Assembly: GCF_008843145.1 (NCBI RefSeq)
Contig: NZ_CP030265.1
Coordinates: 1,037,001 to 1,101,000 of the forward strand
DNA: 64,000 nt
Reading direction: 5' to 3'
Source of the DNA: Skermanella pratensis
GTDB taxonomy: Bacteria > Pseudomonadota > Alphaproteobacteria > Azospirillales > Azospirillaceae
Position 1 is the stretch's first letter; each line of letters opens with the position of its first letter. Made by a program: the position numbers and the translations under genes. Below the pieces are notes generated by a model. That model had not been told where the DNA came from. It saw only the letters and a list, made by a program, of their open reading frames with translations, and did not search any database. Shown here one piece after another: positions 1 to 64,000 of this stretch.

Positions 1-1853
1 CGCAGCGCGTTGGGGCCGCCGGCGACGTCGAAGGTGCAGTCGATCTCCGCCGACGTCTCGCCCATGTACTCGCGCATGGCGCGGAACTCGGCGGTCGTCA
101 GCACGGGGCTTTCGAGCTGGAGCAGGCTGCACTGGGTCGCATCCTCCTCCAGTATATTGCCCAGGTTGCCCAGCCGCGTACGCAGGCTCATCACCCGGCG
201 TTCCCGCAGGCTGTCGATCGGCGGGTTGGTGACCTGGCTGAAGTTCTGGCGGAAGAAGTGGTGCAGGCCGCGGTACTTGTCCGACAGCACGGCCATCGGG
301 CTGTCGTCGCCCATGGAGCCGATCGCTTCCTTGGCCTCGTCCACCATCGGGTGGAGGACGGTTTCCAGGTCCTCCATGGTGATGCCGACCGCGAGCTGGC
401 GGCGGCGCAGCTCGTCCTTGGCCAGCATGGCGGATTCCGCCGGAGCCGCCTTCACCAGGCTGTCCAGCTCGGTGATGTTGCCGACCCACTTGTCGTAGGC
501 GCGCTGGGAGGCGAGGTGGTCCTTGATCTCCCGGTCGTGGTACAGCTTGCCCTCGGCCAGGTCGACCGCGATCATCTGCCCCGGCCCGAGCCGGCCCTTC
601 TCCACGACGGTGCTCTCGTCGACCTTGACCATGCCGGTCTCGGACCCGGCGATCAGCAGGCCGTCGCTGGTGATGGTGTAGCGCATGGGCCGCAGGCCGT
701 TGCGGTCCATGCCGCCGACCGCCCAGCGGCCGTCGGTCATGGCGAGCGCCGCCGGCCCGTCCCACGGTTCCATGACGGCGTTGATGTAGCCGTAGAGCGC
801 GCGGTGGGACGCGGGCATGCTGTCGCCGGCGGCGAGCGCCTCCGGGATCAGCATCGTCTTGGTCATCGGCGCGGACCGGCCGGCCCGGGCGACCACTTCG
901 AACACGGCGTCCAGCGCGCCGCTGTCCGACGAGCCGATCGGGATCACCGGCTTCAGGTCGTTGACGTAGGACCCGAAACGCTCATGGTCCATGCGCGTCT
1001 CGTGCGCCTTCATCCAGTTCACGTTGCCCTTCAGCGTGTTGATCTCGCCGTTGTGGGCGAGCATGCGGAACGGCTGGGCCAGCGGCCAGGTCGGGAACGT
1101 GTTGGTCGAGTAGCGCTGGTGGTAGATCGCCACGTTGGAGACGAAGCGTTCGTCCAGCAGGTCGGGATAGAAGGAGGTCAGCTGCTCCGCCAGGAACATG
1201 CCCTTGTAGACGATCGAGCGGGCCGACAGCGTGCAGATGTAGAAGTCGTTGATCTGCTCGGCCCGGACGGCGGCCTCGATCCGGCGGCGGATGATGTAGA
1301 GTTCCAGCTCGAACCGGTCGTCGGTCTCGCCCTTGGCGTTGCCGATGATGATCTGCTCGATCTCGGGCCGGGTCGCGTTGGCCTTCTCGCCGATGATGTC
1401 GACGTTCACCGGCACCTGGCGCCAGCCATAGATATAGTAGCCGAAATTCAGGATCTCGGTCTCGACGATGCAGCGGCAGCGCTCCTGCGCCTCCAGCGAC
1501 AGGCGCGGCAGGAACACCTGGCCGACCGCGAGCGGCCGGTCCGGCGGGATGTGGCCGATCAGCTTGACATAATCGTGGAAGAACTGCTGCGGCACCTGGA
1601 TATGGATGCCGGCGCCGTCGCCGGTCTTGCCGTCGGCATCCACGGCGCCGCGGTGCCATACGGCCTTGAGCGCCTCGATGCCCTTTTCCACCACGGACCG
1701 CCGCGGCTTGCCGTCGATCGCCGCGATCATGCCGACGCCGCAGGCGTCGTGCTCGTCGGCCGGATCGTAGGCATGGACCGCGGTCAGGGCCTCGACGTTC
1801 GCCCGGTACTCGGCAACGAACTGCTCGCCCTGGTTCGGGATTTCACGGGTCAT
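1..1853 (-). CDS. gltB: Glutamate synthase large (alpha) subunit, N-terminal part; runs off the left edge
   Basis: About 617 residues of the NADPH glutamate synthase large subunit are present; the gene continues beyond base 1. The protein starts MTREIPNQGE at an ATG (bases 1851-1853). Cys38, in the motif ACGVGMIA, is the expected N-terminal nucleophile of the glutamine amidotransferase domain, exposed when a 37-residue propeptide is cleaved. Further amidotransferase motifs follow, including RYSTNTFPTWPLAQPFR and AHNGEINTLKGN. In this family the subunit releases ammonia from glutamine and channels it to an FMN/3Fe-4S synthase domain, which lies outside the window. gltD lies 112 bases upstream on the same strand, so the order is gltD-gltB, opposite to the enteric gltBD order. 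The intergenic gap contains a tandem 15-base repeat. Identification is secure; only the length is incomplete. Confidence 0.95.
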   Translation of the reverse strand, partial: MTREIPNQGEQFVAEYRANVEALTAVHAYDPADEHDACGVGMIAAIDGKPRRSVVEKGIEALKAVWHRGAVDADGKTGDGAGIHIQVPQQFFHDYVKLIGHIPPDRPLAVGQVFLPRLSLEAQERCRCIVETEILNFGYYIYGWRQVPVNVDIIGEKANATRPEIEQIIIGNAKGETDDRFELELYIIRRRIEAAVRAEQINDFYICTLSARSIVYKGMFLAEQLTSFYPDLLDERFVSNVAIYHQRYSTNTFPTWPLAQPFRMLAHNGEINTLKGNVNWMKAHETRMDHERFGSYVNDLKPVIPIGSSDSGALDAVFEVVARAGRSAPMTKTMLIPEALAAGDSMPASHRALYGYINAVMEPWDGPAALAMTDGRWAVGGMDRNGLRPMRYTITSDGLLIAGSETGMVKVDESTVVEKGRLGPGQMIAVDLAEGKLYHDREIKDHLASQRAYDKWVGNITELDSLVKAAPAESAMLAKDELRRRQLAVGITMEDLETVLHPMVDEAKEAIGSMGDDSPMAVLSDKYRGLHHFFRQNFSQVTNPPIDSLRERRVMSLRTRLGNLGNILEEDATQCSLLQLESPVLTTAEFRAMREYMGETSAEIDCTFDVAGGPNAL

Positions 1854-1865
1854 GGGGCGGTTCCT

Positions 1866-1895
1866 CTCTTGGTCCGACGTCTCTTGGTCCGACGT
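1866..1895. repeat. Two tandem 15-bp copies between gltD and gltB
   Basis: The unit CTCTTGGTCCGACGT occurs twice without mismatch at 1866-1880 and 1881-1895, just upstream of the gltB start. Such a repeat can change copy number by slippage and could affect spacing in the gltD-gltB leader. No function is evident. Confidence 0.8.
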
Positions 1896-1965
1896 CGGGG
1901 GACATGGCGTCGAAGGAATTGCAGGTGCGGGCCGGAGTGTTCCGGCCCGGGCAGCCGTCAGGCGC

Positions 1966-3420
1966 TCACTCGGCCGCGACGGCGGCCGATGCGCCGGCCT
2001 CGGCCTTCTGCAGCAGGTAGGCGTGCATGTGCTCCGCGACGTCGCGGCCGTCGCGGATCGCCCACACGACCAAGCTCGCGCCGCGCACGATGTCGCCGGC
2101 GGCGAAGACGCCGTCCAGGCTGGTCATCATGGTGCGGAAGTTCACAGTCACCGTGCCCCAGCGGCTGACCTTCAGGCCGGTCTCGCCGAACAGGGTCGGC
2201 AGGTCCTCCGGGTCGAAGCCCAGCGCCTTGATCACCAGGTCGGCCTCCAGCGTGTAGGCGGAGCCCTCGATCACCTGCGGGGTCTGCCGGCCGCTGGCGT
2301 CGGCGACGCCGAGATGGATGCGGTGGGCGCGGACGCCGGTCACGATGCCGTCCTTGCCCTCGAAGCCTTCGGGGGCGGACTGCCAGACGAACTCGACGCC
2401 CTCTTCCTCGGCGTTGTGGACCTCGCGCTGGGAGCCCGGCATGTTGGCGCGGTTGCGGCGGTACAGGCACTTGACCGACTTGGCGCCCTGGCGGATCGCC
2501 GTGCGGACGCAGTCCATGGCCGTGTCGCCGCCGCCGATCACGACGACGTTCTTGCCGGCCGCGTTCAGCGCGCCGCTGTCATATTCGGGAACCGCGTCGC
2601 CCAGGCCCTGGCGGTTGCTGGTCGTGAGGTACTGCAGCGCCGGCACGATGTTGCCCAGGTCGGAGCCTGCGACCGTCAGGTCGCGCGCCTTGTACACCCC
2701 GGTCGCGATCAGCACGGCATCGTGCTTCGCCCGCAGCTCGGCCAGCGTGGCGTCGCGGCCGACCTCGAAATCGGTATGGAAGATGATGCCCTCGTCGACC
2801 AGCAGCTGGACGCGGCGGCTGACCACGTACTTCTCCAGCTTGAAGCCGGGAATGCCGTACATCATCAGGCCGCCGATCCGGTCGTAGCGGTCGTAGACGT
2901 GGACTTCGTACCCCTTGACGCGAAGCTGCTCGGCCGCCGACATGCCGCCGGGGCCCCCGCCGATGATGGCGACCGACTGCCCGCGCTCGCGGAGCGGCAC
3001 GCGCGGCTTGACCCAGCCCCGCTCCCACGCGGTGTCGTTGATGTACTTCTCGATCGAGCCGATGGTGACCGTGCCGTGGGTCGACTGCTCGATCGTGCAG
3101 TTGCCCTCGCACAGGCGGTCCTGCGGGCATATGCGGCCGCAGATCTCCGGCAGGTTGCTGGTCGCCGACGACAGCTCGTAGGCCTCTTCCAGCCGTCCCT
3201 CGGCGGTCAGCTTCAGCCAGTCCGGGATATTGTTGTGGAGCGGGCAATGGACCTGGCAGAACGGCACGCCGCACTGGGAGCACCGGCCGGACTGTTCCTC
3301 CGCGCCCTTCTGGTCGAACTCGCCATAGATCTCGTCGAAGTCGTGGCTGCGCGTCGCGGCATCCCGTTTGTCGGGCATGCGCTTGTCGGTTCGGACGAAC
3401 TGCAACATCTTCTGCGCCAT
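1966..3420 (-). CDS. gltD: Glutamate synthase small (beta) subunit, NADPH and FAD binding
   Basis: Protein of 484 residues, the normal length for GltD. It oxidises NADPH on FAD and passes electrons through 4Fe-4S clusters to the large subunit. The N-terminal cysteine clusters are visible (CSQCGVPFCQVHCPLHNNIP, then CGRICPQDRLCEGNC). They are followed by the FAD dinucleotide fold IIGGGPGGMSAAEQL, the NADPH fold VVIGGGDTAMDC, and the C-terminal FAD motif GVFAAGDIVRGASLVVWAI. I choose the ATG at 3420 because GAAGGA lies 9 bases upstream; an in-frame TTG at 3429 sits on top of that ribosome site. gltB follows 112 bases downstream, so the two are likely co-transcribed. The two subunits form the ammonia-assimilating GOGAT of nitrogen-fixing relatives. 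Confidence 0.95.
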   Translation of the reverse strand: MAQKMLQFVRTDKRMPDKRDAATRSHDFDEIYGEFDQKGAEEQSGRCSQCGVPFCQVHCPLHNNIPDWLKLTAEGRLEEAYELSSATSNLPEICGRICPQDRLCEGNCTIEQSTHGTVTIGSIEKYINDTAWERGWVKPRVPLRERGQSVAIIGGGPGGMSAAEQLRVKGYEVHVYDRYDRIGGLMMYGIPGFKLEKYVVSRRVQLLVDEGIIFHTDFEVGRDATLAELRAKHDAVLIATGVYKARDLTVAGSDLGNIVPALQYLTTSNRQGLGDAVPEYDSGALNAAGKNVVVIGGGDTAMDCVRTAIRQGAKSVKCLYRRNRANMPGSQREVHNAEEEGVEFVWQSAPEGFEGKDGIVTGVRAHRIHLGVADASGRQTPQVIEGSAYTLEADLVIKALGFDPEDLPTLFGETGLKVSRWGTVTVNFRTMMTSLDGVFAAGDIVRGASLVVWAIRDGRDVAEHMHAYLLQKAEAGASAAVAAE

Positions 3421-3780
3421 GGCGAACAATCCTTCAGCTCGGCCCTTCGGGACGTCAAAGGCTTATCGGGCCCCGGTCGCATCGAAAGGGTCACGGCCAC
3501 ATCGGCGTAACCGCGTGGAGGTGGAAACAAACTTGTCCAGACTATGCCGGGTGCAGCCGATATACGTCATATTCCCAGGCCTCGCCAGCAAAAAAAATCG
3601 AATAGGACATGGTTGTTGACTAATTTGCCTGTTCCGCCCCCGCCTGTCTGAATTTTGTGCAGACCGTCTTCTAAGTTAGCAGTCTAATAGGGCCGAAAAA
3701 GGACTATATGGTGAAATAGCCAGCGTCCGCGGGGTTTCTGCTACAACCGATGCCGCGGTGCATCAACACGCGAGATTAGA
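3421..3780. other. Non-coding stretch upstream of gltD
   Basis: About 360 bases with lower GC than the flanks and no credible ORF. It must hold the gltD promoter on the minus strand, but I could not pick out a convincing -35/-10 or -24/-12 pair by eye. Confidence 0.5.
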
Positions 3781-3811
3781 CAAAAAGAATGCGGGCTGAG
3801 AAGCCCGCATT
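3781..3811 (-). terminator. Rho-independent terminator after the NDUFA9-like gene
   Basis: Arms AATGCGGGCT (3788-3797) and AGCCCGCATT (3802-3811) form a perfect 10-bp stem with a four-base loop. On the minus strand the stem is followed by CTTTTTG (A-run at 3782-3786 on the plus strand). It sits 30 bases beyond the stop codon at 3842, in the right orientation. Confidence 0.85.
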
Positions 3812-3841
3812 TCGAAAGCGTCGAAGCAGGTGCGCCGGACG

Positions 3842-4807
3842 TCACGCGGTGTAGCCGCCCGCGCGCTGGGAGAAGCGGCCCCCGACCCGGAAACGGTCCA
3901 GATATGTGGGGATGATGACTTCCGCCGCGGTCGGGTCGATGCCCAGGTCCTGGATCGTCGCGGCGCCCGGCGCCACCACGTTGTCGGACTTCAGCAGCTC
4001 GACCTGATCCACCGTCAGCATCGGCTTGGGCAGCTTGCCCAGGATCTTGCCCTGGAGTTCCGCCAGCGGCCAGGAGACCGGGACCAGGAAGCGCTTGCGC
4101 CGCGTCTCCGCCAGCACGAGTTCCATGAGTTCCTTGAACGTGTAGACCCGCGGGCCTCCCAGCTCATAGGTCCTGTCCCGGGCTTCCGGCAACTCCAGCG
4201 CCTTCATGACCGCATCGGCGACGTCGCCCACATAGACCGGCTGGAACTTCGTATGGCCGCCGCCGATCAGGGGCAGGGCGGGGGAGATCCTGGCCATCGC
4301 CGCAAAACGGTTGAAGAAGCTGTCCTCGGGTCCGAAGACGATGCTGGGCCGCAGGATCGTGGCTTCCGGGAAGGCGTCGCGCACCGCCTGCTCGCCGGCG
4401 GCCTTGGTCCGGGCGTAGGCCGAGGCGGAGTTGGCGTCGGCTCCGATCGCGGAGACCTGGACGAACCGCTGGGCGCCGGCCGCCTTGGCGGCGCGGGCGA
4501 TTCGGCCCGGCGCATCGCCCTGCGTAGCCTTGAAGGTGTTGACGCCGGATTCGTAGAGGATGCCGATCAGGTTGATCACGATGTCGGCGTCGCGCACCGC
4601 GGCCGCGACCGAGGTGTCGTCGTTGATGTTGGTCGCGATCGGGATGATCTGGCCCACCGCGCCGTTCATGCGCAGGAAATTGGCGTTGCTCGGGTGGCGG
4701 GTCGCGACCCGGATCACCGTGCCGGTTTTCGCCAGCCGCTTGATCAGGTGGCGGCCGATGAACCCGGACCCGCCGAAAACCGTGGCTACCCGATACCGAA
4801 AGGACAT
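3842..4807 (-). CDS. NAD(P)-binding extended SDR, complex I NDUFA9-like
   Basis: Protein of 321 residues with an N-terminal Rossmann motif GGSGFIGRHLIKRLAKTG and the atypical-SDR pattern of the NDUFA9 (complex I 39 kDa subunit) family. Conserved blocks include VQVSAIGADANSASAYARTK, EATILRPSIVFGPEDSFFNR and FQPVYVGDVADAV. The canonical YxxxK appears as YARTK. Bacterial members are often annotated as NADH dehydrogenase-associated or sugar epimerases, and their substrate is unknown. The ATG at 4807 has GGAG about seven bases upstream; a TTG at 4819 lies inside that ribosome site. A strong terminator follows. There are no complex I genes nearby, so I do not infer a role in respiration. Confidence 0.85.
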   Translation of the reverse strand: MSFRYRVATVFGGSGFIGRHLIKRLAKTGTVIRVATRHPSNANFLRMNGAVGQIIPIATNINDDTSVAAAVRDADIVINLIGILYESGVNTFKATQGDAPGRIARAAKAAGAQRFVQVSAIGADANSASAYARTKAAGEQAVRDAFPEATILRPSIVFGPEDSFFNRFAAMARISPALPLIGGGHTKFQPVYVGDVADAVMKALELPEARDRTYELGGPRVYTFKELMELVLAETRRKRFLVPVSWPLAELQGKILGKLPKPMLTVDQVELLKSDNVVAPGAATIQDLGIDPTAAEVIIPTYLDRFRVGGRFSQRAGGYTA

Positions 4808-4915
4808 CGATTTCTCCAAGCCTGAAAATTGCCGGCGCCCCTTTCGGCGCTGGGACCAGCGTCGCGGGCTGTTGGGCAGTGCTTATAACGAAAGTGCGCG
4901 CAGGGAGCCAGCGCC

Positions 4916-4953
4916 GCGGCGGCGGTGCGGCAGCGACGCCGCACCGCCGCCGC
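4916..4953. repeat. Perfect 16-bp GC-rich inverted repeat
   Basis: Arms GCGGCGGCGGTGCGGC (4916-4931) and GCCGCACCGCCGCCGC (4938-4953) flank the loop AGCGAC. It lies between the divergent NDUFA9-like gene and tRNA-Leu promoter. There is no T-tract on either side, so it is not a standard terminator; it may insulate the two transcription units. Confidence 0.75.
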
Positions 4954-4994
4954 TCCCGTCCCCGGGCAAGGGAAGCTAGGGCGTGAAAAAGCAT

Positions 4995-5023
4995 TTGACA
5001 CCATGCGTCCAGGGCCATATATC
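4995..5023 (+). promoter_or_regulatory. Sigma-70 promoter for tRNA-Leu
   Basis: A consensus -35 TTGACA (4995-5000) and a -10 TATATC (5018-5023) are separated by exactly 17 bases. The mature tRNA begins 13 bases after the -10 box, as expected for a short-leader stable RNA gene. Confidence 0.8.
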
Positions 5024-5036
5024 CCGGCTCCACATC

Positions 5037-5123
5037 GCCCAGGTGGCGGAATTGGTAGACGCGCAGGTTTCAGGTACCTGTGGCAGAAATGTCGTGGAAG
5101 TTCGAGTCTTCTCCTGGGCACCA
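5037..5123 (+). tRNA. tRNA-Leu (anticodon CAG)
   Basis: 87-base class II tRNA. The acceptor stem GCCCAGG (5037-5043) pairs with CCTGGGC, followed by ACCA with an encoded CCA end. The anticodon arm is CAGGT-TTCAGGT-ACCTG, giving anticodon CAG for CUG codons. A variable arm and the T-loop motif TTCGAGTC are present. A consensus promoter lies directly upstream. Confidence 0.95.
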
Positions 5124-5217
5124 ATTCCTCGGTAACGGCCGCTAGATCGCAGGCACCTTATTCCTTAAAGGTGCACGTGGATCGAAGCGGCCGTTCCCGC
5201 TTCCGGGATGGACGGCA

Positions 5218-5828
5218 GTGCCCATAGAGCTTTACGACGGCGATCTCCCCGACGACTACGATTTCGGCTCCAGCGTCGCCATCGATACCGAGACCATGGG
5301 GTTGAACCCCGTCCGCGACCGCCTGTGCCTGGTCCAGCTTTCGGCCGGCGACGGCAACTGCCATATGGTGCAGTTCCGCCAGGGTCATTATGACGCGCCC
5401 AACCTGAAGCGGCTGCTGACCGATCCGACAGTCACTAAGCTGTTTCACTTCGCCCGGTTTGACATCGCCGTCCTGCAGGCTTACCTGGGAGTCGTGTGCG
5501 AGCCGGTCTATTGCACCAAGATCGCTTCCAGGCTGGTGCGCACCTTCACCGATCGTCACGGATTGAAGGACCTATGCAAGGACCTGCTGGGCGTGGAGTT
5601 GTCGAAGCAGCAGCAATCCTCGGACTGGGGGCCGCCGACCTGACGCCCGAACAGTTGAAGTACGCCGCCTCCGACGTGCTTCACCTGCACGAACTCCGCG
5701 GCAGGCTGGACGCCATGCTGGAGCGCGAGCGGCGCACCGGCCTCGCAGCCGAATGCTTCCGCTTCCTGCCGACCCGCGCGGCGCTGGATCTCGGCGGCTG
5801 GGCGGACCAGGACATCTTCGCCCATTGA
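5218..5828 (+). CDS. Ribonuclease D-like 3'-5' exonuclease, frame broken near the 3' end
   Basis: DEDD-family exonuclease domain without the C-terminal HRDC domains, about 203 residues when joined. Motif I is AIDTETMGLNP, motif II FHFARFDIAVLQ and motif III YAASDVLHLHEL. As read, the first frame stops at 5643 after SSDWGPPT. The next frame gives GAADLTPEQLKYAASDVLH and continues to 5828. One extra G in the G5 run at 5627-5631 would restore SDWGAADLTPEQ. Without it, motif III with its catalytic Tyr and Asp is lost and the product would be inactive. The start is a GTG at 5218. The family trims RNA 3' ends; stand-alone short forms are common in alphaproteobacteria. The break is probably a homopolymer error. 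Confidence 0.8.
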
Positions 5829-5839
5829 CGGCCGGTGCG

Positions 5840-5858
5840 CGGCCCCGCCGCGGGGCCG
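5840..5858. terminator. Hairpin after the ribonuclease D-like gene
   Basis: CGGCCCCG (5840-5847), loop CCG, then CGGGGCCG (5851-5858), 12 bases past the stop. No T-tract follows, so it may only stabilise the 3' end or act with Rho. Confidence 0.45.
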
Positions 5859-6061
5859 GCGATGCACAGTATCCGGGCAGGGTGTCCCCATCTGCGGCAT
5901 TATAGCGGGCGCGCGGGTTTGACCAGGTTCCGGGCGATGGGCATACTGTCCTCGCCGAAGCCGGGCCGGGCGGGCCGCTTCCGCATCCTGTGGACGTAGT
6001 CCACCCGACGAGTTCTAGACGGGCGGGAATTTGCCCTAACGAAATTGGGAGTTAGCCAGCC

Positions 6062-7075
6062 TTGGACCATTCGACCGACCCCGACAGGACGCTCGCGCAA
6101 TCGGCGCCGGTCGACATGTTGCTCGACGGCGACATCGCGGTGGCGGGACGGGTCCTTCGCCTGGAGGCGGAGGCCCTGATCGACCTCGCGGCGGGTCTGG
6201 ACGCCAGCTTCGGCCGCGCCGTCGGGCTGCTCGGGCGCATCACCGGCCGCGTCGTGGTCACCGGCATGGGCAAGAGCGGACATGTGGCGCGGAAGATCGC
6301 GGCGACGCTCGCCTCCACCGGCACGCCGGCGCTGTGGGTTCATCCCGGCGAGGCGAGCCACGGCGACCTGGGCATGATCGCGAAGGACGATGCGGTTATC
6401 GCGCTGTCCAATTCGGGCGACACCGCCGAGTTGGCCGACATCGTCGCCTATGCCAAGCGATTCCGCATTCCGCTGATCGGCATCACCCGGCGGATCCAGT
6501 CGTCCCTGGCCGAGCAATCCGACGTGGCCCTGATCCTGCCGGCGAGCCCGGAAGCCTGTCCGCTCGGCCTGGCGCCCACCACCTCGACCACCATGATGAT
6601 GGCGCTCGGCGATGCCCTGGCCGTGGCCCTGCTGGAGCGTCGGGGCTTCTCGGCCGCCGACTTCAAGGTGTTCCATCCCGGCGGCCAACTCGGCCGGCAG
6701 CTGCTGCGCGTCACCGAGCTGATGCACAAGGGGGCCGACCTGCCGCTGGCGCCGCTCGACATCCGGGTCTGCGACGCGATCCTGGTGATGACCGCCAAGA
6801 GCTTCGGCTGCGTCGGCCTGACCGGCCCCGATGGCCGGCTGGCCGGGATCATCACCGACGGCGACCTGCGTCGCCACATGAACCCCGACCTGCTGGGCCG
6901 TCCGGCCGCGTCCGTCATGACCGCCGATCCCAAGTCGATCAGGCCCTCGGCACTGGCCGGCGAGGCGCTCGGCATCATGAACGCGATGGCGATCACCAGC
7001 CTGTTCGTCACCGATGACGGCCGCCCGGTCGGCATCATCCATATCCATGACTGCCTGCGGGCCGGTGTGGCCTGA
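6062..7075 (+). CDS. kdsD: Arabinose-5-phosphate isomerase (KpsF/GutQ family)
   Basis: Protein of 337 residues with a SIS sugar-isomerase domain (about residues 45-190; motifs GRVVVTGMGKSGHVARK, LSNSGDTAE, TTSTTMMMALGDALA) followed by two CBS repeats (about 210-335). This is the standard architecture of D-arabinose-5-phosphate isomerase, which converts ribulose 5-phosphate to arabinose 5-phosphate, the first step to Kdo of lipopolysaccharide. It is the first gene of a run that continues with lptC, lptA and lptB, a typical arrangement joining Kdo supply with LPS transport. The start chosen is TTG at 6062 with GGGAG upstream; the first ATG would be at 6116 and would remove 18 residues. The stop is followed closely by lptC. 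Confidence 0.92.
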   Translation: MDHSTDPDRTLAQSAPVDMLLDGDIAVAGRVLRLEAEALIDLAAGLDASFGRAVGLLGRITGRVVVTGMGKSGHVARKIAATLASTGTPALWVHPGEASHGDLGMIAKDDAVIALSNSGDTAELADIVAYAKRFRIPLIGITRRIQSSLAEQSDVALILPASPEACPLGLAPTTSTTMMMALGDALAVALLERRGFSAADFKVFHPGGQLGRQLLRVTELMHKGADLPLAPLDIRVCDAILVMTAKSFGCVGLTGPDGRLAGIITDGDLRRHMNPDLLGRPAASVMTADPKSIRPSALAGEALGIMNAMAITSLFVTDDGRPVGIIHIHDCLRAGVA

Positions 7076-7148
7076 CGCCATGGTTCATTCCACGCCCGGC
7101 AGCCCCGGGGATCCCCGGGGCGGAGACCTCCGGGAGGCTTCCCCCCAA

Positions 7149-7931
7149 ATGGACCGGACCCAGGCGGACCGGACCCAGGCGGACCCTTTGACGGCGCGCA
7201 TGCGCCGGATCGCCCGGGCCGGCGGCGCCTATTCCTTCTTCGTCAGGTTCATGAAGGTGGTGCTTCCGCTGCTCGCCTTCGGCCTGATCGCCCTGCTGGC
7301 GGCGTGGCCCCGCATCCAGGGCGTCGAGCAGTCCGCCCCGCGGCGTGATTCCGGCGAGCTGGAGATGATGCGGGCGCTTTACGTCGGCACCGACAGCCAG
7401 AACCGGCCGTTCTCGGTGACCGCCGACCGGGCCGTGCAGTCGACCAGCGAGCCCGGCGTGCTCGACCTCGTGCGGCCCCAGGCGGAGCTGACCCTCCAGG
7501 ACGGCACCTGGGTGGCCGTGAAGGCGGACCGGGGGCGCTACAACGACCAGACCGGCAAGCTGCTGCTGCTCGGCAACGTCAACCTGTTCCACGACAGGGG
7601 CTACGAGTTCAAGACCGACGAGGCCCATGTGGACGTCAATGCCGGCAATGCCTGGGGCGACCTGCCGGTGACGGGCCAGGGGCCGTTTGGCGAGCTGTTC
7701 GCCCAGGGTTTCCGCCTGTTCGACAGCGGCCAGACCATCGTCTTCACGGGCCATGCGCGGCTCAACCTGGCGCCCGGCCTGTCCGGTTCCAGCGCGCTGC
7801 CGGGCGCGGGCGCCTCCATCGCCGCTCCCCCGCCCGCGGGGGCGGGCGACCCGGTCATTCCCGATGCGCCGCCCCGAGTCGTCGAGCGGGCGTCCCAAGA
7901 ACAGTCCATACCGGAGCAGGTCGAGCGATGA
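7149..7931 (+). CDS. lptC: LPS export component LptC
   Basis: About 260 residues. A short cytoplasmic segment and one membrane helix (VVLPLLAFGLIALLAAW) are followed by a periplasmic LptC beta-jellyroll, with blocks such as YVGTDSQNRPFSVTADRAVQ and GNVNLFHDRGYEFKTDEAHVD. LptC bridges the inner-membrane LptBFG ABC complex and periplasmic LptA. The ATG at 7149 has GGGAGG 11 bases upstream; an in-frame ATG at 7080 lacks a ribosome site. The N terminus contains a duplicated DRTQA, encoded by a 15-base tandem repeat (GGACCGGACCCAGGC). The proline- and alanine-rich tail is not conserved. The stop overlaps the lptA start (ATGA). Confidence 0.88.
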   Translation: MDRTQADRTQADPLTARMRRIARAGGAYSFFVRFMKVVLPLLAFGLIALLAAWPRIQGVEQSAPRRDSGELEMMRALYVGTDSQNRPFSVTADRAVQSTSEPGVLDLVRPQAELTLQDGTWVAVKADRGRYNDQTGKLLLLGNVNLFHDRGYEFKTDEAHVDVNAGNAWGDLPVTGQGPFGELFAQGFRLFDSGQTIVFTGHARLNLAPGLSGSSALPGAGASIAAPPPAGAGDPVIPDAPPRVVERASQEQSIPEQVER

Positions 7932-8839
7932 GCACGTGGTTTCGCACAACAGTTCTCGCATCTGCCCTCGCTTCGGCCGCGGTCCTCGGCGCCCTCCAGG
8001 CGGCGCCGGCCCGGGCGCAAGCGCTGGGCGGCGGCACGGGAGGGGACGGGCTCCCCATCGCGGTCGACGCCGACCAGGCCATCGAGTGGCACCAGGAACA
8101 GAAAGCCTACGTCGCGCGCGGCAACGCGGTCGCGAAGCGCGGCGACGTCACCATCGAGGGCGACACGCTGGTGGCCTATTACCGCGAGATGCCGTCCGGC
8201 GGGACCGAGATCTTCCGGCTGGCGGCGGACGGCAAGGTCCATATCTTCTCGCCGGAGCAGAACGTCTATGGCGACCGCGCCGTCTACGACGTGGACAAGC
8301 AGGTCGCGGTGGTCACCGGCTCCGACCTCAGGCTCGTCACCCCGACCGACGTGGTGACCGCCCGGGACAGCCTGGAATACTGGGAGACGCAGAAGCTCGC
8401 CGTGGCCCGCGGCGACGCCGTGGCGGTGCGCGAGGCCAATCGGGTGAGCGCCGACGTGCTGGTCGGCCTGTTCGCCGAGGGTGCCGACGGGGCGCTCGAG
8501 ATGACCCGCATCGATGCACAGGGGAATGTGGTGATTACCACTCCCACCGATGTGGCGCGGGGCCGGGAGGGCGTCTATAACCTGAAGACCAACATCGCGA
8601 CCCTGACCGGTGACGTGCGCCTGACCCGGGGCGACAACCACCTGAACGGCCAGACCGCCGAGGTGAACATGAACACGGGAGTGAGCCGCCTGCTCAGCAC
8701 CGGAAACCGCACCGGCGAGCGCGTCCGCGGCCTGTTCGTCCCCGGCCAGCAGCCGGGCGGCGCCCAGCCCCCCGCAGCCCAGCCGGCACCTTCCCCGACG
8801 GCGCCCGCCCAAACATCACCCGGAGGCACCGGCAATTGA
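7928..8839 (+). CDS. lptA: Periplasmic LPS-binding protein LptA (OstA)
   Basis: 303 residues with a Sec signal peptide (hydrophobic core after MSTWFRTT, cleavage near APARAQA). An OstA/LptA beta-jellyroll follows, rich in repeated strands such as YVARGNAVAKRGDVTIEGDT, VYGDRAVYDVDKQVAVVTG and GREGVYNLKTNIATLTGDV. LptA polymerises into the periplasmic bridge carrying LPS from LptC to LptD. The C-terminal 35 residues are a low-complexity Pro/Ala/Gln tail. It overlaps lptC by four bases and lptB by four bases, so translation of the three is likely coupled. Confidence 0.9.
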   Translation: MSTWFRTTVLASALASAAVLGALQAAPARAQALGGGTGGDGLPIAVDADQAIEWHQEQKAYVARGNAVAKRGDVTIEGDTLVAYYREMPSGGTEIFRLAADGKVHIFSPEQNVYGDRAVYDVDKQVAVVTGSDLRLVTPTDVVTARDSLEYWETQKLAVARGDAVAVREANRVSADVLVGLFAEGADGALEMTRIDAQGNVVITTPTDVARGREGVYNLKTNIATLTGDVRLTRGDNHLNGQTAEVNMNTGVSRLLSTGNRTGERVRGLFVPGQQPGGAQPPAAQPAPSPTAPAQTSPGGTGN

Positions 8840-9666
8840 GTATCCGGGAGTTCAGGAAGCCGGATCGTTCCGAAACCAGTGCTTCGTCCCCCCGGCCGGC
8901 GCTTCGGCCCGACGGCGGCCCGGCTCCGCGCCTGGTCGCAGACAACCAGGGTCTGATGGCGAGCAATCTCGGCAAGCATTACAAGAAGCGGCCGGTGCTG
9001 CGCGACGTCAGCGTCACGGTCCAGCGGGGCGAGGCCGTGGGGTTGCTGGGACCGAACGGCGCCGGCAAGACCACCTGCTTCTATATCATCACCGGCCTGA
9101 TCTCGCCCGATTACGGTACCATCAGCCTGGACGGGCAGGACATCACGACCCTGCCCATGTATCGGCGGGCGCGCCTGGGCATCGGCTACCTGCCGCAGGA
9201 AGCGTCGATTTTCCGGGGGCTGTCGGTCGAGAACAACATCCGCGCCGTGCTGGAAGTCGTCGAGTCGGACCGCGAGGCGCGCGAAGCCATGCTCGACGAA
9301 TTGCTGGCGGAGTTCTCGATCTCCCACCTGCGCCGCACGCCGGCCCTGGCGCTGTCGGGCGGCGAGCGCCGCCGCGTCGAGATCGCCCGCGCGCTGGCGT
9401 CCCAGCCGCACTTCATCCTGCTGGACGAGCCGCTGGCCGGTATCGATCCGATCGCGGTCAACGACATTCGCGAACTGGTAACCCATTTGCGCGACCGGGG
9501 TATCGGAGTACTCATAACTGATCACAATGTAAGAGAAACGCTTGAGATCGTCGATCGGGCATACATTTTGCACGATGGTATGGTACTGATGGAGGGCGAG
9601 CCGTCGGAGATCGTGGCGCACAAGGATGTGCGCAGGGTCTATCTCGGCGAAAGGTTCAGCCTCTAA
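8836..9666 (+). CDS. lptB: LPS export ABC transporter ATPase LptB
   Basis: 276 residues. Walker A GPNGAGKTT is at about 72-80, the Q-loop region is GYLPQEASIFRGLSV, the signature is LSGGERRRVEIARA, Walker B is FILLDEPLAGIDP, and the switch histidine is in LITDHNVRETL. These are typical of LptB, which powers LPS extraction with LptFG. The TTG at 8836 overlaps the lptA stop. It gives about 40 non-conserved N-terminal residues; the ABC core begins near the internal ATG at 8956 (MASNLGKHYKKRPV), which is the alternative start. rpoN follows 16 bases after the stop, the arrangement seen across proteobacteria. Confidence 0.93.
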   Translation: MSIREFRKPDRSETSASSPRPALRPDGGPAPRLVADNQGLMASNLGKHYKKRPVLRDVSVTVQRGEAVGLLGPNGAGKTTCFYIITGLISPDYGTISLDGQDITTLPMYRRARLGIGYLPQEASIFRGLSVENNIRAVLEVVESDREAREAMLDELLAEFSISHLRRTPALALSGGERRRVEIARALASQPHFILLDEPLAGIDPIAVNDIRELVTHLRDRGIGVLITDHNVRETLEIVDRAYILHDGMVLMEGEPSEIVAHKDVRRVYLGERFSL

Positions 9667-9682
9667 CGACCCTCCTGGTACC

Positions 9683-11271
9683 ATGGCGCTTACACAACGT
9701 CTCGATCTCAGACAGACCCAGTCACTCGTCATGACCCCGCAGCTGCAGCAGGCGATCAAGCTGCTGCAGCTCTCCAACATGGAACTGTCGGATTATGTCG
9801 ACCGCGAGATCGAGCAGAACCCCCTGCTGGAGCGCGACGAGGCGGAGTTCGGCGGTGACGGCGGCCAGGCCAACGGCGACGGCACCGGAGCGCCGGGCGG
9901 GGGAGGCGAGGGGGGCCGCGAAGGCGGCATCGATCAGGCGGAACCGGCCCCGGCCGTCAACTCCGCCGACCAGAGGCAGCTCGATACCCACGAACTGACC
10001 ACGTCGGACCACATGGCCGGCGGGTCCGACGCGCCGCTCGATACCGACTTCGAAAATGTCTGGACCAACGGCAGCGCCGCCGATGGCGGCTTCGACGGGG
10101 GCGAGGCTTTCGGCGACTGGTCGTCGAAGGGCGGCGGCAGCAGCTTCGAGGACGGCGACTACAACCTCGAGCAGACGCTGAGCGGCGAGACCAGCCTGCG
10201 CGACCACCTGATCGGCCAACTCAACGTCGACATCGCCGATCCGGTGGACCGGCTGATCGGGCTGGCCCTGGTCGATATGCTCGACGCCGCCGGCTACGTG
10301 ACGGGCGACCTGGACGCGCTCGCCGAGCAGTTGAACTGCGAGCTTTCCCGGATCGAGGCGGTCCTGCGTCGGGTGCAACGGTTCGACCCGCCCGGCGTCT
10401 TCGCCCGCAGCCTGAAGGAATGCCTGGAGATCCAGCTGCGCGAGCGCAACCACCTGGACCCGGCGATGCAGGCGATGCTGGACAACCTGGAATTGCTGGC
10501 CGCGCGGAACGTCTCGGCACTGCTGAAGGTCTGCGGCGTGGATGCAGAGGACCTGTCCGACATGGTGGCGGAGATCAGGACGCTCGATCCAAAGCCGGCC
10601 CTGCGCTTCGACCACCAGGTGGTGCAGACGGTCACGCCCGACATCCTGATGAGGTTGCAGCCGGGGGGCGGCTGGCTGATCGAGTTGAATACCGAGACCC
10701 TGCCGCGGGTGCTGATCAACCAGCGCTATTTCGCTCAGGTCAGCGGGGAGGTGCGCAACAAGGCCGAGAAGGAGTACATTTCCGAGCGTTTCAATTCCGC
10801 GAACTGGCTGGTGAAATCCCTGCACCAGCGCGCCAACACGATCCTGAAGGTTGCAACCGAAATCGTCCGGCAGCAGGACCTCTTCTTCGTCAAGGGCGTT
10901 CAGTATCTGCGCCCCTTGATCCTGCGCGACATCGCCGAGGCGATCGGCATGCACGAGTCGACCGTCAGCCGGGTGACGACGAACAAGTTCATGGCGACCC
11001 CGCGCGGCGTTTACGAGTTGAAGTACTTCTTCACTTCATCGATCAACGGGGCCGATGGGGAGGCAGCCCACTCGGCGGAGGCGGTGCGGTTCCGGATCAA
11101 GGCCCTCATCGACGGCGAGCCCCGGAAGGCATTCTTTCCGACGACCGGATCGTCGAGATTCTCAAATCGGATGGGATCGACATTGCGCGCCGCACGGTGG
11201 CAAAGTATCGTGAGGCCATGCGGATCCCGTCATCGGTCCAGCGCCGCCGCGAAAAGTCCATGAGACTGTGA
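9683..11271 (+). CDS. rpoN: RNA polymerase sigma-54 factor, frame broken near the 3' end
   Basis: Region I is the Q-rich activator-interacting segment (LTQRLDLRQTQSLVMTPQLQ), followed by an acidic, glycine-rich region II. The core-binding domain has PLLERDEAEF and GVFARSLKECLEIQL blocks, and the helix-turn-helix includes HESTVSRVTTNKFMATPRG. As read, the frame derails after ALIDGEP and ends at 11263. In the next frame the conserved tail PEGILSDDRIVEILKSDGID and the RpoN box ARRTVAKYRE continue to a stop at 11271. One extra C in the C4 run at 11120-11123 restores GEPPEGILSDD. The RpoN box is needed to recognise the -24 element, so the uncorrected product would be defective. The start is ATG 9683. 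The hpf and ptsN neighbours are typical. Confidence 0.92.
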
Positions 11272-11443
11272 GACTGTCCCCGGCGGATCTGCGGTAGAAG
11301 GCCGGACTCCGCCAATCCGGGAACGGTTGCAGCAATGAGGCTGTTCGTCAACTTTCGGGAGGCGTCACCTTCGTCACGGCCCAGCAGTGACGTCGCCCTG
11401 CATGATCCCATCTACGGGCCCAGAACTCCGGACAACCTACGTC

Positions 11444-12109
11444 ATGCACCTATCCGTCAAAGGCAAACAGCTTGACGTCGGGGACGCGCTGCGAACCCAC
11501 GTCGATGAGAGCCTAACCGCCATCGTAGGCAAGTATTTCGGCCGTCCGATCGAGGCCAACGTGGTCTTCTCGCGCGAGGCCCACCTGTTCAAAGCCGATA
11601 TTTCGGTGCATGTCGGCCGCAATATCCTGCTGCAGAGCAATGCCGAGGCCAGCGAGCCCTATCCCGCCTTCGATACCGCCGCCGACAAGATCGCCAAGCG
11701 CCTTCGCCGCTACAAGCGCCGTCTCAAGGACCATCACAAGCACGCCGACAGCGGCGAGGCGGTTGACGGTGCCATGGCCCTGGCGCCGCTTCCCGCCAGC
11801 CAGTACATCCTGGAAGCGGAGCCCGACGAAGCCCATATCGACGGGTATGATGAAGACACCTATGACGCGGTACCCTCCTCGCCGCAGGACGGCCACGACG
11901 GGCATCCCCAACCCGTGGTCATCGCCGAGATGACCACCGCCATCGACACGCTCACGGTCAGCGAAGCCGTCATGCGCATGGACCTGGCCGAACTTCCGGC
12001 CCTGATGTTTCGTAACCGAGCCCATGGCGGCCTGAACATGATCTACCGCCGGCACGATGGAAATGTCGGCTGGATCGATCCCAAAGGCACTGAGGGAGCC
12101 GGCGCCTGA
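11444..12109 (+). CDS. hpf: Ribosome hibernation promoting factor, long form
   Basis: About 221 residues. The N-terminal ribosome-binding domain starts MHLSVKGKQLDVGDALRTHV and includes ADISVHVGRNILLQSNAEA and AADKIAKRLRRYKRRLKDH. After an acidic linker, the C-terminal dimerisation domain of long HPF is clear (SEAVMRMDLAELPALMFRNR, GLNMIYRRHDGNVGWIDP). Long HPF dimerises and silences 70S ribosomes as 100S particles in stationary phase. I choose ATG 11444 because homology begins there; a GTG at 11387 is the upstream alternative. It lies between rpoN and ptsN, as in many proteobacteria. Confidence 0.9.
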   Translation: MHLSVKGKQLDVGDALRTHVDESLTAIVGKYFGRPIEANVVFSREAHLFKADISVHVGRNILLQSNAEASEPYPAFDTAADKIAKRLRRYKRRLKDHHKHADSGEAVDGAMALAPLPASQYILEAEPDEAHIDGYDEDTYDAVPSSPQDGHDGHPQPVVIAEMTTAIDTLTVSEAVMRMDLAELPALMFRNRAHGGLNMIYRRHDGNVGWIDPKGTEGAGA

Positions 12110-12131
12110 CCAGGCGTCGCCGTAAAAGCAT

Positions 12132-12590
12132 ATGATTGATCTGATCACGCCCCAGAGCATCATCGCCAACCTGCGCGCCGGCAGCAAGAAGCAGGCGTTG
12201 CAGGAACTGGCGAAGAAGGCGGCGGAACTGACCGGGCAGCACGAACGCGCGATCTTCGACGTGCTGCTCGAACGGGAAAGGCTCGGCACGACGGGCGTGG
12301 GGCATGGCATCGCCATTCCGCACGGCAAGCTTGCCAACCTGGACCGTGTCCATGGCGTCTTCGCCCGGCTTGAACGGCCGGTGGACTTCGACGCCATCGA
12401 CGACCAGCCCGTCGACCTGATGTTTCTGCTGCTGGCGCCGGAAGCGGCTGGCGCGGACCACCTCAAGGCCTTGGCCCGGGTGTCCCGCCTGCTGCGGGAC
12501 GGAACGATGTGCGACAAGCTGCGCGGCTCCGACAGTTCGGAAGCCATCTATGCGCTGCTGACCCAGGGTGAGGCTAGTCACGCCGCCTGA
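12132..12590 (+). CDS. ptsN: Nitrogen-regulatory PTS enzyme IIA
   Basis: 152 residues, the normal size of EIIA-Ntr. The phosphorylated histidine is His64 in the motif GVGHGIAIPHGKL. The rest matches the family, with PVDLMFLLLAPEAAGADHLKALARVSRLLRD. EIIA-Ntr takes phosphate from PtsP/PtsO and regulates potassium, nitrogen and stress responses through protein contacts. It starts 22 bases after hpf and closes the kdsD-to-ptsN run, ending at a large hairpin. Confidence 0.93.
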   Translation: MIDLITPQSIIANLRAGSKKQALQELAKKAAELTGQHERAIFDVLLERERLGTTGVGHGIAIPHGKLANLDRVHGVFARLERPVDFDAIDDQPVDLMFLLLAPEAAGADHLKALARVSRLLRDGTMCDKLRGSDSSEAIYALLTQGEASHAA

Positions 12591-12617
12591 ACCGGTGCCC
12601 CTCCCTGCCGATACAGC

Positions 12618-12658
12618 CCGTAGGCCGGCCCGGTCCTGTGGACCGGGCCGGCCTACGG
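12618..12658. terminator. Long bidirectional hairpin between ptsN and the UXS gene
   Basis: Arms CCGTAGGCCGGCCCGGTCC (12618-12636) and GGACCGGGCCGGCCTACGG (12640-12658) form a perfect 19-bp stem with loop TGT, between two convergent genes. No T-tract is present; the symmetric position suggests a shared transcription stop. Confidence 0.7.
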
Positions 12659-12689
12659 ACAATGACCTGACGGTCGGCAACTTATCCAG

Positions 12690-13646
12690 TCAGCCCTGCC
12701 ATTCCGGCAGTTTCCGCTCGAAATAGGCGATCGTCCGCGCCAAGCCGTCCTTCAGCGGGATCGTCGGTTCCCAGCCCAGCGTCTCCTTCGCGCGGGCGAT
12801 ATCCGGACGGCGTTGGGCCGGGTCGTCCTGGGGCAGGGGCTTGAAAACCATTTCGGACTTCGATCCGGTCATCTCGATCACCAGCTCCGCGAGCTGCCGG
12901 ATGGTGAATTCCCCCGGATTGCCCAGGTTGATCGGTCCGATCACGTCGTCGGGTGCCGCCATCAGGCGGACGAAGCCCTCGATCAGGTCCTCCACATAGC
13001 AGAAGGACCGGGTCTGGCTGCCGTCGCCGTAGAGCGTCACCGGCTCGCCCCGCAGAGCCTGCACGATGAAGTTGGAAACCACGCGGCCGTCCTGCGGATG
13101 CATGCGCGGCCCATAGGTGTTGAAGATCCGGGCGACTCGGATGTTCAGCTGATACTGGCGGTGATAGTCGAAGAACAGCGTCTCGGCGCAGCGCTTCCCC
13201 TCGTCGTAGCAGGCGCGCGGTCCGATCGGGTTCACGTTGCCCCAGTATCCCTCGGTCTGAGGATGGATCGACGGGTCGCCATAGACTTCGCTGGTCGAGG
13301 CCTGGAAGACCTTGGCTTTCACCCTCTTGGCCAGTCCCAGTATGTTGATCGCGCCGTGCACGCTGGTCTTGACGGTCTGGACCGGGTCGAACTGGTAATG
13401 AATCGGGGATGCCGGGCACGCCAAGTTATAGATCTCGTCCACTTCCACATAAAGCGGGAAGGTGATGTCGTGGCGGATCACCTCGAAGTAGGGGTTGTCC
13501 AGCAGGTGGACGATGTTCTCGCGCGATCCGGTGAAATAGTTGTCGACGCATATCACTTCGCACCCTTCGCCGAGCAGTCGCTCGCACAGGAACGACCCGA
13601 GGAAGCCTGCGCCGCCCGTGACCAGCACCCGTTTTCGTCCGTACAT
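12690..13646 (-). CDS. UDP-glucuronate decarboxylase (UDP-xylose synthase type)
   Basis: 318-residue extended SDR. The NAD motif GGAGFLG is at about 11-17. The catalytic Tyr147 and Lys151 lie in CYDEGK, and the serine block is [10 protein letters not shown]. Family-specific blocks include [39 protein letters not shown] and [16 protein letters not shown]. These are diagnostic for UDP-glucuronate decarboxylase, which makes UDP-xylose for extracellular or surface polysaccharide. No glycosyltransferases are nearby, so the destination is unknown. The start ATG is at 13646. It is divergent from hisG. Confidence 0.92.
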
Positions 13647-13823
13647 TCGGCCCTACCTTTTTTGTTCCGGCGCATTTTGGTTCCGGGGCAGTATGCCCGC
13701 GACCCCGCCGACTGGCAATCAGCTGTCCCGGGTCCCGGACCGGCCCGGATCGCAGACCCGGGGGTGACAAGCGCGCCGTTTGTGCTATCACTCGCGTCGA
13801 GCCGCTCAGTTCTGGAGAAACCG

Positions 13824-14501
13824 TTGCCAATCCCGTCAATACCGGCGAGCGAACCGCTGGTCCTGGCCTTGCCGAAGGGGCGCATCCTGCAGGAGGTCCG
13901 GCCCATGCTGGACCGTGTCGGGATCGTGCCGGAACCGGCTTTCGACGACGAGAACAGCCGCCAGCTCCGGTTCGCCACCAGCCTTCCGCATATCAGCATC
14001 ATCCGAGTCCGCTCCTTCGACGTCGCGACCTTCGTGGCCTTCGGGGCCGCCCATCTCGGCGTGGCCGGCAACGACGTGCTGATGGAGTTCGACTACCCGG
14101 AAATCTATGCCCCGCTCGACCTCGGGATCGGCAAGTGCCGGCTCAGCGTCGCGGAACCCAAGGAGATGGTGGAGGGCGACGATCCGGCGCGCTGGAGCCA
14201 TATCCGCGTGGCGACCAAGTATCCCGAGATCACCCGGCGACATTTCGCCGCGCGCGGCGTCCAGGCCGAATGCATCAAACTCAACGGCGCCATGGAACTG
14301 GCGCCGACGCTGGGCCTGTGCCGCCGGATCGTCGACCTCGTATCCAGTGGCTCGACGCTGCGCGCCAACGGCCTTGTGGAGATCGAGCGGATCGCCGACA
14401 TAACATCGCGCCTGGTGGTCAACCGGGCCGCCTACAAGACCCGGCCGGAGGAGATCGGCGGCTGGATCGACCGTTTCAGGGATGCCGTGGATGCCGCTTG
14501 A
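13824..14501 (+). CDS. hisG: ATP phosphoribosyltransferase catalytic subunit, short form
   Basis: About 225 residues, the short HisG form that needs the HisZ regulatory subunit, which is not in this window. Conserved blocks are [42 protein letters not shown] and the PRPP-binding region [19 protein letters not shown]. It catalyses the first, feedback-controlled step of histidine synthesis. The start is TTG at 13824 with GGAG seven bases upstream. The gene overlaps the start of hisD. Confidence 0.92.
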
Positions 14502-15792
14502 CTTGAACAGCCGCGACCCCGGGTTCGAGGCCGCCTTCGCCGCCCTGCTGGGCGCCAAGCGGGAGACCCAGGAGGACGTCCAGAACGCCGTCGCCGCGAT
14601 CCTGGCCGACGTGCGCGGGCGCGGCGACGCCGCGGTGCTGGAATATACCGCCCGGTTCGACCGGGTCACCCTGACCGCCGGCACCCTGCGCGTCACTTCC
14701 GCGGAGATCGACGACGCGGTCGCCTCGATCGACCCCGGCCTGCTCGACAGCCTCAAGCTCGCCGCCGCCAGGATCGAGGATTTCCATCGGCGCCAGAAGC
14801 CCGAAGCCCTGTCCTACACGGACGAGACCGGTGTCCGCCTCGGTGCCCGCTGGACCGCGGTCGGCGCCGTCGGCCTCTACGTGCCCGGCGGCACCGCGGC
14901 CTATCCCAGCTCGGTCCTGATGAACGCCCTGCCGGCCAAGGTCGCGGGCGTGGAGCGGGTCACCATGGTCGTGCCGACCCCGGACGGGAAGCTCAACCCG
15001 CTGGTGCTCGCCGCCGCCCGGCTCGCCGGCGTGGACGAGATCTACCGGATCGGCGGCGCCCAGGCGGTCGGCGCCCTGGCCTACGGGACGGAGACCATCC
15101 GCCCGGTGGACAAGATCGTGGGACCGGGCAACGCCTATGTCGCGGCGGCGAAGCGGCAGGTCTTCGGCACCGTCGGGATCGACATGATCGCCGGCCCGTC
15201 CGAGATCCTGGTCGTGGCCGACGGCGCCAACGATCCCGCCTGGATCGCCGCCGACCTGCTGTCCCAGGCGGAGCACGACACCAGCGCCCAGGCGATCCTG
15301 ATCACCGACGATGCCGAATTCGCCGAAGCCGTGAAGCGGGCGGTGGACGGCCACCTGAAGACGCTCCCGCGCGCCGCCATCGCGGGCGAGAGCTGGCGCG
15401 GGCACGGCGCGGTCATCGTGGTCTCGAACCTGGACGAGGCGGTGCCGCTGGTCGACCGTCTGGCGCCAGAGCACCTGGAACTGGCCGTGGACGACCCGGA
15501 CGCGCTGGCCGCCCGCATCCGCAATGCCGGCGCCATCTTCCTCGGCCGGCACACGCCGGAAGCCATCGGGGACTATGTCGCGGGGCCGAACCATGTGCTG
15601 CCGACGGCGCGGAGCGCCCGGTTCTCCTCCGGCCTGAACCTGCTCGACTTCATGAAGCGCACGACCCTGGTCGGGTGCGATCCGGGCAGTCTCGGCGCCA
15701 TCGGGCCCGCCGCCGTGGCGCTGGCCAATGCCGAGGGGCTCGGCGCCCATGCGCTTTCCGTGTCGATCCGACTGAATGGAGCCCCCAGGTGA
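14491..15792 (+). CDS. hisD: Histidinol dehydrogenase
   Basis: About 433 residues with the complete HisD pattern: [74 protein letters not shown], the zinc region [11 protein letters not shown], and the tail [11 protein letters not shown]. It oxidises histidinol to histidine in two NAD-dependent steps. ATG 14491 has AGGG about 10 bases upstream; ATG 14482 is also possible. hisG overlaps the start and the next gene overlaps the stop, so this is one operon. Confidence 0.95.
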
Positions 15793-16268
15793 CAGAGTCC
15801 AACCACCGCATCGTCCATGTCGCCCTCGACGAACGCAGCGTCGTCCGGCGCAGCGCCGAGGTCGAGCATGAACGGGCGGTGGCGATCTTCGACCTGCTCG
15901 AAGACAACCTGTTCCGGCCGGAGGAATGCGCGGACTCCGGTCCCTACCACCTCCATCTCAGCATGGAGGACAACCGCATGCTGTTCGACATCCGGGACAC
16001 CGCCGACCAGGATCTGAGCAAGGTGCTGCTGCCGCTGACGCCGTTCCGGACCATCGTGCGCGACTACTTCATGATCTGCGACAGCTACTACAAGGCGATC
16101 AAGAAGGCCTCGCCGTCCCAGATCGAGGCGATCGACATGGGGCGGCGCGGCTTGCACAACGAAGGGTCGGAGCTGCTGCGCGAGCGGCTCGCCGGCAAGG
16201 TCGAGGTGGATCACAACACCGCGCGCCGGCTGTTCACCCTGATCTGCGTCCTGCATATCCGCGGGTGA
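15789..16268 (+). CDS. UPF0262 family protein
   Basis: About 159 residues starting at a GTG that overlaps the hisD stop (GTGA). The sequence has [33 protein letters not shown] and [20 protein letters not shown]. This is the UPF0262 family, found in alphaproteobacteria nearly always directly after hisD. Its function is unknown; the tight linkage suggests only co-expression. Confidence 0.85.
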
Positions 16269-16288
16269 CGGGGGCGGAGCGGACGCAC

Positions 16289-16756
16289 ATGGATGACCCG
16301 AACAGCGCGTTCGACAGCGCCAACGTCACCAGCGTGCTGTTCGCCTGCACCTACAACGCGATCCGTTCGCCGATGGCCGAAGCCCTGATGAAGCACTTCC
16401 ACGGCCATCGCATCTATGTGGACTCGGTGGGCGTGCGCGAGGGGGAGCTTGATCCCTTCGTCGTCGCCGTCATGGACGAGATCGGCATCGACCTGTCGCG
16501 CCACCGGTGCAAGACCTTCGACTTCCTGGAGGACACCTCGTTCGACCTCGTGATCTCCCTGTCGCCGGAGGCCCAGCACCGGGCGGTCGAGATGACCCGG
16601 ACGATGGCCTGCGACGTCGAGTTCTGGAACACCCTCGACCCCTCGATGATCGACGGCAACCGCGAGACACGCCTCAGCTTCTACCGCCAGGTCCGTGATA
16701 CGCTTGGCCGCCAGATCAAGAAGCGCTTCCCGATCATCGGCGGCCCGACGGTCTGA
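16289..16756 (+). CDS. Low-molecular-weight protein-tyrosine-phosphatase-like protein
   Basis: 155 residues. The P-loop CX5R is C20-TYNAI-R26, followed by SPMAEALMKHF, the family signature. The conserved Asp-Pro appears as LDPSM. Members dephosphorylate phosphotyrosine or act as ArsC-type arsenate reductases. There is no ars context here; the position after hisD-UPF0262 is conserved in alphaproteobacteria, which favours a housekeeping phosphatase. The ATG is at 16289, 20 bases after the previous stop. Confidence 0.82.
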   Translation: MDDPNSAFDSANVTSVLFACTYNAIRSPMAEALMKHFHGHRIYVDSVGVREGELDPFVVAVMDEIGIDLSRHRCKTFDFLEDTSFDLVISLSPEAQHRAVEMTRTMACDVEFWNTLDPSMIDGNRETRLSFYRQVRDTLGRQIKKRFPIIGGPTV

Positions 16757-16775
16757 CAGCAAGGAATCCCTCTCG

Positions 16776-17234
16776 ATGGTACTCGCACTGGTGTTGCACA
16801 GCCTGGCCGCCGCGGTCTGGGTCGGCGGCATGTTCTTCGCCTACATGGCGCTGCGGCCCGCCGCCGGCGCGCTGGAACCGCCCCAGCGGCTGACCTTGTG
16901 GCGGGGGACGTTCGACCGCTTCTTCCCCTGGGTCTGGGCATCGGTGGCGGCCCTGCTGGTCAGCGGCTACGCCATGATCTTCCTGCATTTCGGCGGGTTC
17001 GCCGGAGTGGGGCTGCATGTCCACGTGATGCACGGCATCGGGCTGGTCATGATGGCCCTGTTCGCCCACCTGTTCTTCGCCCCCTGGAAACGCCTGCGCC
17101 GCGCCGTCGATGCCGGAAACTGGGCGGAGGGCGGGAGCAACCTCGCCCAGATCCGCCGGATCGTCGGGATCAACCTGATCCTGGGGCTGGTGACCGTGGC
17201 GATCGGGGCCAGCGGGCGGTACTGGCCGATGTGA
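16776..17234 (+). CDS. CopD-like integral membrane protein
   Basis: 152 residues with four predicted membrane helices: LALVLHSLAAAVWVGGMFFA, PWVWASVAALLVSGYAMI, HGIGLVMMALFAHLFFA and GINLILGLVTVAIGA. Conserved histidines sit at helix ends. It resembles short CopD-family (copper resistance/DUF) proteins. AAGGAA lies nine bases before ATG 16776. It may be the last gene of the hisG operon, since only 19 bases separate it from the phosphatase. Substrate unknown. Confidence 0.75.
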   Translation: MVLALVLHSLAAAVWVGGMFFAYMALRPAAGALEPPQRLTLWRGTFDRFFPWVWASVAALLVSGYAMIFLHFGGFAGVGLHVHVMHGIGLVMMALFAHLFFAPWKRLRRAVDAGNWAEGGSNLAQIRRIVGINLILGLVTVAIGASGRYWPM

Positions 17235-17326
17235 TCCTTGCGTCGGCATCCCTCGACAGAAAGGGGTATTTTCTACTTTGTAGGTGAAAAGTGTGCTAGG
17301 ATTGCTGTCTTGGCGTAACTGCTTGA

Positions 17327-17761
17327 ATGGTGATTCCCGCCATGGACGCGAACCGGTCCCGCTCGATGCCGGATCATGCCCTGCATCAAGACGATTCTAG
17401 ACATCTTGGGTCCGGACAGGAGCCACCTGCTCCGACGAACGAGTCTCATGGGAGAGTTCAAGGGTTTGTGGCCGCCGCGAACTCGGCCCTCGCCCCGCAC
17501 TGGCCTCGTGGCGGACTGGGCACGGAGAGCGGCAGTCCCTTCGAGGAGACCGTGAAGATCAAGGTTGATCGATTGCTCATGGAAGCCGGCTTGTCCCTTG
17601 GAGAGCCGACCCAACTGGAAAACTTGGTCATGGCGATCAACCGCATCGAAGGCGCTCATCAGGACGAAACCAACCGAGGCTTGGCGCTGCTGGTGCGTGA
17701 AGGCAGAATCTCACGTGAGCAATCCATGCGCCTCGCGATCGCTCATGCCAAACAGGTCTGA
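17327..17761 (+). CDS. VbhA-like antitoxin of a Fic toxin
   Basis: 144 residues from ATG 17327. Only the C-terminal half looks conserved: a helix containing INRIEGAHQDETNRG and then LVREGRISREQSMRLAIAHA. This resembles the VbhA antitoxin fold, in which a glutamate in an S/T-x-x-x-E-G motif blocks ATP binding in the partner Fic enzyme. Here the motif position gives I-N-R-I-E-G, with Ile in place of Ser/Thr. A shorter product from GTG 17551 (about 70 residues, with GAGGAG just upstream) would match VbhA in size. The Fic gene starts 12 bases downstream. Local GC is lower than in neighbours, which fits an acquired module. The assignment is inference from position and motif. Confidence 0.6.
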   Translation: MVIPAMDANRSRSMPDHALHQDDSRHLGSGQEPPAPTNESHGRVQGFVAAANSALAPHWPRGGLGTESGSPFEETVKIKVDRLLMEAGLSLGEPTQLENLVMAINRIEGAHQDETNRGLALLVREGRISREQSMRLAIAHAKQV

Positions 17762-17773
17762 ATAATCCTGGTC

Positions 17774-18394
17774 ATGTCGGTTCAGGTTGATGCGCGTGTC
17801 CAAGAACTGACCCTGGGTGGACACGACCCTTACGTCACATCTTCAGGCGTATTGAAAAATCGTTTTGGGCTGACTGACCCAGCCGATATCAAGGCGGCGG
17901 AAGCCGATTTCGTCGCCAACGGTTCGGCTGAAGCGATGAACTACCTAAAAGCCCAGACCCGCTTCACGTTCGATGTCTGGAAGCAGGCCCACCGTATCCT
18001 GTTCCAGGATCTCTACGATTGGGCGGGCGAGCCCCGCTCCATCAACATGGGACGCGAGGGAAAGATCGTGTTCAACACGGCGGCGGAGATCCCGGGGGAG
18101 GCCGCTGCCGTGCTCGATCGGGTCGAACGGTCGGCCGATTTCGCCGCCGACATGGGCGCCTTCTATGCGGAGATGAATTTCCAGCACCCTTTCCGCGAGG
18201 GCAACGGCCGGACATTGAAGCTGCTTTTCTCGGCCATCGCGTTCCGCCGCGGCCTCCTCCTCGACTGGGGCCGGCTGAACCTGGAAGAGTACACGGGGGC
18301 GCTCGCCCATTGGCAGCGAACCTTGGATGCCGCCCGTATCCAGGCGGTGCTCACGGCCTGCGCCCGGCCGGCAACCCCGGAAGACACGTTCTGA
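17774..18394 (+). CDS. Fic/DOC family protein (putative AMPylating toxin)
   Basis: 206 residues. The Fic core is [12 protein letters not shown] with catalytic His138; upstream is the [25 protein letters not shown] block common in Fic toxins. Fic enzymes transfer AMP from ATP to target proteins, such as gyrase for the VbhT/FicT group. The last residue of the canonical HPFx(D/E)GNGRxxR motif is Lys instead of Arg, at the place that normally contacts the inhibitory glutamate. No inhibitory motif is visible inside the protein, so the adjacent small gene probably supplies it. Target unknown. Confidence 0.85.
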
Positions 18395-18503
18395 CCGGAT
18401 TGCCCATCGTCTCCCGGCGCTTGTTGCCACTTCCACAAGCCGTTACGCTTCCTCCGTGAAGCGCCGCCGTCAGAGCGGTCGAACAAGGGAGGAGGGCAGC
18501 GCC

Positions 18504-19580
<1,077 letters not shown>

Positions 19581-19596
19581 CCCCCTGGCCGGCCCG

Positions 19597-20454
19597 TCAG
19601 CCGTTGATGACCGAACCGCCGTTGGGGTGGAGGACCTGCCCGGTCATGTAGGAGGCGTCGTCCGAGGCCAGGAACACGTAGCAGGGCGCCACCTCTTCCG
19701 GCTGGCCGGCGCGGCCGAGCGGCACGTTCCCGCCGAACTGCTCGACCTTGTCCTCCGGGAAGGTGGAGGGGATCAGCGGTGTCCAGATGGGGCCGGGAGC
19801 CACGCCGTTGACCCGGATGTTCTTCTCGGCCAGGGACTGGCTGAGCGAGCGGGTGAAGGCGACGATGGCGCCCTTGGTCGAGGAATAGTCGAGCAGCTGC
19901 GGGCTGCCCTTGTAGGCCGTGACCGATGTCGTGTTGATGATGGACGCGCCGTCCTTCAGGTGGGGCAGGGCCGCCTTGGTCAGGAAGAAATAGGCGAAGA
20001 TGTTGGTCCGGAAGGTCCGTTCGAGCTGTTCGGCGGTGATCTCCTCCAGCGACGACTTGGGATGCTGCTCGGCCGCGTTGTTGATCAGGATATCGAGCTT
20101 GCCGAACTGCTCCACCGTGCGGTCGATCACCTGCCGGCAGAAACCTTCGTCGCCGAGGTCGCCCCGCAGCGTCAGGCACCGCCGGCCCTCGTTCTCGATC
20201 AGCTTCTTGGTATCCTGGGCGTCGTTGTCCTCCGCCAGGTAGACGATCGCGACATCGGCGCCCTCGCGCGCGAACAGGACGGCGGTCGCCCGGCCGATAC
20301 CGCTGTCGCCGCCCGTGATCAGGGCCACCTTGTCCAGGAGCTTGTCGCTCCCTTTGTAATCACGCCGGGCGAACTGGGGGCGCGGCGTCATTTCGGTTTC
20401 GCGGCCCGGCTGTTCGTCCTGATGCTGCGGCGGCTGCTGTTGCTCCGGTGCCAT
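19597..20454 (-). CDS. Glucose/ribitol-type short-chain dehydrogenase (YghA-like)
   Basis: 285 residues. The long hydrophilic N terminus (PEQQQPPQHQDEQPG) precedes a classical SDR core: TGGDSGIGRAT, NNAAEQHP, a catalytic Ser region (SIINTTSV), Tyr-x-x-x-Lys in DYSSTKGA, and VAPGPIWTPL. This is the YghA/general-stress-protein-39 type, often induced by stress and acting as an NAD(P)-dependent aldehyde or sugar reductase. The conserved YMTGQVLHPNGG tail is present. AAGGAG lies just upstream of ATG 20454. It is convergent with the ABC ATPase gene, with only 16 bases between stops. Confidence 0.87.
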   Translation of the reverse strand: MAPEQQQPPQHQDEQPGRETEMTPRPQFARRDYKGSDKLLDKVALITGGDSGIGRATAVLFAREGADVAIVYLAEDNDAQDTKKLIENEGRRCLTLRGDLGDEGFCRQVIDRTVEQFGKLDILINNAAEQHPKSSLEEITAEQLERTFRTNIFAYFFLTKAALPHLKDGASIINTTSVTAYKGSPQLLDYSSTKGAIVAFTRSLSQSLAEKNIRVNGVAPGPIWTPLIPSTFPEDKVEQFGGNVPLGRAGQPEEVAPCYVFLASDDASYMTGQVLHPNGGSVING

Positions 20455-20728
20455 CGGAACTCCTTTTTACGCTGGCTTGCGGTAGGGCGGGAACTGCCGT
20501 TCCAACAAGCCGGTTTCCGTTTCGTCTCGGGCTGGCGGGGTATACTTCCTATGATAATATGCCAGGGTGCCTCCTTTAGGTTTGCTCCGCCTGCCCGGTG
20601 CATCCATAAAGTGACTTCAACCTTTTAAAGGATGCGCCCGATGCACCTGCTCCAAAGGTCTGAGTTTCAGACAAACTGTTCATGTTCCAAACTGTCCTAG
20701 TTGTTGTCTTTTTGCTATGGAGGGCTTC

Positions 20729-20971
20729 ATGAGCCAGCGGCACGAGGTCAAAATCGAGCACGAGCTTCACGGCTTGCTCGACAAGGCGATGGGAATCGCC
20801 GACAACGATACCCTCGCCCGTCTGCACGACCTCCTGCTCTACATGAGCGAAGGTGCCGACCTGCTCGACTACAGCTTCGACATTCCTGACGGGTTGGAGC
20901 ACAAGCCCATCTTCAAGCGCATGCTGCTGAGCCAGCAGCTCCTGAGCGAGACGCCCCTCGGGCGTGCCTGA
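20729..20971 (+). CDS. Small protein of unknown function
   Basis: 80 residues from ATG 20729, with GGAGGG about five bases upstream; ATG 20717 lies inside that ribosome site region. The protein is helical, acidic and soluble (IEHELHGLLDKAMGIADND, LHDLLLYMSEGADLLDYSF). I do not recognise a family. It stands alone between the SDR and the ABC importer genes. Confidence 0.6.
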   Translation: MSQRHEVKIEHELHGLLDKAMGIADNDTLARLHDLLLYMSEGADLLDYSFDIPDGLEHKPIFKRMLLSQQLLSETPLGRA

Positions 20972-21097
20972 AAACGTCCGATTCGGACTGTCGACGGATA
21001 CTGATCGAAGGATGTAACCAAATCTTCACGGCACCGGCCCGCCGGTCGCGCTATGTCCCGCGTCGTATATCCTCAAAGCGGCAAGGGGTGAGCCTGG

Positions 21098-22159
21098 GTG
21101 GCGGGTCTGGTCCTCGACGGAGTAACGAAGCGTTTCGGGCAGGCGGCCGCGGTCGATGCGGTAGACCTCGCCGTCGGCAATGGCGAGTTCCTGGCCGTGC
21201 TCGGCCCCTCCGGGTGCGGCAAGACCACGCTGCTCCGGCTGATCGCCGGCTTCGAGCGGGTGGATCGCGGATCCATCACGATCGGCGACCGCCCGGTGTC
21301 GTCGCAGCGCCTCCACGTCCCGGCGGAACACCGCCGGGTCGGCATCGTCTTCCAGAGCTACGCCTTGTGGCCGCATATGACCGTCGCGGGCAATGTCGGC
21401 TACCCGCTGACGGTCGCCGGAATCCGCGGGCAAGCCTACGAGTCCCGCGTCGCGGCGGCGCTCGACCTCGTCGGCCTCGGCGGGTATGGGGCGCGCCGTC
21501 CGGCCGAACTCAGCGGCGGCCAGCGCCAGCGCGTAGCACTGGCGCGCTGCCTGGTGATGGAGCCCTCGCTCGTCCTGCTGGACGAACCGCTGGCGAACCT
21601 GGACGTCCATCTCCGCGCCTCCATGGAGGACGAGTTCGCCGCCTTCCACGCCAAGACCGGCGCCACCATGGTCTACATCACCCATGACCAGGCCGAGGCG
21701 ATGGCGCTCGCCGACCGCATCGCGGTGATGGACGGCGGAAGGCTCGTCCAGGTGGCGCCGCCGCGCAGCCTCTATGCCGAACCGGCAACCCCGATGGTCG
21801 CCGGCTTCATCGGCAAGGGCGCCGTGGTCGAGGTGACCGTGCTGGAGATCGTCGGAGGCACCCGCGCCGTGGTCGGCATCGGCGACGCCACGGCCACGCT
21901 CCGCTGCCGTCCGGGCACCGCGACGGGGACGGCCCTGGCCTGCCTGCGTCCGGAGGGGCTCGTCCCGGGCGGGGAGGGGCTCGCCGCGACCGTCCGGCGG
22001 GCGACCTACAAGGGCGGAGCGACGTCCCTCGATATCGTCCCCGACGCCCTGCCGGGCACGAGCCTGCCCCTGATCGTCGGAGACGGGCCGGTGCCGGAAC
22101 CGGGAACGCCGCTGCGGGTCTCGGTGCGTGACGGCTGGGTGATCCCCGCGGCGGGATGA
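21098..22159 (+). CDS. ABC transporter ATP-binding protein, FbpC-like
   Basis: 353 residues from a GTG with AAGGGG upstream. Walker A GPSGCGKTT, Q-loop VFQSYALWPHMTVAGN, signature [15 protein letters not shown], Walker B LVLLDEPLANLDVHLR and H-loop YITHDQAEAMA are complete. A TOBE-type tail follows (CLRPEGLVPGG). It is of the ferric/spermidine/thiamine importer class. The permease and binding-protein genes lie convergently 7 bases beyond its stop on the other strand, so one transporter is encoded by two facing transcription units. Confidence 0.87.
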   Translation: MAGLVLDGVTKRFGQAAAVDAVDLAVGNGEFLAVLGPSGCGKTTLLRLIAGFERVDRGSITIGDRPVSSQRLHVPAEHRRVGIVFQSYALWPHMTVAGNVGYPLTVAGIRGQAYESRVAAALDLVGLGGYGARRPAELSGGQRQRVALARCLVMEPSLVLLDEPLANLDVHLRASMEDEFAAFHAKTGATMVYITHDQAEAMALADRIAVMDGGRLVQVAPPRSLYAEPATPMVAGFIGKGAVVEVTVLEIVGGTRAVVGIGDATATLRCRPGTATGTALACLRPEGLVPGGEGLAATVRRATYKGGATSLDIVPDALPGTSLPLIVGDGPVPEPGTPLRVSVRDGWVIPAAG

Positions 22160-22166
22160 TCCCGGC

Positions 22167-23887
22167 TCACGCCTGCCAGGGCAGGACGCCCGGCGGCAGG
22201 CGGCGGGCCAGCAGGGAGGCGGCCAGCATGATCGCCAGGATGGCCGCGACGGAGATCACCGAGACGGCGGCCGCCAGCACCGTGCTGCCGCTCTCCTCCA
22301 GCGAATAGACCACGACCCCCAGCGTCTCCGCCCCCGACGACCACAGCAGGATCGAGACCGTCAGTTCATTGAACGAGGTCAGGAACACCAGGATGCCCCC
22401 GGCCGCAGCCACCGGGGCCGCCATCGGCACGATCACGGTCCGCAGGCGGTGGATCAGGCCGGCGCCGCACATCTGTGCCGCCTCCTCCATCGCCGGCTCC
22501 AGGGTATGGAATCCGGCGATCACCGGCCGGAGCGCCAGCGACAGGAAGCGCGCCAGATAGGCCACCAGGATGATCCAGACCGTTCCGTACAGGGTCGCGT
22601 CGAGCAGCGGCAGCGGGCGGATGAACACCAGGATCGTCGCGATGGCGAGCACCACGCCGGGCAGGGCATAGGGCAGTTCCGCCAGCAGGTTCAGCACCCG
22701 GAGCACCCGGCTCCGGCGCCAGACGACGAAATATGCCAGCGGGACGGCGACGCAGACCAACGCCGCCGACGCTCCCCCCGCCAGCAGGATCGAGTTGCGG
22801 AACGCCCTGCTGGTCGCGTCGTGGACCAGCAGCACATGCAGGTAGTTCGCCAGGGTCACGGACGCGGCGTCGAGCGGCGCCCCGTAGACGCGCACCAGCG
22901 ACGTGGCGACGAGCGCCGCCAGAGGCACCACCACGATCATCGCGATCACCAGCCAGCATGCCGCCTCGACCGCCGGGCGCAGGGTGCCGAGCCGGTAGTC
23001 GAGCGGCCGGGCCGAAGCGCCGGCGGTGCGGACGTCGCGCCGGCTCAGCAGCCAGCCCTGGAGCGCCACCCCGGCGAAGGCGATCAGGCCGACCAGCACC
23101 GACAGCACCGCGACGTCGGACAGCACCGCCGGCCCGAATCCGGCCAGCCTCTGGTAGATCAGCGTCGGCAGCACGGTGATCCCCGCCGGGATGCCCAGCA
23201 GGGCGGGGATGCCGAAATTCCCGATGGAGGACACGAAGGCCAGGGCCGAGCCCGCGATCAGCGACGGGGCCGCCAGCGGCAGCACCACGGTCGCCAGCAC
23301 CCGCCAGCGGCCGGCTCCCGCCGCCTGGGCGGCCTCGACCAGTTCGCGCGGGATCGCCCTCAATCCGGCACGCAGGGCCAGGAACACCAGGGCCGACTGC
23401 TCGATGCCCATCAGCAGGATGATGCCGCCCCTGCCGTAGAGCGGGTTCGGCGTGCCGGGCGGCGGTGCCATGCCCAGGGTCTTCAGCAGGGCGCTCGACG
23501 GGCCGAACAGGTGGATCCAGGACAGCGCCGTGATCTGCGGCGGGATCATCAGCGGCAGCATGAAGCAGAACACGAGGACCGGCTTGCGGCGCAGGTCGGT
23601 CAGCCCGACCAGCAGCGCGAAGGCTCCGCCCAGGGCCACCGCCAGCGCGGTCGCCCCAGGCTGAGGGTCAGGCTGTTGCCGGTCGCCCTCCAGGTCGCGG
23701 GAGATGACATCACGCGGGTCAGGATATCGGCCGCTTCGCCGCCGCGCGGCGCCAGCGCCTCCGCGACGAGGCGGGCCATGGGAAGCACCGACACGACGCC
23801 GACCAGGAGCGTCAGCACCGCCAGCATCACGGCGTCCGGCCGCAGCATCCGGCGGCCGGGCAACTCCTGAGCGGATCGGACGGCCAT
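22167..23887 (-). CDS. ABC transporter permease, FbpB-like, frame broken near the 5' end
   Basis: Two fused permease modules with about 12 membrane helices (about 573 residues joined), as in FbpB-type ferric importers. The gene starts at ATG 23887 (MAVRSAQELPGRR), overlapping the binding-protein stop, and reads to NSLTLSLGRPRWRW before derailing. The next frame gives ALAVALGGAFALLVGLTDL and continues to 22167. One extra G (C on the plus strand, run 23654-23657) restores SLTLSLGATALAVALGG. Both modules carry EAA-type cytoplasmic loops (RELVEAAQAAGAGRWRVL; MEEAAQMCGAGLIHRLRTV). The frame break is probably a homopolymer error. Confidence 0.87.
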
Positions 23888-24879
23888 CAGCCGCCGAACA
23901 GGTCGGCGAAGGCCATCTTGTTGGCTTGGTCCTCGGCCAGCGCCTTGGCGCTGTCGAGCGGCAGCACCTTGATCCCGGTCAGGCGGGGGAAGCCCTTGGG
24001 CGGCTCCACGTCGGGATGCGCCGGCAGGAAGCCCTGCGCCGACGCCAGTTCCTGGCCCTCGCGCGACAGCAGGAAGGAGACGAAGGCCTGCGCCGCCTCG
24101 GGGTTGCGCGCGGTCGACAGGATCGCCACCGGCTCCGACACGGCGCTGACGCCGTCGGCGGGAAAGACGAACTCGACCGGCGCTCCCTTCAGGTTCTCGC
24201 GGATCGGGAGATAGTCGATCAGCACGCCGTAGAGCTTCTCGCCGCCGGCCACCGCCGTCATCACGCCGCCGTTGCCCCGGACAGCCACCGCGCCGTTGGC
24301 CTGCAACGCCTTGAAGTAATCCAGGCCCAGGCCCGGCACGTCCTTGAGCGTCGCCAGGTGGATCGCCGCGGCGCCGGAATAGAGCGGGCTGGGCATGCTG
24401 ACCAGGTTCCTGGCCTCCGGCTTCAGCAGGTCGGCCCAGGAGGTTGGCTTCATCTTGGCGTTTTTGTTGTACGCGATGCCGGTGGTGATCAGCTTGGTGC
24501 CGAAATAGGTCAGGTCGGGGTCGTACAGGTTCGCCTGGTAATCGCCGACGGGCGCCTTCTCGAACCTGGCGAGACGGTTGTCCTGCTTCAGGCTTTCCAT
24601 GGTGACCGCGTCGGCGATCAGCAGGACGTCCGGCTGCGGCGACCCGGCCTGGAACTCGGCGCGCAGGCGGTTCATCAGGTCGGTGGTGCCGCTGCGGGTC
24701 CACTCGACCTCGACGCCGGGATGCAGCTTCTTGAACTCGTCAACCGTCTGCTGCGCGTCGGCCTCGAGCTGCGAGGTGTACAGCACCAGCTTGCCGGACG
24801 CGGCGGAGGCCGCCGGCGTCCAGAATGTGGCGGCGACCGCGCCGAGCAGGCCGGCCGCGGCGCCGAGATACGTCTTCAT
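23887..24879 (-). CDS. Extracellular solute-binding protein, ferric-iron type
   Basis: 330 residues with a Sec signal peptide (AAAGLLGAVAATFWTPAASA). The mature part is a cluster D/family 1 periplasmic binding protein: LVLYTSQLEADAQQTVDEF, HPGVEVEWTRSGTTDLMNRL, SPQPDVLLIADAVTMESL and a Tyr-rich central segment (NLYDPDLTYFGTKLITTGIAYN). This pattern matches FbpA/AfuA-like iron binders, but phosphonate or spermidine binders are close relatives and the ligand is not proven. It overlaps the permease start by one base and is the first gene of the minus-strand unit. Confidence 0.85.
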   Translation of the reverse strand: MKTYLGAAAGLLGAVAATFWTPAASAASGKLVLYTSQLEADAQQTVDEFKKLHPGVEVEWTRSGTTDLMNRLRAEFQAGSPQPDVLLIADAVTMESLKQDNRLARFEKAPVGDYQANLYDPDLTYFGTKLITTGIAYNKNAKMKPTSWADLLKPEARNLVSMPSPLYSGAAAIHLATLKDVPGLGLDYFKALQANGAVAVRGNGGVMTAVAGGEKLYGVLIDYLPIRENLKGAPVEFVFPADGVSAVSEPVAILSTARNPEAAQAFVSFLLSREGQELASAQGFLPAHPDVEPPKGFPRLTGIKVLPLDSAKALAEDQANKMAFADLFGG

Positions 24880-25008
24880 TCCCTGTCTCCAACCTTCGTC
24901 TTGATTGATCTAGAAAGGTTTGAGACGGGACCATGGCCCAGATGCATGACGCCGCGGCGTCGCTTTCATGAAGGATCGGTTACAGTTCCGCTGCCCGGGC
25001 AAGCAATC

Positions 25009-25332
25009 TCAGGACGTCGGGATGTGCCGCATGGCCTGGCGGGCCCACAGGTTTTCCGCCTCGTCCAGCAGGTTCGCCGCGTCGTGCAGCAGGCTGTGGG
25101 TGCGCAGGATGTCGGCTTCGTGCCGCATGATCAGCTGGTCGACGCGCTCGGCGAGATCCGCGCCGGGCGTCGCCATCGAGACGCGCAGGCCGTGCAGACG
25201 GACAAAGCCGCGGGCGATCCGGTCGCTTTCCGCCCTGAGCAGTTCCAGCCGGTCGCGCAGTTCACCCAATCGGTCGCGATGGACCGACTGTGTTTCGGGT
25301 TCGGGTTCCAGGGTGAAGGTATCGGGTGCCAT
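25009..25332 (-). CDS. Small helical protein of unknown function
   Basis: 107 residues from ATG 25332. Mostly charged helix (HRDRLGELRDRLELLRAESDRIARGF and LMRHEADILRTHSLLHDAANLLDEAENLWARQAM in character), suggesting a coiled coil. I recognise no family. Upstream in-frame starts at 25380 and further are possible but lack better ribosome sites. Confidence 0.5.
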   Translation of the reverse strand: MAPDTFTLEPEPETQSVHRDRLGELRDRLELLRAESDRIARGFVRLHGLRVSMATPGADLAERVDQLIMRHEADILRTHSLLHDAANLLDEAENLWARQAMRHIPTS

Positions 25333-25456
25333 GGTGCCGGTCTCACGGAGAAAGCGGGGCGGGGAGAACGGGGATACCATGCCAGTTATGGTTAAAATCA
25401 ATCTTAAGGCGTGAAGCGCGCCTGTGGGACATTGTTGTGACATGCCCCGAAACGCG

Positions 25457-25495
25457 TCCGGGCGCCGTGCTTCCCGGGGAAGCACGGCGCCCGGA
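25457..25495 (-). terminator. Strong hairpin after the cytochrome c gene
   Basis: Arms TCCGGGCGCCGTGCTTCC (25457-25474) and GGAAGCACGGCGCCCGGA (25478-25495) form a perfect 18-bp stem with loop CGG, 13 bases past the cytochrome stop codon on the minus strand. No long T-tract follows. Confidence 0.7.
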
Positions 25496-25507
25496 TCGAG
25501 GGGAGCC

Positions 25508-25885
25508 TTACTTCGTGGCTTCGTTCAGATAAGCGATCAGGTTCTTCAGATCGTCTTCCTTCTTGACGCCGGCGTAGGCCATCTTGTTGCCGGCGATGAA
25601 GCCCTTGGGATCGGCCAGGTACTTCGCGAGGTTCTCGTCGTTCCAGGTGAGATTGGCGTTCTTCATCGCCGGAGAATAGGCGAAGCCCTCCACGGTGCCC
25701 GACTGGCGGCCCATCAAGCCGTGCAGGGACGGACCCACGCCCTTCTTGCCGGCCTCCAGGCTGTGGCAGGCCTTGCAGGCCCGGAAGACCTTCTCGCCGT
25801 CGGCGGCACTCTGCGCCGATGCGGTGGACGCACCCGCCATCAGGGCGATGCCGGCCACCAGGCCGAACAACACTTGCTTCTTCAT
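25508..25885 (-). CDS. Class I c-type cytochrome (cytochrome c2/c550-like)
   Basis: 125 residues with a signal peptide (VLFGLVAGIALMAGASTASAQ). The haem motif is C37-KA-C40-H41 and the probable axial Met is in GNKMAYAGVKKEDDL. Family blocks GPSLHGLMGRQSGTVEGFAYSPAMKNANLTW and LIAYLNEATK are present in pieces of the expected order. It is a periplasmic electron carrier. It lies upstream of the cox operon end and could accept electrons from it, but that is inference. Confidence 0.92.
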   Translation of the reverse strand: MKKQVLFGLVAGIALMAGASTASAQSAADGEKVFRACKACHSLEAGKKGVGPSLHGLMGRQSGTVEGFAYSPAMKNANLTWNDENLAKYLADPKGFIAGNKMAYAGVKKEDDLKNLIAYLNEATK

Positions 25886-25918
25886 TCCGTGATTCCTTGT
25901 GGATTATGACCAGCTACG

Positions 25919-25942
25919 GCCGGCACTCTGGAGAGTGCCGGC
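25919..25942 (-). terminator. Hairpin after coxM
   Basis: GCCGGCACTCT (25919-25929), loop GG, then AGAGTGCCGGC (25932-25942): a perfect 11-bp stem 36 bases beyond the coxM stop on the minus strand. There is no good T-tract in that direction. Confidence 0.5.
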
Positions 25943-25978
25943 AATTTACACGAATGAACCATGAATCCGAGCGGCCAA

Positions 25979-26773
25979 TCAGCCGCAGGCCGCGACCGCC
26001 CGCTTGGCCATGACCTTGACGAGGCTGGCCCTGTACTCGGCGCTGGCGTGGATGTCGGCGTTCAGGCCGTCGGCATCCACGGTCAAAGCGTCCAACGCCG
26101 CCGGGTCGAGGCCGCCGGCCAGGGCCTGCTCGGCTTCGGTCCAGCGGTACACGGACGGCGCGGCGCCGGTGACCGCCACCCGGACCTGCCCGCCGACCTC
26201 CGCGACGAACACGCCGACCGTGGCGTAGCGGCTGGCCGGGTTGGGGAACTTGACGTAGGCCGCCTTGCCCGGCTTCGGGAAGGCCACCGCCGTCACGATC
26301 TCGTCGGGCTCCAGCGCCGTCTCGAACATGCCGGTGAAGAAGTCCTCCGCGGCGATCTTCCGCGTCGTGGTGTGGACGGTGGCGCCGAGCACGACCAGCG
26401 CCGCGGGGTAGTCGGCCGACGGGTCGTTGTTGCAGATCGACCCGCCGAGGGTGCCGCGGTTGCGCACCTGGGCGTCGCCGATCCCCTCCGCCAGCTTCGC
26501 CAGCGCCGGGATCAGCCGCTGGACCACCGCGCTCGCCGCGACCTCGGCGTGCGGCGTCGTGGCGCCGATCACCAGGGTGTCGCCGTCCTCCCGGATGCCG
26601 CGCAGCTCGGCCACGGCGCCCAGGTCCACCACGTCGCTCGGCTGGGCCAGGCGCTGCTTCAGCGTCGGGATCAGCGTCTGGCCGCCCGCCAGGATCTTGG
26701 CGTCCTCGTTGCCGGAAGCGAGCCGGGCGGCTTCGGCCAGGGTCGTCGGGCGGTGATACTCGAATGCGTACAT
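25979..26773 (-). CDS. coxM: CO-dehydrogenase-like medium subunit, FAD binding
   Basis: 264 residues. FAD-binding motifs of the xanthine oxidase medium chain are visible: [14 protein letters not shown] and [20 protein letters not shown]. The C-terminal CO_deh_flav domain ([21 protein letters not shown]) follows. It passes electrons from the molybdenum subunit via 2Fe-2S clusters to FAD. It is the last gene of coxG-coxS-coxL-coxM, 22 bases after coxL. Confidence 0.9.
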
Positions 26774-26795
26774 GCTGCTTTCCTCCCCGGTCGCT

Positions 26796-29203
26796 TTATT
26801 CGGCCGCCAGCGGGACCGAGGCGCCCTGGATGGCGCGCCAGACCCGTTCCGGCGTCGCCGGCATGTCGATATGTCCGATGCCCAGATCGGCCAGCGCGTC
26901 CACCACGGCGTTCATGACCGTGGCGCTGCCGCCGATCGCACCCGCCTCGCCGCAGCCCTTGACCCCCAGGGGGTTGTGGGTGCACGGCGCCTCCTCGTGG
27001 TACTGCACGATGAAGCTCGGGACATCGTCCGCCCGGGGCATGCAGTAATCCATGTAGGAGCCGGTCAGGAGCTGACCAGTGTCCGGATCATAAACGCAGT
27101 TTTCCAGCAGGGCCTGGCCGATGCCCTGGACGATGCCGCCATGGACCTGGCCCTCGACCACCATCGGGTTGATCACCCGGCCGAAATCGTCCACCGCCAC
27201 GAACTTCTCGATCCTGACGACGCCGGTCTCCGGGTCGATCTCGACTTCGGCGATCTGGGTCCCGTTGGGATATGTGAAGTTCTTCGGATCGTAGAAGGCC
27301 TGCTCGTCCAGCCCGGGCTCCAGCTCGTCGAGCGGGAAATTATGCGGCACATAGGCCGACAGGGCCACGTCGCCGATGCCGAGGCTCCGGTCGGTGCCGG
27401 CCACGGTGAAGCGGCCCCGGTCGAAGACGATGTCGGTCTCCGCCGCCTCCAGCATGTGCGCCGCGATCTTCTTCGCCTTGTTGACGACCTTGTCCATCGC
27501 CTTGACGATGGCCGAGCCGCCGACCGCCAGCGACCGGGAGCCGTAGGTGCCCATTCCGAACGGCACCTTCGAGGTGTCGCCATGGACGATCTCGACGTTC
27601 TCGATCGGGATGCCGAAGCGGTCGGAGACGAGCTGCGCGAAGGTTGTCTCGTGGCTCTGCCCGTGGCTGTGGGAGCCGGTGAAGACGGTCACCGAACCGG
27701 TGGGATGGAAGCGCACCTCGCCGGACTCGTACAGCCCCGCGCGGGCTCCCAGGGCGCCCGCCACATTGCTGGGCGCGATGCCGCAGGCCTCGATGTAGCT
27801 GGCGAGGCCGATGCCCCGCAGCTTGCCCCGGGCCTTCGCCTCCGCCTTGCGGGCCGGGAAGCCCTTGTAGTCGATCAGCTCAAGCGCCTGGTCCAGGTTC
27901 TTCTCGAACAACCCGCAATCGTACTGCAACGCGACCGGCGTGTCGTACGGCATGGCTGATGGCGGGATGAAGTTGCGCCGCCGCAGCTCGGTCTTGTCGA
28001 TGCCCATCTCGCGCGCCGCGTTCTCGACGATGCGCTCGATCAGGTAGCAGGCCTCCGGCCGCCCGGCGCCGCGATAGGCGTCCACCGGCACGGTGTGGGT
28101 GAACACCGCCTTGACCTCGGCATAGATCGCCGGGGTCGAGTACTGCCCGGCCAGCAGGGTCGCGTACAGGTATGTCGGGATGGACGGCGCGAAGGTGGAC
28201 AGGTACGCCCCCATGTTCGCCAGCGTTCGGACCCGCAGCCCCAGGAACTTGCCGTCCGCGTCCAGCGCCAGCTCCGCGTGGGTGACGTGGTCGCGCCCGT
28301 GGGCGTCGGACACGAAGCTTTCCGACCGCTCCGCCACCCACTTGATCGGGCGCCCGATCTTCCGCGACGCCCAGGTGACGATCGCCTCCTCGGCATAGTG
28401 GTAGATCTTGGAGCCGAAGCCGCCGCCGACATCCGGGGCGATGACCCGCAGCTTGTGCTCGGAATGCCCAGCACGAAGGCGCCCATCAGCAGTCGGATGA
28501 CGTGCGGGTTCTGGCTGGTCGTCCACAGGGTGTAGTCGCCGGTGGCGCGGTCGTACTCGCCGATCGCCGCCCGGGGCTCCATCGCGTTGGGCACCAGCCG
28601 GTTGTTGATCAGGTCCAGCTTGGTGACATGGGCGGCCTTGGCGAAGGCGGCGTCGGTCGCTGCCTTGTCGCCCAGGTGCCAGTCGTAGCAGACGTTGCCG
28701 GCGGCCTGCTCGTGGACCAGGGGCGCACCGTCCCTGAGCGCGGCGGGAGAGGTGGTGACGGCCGGAAGCTCGTCGTAGTCCACCATGATCAGCTCGGCGG
28801 CGTCCTTGGCCTGGTCCCGGCTCTCGGCGATCACCACCGCGACTTGGTCGCCGACATGGACGACCTTGTCCAGCACCAGCGGCGGATGCGGCGGCTCGAC
28901 CATCGGGCTGCCGTCCTTGGAATGGATCAGCCAGCCGCAGGGCAGGCCGTTGACCTTGTCGGCCGCGATGTCCTGCCCGGTGAAGACCGCGACGACGCCG
29001 GGCGCCGCCAGCGCCGCCGAGGTGTCGATGCCCTTGATCCGCGCGTGGGCATAGGGCGAGCGCAGGATATAGGCGTGGGTCTGGTTCGGCCGGTTGATGT
29101 CGTCGGTATAGGTCCCCTGGCCGGTCAGGAAGCGGAAGTCCTCGCGGCGCCTGACGGAGGCGCCGATGCCGGTGACGTTGCCGGTGGCGGGAGAGTTCGA
29201 CAT
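26796..29203 (-). CDS. coxL: Form II CO-dehydrogenase-like molybdenum subunit, frame broken
   Basis: About 802 residues when joined. The start is ATG 29203 ([12 protein letters not shown]) with GGAAGGGG upstream. The active-site loop reads [26 protein letters not shown] is the form II signature, not the AYRCSFR of proven CO dehydrogenases. Molybdopterin motifs such as [17 protein letters not shown] and [16 protein letters not shown] are present, with Glu in the C-terminal GCGEAGAIG. As read, the frame breaks at about 28460 after FVLGIP; one extra base restores [20 protein letters not shown]. Form II enzymes may oxidise other substrates. Electrons go to coxS and then coxM. Confidence 0.9.
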
Positions 29204-29219
29204 GGTTGCTGCCCCTTCC

Positions 29220-29713
<494 letters not shown>

Positions 29714-29792
29714 TTCTGAGCCTTTCCTCGCTAGGTTTTTTATTGCCAAGGCTTGTTATTGATTGGGACCCGGACGAACCGAACCCGGCCGA

Positions 29793-30482
29793 TCAGCTGC
29801 CGGCGATCGTATAGAGGATGACGGTGAAAGCGATCACGGCAAGGGCAACCATACCGACCAGGCGGAGATCTACCGGTTCATCGCCGGCGGCCCGGGGCTC
29901 CGCCGGACCGGCCGACGCGAAGGCGGCCATGGCGGCCGGCTGCGCCGCCATCTGGCCGCCCGGAACCGCGGCCGGCGCCGGCGCGGGAGCCGACTCGGGC
30001 CGTCCCTCCGGAGCCGCCGCCGGCTCTCCGGCGTCCTGCGGCCCTCCCACCACCTCGCTGAACTTGGCGAAGAAATCGTCGGCCATCTTGCGCGCCGTCC
30101 CGTCGATCAGCCGGGAGCCGATCTGGGCCAGCTTGCCGCCGACCTGGGCGTGGGCGGTGTATTCCAGGACCGTGGCGCCGTCGCCGTCCGGCATCAGCTT
30201 GACGGCGGCGCCGCCCTTGCCGAACCCGGCGGCCCCGCCGGTCCCTTCGCCGCTGATCGTGTATCCGTTGGGCGGGTCGATGTCGCTGAGCGTGACCTTC
30301 CCAGCGAACTTGGCCTTCACCGGCCCCACCTTGGCGGTGACCTTCGCCGTCATCTCGGTGTCGGACTGCTTCTCGATCTCTTCGCAGCCGGGGATGCATT
30401 GTTTCAGGATGGCCGGATCGTTCAGCGCGGCCCAGACCTCTTCGCGCGGCGCCGTGACCCGGTAGCTGCCGGACATGTCCAT
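29793..30482 (-). CDS. coxG: CoxG-like SRPBCC protein with a C-terminal membrane anchor
   Basis: About 229 residues from ATG 30482 with GGGAGG nine bases upstream. Residues about 1-145 are a CoxG/SRPBCC domain (SGSYRVTAPREEVWAALNDP, LKQCIPGCEEIE, TGGAAGFGKGGAAVKL). A Pro/Ala-rich linker then leads to one C-terminal helix (LVGMVALAVIAFTVILYTIA). In Oligotropha CoxG is thought to help anchor CO dehydrogenase at the membrane. It is the first gene of the operon, 79 bases before coxS. Confidence 0.87.
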   Translation of the reverse strand: MDMSGSYRVTAPREEVWAALNDPAILKQCIPGCEEIEKQSDTEMTAKVTAKVGPVKAKFAGKVTLSDIDPPNGYTISGEGTGGAAGFGKGGAAVKLMPDGDGATVLEYTAHAQVGGKLAQIGSRLIDGTARKMADDFFAKFSEVVGGPQDAGEPAAAPEGRPESAPAPAPAAVPGGQMAAQPAAMAAFASAGPAEPRAAGDEPVDLRLVGMVALAVIAFTVILYTIAGS

Positions 30483-30606
30483 GGAGTGGTTCCTCCCGGT
30501 CCCGATTTTTCTTGGATGCAGACTAATTGTCGCAGGAGAGTGCGGCACATTAGACTTTCGATCAAGAGCCTGGCTATCGGGGCCAGGGGGGCCGGGAGGG
30601 AACCGG

Positions 30607-31953
30607 TCAGTCCGCCAGGTCGAAGCGCAGGGTGTAGTTGTCCAGCGTTCCGGGCAGCGGTGCGCCGGGGTCGATCCGCCCCGGCTCCTTCAGGCCGACC
30701 CGGCGGCCGTCCAGCAGGGCCGCCAGCATCGCGCTGCCCAGCATGGGAACCAGGTCGCGGGCGGGGCAGATCGCCGGACCGCCGCTGAAGGGGATCAGCG
30801 GCCAGCCGCCCTGCCGCACGCCGTCCATCCACAGGTCGGGGGTGAAACGGTCGGCGTAGGGCAGGTTCTCGTCGTCGCGGTGGAAGAAGGGGGCGAAGAT
30901 GAACACGCTGGTGTTTTTCGGCATGGTGCCGGTGTCCCACTGCGTCTCGCCGGTGGTCTCCCGCAAAACGGCCGGCGTCGTCGGCCACAGCCGCAGCGAC
31001 TCGAGGATGCAGGCGCGCAGGAACGGCAGGTCCCGGCGTCCTTCGGTTCCAGCATCCCCGATCTCCCGCCGCGCCCGGTCGGCCTGGTCCGGATGCGAGG
31101 CCAGCAGCGCCAGGGCCCTGAAGGTCGCCATGCCTCCGGGATCGAAGGCGAAGAACCAATGCGCCACCTGATGGGCCGGCGCCGTGTCCGCCGTCTGCGG
31201 CGTGGCGGCGATGACCGCGGCCAGGCTGCCGGGTTCGGCCCGCGCCAGATGTCCCTCCAGCCGTTGGTAGAAGCGGTCGCGGAGCCCCTTGCGCTGGGGC
31301 CGCAGGAACGCCCAGTTGCCCGCCGCGCGCAGCCGGGCCAGCATGTCGGTCAGGTCCTCGTCGTTCCGCGCCGCGTCGCCCAGCACCACCCGGCGGACCA
31401 CGTGGTGCCACGACGCGGTGAAGTCGTCCCAGGCCAGCACGCCGCGGGAGCGCGCCGTTTTCAGCAGGTCCTCCGCTTCCTCGCCGACGACCGCGACGAA
31501 CCGCTCGCCCATCCGGTGGACCGGACAGCCGCTGTCCAGCACCTGCTCGTTGAACCGGCGGCGGTCGGCCCGTTTCGGCCCGTGGGAGATCAGCGAGGCG
31601 TGCGGCTCCAGATGGGTCAGCGCGGCGCGCTTCTCCGCGCTGGCCGGGGCGAAGGGCTCGGGCGCGTTGTCGAGCACGCGGTGAACGTCGTCAGGCGACA
31701 GGATGATCGCCTGCGACCGGCCGGGAATGGCCAGCATCAGCGGCCCCGGACCGTACTTGGCCCGCAGCCGCTGCATCCGCCGGACCGCCCGCCGGTCCAG
31801 CCCCAGCCGCTCCGCCAGCCCGACCACCTTCGGCCTCCGGATGATGACTCCCTTCGAGATCGTCGGAAGGACGATTTCCGCGACGGCGGCCATGGTGTCC
31901 CGAAGGCTTGCCCTCGGCAGCGGGCCCGGCTTGGCGGCGATATCGGCGGACAT
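30607..31953 (-). CDS. Cytochrome P450
   Basis: About 448 residues from ATG 31953 with AGGGAA six bases upstream. The K-helix ExxR is ESLRLWPTTP and the haem loop is FSGGPAICPARDLV with the cysteine ligand. The residue two after Cys is Ala where Gly is more common. The I-helix segment WFFAFDPGGMATFRAL lacks the usual acid-Thr pair, so proton delivery may differ or the enzyme may catalyse an unusual reaction. No redox partner is adjacent. Substrate unknown. Confidence 0.88.
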   Translation of the reverse strand: MSADIAAKPGPLPRASLRDTMAAVAEIVLPTISKGVIIRRPKVVGLAERLGLDRRAVRRMQRLRAKYGPGPLMLAIPGRSQAIILSPDDVHRVLDNAPEPFAPASAEKRAALTHLEPHASLISHGPKRADRRRFNEQVLDSGCPVHRMGERFVAVVGEEAEDLLKTARSRGVLAWDDFTASWHHVVRRVVLGDAARNDEDLTDMLARLRAAGNWAFLRPQRKGLRDRFYQRLEGHLARAEPGSLAAVIAATPQTADTAPAHQVAHWFFAFDPGGMATFRALALLASHPDQADRARREIGDAGTEGRRDLPFLRACILESLRLWPTTPAVLRETTGETQWDTGTMPKNTSVFIFAPFFHRDDENLPYADRFTPDLWMDGVRQGGWPLIPFSGGPAICPARDLVPMLGSAMLAALLDGRRVGLKEPGRIDPGAPLPGTLDNYTLRFDLAD

Positions 31954-32075
31954 GGATTTCCCTCGTGCTGTACCCTGCTTTCCCAACCCTTCCTTATGCC
32001 TTGGGGCGGGGCATGGTTCCGTGGGGGTGCTGGGAAATCCGACCGCTTACCGCCGGTCATCGGTTCCGGCAACCC

Positions 32076-32297
32076 TCACGGGCGTCCGCTTCTCACAACT
32101 CCGTGGATCCGCTGCCGTTCGATGCCGAGATCGCGCAGCATCGCGTCGTCCATGGCCGAGAGGTGCTGTTCCAGCCGGCGGTTGGCCCGCTCCCGGGTCA
32201 GGCGCCGGAAGGCGGTGCTGATCTTCCGGGACAGATAAGCCAGGAACCGTCCGGCGTGGCCGGCTGCGGGCACCAGCGTCTGATGCGAGGTGAACAT
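32076..32297 (-). CDS. DUF1127 (YjiS-like) small protein
   Basis: 73 residues. The C-terminal half carries the DUF1127 pattern RRLEQHLSAMDDAMLRDLGIERQRIHGVV, a short basic helical motif common in alphaproteobacteria. Some DUF1127 proteins bind RNA and affect small-RNA or phosphate metabolism. The ATG is at 32297; it is separate from the P450 gene by 122 bases. Confidence 0.82.
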   Translation of the reverse strand: MFTSHQTLVPAAGHAGRFLAYLSRKISTAFRRLTRERANRRLEQHLSAMDDAMLRDLGIERQRIHGVVRSGRP

Positions 32298-32510
32298 ACG
32301 AGTCCCTCCGGTTTTATTAATCAGTCATTATCCATGAGCCCGCGGATCATGGGGTGCGAGGGTCCCGGCGACTGTGAACCCGCTTACACACACCCGTATT
32401 TTCTCCACTTCCTTGCCGGCATTCCGGTTCGGGTCCGCCGCTTAGACTTTGGTCTAACGCCGCACCCGGGGCAGCACCCTTGGCAGAACCGTTCCCGGGG
32501 AGGTAATTTT

Positions 32511-33932
32511 ATGCCAGCACGGGCGGCGCAGGCGGGGAGATCCGTTGGATCGCTCCCGCCACCCGTCCGCAGCCAGGGGAAAGGCGGAGAAATTCAAATG
32601 GCCAAGGGGCCTCGCACCGGCCGCGTCGGCGGTCGGACCTCGCGCGTGCCGGCTCGCAAGCACCTGGACGACCTGGTGAAGGCGGCACCTCTGCCGCCTC
32701 CCGCCGAGGTGGTGCCCCCGGTGCCGGTCCAGCCGTCGGGCGCCGTGGGCCGGGCCGCCATCGACGCGCGGTCCCCGCGCCTGCGCCGGGGCATGAGCCA
32801 CGCCCTCGACCCCCGCCAGGCCGCCCGCGACCTTTACGAGGCCGTCGGCCAGCCCGATATCGCCTTCGTCCTGGTGTTCTGCTCTCCCCAGTACGATCTG
32901 GAACAGCTCGGCCCAGCGCTGGCCGAGCTGTTCGGCGACACCCTGGTGATCGGCTGCACCACGGCGGGCGAGATCACGCCGGTCGGCTACATGACCGGCT
33001 CGATCACCGGGGTCAGCTTCCCGCGCAGCGATTTCTCCGCCGTGGCCGAGCGGATCGACGACCTGGAAGGGTTCGAGATAGCCCATGCCGATGCCCTGGT
33101 GCGCAGCCTGTCCGCCCGCCGCAATACCGCCCTGGAGAATGCCGCCGCCGACGACCGCGAGCCCGCCGCCGGCAAGAGCTTCGCCCTGCTGCTGATCGAC
33201 GGGCTGTCCGTCCGGGAGGAGCTGGTGGTCAGCTCGATCTACTCGGCGCTCGGCGACATCCCGCTGTTCGGCGGGTCGGCCGGGGACGACCTGAAGTTCA
33301 CCCGGACCTGGATCCTCCACGACGGCGGATTCCGCAGCAATGCCGCCGTCCTGGTGCTGGTCGACACGGTGCGCCGCTTCACCGTCTTCCGCACCGAGCA
33401 TTTCGTCAGCTCCGACCGCAAGATGGTGGTGACGGAGGCCGATCCGGCCCGCCGTATCGTGACGGAGATCAATGCCGAGCCCGCCGGGCGGGAGTATGCC
33501 CGGATGGTCGGGCTGGAAGGCGAGCCGCTGACCCCGATGATCTTCGCCGCGTATCCCGTCGTGGTGCGGGTCGGAGGCGAATACCATGTGCGATCGATCC
33601 AGAAGGTCAATGACGACGAGAGCCTCACCTTCTTCTGCGCCATCGACGAGGGCATCGTGCTGACCGTCGCGGAGGGCGTGGACCTCGTCCAGAACCTGGA
33701 GAGCCTGTTCAGCCGGCTGCACGAGGATGTCGGCGAGCCGGAACTGATCCTGGGCTGCGACTGTATCCTGCGCAGCCTGGAGATGGAGCAGAAGCAGATC
33801 AAGCACCTGGTTTCCAAGGTGCTCGCCCGCAACAACGTGATCGGGTTCTGCACCTACGGAGAGCAGTTCAACGCGATGCATGTCAACCAGACCTTCACCG
33901 GCGTCGCCATAGGTGCGCGATGCGAGTCCTGA
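32511..33932 (+). CDS. FIST-domain sensor protein (NosP-like)
   Basis: About 473 residues from ATG 32511, which has GGGGAGG six bases upstream; ATG 32598 (MAKGPRTG, with GGAG) is the alternative. After a variable basic N terminus the FIST_N domain (about 95-290: ARDLYEAVGQPDIAFVLVFCSP, TLVIGCTTAGEITPVGYM, IPLFGGSAGDDLKF) and FIST_C domain (about 300-460: PLTPMIFAAYPVVVRVGG, LGCDCILRSLEMEQ, VIGFCTYGEQFNAMHVNQTFTG) are clear in pieces. In Pseudomonas the FIST protein NosP is a haem nitric-oxide sensor that inhibits the adjacent kinase NahK. Here the gene overlaps a NahK-like kinase by 13 bases. Haem binding here is inference. Confidence 0.85.
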   Translation: MPARAAQAGRSVGSLPPPVRSQGKGGEIQMAKGPRTGRVGGRTSRVPARKHLDDLVKAAPLPPPAEVVPPVPVQPSGAVGRAAIDARSPRLRRGMSHALDPRQAARDLYEAVGQPDIAFVLVFCSPQYDLEQLGPALAELFGDTLVIGCTTAGEITPVGYMTGSITGVSFPRSDFSAVAERIDDLEGFEIAHADALVRSLSARRNTALENAAADDREPAAGKSFALLLIDGLSVREELVVSSIYSALGDIPLFGGSAGDDLKFTRTWILHDGGFRSNAAVLVLVDTVRRFTVFRTEHFVSSDRKMVVTEADPARRIVTEINAEPAGREYARMVGLEGEPLTPMIFAAYPVVVRVGGEYHVRSIQKVNDDESLTFFCAIDEGIVLTVAEGVDLVQNLESLFSRLHEDVGEPELILGCDCILRSLEMEQKQIKHLVSKVLARNNVIGFCTYGEQFNAMHVNQTFTGVAIGARCES

Positions 33933-36583
33933 CCCTCCCGTCCCCGGCCTCCGAGCCGGGGCAGACGCCGGAACAGCAGCGCATCGCCGAGCTGGAACGC
34001 GAGAACCGGAAGCTGCGCCGCATCAACAAGGTCCTGATGGACCGGGTCGAGCGCAGCATGGATTTCCAGGGCAGCGCCTTCTCGCTGTTCCAGACCGCCA
34101 TCGTGCTGGAGACCAAGGTCCGCGAGCGCACGCTGGAGCTGGAGCGGACGCTCCGCGAGCTGGAGCGCTCCAACCGCGACCTCGCCCGCGCCAAGGAGAT
34201 GGCGGAGACGGTGCAGGCCCGGCTGGCCGAGGCGATCGAGTCGGTCAACGAGGGCTTCGCCCTGTTCGACGGCGACGACCGGCTGGTCATGTGCAACAGC
34301 AAGTACCTGGCCTTCTGGCCGGCCTTCGACGGCCGGATCCTGCCCGGCATCACGTTCGACGAGATCGCCCGGCTGGCGGTGGAGACCCGGTCGGTGCAGG
34401 ACGCCCGGGACGGCGGTCAGGGCTGGTTCCACCAGCGCATGGTACAGCACCGCAACCCCCAGGGTCCCTATGTCCACGCGCTGGCCGACGGCCGCTGGAT
34501 GCAGGTCAACGAGCGGCGCACCCGCGACGGCGGCGTGGTCGGCGTCTATACCGACATCACCGACCTGAAGCGCGACGAGACCCGCCGGAGAGAGCAGGAG
34601 CTGGCGGAGAAGACGGTGCTGCTCCAGGCCACCCTGGACAACATCGCCCAGGGCGTCGCGGTCTATGACAAGGACCTGAACCTGGTCGCCTGGAACGACA
34701 ATTTCGCCCATTTGCTCGACCTGCCGCCCGATGTGGTGCGGCACGGCGCGACATACCAGGACTTCGTCCGGCACAACACCGGTCTCGGCTGGGCGGGTCT
34801 CAGCGGCATGGCGATGTCCTACCAGGACCTGGCGGAACGGCCCCTGGCGCTGGAGGAGGAATGGCAGGGCAGGGTGCTCGACATCCGGCGCACGGTCATG
34901 CCCGGCGGCGGCTTCGTCAACACCTACACCGACATCACCGCGCGCAAGCGGAACGAGGAGGCTCTGCGCGACAGCGAGCGGCGCATCCGCACCATCACCG
35001 ACGCGATGCCGGCCCTGATCGCCTATGTGGACAGCGACCAGCGCTTCCGCTTCGTCAACAAGCCCTACGAGGACTGGTTCAACCGCCCGCGGGAGGAGAT
35101 CGACGGCCAGCCCATGTGGGTGGCGCTGGGCCGGGCCCATTACGAGCAGCGCCGGCCCAACGTGCTGGCGGCGCTGGCCGGGCAGGAAGTCACCTTCGAG
35201 ATGGAGCTTCCGGCCGAGAACGGCGCCGTCCGCTACGCGCTCGCCACATACATCCCCCATTTCGGCGAGAACGGCGAGGTCGTGGGCTATTTCGCCCTGA
35301 TCCAGGACATTACCGAGCGCCGCATGGTCGCCGAGGCGCTGAAGGAGTCGAAGGAAAGCCTGGAGCGCCGCGTGGACGAGCGCACCGCCGCCCTGATGGC
35401 GCTCAACGGCAAGCTCCACCAGGAGATCGCCGAGCGCAAGCAGATCGAGGAGGCGCTTCGGGTCGCCAAGGCCGACGCCGAGCAGGCCAACCTGTCCAAG
35501 ACCAAGTTCCTGGCGGCGGCCAGCCACGACCTGCTGCAACCCCTCAACGCCGCCCGCCTGTTCGTCTCGGCGCTCAGCGACCTGGAGCAGACGCCCCAGA
35601 ACGCCTTGCTGATCGACAATACCGACGTGGCGCTGGCGGCGGTCGAGGACCTGCTGGGAGCCCTGCTCGACATCAGCAAGCTGGACGCCGGCGTCGTCCA
35701 GGCGGAGCCCAGCGCCTTCCCGATCGAATCCCTGCTGGGCGCCATGGCGACCGAATACGTGGCCCAGGCGAAGGAGCGCAACCTGGAGTTCTGCGTCGTG
35801 TCGAGCAGCGCCGTCGTCCACAGCGACATCCGGCTGCTCCGCCGCATCCTCCAGAACTTCCTCAGCAACGCCATGCGCTACACCCGCACCGGCCGCGTGC
35901 TGCTTGGCTGCCGGCAGGTTTCGGGCCGCCTGCGCATAGAGGTCTGGGACACGGGGCCGGGCATCCCCGAGGACAAGCTGGCCGAGATCTTCGAGGAGTT
36001 CCGCCGCCTGGGCAACGACCAGAACGCCCGCGACCGCGGCATGGGCCTGGGGCTCGCGATCGTCGAGCGTGTCGCCCGAATGCTCGACCACCGCATCGGC
36101 GTCCGCTCGGTTCCCGGCCGGGGATCGGTCTTCTCGGTGACGGTGCCGCTCGGCGAGCGCGGCCGCACCGCCCGCCCGCCCCAACCGGCCCCCGCCGCCG
36201 TGACCAACCGGCTCGCCGGTTCCCTGGTGCTGGTGATCGACAACGAGCGCAGCATCCTGTCCGGCATGACCGCCCTGCTGGAGGGCTGGCGCTGCACGGT
36301 CGTGACCGCCACGACGGGGTGCGAGGCCATCGGCATCCTGGACGGGATGGAGCGCGCGCCGGACATCGCCATCGCCGACTACCACCTGGAGGACGGCGCC
36401 ACCGGCGTCGCAGAACTCCAGCGCGTCGCCCGCCACTGCGGCAACCCCATCCCCAGCCTGATCATCACCGCCAATCGCCTGCCCGAGGTCCAGGAAGAGG
36501 TCAACGCCAGCGGCTTCCAACTCCTCAACAAGCCGGTGAAGCCGGCACAGCTGCGGTCCCTGATGACGAGCATGCTGAGCTGA
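33920..36583 (+). CDS. PAS-domain hybrid histidine kinase (NahK/ErcS-like)
   Basis: 887 residues, soluble. Order: N-terminal coiled coil (about 15-110); three PAS domains (about 105-220, 235-355, 365-490, e.g. LAEAIESVNEGFALFDGDDR and LDNIAQGVAVYDKDLNLVAWN); a second coiled coil; a HisKA box (KTKFLAAASHDLLQPLNAAR); a HATPase domain (ILQNFLSNAMRYT, WDTGPGIPEDKLAEIFEEF, GMGLGLAIVERVA); and a receiver domain (about 765-887, with VLVIDNERSI and phospho-acceptor Asp in IADYHLEDG). The architecture and the overlap with a FIST gene match the NosP-NahK pair controlling biofilm through a downstream phosphotransfer protein. Confidence 0.9.
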   Translation: MRVLTLPSPASEPGQTPEQQRIAELERENRKLRRINKVLMDRVERSMDFQGSAFSLFQTAIVLETKVRERTLELERTLRELERSNRDLARAKEMAETVQARLAEAIESVNEGFALFDGDDRLVMCNSKYLAFWPAFDGRILPGITFDEIARLAVETRSVQDARDGGQGWFHQRMVQHRNPQGPYVHALADGRWMQVNERRTRDGGVVGVYTDITDLKRDETRRREQELAEKTVLLQATLDNIAQGVAVYDKDLNLVAWNDNFAHLLDLPPDVVRHGATYQDFVRHNTGLGWAGLSGMAMSYQDLAERPLALEEEWQGRVLDIRRTVMPGGGFVNTYTDITARKRNEEALRDSERRIRTITDAMPALIAYVDSDQRFRFVNKPYEDWFNRPREEIDGQPMWVALGRAHYEQRRPNVLAALAGQEVTFEMELPAENGAVRYALATYIPHFGENGEVVGYFALIQDITERRMVAEALKESKESLERRVDERTAALMALNGKLHQEIAERKQIEEALRVAKADAEQANLSKTKFLAAASHDLLQPLNAARLFVSALSDLEQTPQNALLIDNTDVALAAVEDLLGALLDISKLDAGVVQAEPSAFPIESLLGAMATEYVAQAKERNLEFCVVSSSAVVHSDIRLLRRILQNFLSNAMRYTRTGRVLLGCRQVSGRLRIEVWDTGPGIPEDKLAEIFEEFRRLGNDQNARDRGMGLGLAIVERVARMLDHRIGVRSVPGRGSVFSVTVPLGERGRTARPPQPAPAAVTNRLAGSLVLVIDNERSILSGMTALLEGWRCTVVTATTGCEAIGILDGMERAPDIAIADYHLEDGATGVAELQRVARHCGNPIPSLIITANRLPEVQEEVNASGFQLLNKPVKPAQLRSLMTSMLS

Positions 36584-36668
36584 GGGGGAGAGCGGAACCG
36601 TCCCGGACCGGCCGCGAAGCCGTTCTCGCCGGACCGGATCAGCCATCGTTCCGCCCGGCTCGCCGTAG

Positions 36669-36691
36669 GTCGGCCTCGGCCGAAGGCCGAC
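36669..36691. terminator. Hairpin between the hybrid kinase and DUF4062-TPR genes
   Basis: GTCGGCCT (36669-36676), loop CGGCCGA, AGGCCGAC (36684-36691), between convergent genes. Stem of 8 bp, no T-tract; a possible shared stop. Confidence 0.45.
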
Positions 36692-36794
36692 GCCGACACC
36701 GCGGCCGGAGCGTTGGAGCGGGACATCGACGTTCGGCCCTGGCGGGCGAAAAGCGGTCCATGGAGCTGGCGGGTCCGGCCTGACTGGACACCCT

Positions 36795-37963
36795 TTATTT
36801 GGCTGCCATTCCCCTGAGGGAATCCCTGAAACGCCGAACATCATCAGCGATCTCCCGCAGAGCCGGTTCAGCCGCGGAGCCGAAGCGGGCGAGGAGATCG
36901 TCGTAGGCGGCGAGTGCGTCCTTGCTGCGTCCGAGTTGGCCGAGGGTGAAGCCCTTGTTATAGAGCGCCAGGGCGACCGGTTCGCGCAGCGCCGGCTCGG
37001 CCGCGGAACCGAAGCGGGCGAGGAGATCGTTGTAGACGGTGAGTTCGTCCTGGCCGCGTCCGAGTTTGCCGAGGGTGACACCCTTGCCGAAGAGAGCTCC
37101 TGCAACTTGGGCGAGGTGATCCGGATGCTGCGATGTTCCCGGTCTGTCAGCGACTTCCGTAAAGGCGCCCATCGCCTCGTCCAGCTTTCCCAAATGGATT
37201 TGACATATCCCCCAATGGTTCTTTGCCTCGGCCCATTCCTGGTCGGAACTGGATGCATCAATCGCTTTTTCGTTGCAGAACAATGCTCTCGCGTAATCGG
37301 GAGTGCCTGCGCTCATGAGGCTCTTTGCCTCGTTGATCCAATAGTCGAATGTGGGCTCGACGGTGGGGAACGACCCGCGCTAAAAATTGACGACGCCGTT
37401 TCAGTGACTGGGTCGAGCATCGAAGATCCGCGTGCCGTCTTGTGATGATCCCGAAGCCAGCTTGCCAGATGGACTTCGAGAGCATCAATGAAGTCAGCGC
37501 TTTGGCTGTACTGCCGAAACAGGTATCGTTTGTCGTCTTCGATCCACCTCTTGAAGTCCAGAACCGCCTTCAACTGTGGCCCCGGATCGTTCCGCCGGCT
37601 TTGGTCCACGTCCTTGAAGAAGAGCGCAATGTTGTAGATCTTGGCAGCCCGGTACAGCTCCTCCGCAAGCGCGAATTCCTCCTCGGTGCCCGAGCTGAAG
37701 GTCGGCCCGGTTGGCGATCCCCAGCGGTCATGAAGCACGAACACGGCGTAGTCGCACTGTTTGAGGTCCTCGTTGATCAATTCCTGCGGGCGCCCGACGC
37801 CGGCGGTCGTATCTTCCCATCCGACGGGATGGAACATGACGTCATGAGGTCCGGCATGCACGATCGAATACCGGTCGAGCAATTGTTTAAAGCTCTTGCG
37901 CTCCTCTTCCAATCCACCGGGCGACCCGATGAAGACGCGGTACTGGGTGATCGATCTTGGCAC
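36795..37963 (-). CDS. DUF4062-TPR protein, frame broken in the middle
   Basis: About 390 residues when joined, from GTG 37963. Residues 1-165 are a DUF4062 domain (YRVFIGSPGGLEEERKSFKQ, YAVFVLHDRWGSPTG, EEEFALAEELY). The first frame runs on to TASSIFSAGRS and then degenerates. The other frame, read upstream of the internal ATG at 37316, gives VEPTFDYWINEAKSLMSAG and continues into TPR repeats with two near-identical copies of DLLARFGSAAEPALRE. One extra C (plus-strand G run 37365-37368) joins them as GRSPTVEPTFDYW. DUF4062 often occurs with TPR or NTPase modules in immunity-like proteins. GC is clearly lower than in flanking genes. Function unknown. Confidence 0.75.
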
Positions 37964-38196
37964 CGCGCTATCCTTGCCCTATGCCGGTATTCACTTCGTC
38001 GTGGGTTTTCCGTTGACGGCCGTGGGCCAGCAGGATAGCCAAGAAGGATCGCAGGTGGAACAGCGATCTACCCCTTAAGATATGGGAAGCCGAGGGGCGG
38101 CTGGACCGACTGCCCCAGGACCGTCCCATGCCATTCTTTCAGCGGGGCAGGAGAGGATCTCCCGGGGCGTGCATCCGGGGATACGTTGCGTCGATC
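37964..38196. other. Non-coding stretch upstream of the DUF4062-TPR gene
   Basis: About 230 bases without a credible gene. It carries the minus-strand promoter region of the DUF4062-TPR gene and ends where the receiver-domain relic begins. I see no clear repeat or hairpin. Confidence 0.4.
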
Positions 38197-38285
38197 ACCG
38201 CCAACCGCCAACCGCCTGCCCGAAGTCCAGAAGGGAGGTCGACGCCAGCGGCTTTCAACTCCTCGGCAAGCCGGTCACCCCGTCC
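38197..38285 (+). pseudogene. Relic of a receiver-domain 3' end (paralogue of the hybrid kinase)
   Basis: About 90 bases align with the last part of the hybrid kinase gene (36465-36545). Both read GCCTGCCCGA, then a GTCCAG stretch, then GACGCCAGCGGCTTT/AACGCCAGCGGCTTC and CAACTCCTC-AAGCCGGT. The implied protein ITANRLPEVQ...ASGFQLLGKPV matches the kinase receiver C terminus with substitutions typical of a paralogue (LLGKPVTP versus LLNKPVKP). A 7-base tandem duplication (ACCGCCA) and a one-base insertion destroy the frame, and no start region remains. Confidence 0.65.
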
Positions 38286-38445
38286 CGTCGTCCGGCATCA
38301 TCCCCGTCCGCAGATACTCGTATGCCCGCCACCGCTCGTCGTGCGGCATCCGGGCGCGGCGCAGCGGTTCGGCTTCGACGAACAGCATGCGGCGGCGGAG
38401 GCCAGGGGGCTTTCGACCAGCAGGATCGGCTTCTCCCAGCTCCAT
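38275..38445 (-). CDS. Small ORF downstream of the chemoreceptor gene
   Basis: 56 residues: MELGEADPAGRKPPGLRRRM, then LFVEAEPLRRARMPHDERWR, then AYEYLRTGMMPDDGTG. It starts at ATG 38445 with a strong CCGGAGGATCC ribosome site seven to eight bases upstream and lies 34 bases after the chemoreceptor stop, on the same strand. The good ribosome site and spacing argue for a real gene. I recognise no family. Its 3' end overlaps the receiver-domain relic, so the C terminus may be recent. Confidence 0.55.
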   Translation of the reverse strand: MELGEADPAGRKPPGLRRRMLFVEAEPLRRARMPHDERWRAYEYLRTGMMPDDGTG

Positions 38446-38479
38446 CAAGGATCCTCCGGATGGATCCGGGCCGGGAGGC

Positions 38480-40573
38480 TCAGGCTGCCTTGATGCTGGC
38501 GAGGAAGCGCTCGACCTCGCCGCGAAGCATTTCGGACTGTTGGGCCAGCTGGCCCGCCGCGCTGCGCACCTGGTTGGCGGCGGCTCCGGTCTGGTCCGAC
38601 GCCTGGGTCACTTGCCCGACATTGGCGGAGACCTCCTGGGTACCGGCGGCTGCCTGGGTGACGTTGCGCGAGATTTCGCCGGTCGCCGAGGTCTGTTCCT
38701 CGACCGCCGCCGCGATCGTGATGGTGATGTCGTTGATCTGGCGGATGGTGCCGCCGATCCCCTCGATGGCGCCCACGGCTCCGGTCGATGCCGTCTGCAT
38801 GTTGGTGATATGGGACGATATCTCGTCGGTCGCCTTGGCGGTCGCGGTCGCGAGGTTCTTCACCTCCGAAGCGACGACCGCGAAACCTTTCCCCGCCTCC
38901 CCGGCGCGGGCCGCCTCGATCGTGGCGTTCAGGGCCAGCAGGTTGGTCTGGTTGGCGATATTCGAGATCAGATCGACCACTTCGCCGATCTTGTGGGCCG
39001 CCTCGGCAAGGCCCTGGACCGTACCGTTGGTTTGCTCCGCCTGCTGCACGGCTGCATTGGCGATGCCGGTGGAGCGGGTGACCTGACGCGCGATTTCCTG
39101 AAGCGAGCCGGACATTTCCTCCGCGGCCGCGGCGACCGTCTGGACATTGGCCGAGGTCTGTTCAGCTGCGGCGGCCGAGGCGGTGACCTGCCGGCTGGTT
39201 TCCTCCGCGATGGCGGCCATGCTCTGCGCCGTGCTGTCCAACTCGGTGGCGGCCGCGCTCACCGTCCGCAGGATGCCGGTGACGCCCTGGTCGAAGTTCC
39301 GGACCAGCATGTCGATCTCGGCGACCCGGCGTTCCTTGGCGCTGCGCTCCTCGGCCTGAGCCGCTTCCAGGCGCTCCCGCTCGATCGCATTGTCCTTGAA
39401 GACCAGCAGGGCGTCCGCAAGGGCGCCGATTTCGTCATGGCGGTCCGTGTAGGGCACTTCGCCCGAAACGTCGCCCCGGGCCACGCGCCGCATGGCTTCC
39501 ACGATGCCGCGGATCGGGCTCGTGACACGACGGCGAACGATCCTCATCCCGGCGATGGCGAGAACGATCGCGACCACGAATATAGCCCCGTTGACGATCA
39601 GCGTGGTTGCCGCCGCCGCCTCCTTCTGCGCGGCATGCCGGTTCATTTCATCGAGCGCCACGTTGGCCACCGCGTCCAGATCGGATTGCGACCTGTCGGC
39701 GATGATGTTCAGCTCGTCCAGGCGAATGGGCAAATCCTGCCCGGCGCCGATGGCGGTCAGGACGGCTTCGCGCTTCTGCAGATAATCGTTCATGTAGCTG
39801 CGCTCAGCCGCGGCTACCGCGGCTTTGATCGGTTCGAGCGCGCCGGGGCGCTGTGCGGCCTCCTTGAGCATCCGCCACGCCGTGTCCAGCCGACCGCGGA
39901 CAAGCGCCATTTGGAGCCGGTCCTCTGGGGTGATCCCCTGCTTCGCTACGGCGCTGTCGAACATCACGCGGATGGGGGTGGATGCCTCACGTGCGATCAC
40001 GGCGGCGTCCTTCACGCCGATCAGTTCGCTGAACGCGGGATCCATCGCGCGCGCCGGTTCCAACAGAACGCTGGAGATCTTGGCGAGCAGTTCCAAAGTC
40101 TTTCCCGTGGCTCCCATCCATGTGTCGATCAGTTGCTTGGGACGCTGATCGACTTCGACCTGCAAGGCAGCATCCGCATCGCGACGGAGGGTGTTCAACG
40201 TCCCCATGGCATCACGGACCTCGACCTCACCCATGCCGGCTGCGCAAGACATCCGGGCGCAAATCGTGGCGACGACGTTCACGACATCGGCGGATTGACT
40301 GCGCCAGTGCGGCATTTTCTCTATGGTTGCCGTTTCGGCGTTGACGGGTCGCAGAAGAACCCGACGGGTGGCGCCACGTTCGAGCCGGATTGCCTGCATA
40401 GCCGTGAAGACATCATGCGAGGCCTGGGTCACCGCTTGCACGGTGCGAACTTCTGAAAAAATTCTTAAGGATTTCAGGCTATCCAAGGTAATCAGAGATA
40501 TCAGAAAAACTACGACACTACAAAATAGGAGCGTCAGCATTGTATTTATGCTGAGGCTGTTTAGGGATTTCAT
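38480..40573 (-). CDS. Methyl-accepting chemotaxis protein
   Basis: 697 residues from ATG 40573 with GGAG seven bases upstream. A first membrane helix (about 11-30: [20 protein letters not shown]) precedes a long periplasmic helical sensor (about 35-320). A second helix ([20 protein letters not shown]) leads to a HAMP domain ([20 protein letters not shown]). The signalling hairpin is canonical ([20 protein letters not shown], then [18 protein letters not shown]). No C-terminal CheR-binding pentapeptide is visible. Ligand unknown. A short ORF follows in the same direction. Confidence 0.92.
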
Positions 40574-41116
40574 GGCTTGTCTCCACCAGGAATCAAGGAA
40601 CTGCCGAGCTCGGCTGATCAATAATTCGATGCCTGAGTGCTGCTGTTTGCCGCTCTTTGATGGAGGGCAACTGCAGGTCAGAACAGCGGTTCCCAGGGCC
40701 TCGCTCCGGTTAGGCGGTGCGAAACATCACCCTGTTCACAGTGTGGATATTGCGGGCAATCTCAAAATAATTTAATTTGAATTTTATATATATCCAATAG
40801 GATATAGTCCAATCCGGCGGGATCGATCACCGTGGGTCTGCCAAATGGAATCGGGAACCGCACCCTGGACCTGCTCGCACGGCGAGAATGATCAGCCTCG
40901 GCGAGGCGACAGCGGGACTACGGCGGAACGTTGATGCGATACACGTCAATCTCAAAGCCCGATGGCGTAAAGCCTGAAGTCGCCTTTGCTCTGGAAGGAC
41001 TTCCAGGAGAACCGTCGGCGGCTCGGGTGCGCAGGTCCTGAACCATCTCAGGGGGGGAGTGGAGGCGACGCTCGCCTCCACTCCGTCCGCAAACCAGCCC
41101 CCGACCCCCCGCGTCC
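40574..41116. other. Intergenic region with AT-rich segment and an 18-bp palindrome
   Basis: About 540 bases without a convincing gene. Bases 40760-40810 are very AT-rich and contain TATATCC-AATA-GGATATA (40789-40806), a perfect inverted repeat that could be an operator or part of the chemoreceptor promoter. The stretch 40880-41080 contains only short, unsupported ORFs. Confidence 0.55.
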
Positions 41117-44613
<3,497 letters not shown>

Positions 44614-44670
44614 GGTTCTTCTGTCTCGGTGGTGTTTCTACTGGGGGGCGTTTCTACCGGGCGGCGGCTG

Positions 44671-45666
<996 letters not shown>

Positions 45667-46656
45667 TCAGTTCACTCCGAAGGTCGAAAGGGCGGAAGCG
45701 GCGGCATCGGCGACGGGGGGGCGGGAGCCCTCCTCGCGGGTGGCCGGCCAGAGATTGACGGTCAGCGGATCGCCGGGCAGCCGGACGACGGGGCCGGCGG
45801 ACATGCCGGCCGCGCGCAGCCAGCCCGTGACCTCGTCGTCGCCGAAGCCGAGCCGGCGGTGGGCATGCTCGGTCCGCAGGGGTTCCAGGTCGTGACGGGC
45901 GAAATCGACGATCACCAGCCGCCCGCCGGGGCGCAGCACCCGCGCGGCCTCGGCCAGGACGTCGGCCGGCTCCTCGACGAAATGGAGCACCTGGTGGATC
46001 ACCACGGCGTCGAACGAACCGGACGGCAGCGGCAGCTGGTACATGTCGGACTGCCGGACCTGGCAGTTGCGCAGGCCGGCGCGCTCCAGGTTGGCCCGCG
46101 CGATCGCCAGCATCTCGCGCGACAGGTCGATGCCCAGGGCGCGTTCGGCGCGGGGCGCCAGCAGCTCCAGCATGCGGCCGGTGCCGGTGCCGAGGTCCAG
46201 CAGGTCCTGGATGCCGGAGACGGGGAAAAGGCGCAGCAAGGCCGCCTCGACCTCGCGCTCGGGCACGTGCAGCGAGCGCATCTCGTGCCAGCGGGCGGCG
46301 TTCTCGCGGAAATAGTCGGCGGCGGCCTCGGCGCGGGCGCGCTTGATCGCGTTCAGCCGCTCCAGGTCCAGGGCCAGGGTCGCGTCGTCCCGCGGCACCG
46401 CGTCGATCAGGGTGCGCGCCAGCTCGGCGAAGGCGCCGCGCTCGGCCAGGCGGTAGAACGCCCAGGTCCCTTCCCGGAAGCGGTCGAGCAGCCCCGCGTC
46501 GCACAGCAGCTTAAGGTGCCTGGACACGCGCGGCTGGCTCTGGCCGAGGATCTGGGTCAGCTCGGTCACGGTCAGCTCGCCTTGGGCGCACAATGCCATC
46601 AGCCGCAACCGTGTCGGCTCCGCCGCCGCCTTGAGTGCCGTGAGCAGTGAGTCCAT
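45667..46656 (-). CDS. ArsR-family regulator fused to a SAM-dependent methyltransferase
   Basis: About 329 residues from ATG 46656. Residues 1-100 form an ArsR winged helix (AAAEPTRLRLMALCAQGELTV; recognition helix SQPRVSRHLKLLCDAG). Residues about 130-310 form a class I methyltransferase (LLDLGTGTGRMLELLAPRAE, DAVVIHQVLHFVEEPADVL, GGRLVIVDFARHDLE). Such fusions precede metF and metH in many alphaproteobacteria and resemble the S-adenosylhomocysteine-sensing regulator SahR. The methyltransferase domain may sense the SAM/SAH ratio instead of methylating; that is inference. A palindromic operator overlaps its promoter. Confidence 0.87.
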   Translation of the reverse strand: MDSLLTALKAAAEPTRLRLMALCAQGELTVTELTQILGQSQPRVSRHLKLLCDAGLLDRFREGTWAFYRLAERGAFAELARTLIDAVPRDDATLALDLERLNAIKRARAEAAADYFRENAARWHEMRSLHVPEREVEAALLRLFPVSGIQDLLDLGTGTGRMLELLAPRAERALGIDLSREMLAIARANLERAGLRNCQVRQSDMYQLPLPSGSFDAVVIHQVLHFVEEPADVLAEAARVLRPGGRLVIVDFARHDLEPLRTEHAHRRLGFGDDEVTGWLRAAGMSAGPVVRLPGDPLTVNLWPATREEGSRPPVADAAASALSTFGVN

Positions 46657-46714
46657 CCCTGTGCCTGTCCCAGTGTGCCGGAAATGTGCGCTGAAAGCCG
46701 TTCTCGTCAATCGA

Positions 46715-46743
46715 TATATAAAGATATCTTTATGCGACGTAAA
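46715..46743 (-). promoter_or_regulatory. Promoter and palindromic operator of the arsR-metF-metH operon
   Basis: On the minus strand, -35 TTTACG (46738-46743) and -10 TATATA (46715-46720) are 17 bases apart. The perfect 16-bp palindrome ATAAAGATATCTTTAT (46718-46733) lies across the spacer and -10, so a bound repressor would block polymerase. It lies 62 bases upstream of the regulator ATG, consistent with autoregulation by the ArsR-type protein. The motif resembles the one I recall for SahR sites; this was not checked. Confidence 0.75.
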
Positions 46744-46911
46744 CGACTTTTCTGGAAAAACGGAGGGACGGCCATATGAGACCCTCCGGCTGCGGCTCCT
46801 CCCGGCCGTGGCATCTGGTCAAAAACAAATCCGTATGATACGTCAGAACGATCCGCGCCTTCTGCGACGTCGGAATCCTGGCGGCACCGGCCTCCCATCT
46901 TTCTCTTCTGG

Positions 46912-47778
46912 ATGAGCGACTTATCCATGAACCTGTCTGGCTTCCCGCGCTTTCGCGGTTCCGTTGCCGCCGTTGCCCTGCTTGTCTGCGGCTCCGTCCT
47001 GTCCGGATGCGTCCTGCCTCCGCGCGACGATCCCGCGGCCCTGGCGGCCTACCAGGAGGCCAACGATCCGCTTGAAGGTTTCAACCGGGCGATCTTCGGC
47101 TTCAACGAAGGCACCGACATCCTGCTGATTCGCCCCGTCGCCGACATCTACCGCGGCATCCTGCCCAACCCGGTCCGCAACGGCATCCGCAATTTCCTGC
47201 GCAACCTGCGGAGCCCGCTGACGATCGCCAACGAGCTGCTCCAGGGCGACTGGAACGGCGCGGAGGTGGCGACCAAGCGCTTCCTGGTCAACACCACCGT
47301 CGGCATCGGCGGCCTGATGGACGTGGCGGCCGACCACGGCCTGGAGTATCAGGCGGAGGATTTCGGGCAGACCCTCGCCGTATGGGGCGTGCCGGAAGGT
47401 CCCTACCTGGTGCTGCCGCTGCTGGGGCCGTCAAACTTCCGCGACACGACGGGGATCGCGGCCGAAGCCTTCGGCGACCCGGTCAACCTGTGGGCCGCCA
47501 ATACCGACCGCGACGGGATTCCGATCGGGCGCGCGATCGCCGGCGGCATCGACACCCGCTCCCGCCTGATCGAGCCGATCGACGACCTGCGCCGCAATTC
47601 GCTCGACTACTATGCCTCGCTGCGCAGCCTGTACCGGCAGAACCGGATCAACGAGATCAGCGACGGGCGGTCCTCCATCGAGGAATACCCCGAATTCCCC
47701 GAGTTTCCCGAGTTTCCCGAGGACGAAGTGCCGCAGGTTGACAATCCCGACGGAACGGCTAAGTCCAGCACGCCATGA
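46912..47778 (+). CDS. mlaA: Outer-membrane phospholipid-transport lipoprotein MlaA (VacJ)
   Basis: 288 residues from ATG 46912 (or 46927). A lipoprotein signal ends in the lipobox LSGC. The MlaA body is clear: DPLEGFNRAIFGFNEGTD, LPNPVRNGIRNFLRNLRSPL, DFGQTLAVWGVPEGPYLVLP and a DYYASLRSLYRQNRI block. MlaA removes mislocalised phospholipid from the outer leaflet and passes it to MlaC. The C-terminal tail has tandem EFP repeats from a 9-base DNA repeat. Its stop overlaps the mlaC start (ATGA). mlaFED are not in this window. Confidence 0.92.
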   Translation: MSDLSMNLSGFPRFRGSVAAVALLVCGSVLSGCVLPPRDDPAALAAYQEANDPLEGFNRAIFGFNEGTDILLIRPVADIYRGILPNPVRNGIRNFLRNLRSPLTIANELLQGDWNGAEVATKRFLVNTTVGIGGLMDVAADHGLEYQAEDFGQTLAVWGVPEGPYLVLPLLGPSNFRDTTGIAAEAFGDPVNLWAANTDRDGIPIGRAIAGGIDTRSRLIEPIDDLRRNSLDYYASLRSLYRQNRINEISDGRSSIEEYPEFPEFPEFPEDEVPQVDNPDGTAKSSTP

Positions 47779-48416
47779 TCACACGCCGCTTCTTCATCAC
47801 CTGCGCCGCGCTGCTCGCCTTTGCGGGCACCGTCGCGCTTCCCGCCGCTGGCCGCGCCGACGAACGTTCGGAAGCGTCAGCCAAGTTCATCCAGGACCTG
47901 GGCGCCCGCGCGATCGACGTTCTGGTCAAGCCCAACCTGGATCGCCAGGAGTCCATGCAGCGGTTCCGCGTGCTGCTGAACGAGGGTTTCGACGTTCCCT
48001 ACATCAGCCGCTTCGTGCTGGGCCGGATCTGGAACACGGCGACCCCGGCACAGCAGCAGGAGTATGGCGCGCTGTTCGAGCGGCTGATCGTACAGGTCTA
48101 TGCCGACCGCTTCTCCCAGTATTCCGGGCAGAACCTGGACGTCAACGAGACCCTGAAGATCACCGGCCACCGGCCGGAGGGGGAGAGCGACGCCATCGTG
48201 GCGTCGCAGATCATCCGCCCCGACGCGCCGCCCGTGGCAGTGGACTGGCGCGTCCGGCAGCGCGGCGATACCTTGAAGGTGATCGACGTCGCGGTCGAGG
48301 GGGTCAGCATGAGCGTGACCCAGCGCTCCGAGTTCTCCTCGGTCATCCAGCGCGGCGGCGGGCAGATGGAAGCCCTGTTGCAGACCCTTCGCCAGAGGGT
48401 CGGTTCCGCCGGCTGA
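47775..48416 (+). CDS. mlaC: Periplasmic phospholipid-binding protein MlaC
   Basis: 213 residues with a signal peptide (FFITCAALLAFAGTVALPAAGRA). MlaC blocks include FRVLLNEGFDVPYISRFVLG, LFERLIVQVYADRFSQY and VDWRVRQRGDTLKVIDVAVEGVSM in order. It ferries phospholipid between MlaA and the inner-membrane MlaFEDB complex. It overlaps mlaA by four bases and is followed by a strong terminator, so the operon has just two genes. Confidence 0.92.
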   Translation: MITRRFFITCAALLAFAGTVALPAAGRADERSEASAKFIQDLGARAIDVLVKPNLDRQESMQRFRVLLNEGFDVPYISRFVLGRIWNTATPAQQQEYGALFERLIVQVYADRFSQYSGQNLDVNETLKITGHRPEGESDAIVASQIIRPDAPPVAVDWRVRQRGDTLKVIDVAVEGVSMSVTQRSEFSSVIQRGGGQMEALLQTLRQRVGSAG

Positions 48417-48450
48417 CGTCTCCCCGTTCCCTGAAGACGATCCGCGAAGA

Positions 48451-48475
48451 AGCCGCCCGGCCGGGCGGCTTTTTT
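48451..48475 (+). terminator. Rho-independent terminator after mlaC
   Basis: AGCCGCCCGG/CCGGGCGGCT (48451-48470) folds into a GC-rich hairpin followed by TTTTTT from 48470, 34 bases past the mlaC stop. It is the clearest terminator in the window. Confidence 0.93.
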
Positions 48476-48567
48476 CTTGCCTGCACGTCGGCCGGCCCGG
48501 GCGCCCCCCGTTTCCGGGGAACATCGTCCAGGCTCCGGGGTTGGTTCAGGAGGTAGGGCAGGGGGAG

Positions 48568-49140
48568 ATGATGGAACTCAAGGAATATCCGCTGCTGCAT
48601 CAGGTCGATCTCATGCTGGCCTTGCTGAAGGTCGCGGCCAACGGCCGGGCCACGCTGGACGATGCGCTGGCAAGGCTGAAGGGAAACCTGCGATCGGTCG
48701 GAGAGGCCTCTCCGGTGCCCGACTCGGAGATCCGGGAAGAGCTTGCCCGTGCGTTGGACAGGCTTGTACAGGCGCTCCTTCTTGACCTCGTCGAGGCGGG
48801 GGATTTCTTGATCACGCCGCGCGGCATGAGGACGCTGGCGGATCATCCCGGAGGCGTGGACGACAGCGTGCTGATGCAATTTCCGGAGTTCCGCGCCTTC
48901 ATCGACCAGGGGTCCTCGCGGCCGTCCGGCAGGAAGGCGGTCTTCACCGGGCGGACGGACGATCCCCGGATCATCGAGTACGACCAGGGCTATGCCGCCT
49001 TCCATGACGGACAGGCCTTGCAGGGCAATCCCTACGAGGCGGACCGGGTCATGCACCTTGCTTGGGAGAACGGCTGGTGCCAGGCCCGCGACGACGCGCT
49101 CCGCGGCGAAAGCTGGAGCGCCGCCGTGCGCAAGGTCTGA
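48568..49140 (+). CDS. Winged-helix (Mrr_N-like) and RMF-like fusion protein
   Basis: About 190 residues from ATG 48568 (ATG 48571 is equivalent), after AGGAGG. Residues about 8-115 resemble the Mrr_N winged helix (VDLMLALLKVAANGRATL, LLDLVEAGDFLITPRGMRTL, DDSVLMQFPEFRAFI). Residues about 145-180 match the ribosome modulation factor pattern: an Asp-Gln-Gly-x-Ala core (YDQGYAAFHDGQALQGNPYE), then LAWENGWCQARDDAL. No nuclease domain follows. RMF-like modules in small alphaproteobacterial proteins are thought to contact ribosomes or RNA. The joint architecture suggests a regulatory role, but I assign no function. Confidence 0.6.
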   Translation: MMELKEYPLLHQVDLMLALLKVAANGRATLDDALARLKGNLRSVGEASPVPDSEIREELARALDRLVQALLLDLVEAGDFLITPRGMRTLADHPGGVDDSVLMQFPEFRAFIDQGSSRPSGRKAVFTGRTDDPRIIEYDQGYAAFHDGQALQGNPYEADRVMHLAWENGWCQARDDALRGESWSAAVRKV

Positions 49141-49256
49141 ACGGCCACGCTGTTCGGCCAGGACACCTGATCATTAGGGGTAAGTTAAGGGGACGGTGAT
49201 ATGCTCCCGGATGCCCGCCGCGACCCCTGCCTTCTTGATTGGTCAGAAGTCCGAAG

Positions 49257-50225
49257 ATGACCGTACCTGAACTGCTCGACCTTACGGAACTCGACTATCT
49301 GAGCATGGAGGAGGCCCTGTCCTCGTCGGCTCGCGGACGGGCATTCCTGCGCATGCGCGACCGCCGGACGCGGGTTGTCTCTGTCGACGACTGGCGCCGC
49401 CTGGCGGGCAAGCTGGAGGAGCAGGTCGACCGGCTGCGCGGGGTCGAGGCCGTCGCGGTCACCGCCGCCCAGCCCATCGAGATGGTGACGGACGCCGCCG
49501 GCGTCACGACGGACCGCTCCACGCACCTGCGCATTCTGCGGCAGGAACTGCAGGAGATGAGCAGCTACATCCAGCAGACCCGCAGCGAGATCGCGGCGCT
49601 TCGGCCGGCCGACGCGGGCGCCAACCGGATCATGGCAGCCACCGGCGAGCTGGACGCCATCGTGACGGCGACCGAGCGGGCGACCACCGAGATCCTCAAC
49701 GCGGCCGAACGCATCCAGGAATTCGCCAACCAGATGCACCGGGCGGCCCGGGGGGAGATCAGCCTGGATGTCGGGGATGTCGCGAACGACATCGAGATCC
49801 AGATCATGGAGATCATGACTGCCTGCTCGTTCCAGGACATCACGGGCCAGCGCACCACCAAGGTGGTCAACACCCTGCGCTACATCGAGCAGCGCGTGAA
49901 CACCATGATCGAGATCTGGGGCGTCGACCGGGCCGTCCTGGCGTCGGCCGATGCGGCGGCGTCGCACCGCAAGATGAACGACGACCGCCCCGACGCCCAT
50001 CTGCTCAACGGTCCGGCGCTCGGCGACGGCGTGGACCAGGCGACGATCGACGCGCTGTTCGACAGCATCAGCTTCGACGCCCCGCCGCCCCAGCCGGCTT
50101 ACGAACCGCCCTCGCCGCCGCGTCCGGCACCCGCCCCTCCGGCGCCCCCTCCTCCGGCCCCTCCACCCGTCATGAACGGCAGCGCGGAGATCAACCAGAG
50201 CGACATCGACAAACTGTTCGGATGA
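49257..50225 (+). CDS. cheZ: Protein phosphatase CheZ
   Basis: 322 residues from ATG 49257. The long helical hairpin contains the CheZ active-site block ACSFQDITGQRTTKVVNTLR, with the catalytic Asp and Gln. Before it runs a helix from about residue 90 (LRILRQELQEMSSYIQQTR). The tail is a Pro-rich linker ending in INQSDIDKLFG, the amphipathic CheY-binding end seen in CheZ and FliM. It dephosphorylates CheY-P. No other chemotaxis genes are adjacent except the pentapeptide protein that follows by three bases. Confidence 0.88.
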   Translation: MTVPELLDLTELDYLSMEEALSSSARGRAFLRMRDRRTRVVSVDDWRRLAGKLEEQVDRLRGVEAVAVTAAQPIEMVTDAAGVTTDRSTHLRILRQELQEMSSYIQQTRSEIAALRPADAGANRIMAATGELDAIVTATERATTEILNAAERIQEFANQMHRAARGEISLDVGDVANDIEIQIMEIMTACSFQDITGQRTTKVVNTLRYIEQRVNTMIEIWGVDRAVLASADAAASHRKMNDDRPDAHLLNGPALGDGVDQATIDALFDSISFDAPPPQPAYEPPSPPRPAPAPPAPPPPAPPPVMNGSAEINQSDIDKLFG

Positions 50226-50228
50226 CGC

Positions 50229-51473
50229 ATGGCCATCGACGAGGAACGCAAGGCCAGGATCAAGCTGACTCAGGAGCAACTTGATCGCGTGTGCGAGCGG
50301 CACAAGCGCTTCATGGAGGGAAGGCCCAACGGCTCGCGGGCGAACATGCCGTTCTTCGATCTCTCGGGTCTCGATTTCGCCGGCCGCGACCTGACCGGCG
50401 CCCATCTGTCCGGGGCGATCCTGCGGGACGCGCGGATGATGGGCACGGTGCTGGACCATGCCGACCTGTTCGGCGCGGACCTGCGCGGGGCCGACCTGAC
50501 CGGCAGCCATCTGTTTCGCACCGATCTGCGCGGCGCCAACCTGCGCGGCGCGTTGCTCCAGGACGCCGTCATGGTCGAGGTGGACCTGCGCGACGGTTCC
50601 ATGGCCAACAAGGGCAGCGATGGCGAGTTGAAGGTCATCGGGTTCGAGCCGGGGCCGGCGGATATGAGCTCGACGATCCTGGTCCGCGCCGACATGGCCC
50701 GAGCCAAGCTGTCGGGCTCCTTCGCGGCGGGCGCCGACTTCTCCCACAGCAAGCTGTCGGACGCGCGCCTCGTGCGCACCGACCTGCGCAATTCGAAGTT
50801 CGTCGGCGCCAACCTGAGCGGGACCGACTTCTCCGGCGCGGACCTGCGCGGCGCCGACCTGACCGGTGCCACCACGACGGCCAACACCCAACTTCAGACC
50901 GCCGTCAGGACCGATGCCGACGCGGTCGCCCAGCAGATCAATCCGGTGCCGCTGCCGGCCGAGCACAAGGAGCCGGAGGCCGCGCCGGCACCGGCATTGG
51001 ACCTGGAGGGCATGCTGGCGGCCCATGCGCGATGGCTTAAGAGCGGCGGCAAGGACGGGGCGCAGCTCAACCTCTCGGGCATGGACCTGGACGGCGCCGA
51101 CCTGCGCAACCGGGTGCTCAGCCTGGGCATCGCGTCCCGCGTCCGGCTGCGCGGCGCAAACCTGCAGGGAGCCCAGCTCCAGTCGATCCAGCTCGACGGA
51201 GCCGACCTGCGCTCGGCCAACCTGCGCGCCGCCGACCTGCGCGGCGCCCGGCTCGACCGGGCCATCCTGATCGACGGGTGCCTGGAGGAGGCAAACCTGG
51301 CCTCGCTCAGGATCGGTGCCGACCGGCTGCTGCGCACCTCCCTGGTGCGCGCCCGCATGGCCGGGGCGCGGCTGCGCAAGGCGATCCTGCACGGCTGCGA
51401 CCTGACCAACGCCGATATGACCGGCTGCGACCTGCACGAGGCGGTGGTGACCGGCACGATCCTGGAACGCTGA
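50229..51473 (+). CDS. Pentapeptide-repeat protein
   Basis: 414 residues, starting three bases after cheZ. Three blocks of A(D/N)Lxx repeats are present: about 43-125 (DLSGLDFAGRDLTGAHLSGA onward), 145-215 and 285-412, separated by an alanine/proline linker with KEPEAAPAPALDLEG. The N terminus (EERKARIKLTQEQLDRVCER) is a charged helix. Pentapeptide proteins form a right-handed beta-helix; some mimic DNA and bind gyrase, others act as scaffolds. The tight linkage to cheZ suggests a chemotaxis or localisation role, but this is inference. Confidence 0.87.
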   Translation: MAIDEERKARIKLTQEQLDRVCERHKRFMEGRPNGSRANMPFFDLSGLDFAGRDLTGAHLSGAILRDARMMGTVLDHADLFGADLRGADLTGSHLFRTDLRGANLRGALLQDAVMVEVDLRDGSMANKGSDGELKVIGFEPGPADMSSTILVRADMARAKLSGSFAAGADFSHSKLSDARLVRTDLRNSKFVGANLSGTDFSGADLRGADLTGATTTANTQLQTAVRTDADAVAQQINPVPLPAEHKEPEAAPAPALDLEGMLAAHARWLKSGGKDGAQLNLSGMDLDGADLRNRVLSLGIASRVRLRGANLQGAQLQSIQLDGADLRSANLRAADLRGARLDRAILIDGCLEEANLASLRIGADRLLRTSLVRARMAGARLRKAILHGCDLTNADMTGCDLHEAVVTGTILER

Positions 51474-51476
51474 AAC

Positions 51477-51671
51477 CTATTTCTGGAACTTCTCGGCCTG
51501 CTGCCGGTCTTCCTCGACCTCCTGCGCGACTTCGGCGACCGCTTCGGAGTCGAGCTTCCTGGCTTTCTCGACCAGCTTCTCGCCTTCCTTCCGGTCGCCC
51601 TCGATCATTTTCTCCAGGCCTTCCTCGGCGAGATCCTGGGCCTTGTCGTGGTTCTGGTTATCGGCAGCCAT
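51477..51671 (-). CDS. Small acidic helical protein
   Basis: 64 residues from ATG 51671 with AAGGAG nine bases upstream. Highly charged helix (DLAEEGLEKMIEGDRKEGEK, LDSEAVAEVAQEVEEDRQQA), no cysteine or membrane segment. It starts 38 bases after the CBS gene stop, so the two are probably co-transcribed. No family recognised. Confidence 0.65.
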   Translation of the reverse strand: MAADNQNHDKAQDLAEEGLEKMIEGDRKEGEKLVEKARKLDSEAVAEVAQEVEEDRQQAEKFQK

Positions 51672-51709
51672 GCCGCAAATCTCCTTAAGTTCTTCTTGCA
51701 GTGAAAGGG

Positions 51710-52144
51710 TCAGCCGCGGTCGGGAGCGGACGGCTCGGAGACTTGGCCGAGCGTGTCGGCGATGGTCTGCGGCCGGTCCGAATCGGTCGCGATGTCTCCC
51801 AGGGAGACGATGCCGATCAGATGGTCGCCGCTGTCGAGCACGGGCACGCGGCGGATCTGCATGTCGCCCATCAGCCGCGACACGTCGCTTACCACGTCGT
51901 CCTCGTAGCAGTAGCGCGGCTCGTCGGTCATCACCTCGGCGACCTTGCACTCGCCGGGGGCCTTGCCGACGGAGGTTGCGCGGACGGTGATGTCCCGGTC
52001 GGTGATCATGCCGACCAGCTTGGGGCCTTCGCACACGGGAAGGACGCCCACGTTCAGTTCATCCATCAGCTTCGCCGCGCGCTGGATCGTGTCGCCGGGG
52101 GCGACCACCTCCACGTCGCGGGTCATGATCTCTCGGATCTGCAT
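51710..52144 (-). CDS. CBS-domain pair protein
   Basis: About 144 residues from ATG 52144, made of two CBS domains (MQIREIMTRDVEVVAPGDTI, LVGMITDRDITVRAT; VAEVMTDEPRYCYEDDVV, RRVPVLDSGDHLIGIVSLGD). CBS pairs bind adenine nucleotides. Stand-alone versions are common in general-stress regulons of alphaproteobacteria. A possible EcfG-type promoter (GGAAC-N17-TGTT) lies upstream. Confidence 0.87.
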   Translation of the reverse strand: MQIREIMTRDVEVVAPGDTIQRAAKLMDELNVGVLPVCEGPKLVGMITDRDITVRATSVGKAPGECKVAEVMTDEPRYCYEDDVVSDVSRLMGDMQIRRVPVLDSGDHLIGIVSLGDIATDSDRPQTIADTLGQVSEPSAPDRG

Positions 52145-52201
52145 CGGCTTTCCTGCCCCTCGGGGTGTGTCGGTTGGGCGCTTCGCAGCACCGTCCATGC
52201 C

Positions 52202-52227
52202 AACAGCCCCTGGAGGAAGGAAGTTCC
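52202..52227 (-). promoter_or_regulatory. Possible EcfG general-stress promoter for the CBS gene
   Basis: On the minus strand, GGAAC (52223-52227) is followed after 18 bases by GTT (52202-52204), i.e. GGAAC-N17-TGTT. The alphaproteobacterial EcfG consensus is GGAAC-N16/17-CGTT. The distance to the start codon is 57 bases. One base of the -10 differs, so this is tentative. Confidence 0.4.
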
Positions 52228-52310
52228 GGGACGCCCAACCGCGCGAGACGTTCCGGCTTCCGGCCCATCAGTAGGCGCGGGTTCGACTGCCGCCAGGAAG
52301 CGGTTCCCCT

Positions 52311-55300
52311 TTATCGAAGGCGGTAGCGCAAGCCCGCCGATACCCGATGCGCCGACGAGCCGTCGCGCAGCTCGACATCGTAGCCGGCGAAGCCTTCCAG
52401 GCTGTTTTCCAGATATGCGACGAACCCCATGCCCAACACGGCGGCGTCGCGGCCGGCTTCGGTGCCCGACACCTGGAATGGAGCCCCCGCCAGCGAGACC
52501 CGGCTATCGGCGGCCCGGTCCAGGAAATCATGGTCCCAGCGGACCCTGACCTCCGGTTCGGCCACCAAGCCGCCGAGTTCGTAACGTTTGGCCGCGCGGA
52601 CGCCGAGACCGGTCCTGACCGTGTCCATGGTCATGTCGGCGACGGCGAGCCCCAGGGACTGGGCGCCGGATTCGGAAAAGGCGTTCCGGGTGATCCGGTC
52701 GTAGCGCACGGAAGCCGCGGGTTCCACGATCGCGCCCTGTGTCCGCCATGTGTATCCGACGGCCAGGGCCGCGCCGAAGCCGTGTCCTCGGCTCGAACCA
52801 TCGGCAGTCCGGTCCACGGTGCCGAAACGGATCGGCCGGCGGCTGTCGTAGTCTGAGAACGAGTAGGTCAGCGAGCCGTCGGCGAAAAGGTTGCCGGCCG
52901 AATAGGATCCGTAGGCGGCCGTCGCGTAGCTGTCGATGCCGGTGCTTCCGCCGTCCCTCCGCGCGTCCACATCCGTCCGGAAATAGCCGAAGGCCACCCC
53001 CAGATCGAAGTTGGGCGCCATCTTGCCGTCGAGGCCGAACGCGAAGCCGCCGGTCGTGGAATCGAAGCCGGCCGCGTTGCCGTCGCCGGACGTGTCGGCG
53101 AATCGTGCCACGGCGCGGCCCCAGACGGTCGGCATCGTGGGATCGCTCATGGATCCGCCGTTTGCCGATCCGCCGTCCGCCGGTCCATTCCCGGACGGTG
53201 TCGTGGCCCCGGCGGTCCCGGCGTCGGTCGCTCCCAGCGAGAAGGATGTCAGGGGCCCCACCGCCTTGCCGGCCGAGCCGCGGCGGACGGCCGCCGTCCG
53301 GTCGGCGAGCAACTCGCCGAACAGGCGCCCGGTGCCGAGCGTCGCCGTCACCGCATCCGCGTGCATGACGCCCGCCAGTTGATCGAGCGCGGCGGGGATC
53401 GCCGCCGGCGCCGTGAGATAGAGCGAGTTGAACAGGGTGTCCCGATCCGTGCCGCTGCGTGTTCCAGCCGCCGGGCGCAGCGACTCGACCGTGTCCGCCG
53501 CCGCCCCCTGATTGGCGGTCAGACCGTCCAGCGACGCGTAGGACGCCGGCGCTACCGCCAGTAACAATCTGTCCGTCCCATATGAGACGTCGAACCGCGT
53601 GCCGGCCGGCAAGCCCGTCGTCGGCTGGGTCAGGCCGGAGAAACCGCCCAGGATGCCGCCCGTGGCGCCGACGATATCGAAACCCTGGCCCAGGGCGGGT
53701 GTGTATCCGGAAGCCTCGGCCTCGGCGAATCCCCGGGTAACGGGGACGAGCGTACCCGAAGCCGTGAAGCCGCCGGGGATTCCGGTCACCTCGATCCGGT
53801 CGTGAAAGCCATCGCCGCTGCCCGCCGTCGGTCCATCCACCTCGATCCGCAGCGCCGCCGAATCGCCCATGTTGATGATCGCGCCGTCAACCTTCAGCAC
53901 TCCCGGCGAATTGCCGGGAGACAGCGTTCCCGTGTTGACCACCGTCCCGGAAACGGTCCCGTCGCCGCCGAGGGTGCCGCCGTTCAGGAGGGGCGACTGC
54001 GCCTGAAGCCGGGAATTGACGGTCAGCGTCGCGCCGGGCCGGGTGACGACCGTGCCGAAGGACTGGTTGCCGGCTTCCAGGGCCAGCGTCGCCAAGGTGC
54101 CCTGGCTCGATCCGACCACCAGGGATCCGCTTCCGTCGATGTCGCCCGTCACGCTGCCGGCGGCTCCGAGAAACACGGCGGTGTCGTCGGCGCCTAGACC
54201 GGCGATGCCGGACGTGAGGGCCTGGCCGTTGAAGATCACCGTATCGGGTCCGCCGGTCAGGATCGCCCCGGTCGCCAGGTTGAGACGCAGGGCGGTGCCC
54301 GAATTGCCGACATTGAGGACCAGTCCGCGGAACCGTTCGGGCTCCGCCACGTCCACCGTCGAGAAGCGGCCGGTGATCCCGCCGGTCGCGGTGATCACAT
54401 CATAGGACGTTCCGGTGGAGTAGGACCCCTCCTGGGGCAGGATCCGCAGGGTGCCGCCGTCGAGCGCCACGGAACTGGCGACCGCGAGACGGTCGGCCTG
54501 GGCAGGGTGGATCTTCGCCGCGAAGGTCGAGCCGCTCTCGAACGTCACCGGACCGATCGCGGACAGCGTGCCGATGGAGGCGCCGGAGTCGCCCGGCGCG
54601 ATGGTGCCGCCCACGGCCACGGCGCCGACGGTCCCGGTTCCCGCCAGCGTCGCGCCGCTCGACACCGTCGCGGCACTTCCGGCAAGGCTGCCGGTGACGT
54701 TCAGCACGCCGTCCAGGACGGCGGTGGTCCCGGTCATGCCGTTGGCAGCCGACAGGGTCAACATGCCCGTGCCCCGCTTCGTCAGAGTGCCGGAACCGGT
54801 CAGCGCGTCGCTGAAATCGAGCGCGTCCGACCGGTCGAAGACCACGTCGCCGCTCAGGCCGGGGAGCAGGACGGCGGAGTACCAGGAAATGCCTTCATAG
54901 GCGTAGCCGTTCTTCGAGAAGCCTTCCGTCAGATCCGGCGTATAGAGGTGGTCGCCAAGTGCCGCCGAGTGGAATCGGTAGATCGGCCCGGCGCCCGCGG
55001 TCGGCTGGCCGATCGCGCTGAAGACCGTGCCTTGGTCGGCATATCCGCTGCCGGTCTGCCGCAAGCGGGAGATTTCCGCGGCGTCGGCCGTATAGATGTG
55101 GTCGGTCCCGGCCGCCGAATGGAATTCCCGGACACCGACCAGGGCGCTGTGGTTCGGCTCGTTGGAGAAGGGAACGCCCTGCTCGACGTAGCCCTGCGCG
55201 ATCAGGGACCGGGCCTGCTTGGTGCTTGCCGTGTAGATCGTGTCGGCGGTGACGGGGTGATGCAGCCGGAACACCACCGGAAGTCCGTCGGCGGCGTCGT

Positions 55301-56552
55301 AGCCGCCCACCGCCTGGGCGGCATGGCTCACCGTGCCCTGTCCGTCCAGCTTGACATCGATGGCGATGGTCTGCGGCCGCGCGGGCTTGGTGTAGAGGAT
55401 TCCCGGCGTGGGAGTGGTGCCGGGGCCGCCGGGAGTATAGATGTCACTGTAGCCGGTGACCGCCGCGGTCGGCAGGACGACGTTGACGAGGCTCCGAACG
55501 GCGGCTTCGTCACCGCTCAGGATGATGTCGATGAAATTGTCGTGGTCTTCCCGATAGTAGGGGCCATAGACGCTGGTGGTGCTGTTGGCCGGCGGTCCCA
55601 GTTCGGCCAAGCCCAGCACCTTCAGCGACCCGATGCCGGGACCGAGGTCGTAGGTCACGCCGTCACGGTCGATGACCACGGTCTGCCCGCCGGCGTTCCT
55701 GGCCTCCAGCCGGAAATAGCGGGCGAATTCGGTCGGCAGCTTGCCGCTGACCCCGTCCGGGGAGAACCCGCCGGAGGTGAGCAGCCGGAGCCGGTAGACG
55801 GCATTGCCCGGGTAAAGGGAGGCGCCGTCGTTCCGCAGGTTGCCGCCCAGCGAAGCGGGCGCGAAATCGCCGACCGACGAGAACCTGGTCAACCGGGCGC
55901 CGAGCATGGCGGGACCGGCCACGTAGGGATTGCGGCTTGCGGCCGTCAGGCCGACGGCGGATTGGGGCCCGTTCGGCCCGATCACCTTAAGCGGAGTGTC
56001 GTCCGCGACGATCTCGACCGAAACCGGATAGACCGCCCCTGGGGTCCCCGGGGCGAGCCGGTTGCCGAACTGGCCGAACACGACGATCACATTCCGTTCG
56101 TTGTAATCGTAGTTCGGATTGAGAGCCGCCGCCAACGGCGTCACCACCTGCCCGGTATTGAGCCGGATGGCGATGTCGGTCGGCGACACGGTGCTCGGCA
56201 GCAGCGGCCAGCCGAACACGACGGGCAAGGCGTCGGCCTGGACGACCGTCGCCCCGTAGCCGCCCGCCGGGAGGCCGGCGACGGGGACGGCGGAGGTGAG
56301 ATTGCGCAGCGGGGGCGCCGGGGAGAGCGTGGCGAGGTTGCCGTTCACGCCAGCTCCCGCCGCGACGGCACGATTGAGATCGGCGGCGGACGTCAGGCCG
56401 GGAATGCCGACGATACCCTCGAATCCGAAATCGGCGGATAGAATTCTCGATGTTTCCGACCAGAGATCGCTGTTGATGACGATGTCTCGTCTTAGTTCGA
56501 CATAGGCTGGAAACTGGTAGGGCACTTCATCCATTTGTGGCGCCATGTCCAT
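52311..56552 (-). CDS. Autotransporter-like protein with DUF5648-type repeats; no visible signal peptide
   Basis: 1413 residues. The N-terminal 400 residues are unfamiliar and start MDMAPQMDEVPYQFPAYVEL with no signal peptide; an in-frame stop lies 15 codons upstream. Residues about 405-580 hold three lectin-like repeats (FRLHHPVTADTIYTAS, REFHSAAGTDHIYTAD, YRFHSAALGDHLYTPD) as in DUF5648. A beta-helical passenger with autotransporter-associated repeats follows (SGTLTKRGTGMLTLSAANGM), then a C-terminal autotransporter beta-barrel (about 1140-1413; TVWGRAVARFADTSGDGN, AAYGSYSAGNLFADGSLTYS). The barrel ends YRLR instead of the usual aromatic residue. It would be surface-exposed if exported; export is unproven. 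Confidence 0.8.
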   Translation of the reverse strand: MDMAPQMDEVPYQFPAYVELRRDIVINSDLWSETSRILSADFGFEGIVGIPGLTSAADLNRAVAAGAGVNGNLATLSPAPPLRNLTSAVPVAGLPAGGYGATVVQADALPVVFGWPLLPSTVSPTDIAIRLNTGQVVTPLAAALNPNYDYNERNVIVVFGQFGNRLAPGTPGAVYPVSVEIVADDTPLKVIGPNGPQSAVGLTAASRNPYVAGPAMLGARLTRFSSVGDFAPASLGGNLRNDGASLYPGNAVYRLRLLTSGGFSPDGVSGKLPTEFARYFRLEARNAGGQTVVIDRDGVTYDLGPGIGSLKVLGLAELGPPANSTTSVYGPYYREDHDNFIDIILSGDEAAVRSLVNVVLPTAAVTGYSDIYTPGGPGTTPTPGILYTKPARPQTIAIDVKLDGQGTVSHAAQAVGGYDAADGLPVVFRLHHPVTADTIYTASTKQARSLIAQGYVEQGVPFSNEPNHSALVGVREFHSAAGTDHIYTADAAEISRLRQTGSGYADQGTVFSAIGQPTAGAGPIYRFHSAALGDHLYTPDLTEGFSKNGYAYEGISWYSAVLLPGLSGDVVFDRSDALDFSDALTGSGTLTKRGTGMLTLSAANGMTGTTAVLDGVLNVTGSLAGSAATVSSGATLAGTGTVGAVAVGGTIAPGDSGASIGTLSAIGPVTFESGSTFAAKIHPAQADRLAVASSVALDGGTLRILPQEGSYSTGTSYDVITATGGITGRFSTVDVAEPERFRGLVLNVGNSGTALRLNLATGAILTGGPDTVIFNGQALTSGIAGLGADDTAVFLGAAGSVTGDIDGSGSLVVGSSQGTLATLALEAGNQSFGTVVTRPGATLTVNSRLQAQSPLLNGGTLGGDGTVSGTVVNTGTLSPGNSPGVLKVDGAIINMGDSAALRIEVDGPTAGSGDGFHDRIEVTGIPGGFTASGTLVPVTRGFAEAEASGYTPALGQGFDIVGATGGILGGFSGLTQPTTGLPAGTRFDVSYGTDRLLLAVAPASYASLDGLTANQGAAADTVESLRPAAGTRSGTDRDTLFNSLYLTAPAAIPAALDQLAGVMHADAVTATLGTGRLFGELLADRTAAVRRGSAGKAVGPLTSFSLGATDAGTAGATTPSGNGPADGGSANGGSMSDPTMPTVWGRAVARFADTSGDGNAAGFDSTTGGFAFGLDGKMAPNFDLGVAFGYFRTDVDARRDGGSTGIDSYATAAYGSYSAGNLFADGSLTYSFSDYDSRRPIRFGTVDRTADGSSRGHGFGAALAVGYTWRTQGAIVEPAASVRYDRITRNAFSESGAQSLGLAVADMTMDTVRTGLGVRAAKRYELGGLVAEPEVRVRWDHDFLDRAADSRVSLAGAPFQVSGTEAGRDAAVLGMGFVAYLENSLEGFAGYDVELRDGSSAHRVSAGLRYRLR

Positions 56553-56759
56553 CTGGGATCGGTCGATGAACGATCCACGGCGTACTGTCCGTGCCGCTCA
56601 GGTCATGGATCGATTGCTCTCACCTGGATGGTACGATGGTTTTCTCATTGGGAGTACCCCAAAGAAACGATCAGGCCATGTCCGCGAACGCTATCGGCCG
56701 AGCCCGTCGCCCGGTTCTACGGCAGGGTGAGCCCGTCCCGGCGCGTCGGGCGTCCCCCG

Positions 56760-58751
56760 TCAGACGTCGATGTCCTGGACGAACCGGGCGTTCTCCTGGA
56801 TGTACTGGAAGCGCAGCTCGGGCTTCCGGCCCATCAGGCTCTCGACCAGCGACTTGGTCTGCTCCACCTGCCCGCGCATCTCCGGGTCATGGGTGTCCGG
56901 CACCACGACCCGGAGCAGGGTGCGCTTGACCGGGTCCATGGTGGTTTCCTTGAGCTGCGCCGGCTGCATCTCGCCCAGGCCCTTGAAGCGGCTCAGCTCC
57001 ACCTTCTTGCCGGCGAAGACGGTCTTGACCAGCTCGTCCTTGTGGGCGTCGTCGCGCGCGTATACCGACTTGCCGCCGTGGGTCACGCGGTAGAGCGGCG
57101 GCAGGGCCAGGTACAGGTGGCCGTTCTGGATCAGGCCGGGCATCTCGCGGTAGAAGAAGGTCATCAGCAGCGATGCGATGTGGGCGCCGTCCACATCGGC
57201 GTCGGTCATGATGATGACGCGCTCGTAACGAAGCTTCTCCGACGAGAAGTCGCGGCCGACGCCGCAGCCCAGCGCCTGGATCAGGTCGCTCAGCTCCTGG
57301 TTGGCCCGCATCTTGTCGGCGCTGGCGCTCGCCACGTTCAGGATCTTGCCCCGCAGCGGCAGGATCGCCTGGGTCTCGCGGATTCGCGCCTGCTTGGCCG
57401 AGCCGCCCGCCGAGTCGCCCTCGACCAGGAAGATCTCCGTGCCGTCCGGCGTGTTGCGGCTGCAGTCGGCCAGCTTGCCCGGCAGGCGGAGCTTGCGGGT
57501 CGCGGTCTTGCGCGACATCTCCTTGGCCTGACGCTTGCGCTGCCGCTCCTCCGCCTTGTCGATCAGGTGGTCGAGCAGCAGGTTGCTCGCCGCCGGATCG
57601 GCCGACAGCCAGTGGTCGAAATGGTCCTTGACCGCCAGCTCGACCAGCCGCGCCGCCTCGGCGGTTGCCAGCTTCTCCTTGGTCTGGCCCTGGAAGGACG
57701 GGTCGCGGATGAACACCGACAGCAGGATGGTGGCCCCGCCGAACACGTCGTCCGCCGTGACCTGCGCCGCCCGCTTGTTGCCGACCAGATCGCCGAAGGA
57801 CTTCAATCCGCGGGTCAGCGCCGCTCGAAGCCCCATCTCGTGGCTGCCGCCCTGGGGCGTCGGCACCGTGTTGCAGTAGGAATGGATGAAGCCTTCCTCG
57901 TCCTCCGGCCAGGCGATCGCCCATTCCGCCCGCCCGGCGTCGCCGGGGAACGGCACCTCGCGCGCGAACGGGGCGGGAGTCAGGGCCTTGCGGTCCTTGA
58001 GCGCGGCGGTCAGGTAGTCGTTCAGGCCGCCGGGGAAATGCAGCGTCTCCGCCGCCGGGGTCACCGCGTCGGGACCCAGCAACTCCGGGTCGCAGGCCCA
58101 GCGGATCTCGACGCCCTTGTAGAGATAGGCCTTCGACCGCGCCATGCGGTACAGCCGCTCCGGCTTGAAGGCGGCGCCCTCGCCGAAGATCAGCGCGTCG
58201 GGATGGAACTTGATGGTGGTGCCGCGCCGGTTGTGGACGGCGCCCAGGCTCACCAGGTCGCCCACCGCCAGCCCGCGGCTGTAGCTCTGCGTGAAGAGCT
58301 GGCGGTCGCGGGCGATCTCCACCGTCAGCCGGTCGGACAGGGCGTTGACGACCGACAATCCCACGCCGTGCAAACCACCGGAGGTTGCATAGGCCTTGCC
58401 GCTGAACTTGCCGCCGGAGTGCAGCGTCGTCATGATGACTTCGAGCGCGGATTTCCCCGGGTATTTGGGGTGTTCGTCGATCGGGATGCCGCGGCCGTTG
58501 TCGCGGATCGTGACGGTCGCATCGGACGCCAGCTCCAAATCGATGCGGCTGGCATGGCCGGCCACGGCCTCGTCCATGGCGTTGTCCAGGATCTCGGCCA
58601 CGAGGTGATGCAATGCCCGTTCGTCGGTGCCGCCGATATACATGCCGGGGCGTCGTCGCACCGGTTCCAGCCCTTCCAGGACCTCGATGTCCTGGGCGGA
58701 GTAGCTGTCTTCCTTGCGCACGGTGTTTTGAAATAGATCGCTCATGGCCAT
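56760..58751 (-). CDS. parE: DNA topoisomerase IV subunit B
   Basis: 663 residues, the usual ParE length. The GHKL ATPase domain has ILDNAMDEAVAG, DNGRGIPIDEHPKY and GGLHGVGLSVVNALS. The TOPRIM domain has EGDSAGGSAKQAR and TDADVDGAHIASLLM. The C-terminal block GLGEMQPAQLKETTMDP distinguishes ParE from GyrB, as does the QEN..FVQDIDV tail. With ParC (not here) it decatenates daughter chromosomes. The start is ATG 58751; it is divergent from the thioesterase gene. Confidence 0.94.
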   Translation of the reverse strand: MAMSDLFQNTVRKEDSYSAQDIEVLEGLEPVRRRPGMYIGGTDERALHHLVAEILDNAMDEAVAGHASRIDLELASDATVTIRDNGRGIPIDEHPKYPGKSALEVIMTTLHSGGKFSGKAYATSGGLHGVGLSVVNALSDRLTVEIARDRQLFTQSYSRGLAVGDLVSLGAVHNRRGTTIKFHPDALIFGEGAAFKPERLYRMARSKAYLYKGVEIRWACDPELLGPDAVTPAAETLHFPGGLNDYLTAALKDRKALTPAPFAREVPFPGDAGRAEWAIAWPEDEEGFIHSYCNTVPTPQGGSHEMGLRAALTRGLKSFGDLVGNKRAAQVTADDVFGGATILLSVFIRDPSFQGQTKEKLATAEAARLVELAVKDHFDHWLSADPAASNLLLDHLIDKAEERQRKRQAKEMSRKTATRKLRLPGKLADCSRNTPDGTEIFLVEGDSAGGSAKQARIRETQAILPLRGKILNVASASADKMRANQELSDLIQALGCGVGRDFSSEKLRYERVIIMTDADVDGAHIASLLMTFFYREMPGLIQNGHLYLALPPLYRVTHGGKSVYARDDAHKDELVKTVFAGKKVELSRFKGLGEMQPAQLKETTMDPVKRTLLRVVVPDTHDPEMRGQVEQTKSLVESLMGRKPELRFQYIQENARFVQDIDV

Positions 58752-58859
58752 ATTATAGGAATTAGATCACTGCTTCCGCAAGTGGACGCAGCGCCGCATT
58801 ATCGATCCGCTACAATATTTGGTATTCGGATTCGCCCTTTGACTCAAGAGGAAGCCGCG

Positions 58860-59285
58860 ATGGCCGATCAGGAACCCGATTTCAGCCCCGATTTCAGCCC
58901 CGATTTCAGCCATGGCCCGGCGCTGCGCACGATCGCGATGCCGGCCGACACCAACCCCAACGGCGACATTTTCGGCGGCTGGCTGCTGGCCCAGATGGAC
59001 GTAGCGGGAGGCATGGTGGCGGCCCGGCGCGCTGGCGGCCGGGTGGCGACCGTCGGCATCGAGGCGATGAAATTCCACCAGCCGGTGCTGATCGGCGACG
59101 AGGTGAGCTGCTACTGCACGGTCCAGCGGATCGGACGGACATCCATGTCGGTCAAGGTCGATACCTGGATCCGCCGGGGACAGGGACGGATCGCAACGAA
59201 GGTGACGGAGGGCGTCTTCACCTATGTGGCGATCGGCGAGGACCGCCGGCCCCGGCCGGTGCCGCCCGAGGAGGGCGGCACCTGA
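58860..59285 (+). CDS. Acyl-CoA thioesterase (YciA-like hot-dog fold)
   Basis: 141 residues from ATG 58860 with GAGGAAG five bases upstream. The hot-dog signature NPNGDIFGGWLLAQMDVAGG with catalytic Asp is intact, then GGRVATVGIEAMKFHQPVLIGDEV in order. It hydrolyses acyl-CoA. Near the N terminus DFSP is repeated three times by a 12-base tandem repeat (58878 onward), which may vary between strains. Confidence 0.88.
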   Translation: MADQEPDFSPDFSPDFSHGPALRTIAMPADTNPNGDIFGGWLLAQMDVAGGMVAARRAGGRVATVGIEAMKFHQPVLIGDEVSCYCTVQRIGRTSMSVKVDTWIRRGQGRIATKVTEGVFTYVAIGEDRRPRPVPPEEGGT

Positions 59286-59315
59286 GGGATCTCCCCCGGG
59301 ACTTCGGGCGGAGTC

Positions 59316-59489
59316 TTACTGGGTGCCCGTGCCGGTCGCGGGCGGAGGCGTGGTCGAACCGCCCGCGGCGCCCGGTGCATCGGCGGCGGGCGGAGTCGCG
59401 GGCTCATCGGTCGACGCTGTATCCTCGCCGCAGGCGGCAAGACCCAGCATCATCATCGGCGCCAGCACCAGCCAAAGTTTGTTGCGCAT
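59316..59489 (-). CDS. Small putative lipoprotein
   Basis: 57 residues from ATG 59489 with GGGAG eight bases upstream. The signal MRNKLWLVLAPMMMLGLAAC ends in a lipobox (GLAAC). The remainder is a low-complexity Thr/Pro/Ala tail. No domain is recognised; short Pro/Thr-rich lipoproteins like this are common. Confidence 0.7.
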   Translation of the reverse strand: MRNKLWLVLAPMMMLGLAACGEDTASTDEPATPPAADAPGAAGGSTTPPPATGTGTQ

Positions 59490-59682
59490 CCGAGCGACTC
59501 CCTTCAATTACCATAGTGATGTATAGGACAGTCATCGATCGGCCGATCAGAGGTTTGCCGATCAACGCTACTGCGAACAGGTGGTCGCCTTGATTATTCC
59601 TGTTAACGTTCGGGATATTTTTTAGGTCGGGTTTCCAAAACAGGTACTTATAGTTTATGTTTTAATTGAAGGAGTATTGAGC

Positions 59683-60207
59683 ATGTCCGACCTTGAAACG
59701 GCAAGCTATGCTTCGCCGCCCTGCTACGCTTCGGAACTCGATCCGGCCCATTCCGGCCGTGCGCCTGTGGTCGACCCGCTCCCGGACGCCGACCTGGCGC
59801 AATCGCTCAACGCCATGCTGGAGGTCGGCCGCGCCAGCGCCAAGATCCTGACGGCGCTCCTGGCGGAGTTCGAGCAGCGGGAGGTGACCGACCTGCTGGC
59901 GTCGGTCCAGCGAAACCAGGCGCGGTTCTGCGGCATCCTCACCCGGATCGTCACGCAGCTCGGCGACACCCCGTCCGGCGTCACCAGCAGCTTCCACGAC
60001 GAGGTGCTCGGCCTTGAGGCCTTGGCCGAACGCCTGGCCTTGCTCAACGGCGGCATGGCCTGGGTGATCTCGCAGTTCGACGCGACCCTGCCGCGCGTCG
60101 CGAGCGACGAGCTGTGCGGCGTGCTGGCGGACCTGCGGGAGGTCCACCGCGCCGACCTGAAGGACTGCGAGGCGCTGCTCGACTGGCTTGCCTCGCAACC
60201 GTCGTAG
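59683..60207 (+). CDS. Four-helix protein resembling DUF6306
   Basis: 174 residues from ATG 59683 with GAAGGAG upstream. Pattern: ASPPCYASELDPA, then helices LAQSLNAMLEVGRASAKIL, LLASVQRNQARFCGILTRIV, LGLEALAERLALLNGGMAWV and DLREVHRADLKDCEALLDWL. This resembles the DUF6306 family as I remember it, a ferritin-like bundle without obvious metal ligands. Function unknown. Confidence 0.55.
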   Translation: MSDLETASYASPPCYASELDPAHSGRAPVVDPLPDADLAQSLNAMLEVGRASAKILTALLAEFEQREVTDLLASVQRNQARFCGILTRIVTQLGDTPSGVTSSFHDEVLGLEALAERLALLNGGMAWVISQFDATLPRVASDELCGVLADLREVHRADLKDCEALLDWLASQPS

Positions 60208-60228
60208 GCTGGATTTCCGGCCTGCCGG

Positions 60229-60696
60229 TCAGTCCGGAGCCCGACTCGGCCGCGTCAGGATATAGGCCGCAACGGCGGTGATGATGGCGAAATGGACAGT
60301 CGGCAGGACCCAGTCGGTCGCGACATACAGGACCACCAGGACAAGGCTGCCATACATTCCTATGACCGAAAGCACCTTGCCGGTCACCGGGATCACGCCG
60401 TGCCTGTTCCAGGCGACCAGCGGCGGACCGAATTGGGGATGCTCATAAAGCCAGCGGTGGAACCGCTCGGAACTGCGGGAGAAGGCCCACGCGGCGATGA
60501 TCAGGAAGGGCGCCGTCGGCATCACCGGCAGGAAGACCCCCAGGGTGCCCAGGGCGACCATCACGAAGCCGAGCGCCATCAGGCAATGGCGGACCACCGG
60601 GTTGGCCGGCGCGTGGCGGAACGTTTCGCTCGCGGTCCCGGCGGGTGGGGTCCCGTCGTCGCTTGGGGAGGGCGGCGCGTGGAGGTCGGCCTTCAT
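60229..60696 (-). CDS. DUF454 (YbaN-like) membrane protein
   Basis: 155 residues. DUF454 hallmarks are present: LGFVMVALGTLGVFLPVMPT, PTAPFLIIAAWAFSRSSERF and a YEHPQFGPPLVAW block, with helices GKVLSVIGMYGSLVLVVLYVA and FAIITAVAAYIL following. Inner-membrane protein of unknown function, common in proteobacteria. ATG 60696. Confidence 0.88.
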   Translation of the reverse strand: MKADLHAPPSPSDDGTPPAGTASETFRHAPANPVVRHCLMALGFVMVALGTLGVFLPVMPTAPFLIIAAWAFSRSSERFHRWLYEHPQFGPPLVAWNRHGVIPVTGKVLSVIGMYGSLVLVVLYVATDWVLPTVHFAIITAVAAYILTRPSRAPD

Positions 60697-60797
60697 GATG
60701 TCCTGGGGATCGGGTGAACCAGGGGCGTCCCAGCCATTTAGGTGTGGAACGCTCCAATACCATCTCCGCCGCTGCCGCCGCTACCTCGCCCGGCCGC

Positions 60798-62431
60798 TCA
60801 CTCCGCTGCGGTGGGCAGGCGATAGTCCTTGAACTGCTCGCGCAGCTTCGTCTTCAAAAGCTTGCCGGTGGCGGTGTGGGGAAGCTCCTCGACGAAGACG
60901 ATGTCGTCGGGCAGCCACCATTTCGCGATCTTGCCTTCGAAGAACGCCAGCAGGCTTTCCCGCGTCAGGCCGCTGCCGGACCGGGGGATCACCACCAGCA
61001 GCGGGCGCTCGTCCCACTTGGGATGGGCGATGCCGATCGCCGCCGCTTCGACCACGTCCGGGTGGGCGACCGCCGTGTTCTCCAGGTCGATCGAGCTGAT
61101 CCACTCGCCGCCCGACTTGATCACGTCCTTGCTGCGGTCGGTGATCTGCATGTAGCCGTCGGCGTCGATGGTGGCGACATCGCCGGTCGAGAACCAGCCT
61201 TCGTCGTCATGGGCCGATGGCGTCGCCTCCTTGAAATAGCGGGCGCAGACCCACGGCCCGGCCACCTTCAAGTGGCCGAAGGCCACGCCGTCGTGGGGCA
61301 GGGGCTTGCCCTCGTCGTCGGCGATCTTCATGCGGATGCCGAACAGGGGACGGCCCTGCTTCGCCCTGATCGCCATCCTTTCGTCGTCGGAACGAGTCTC
61401 CATGCCGGGCTTAAGCCGCGAGACGGAGCCGATCGGCGAGGTCTCGGTCATGCCCCAGGCATGCAGCAGCTCGACCCCGAACTCGTCCTGGAAGGTCTCG
61501 ATCATGGCGCGTGGCGCCGCCGACCCGCCGACCACCGTCCGCTTCAGCGTGCTGAACGTCTTGCCATTCTCCTGCATGTAGCGGATCAGCCCGGCCCAGA
61601 TCGTCGGCACGCCGGCGCTGACCGTCACGCCGCCCAGCTCTATCAGCTCGTGCAGGCTGGCGCCGTCCATCCTGGCGCCCGGGAACACCAGCTTCGCTCC
61701 GGTCATGGGAGAGGCGTAGGGGAGCCCCCAGGCGTTGACGTGGAACATCGGCACGACCGGCATCACCGCGTCGTGCGAGGACAGGTTCAGCGCGTCGGGC
61801 AGGGCAACCGCGTAGCTGTGCAGCACGGTCGAACGGTGACTGTAGAGCACGCCCTTGGGATTGCCGGTGGTGCCCGACGTGTAGCAGAGCGACGAGGCGG
61901 TCCACTCGTCGAACCGGGGCCACTCGTACTGGTCCGAATGGCCGCGCACCAGCGTCTCGTAGCAGAGCAGGTTCGGCAGCTTCGACTCGGGCATGTGGTC
62001 CCGGTCGGTCATCACCACGATGCCCTTCACGCCCGTCAGCCGCTCCGCGATCCCTTCGAGGAGCGGCACGAAGGTCAGGTCCACGAACAGGTAGGAATCT
62101 TCCGCGTGGTTGATGATGTAGGAGATCTGCGGCGGGAACAGGCGCGGATTGATCGTGTGGCAGATCGCCCCATGCCGGAGGTGGCGTAGTAGATCTCGAA
62201 ATGCCGGTACCCGTTCCAGGCCACCGTGCCGATCCGGTCGCCCGGCTGGACCCCCAGCGCGATCAGGGCGTTGGCCAGTTGCCGCGCGCGCTTGGCGGCC
62301 TCGGCATAGGTATAGGTGTGGATCGGCCCTTCGACCGTGCGCGAAACGATCTCCGTCGTGCCGTGGTATTCCTCCGCGAAATCGATCAGCGAAGAAATCA
62401 GCAGCGGCTTGTCCATCATGAGTCCGCGCAT
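60798..62431 (-). CDS. AMP-dependent acyl-CoA synthetase, frame broken near the 5' end
   Basis: About 545 residues when joined, from ATG 62431 with GGAGG nine bases upstream. The P-loop is [17 protein letters not shown], then [32 protein letters not shown] and the C-terminal Lys in [15 protein letters not shown]. As read, the first frame ([20 protein letters not shown], then [11 protein letters not shown]) fails at the plus-strand C run 62168-62171. One extra base restores [14 protein letters not shown] and joins [15 protein letters not shown]. This is a medium/long-chain fatty acid-CoA ligase class; the exact chain length is not clear. Confidence 0.88.
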
Positions 62432-62498
62432 TCTTTGTCTGCCTCCCCGGTGCATGCGGTCTTGGTTTTGTATGATTATAGGGGACCGGATCCCCTAT

Positions 62499-64000
62499 TC
62501 ACAGGGCTGCCGGCAGAAGCCCTTCGTCCATGAACGCGTGCCAGAGCCCTTCCATGACCGTCCCCGTCGCGGCGGCGATGTCCGGGGCGAAGTAGCGGTC
62601 CCGGTCGTAGAACGGCACCCGGGCCCGGACGATCGCCAGCGCGTCGGCCAGCGCCGGCGAGGTCTCCAGCGGCCGGTGGAAATCCACGCCCTGGCAGGCA
62701 GCCAGCAGTTCGATCGCGACGATGCCCGCCGTGTTCGATGCCATCTCCCCCAGCCGGCGCGCGCCGTGGGTCGCCATGCTGACATGGTCCTCCTGGTTGG
62801 CGGAGGTCGGCAGGCTGTCGACGCTGGCCGGGTGCGCCAGCTGCTTGTTCTCCGACGCCAGGGCCGCCGCGGTCACCTGGGCGATCATGAAGCCGGAATT
62901 CAGGCCCCCTTCCGCCACCAGGAAGGGCGGCAGCCCGCTCAGCGTGGCGTCCATCAGCAGGGCGGTCCGCCGCTCCGACATGGCGCCGGTCTCGGCGATC
63001 GCCAGGGCCAGCACATCGGCCGCCATGGCGACCGGCTCGGCGTGGAAATTGCCGCCGGACAGGATGTCGCCGCTGTCCGGGAAGACCAGCGGGTTGTCGG
63101 TCACGGCGTTGGCCTCCCGCTCCAGCACCTGCGCGGCGAAGCGGAGATGGTCCAGGCAGGCCCCCATCACCTGGGGCTGGCAGCGCAGCGAGTAGGGGTC
63201 CTGGACCCGCTCGTCGCCCGTCAGGTGCGACTGCCGGATGGCGCTGCCGGCGAGCAGGCGGCGCAGCACGCGGGCGACTTCGATTTGGCCGGGCTGTCCG
63301 CGCAGCTCGTGGATCCTGGGATCGAACGGCACGTCGCTGCCCCTGGCGGCGTCGACCGAAAGCGCCCCCGCGACCAGTGCGGCAGCGAAACAATCCTCGG
63401 CGGCGAACAGGCCGGCCAGTGCCAGGGCGGTCGAGACCTGGGTCCCGTTGAGCAGCGCCAGACCTTCCTTGGCTTCCAGCACCAGCGGTTCGATCCCGGC
63501 CCCGGCCAGAGCCTGCGCCGCCGGAACGATCCCGCGCCCGGCCGTCGCTTCGCCGACGCCGGTCAGGACGGCGGTCATGTGCGCCAGCGGGGCCAGATCG
63601 CCAGAGGCGCCGACCGACCCCTTGGCCGGGATCACGGGAAGCACGCCGCGGTTGACCAGCGCCAGCAGGGTCTCGATCACCAGCGGCCGCACGCCGGAGC
63701 GGCCCCGGGCGAGGCTCGCCGCCTTCAGAACCAGGATCAGGCGAACCACGTCGGCCGGCAGCGCCGGGCCGGTGCCGGCCGCGTGGGAGAGCACGAGGCG
63801 GGTCTGAAGCTCGCGCAGGTTCTCCGGCGGGATGCGCCTGCGCGCCAGCAGCCCGAAGCCGGTATTGATGCCGTAGGCGGCGTCGCCGCGGGCGATCACG
63901 TCGGAAACGGTCGCCGCCGCGGCCTCGGTTCCGGCCCGCCAGCCCTCCGCCAGCGCCACCGGCATGCGGGCGTCGCGGGCGACCCGCCGCAGGAGAGGCA
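62499..64000 (-). CDS. hutH: Histidine ammonia-lyase; 5' end outside the window
   Basis: About 500 residues present; the frame stays open to base 64000 upstream of the internal ATG at 63965 (reading [18 protein letters not shown]), so the true start lies beyond. The MIO cofactor triad Ala-Ser-Gly is in [15 protein letters not shown]. Further blocks are [48 protein letters not shown] and SADQ-like [15 protein letters not shown]. It deaminates histidine to urocanate, the first step of histidine use. Other hut genes may lie to the right. Confidence 0.93.

Follow-up and report, generated by a model that had tools for sequence, protein, structure and literature searches.

The window analysed here is a stretch of 64,000 nucleotides in which the reading frame breaks at eight loci (Table 1). 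It covers bases 1,037,001-1,101,000 of a single contig of 5,869,433 bases with a completeness of 99.83%. The window is very probably part of the chromosome of Skermanella pratensis W17, a strain with a reported genome of 5.87 Mbp under accession CP030365 (PMC11767975). The W17 assembly consists of one contig. Strains TT6, M1 and 8-14-6 have 4-6 plasmids with a total of 1.4-1.7 Mb (PMC11767975). Plasmids may be missing from the W17 record or from the strain itself.

Table 1. Loci with a break in reading frame in the window (coordinates are window positions)
Feature	Coordinates	Strand	Break	Remarks
Ribonuclease D-like 3'-5' exonuclease (rnd)	5218..5828	+	5627-5631	Frames 5218-5631 and 5628-5825; intact relative 203 aa
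rpoN (sigma-54)	9731..11271	+	11120-11123	Break within DNA-binding domain; tblastn frames
ABC transporter permease	22167..23863	-	23654-23657	PhnU2-like, below the cut-off of that model
Molybdopterin-binding large subunit ("coxL")	26796..29203	-	28460-28463	
Small subunit ("coxS")	29222..29713 (low end approximate)	-	29261-29264	Break after residue 151 of 164
DUF4062 and TPR pieces	36795..37963	-	~37366 (frame switch)	Pieces on different frames
metH (cobalamin-dependent methionine synthase)	41117..44613	-	42174-42178	
Acyl-CoA ligase, 3-(methylthio)propionyl-CoA ligase family	60798..62419	-	62168-62171	

The Pfam domain Sigma54_DBD was spread across both pieces of rpoN. The activation domain of metH was on the second frame, and one Pfam domain of the large molybdopterin subunit crossed the break with a part on each frame. 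The exonuclease gene matched the rnd model with an E value of 5.4e-28, which is below the curated cut-off of that model. The first-pass annotation had named the molybdenum hydroxylase pair coxL and coxS. An AYRGAGR motif, which we take to be that of form II, was present in the window and the pair looks form-II-like. The name coxL itself was not upheld, as the intact large subunit of a relative scored 708.1 bits against a curated CoxL cut-off of 991.15. The glyceraldehyde dehydrogenase models were tried too, and neither subunit reached their cut-offs. A stretch of about 480 bases in the small subunit gene (29219-29697) was repeated elsewhere on the chromosome (G000:C1:2475673-2476152, where G000 is W17) with 96% identity. 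A 4.5 kb segment at 52258-56764 aligned to neither close relative. It contained an ORF on the minus strand (52311-56597) encoding a large autotransporter with a DUF5648 match and a passenger-repeat match.

The window was compared to two chromosomes of the genus which match those of Skermanella rosea M1 (G001; 6,098,631 bases) and Skermanella mucosa 8-14-6 (G002; 6,407,183 bases). Both were sequenced with NovaSeq and MinION combined (PMC11767975), and because Illumina and Nanopore data were both used they are fair references. No statement of the platform used for the W17 chromosome was found in the literature searched, PMC11767975 included. Two further Skermanella genomes (G003 and G004) were used for some sites and for gene searches.

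The first-pass annotation had described eight one-base frame breaks, and the sequence context of each was present at its coordinates. Comparison with close relatives, which it had proposed as a check, covered seven sites. At all seven the window was exactly one base short of both M1 and 8-14-6. The rnd and rpoN sites were also covered by G003 and G004, and the coxL and coxS sites by G004. Each of these had one base more than the window. The first-pass annotation had further claimed that one added base restores the family frame in every case. This was borne out at six of the seven sites, where the intact protein of the relative was found in two frames meeting at the break. At coxS only residues 1-151 of 164 were recovered, and the 13-residue tail had no second-frame match in the window when the intact protein of the relative was used as query.

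The claim that most of the bases were lost from runs of G or C needed refinement. Both relatives had a longer run than the window at coxS, metH and coxL, the last with an adjacent substitution. At the ABC permease and the acyl-CoA ligase only one of them did. At rnd and rpoN the run was interrupted in both relatives, and its shortening in W17 is presumed. The breaks in the window were more than chance would give, as seven of its 47 comparable genes (8-14-6 genes) had a single one-base loss and none of 316 did in the control. No further gene with a single loss was found in the window among the genes aligned over at least 90% of their length. Nine more one-base differences were mapped in the window and all were outside called genes in both relatives. 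A loss and a gain at 17095/17101 formed a pair which kept the frame, and more one-base differences were located near 17.8 kb and at 40.6-40.8 kb.

The eighth site differed from the others. A segment at approximately 36711-38434 had no alignment to M1 or 8-14-6, both of which carry other sequence there. Pfam placed DUF4062 on one piece and TPR on the other, the pieces being on separate frames. Over approximately 17 codons before the first frame ends the codon-position GC signature already favored the TPR frame, with a third-position GC content of 0.76 versus 0.44. A one-base loss at this site is plausible but unproven. The two frames overlap as ATGA, and DUF4062 and TPR may possibly be two separate, coupled genes overlapping at this point. 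Matches to the DUF4062 part were found in eight of 385 genomes sampled from the class, one being W17 itself and seven having 32-38% identity. Matches were also found in 17 plasmid records, all below 60% identity. These homologues are no guide to the frame because they are too distant.

The comparison was extended to a main sample of approximately 460 kb per genome, which included the window and in which genes were called by one rule. Stretches of N were left out, amounting to 7,500, 5,000 and 2,500 bases in the samples of the three genomes. The count of gene breaks excluded any gene with under 90% of its length aligned and any indel up to 30 bases from the end of a gene. A single one-base loss was found in W17 in 18 of 311 M1 genes and 19 of 319 8-14-6 genes. 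Single gains numbered 1 and 0, and other frame breaks 8 and 10, for the M1 and 8-14-6 gene sets respectively. When the relatives themselves were examined as controls, 8-14-6 had one single loss in 324 genes, one single gain and two other breaks, and M1 had no single loss in 316 genes, two single gains and three other breaks. The excess of single losses in W17 over the relatives was significant (Fisher p 2e-5 and 3e-6). Breaks were more frequent in the window (7/47 genes) than elsewhere in the sample (12/272 genes, p 0.012), as may be expected of a window picked for its breaks. Two distant stretches (180 kb taken, 139 kb aligned, 8-14-6 only) contained single losses in 3 of 108 genes, two single gains and three other breaks. 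The three losses and two gains come from a comparison with one relative, and either genome may be the one that changed.

The kind of event was characterized from the lengths of G/C runs which were equal in the other two genomes and kept the same three-base flanks. There were not enough long A/T runs for such a test. Among the runs of five, 4 of 101 were shortened in W17, compared to 0/88 and 0/89 in the relatives. Among those of six it was 3 of 16 in W17 and 0/14 in each relative. For runs of five and six pooled this was 7/117 in W17 versus 0/205 (p 0.0007). Runs of four did not differ (2/731 in W17, 2/689 and 1/693 in the relatives). With 1/4725 runs of three shortened, coding and noncoding together, the rate in W17 climbed with run length and exceeded that of the relatives only at five and six. 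When all frame-broken genes against either relative were considered, multi-gap genes included, 33 distinct coding one-base losses were collected. The longest adjoining run was of G or C in 30 of these. A G/C run of at least three adjoined 22 of the 33 (background 14.6%) and a run of at least four adjoined 18 (random positions 3.5%).

Counted irrespective of genes, the private one-base differences of W17 comprised 69 losses and 35 gains, those of M1 54 and 48, and those of 8-14-6 31 and 24, with the excess being in losses. The total of private one- and two-base indels was no help in telling the genomes apart (121 in W17, 121 in M1 and 62 in 8-14-6). In one 1.4 kb patch of the W17 chromosome (G000:C1 approximately 1,224,219-1,225,560) a single base was lost at seven places and two bases at one more. 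It spans a GGDEF/EAL phosphodiesterase gene and its neighbor, the substitution density is ordinary, and several of the losses are in runs of two or three only. This is probably a poorly polished patch.

Based on these comparisons the frame breaks are, with high confidence, consensus errors of the assembly that left one base out of short G/C runs. The first-pass annotation had likewise favored under-calling over gene decay. The breaks were private to W17 at all seven covered sites, almost all genes with a single event had a loss, and G/C runs were preferred with a jump in rate at five and six. Breaks turned up in all sampled parts of the chromosome and hit genes which the cell should require. 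Such errors occur in long-read assemblies lacking sufficient short-read polishing. A long-read platform presumably produced the W17 sequence, and the DNA of the strain would carry the full runs. Several observations weigh against an error: runs of four are not in excess, 35 private gains occur, the window is rich in breaks, some losses of the 1.4 kb patch are in runs of two or three, the distant stretches have nearly as many single gains as single losses, ispH has a second intact copy and the larger thrS piece scores over its cut-off. In the same kind of error profile described for long-read assemblies, false deletions predominate and runs of four to five are the commonest setting (Kastor, PMC12007338). 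As in W17, run-linked false one-base deletions fragmented genes in that work and were found by comparison with relatives. A/T runs were worst affected there, whereas nearly all are G/C in this genome of approximately 67% GC. The Kastor method also adds reads, while W17 was judged from comparison of assemblies alone.

The functions of the broken genes were examined next to the possibility of real decay. Slippage in runs is a genuine mutation process and makes pseudogenes in recently decaying bacteria, where one-base losses in runs break frames much as in W17. Twenty-three broken genes were selected, of which 20 were run against NCBIfam. Matches over the curated cut-off were found for rpoN, metH, glmS, ispH, larB, an amidase, the methylmalonyl-CoA mutase N-terminal domain and 3-(methylthio)propionyl-CoA ligase. 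Clear matches below the cut-off were found for hisZ, rnd, a CheR methyltransferase and both molybdenum hydroxylase subunits. The only rpoN found in W17 was split and the gene was full length in four relatives. The metH gene was split in W17 and in none of the four relatives, and no other full copy was found in W17.

Both glmS and thrS are expected to be necessary for growth. In W17 glmS was present as just two halves on different frames, both below the cut-off, while each of the four relatives had one match over it. The thrS gene of W17 covered model positions 39-564 and 1-37 on different frames and was whole (1-564) in the four relatives. The larger thrS piece was still over the family cut-off. 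Translation from an internal start could conceivably yield a shorter ThrS, and glmS is therefore the stronger case. Genome searches found no second full copy of glmS, thrS, rpoN or metH in the four relatives, and spare copies could in principle lie on a plasmid absent from the assembly. The ispH gene was considered as a decisive essential gene and dropped, as a second, intact copy was present in all five Skermanella genomes. Each of the five has two ispH loci; those of W17 are at G000:C1:5296203 and 1121382, one of them split.

Constraint was tested in 19 of the broken genes using one relative per gene. Two multi-loss genes and two genes called only on M1 were left out. Nonsynonymous and synonymous codon changes numbered 161/522 before the break (ratio 0.308), 156/464 after it (0.336) and 4749/11419 in the other aligned genes (0.416). 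Relaxed constraint downstream of the breaks was not found in these 19 genes, although a very recent loss would look alike. Decay through slippage in G/C runs, too recent to have left other damage, is nevertheless very unlikely. The sole glmS and thrS found are broken, unlike the genes lost in slippage pseudogenes, and constraint is the same. Among the more than 300 genes examined in each of the two relatives, zero or one had a single loss. Shortened runs of five and six occurred both in coding sequence (4/86) and outside it (3/31).

A lineage deficient in mismatch repair which gathers one-base indels in runs is even less probable. Such a mutator would produce run-length-dependent indels in one lineage. 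The mutS and mutL genes of W17 are, however, open and full length, and the single-event gene breaks comprise 18-19 losses versus 0-1 gains. Synonymous divergence was 0.111 and 0.123 per codon in the broken genes, like the 0.110 of other genes.

A third explanation is that the short runs are genuine and that ribosomal or RNA-polymerase slippage restores the frame in the cell. Frame rescue of this kind occurs in some endosymbionts, at long A/T runs. The W17 runs at the losses are just 1-6 bases, mostly G/C, and no shared motif beyond the G/C runs was noticed when the contexts were inspected by eye. Rescue by slippage was judged a highly improbable cause. It is just as hard to credit that a few percent of W17 genes, glmS and thrS included, are truly shortened and have their products restored by routine slippage in G/C runs. 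Programmed frameshifting was rejected as the relatives keep an open frame at the corresponding sites.

Under-calling by the assembly is also supported by the split glmS and thrS, the kept constraint and the intact mutS and mutL. On the best reading the breaks are no biological feature of Skermanella pratensis and their value is as a warning on the W17 genome, which has been used in published genome comparisons (PMC11767975). Uncorrected, approximately 3-6% of the genes in this type-strain chromosome appear broken by one base. Counts of broken genes in W17 should not be trusted before they are checked against raw reads. The breaks distort pseudogene counts, gene-content comparisons and pathway calls, including those for methionine, sigma-54 regulation and the molybdenum hydroxylases.
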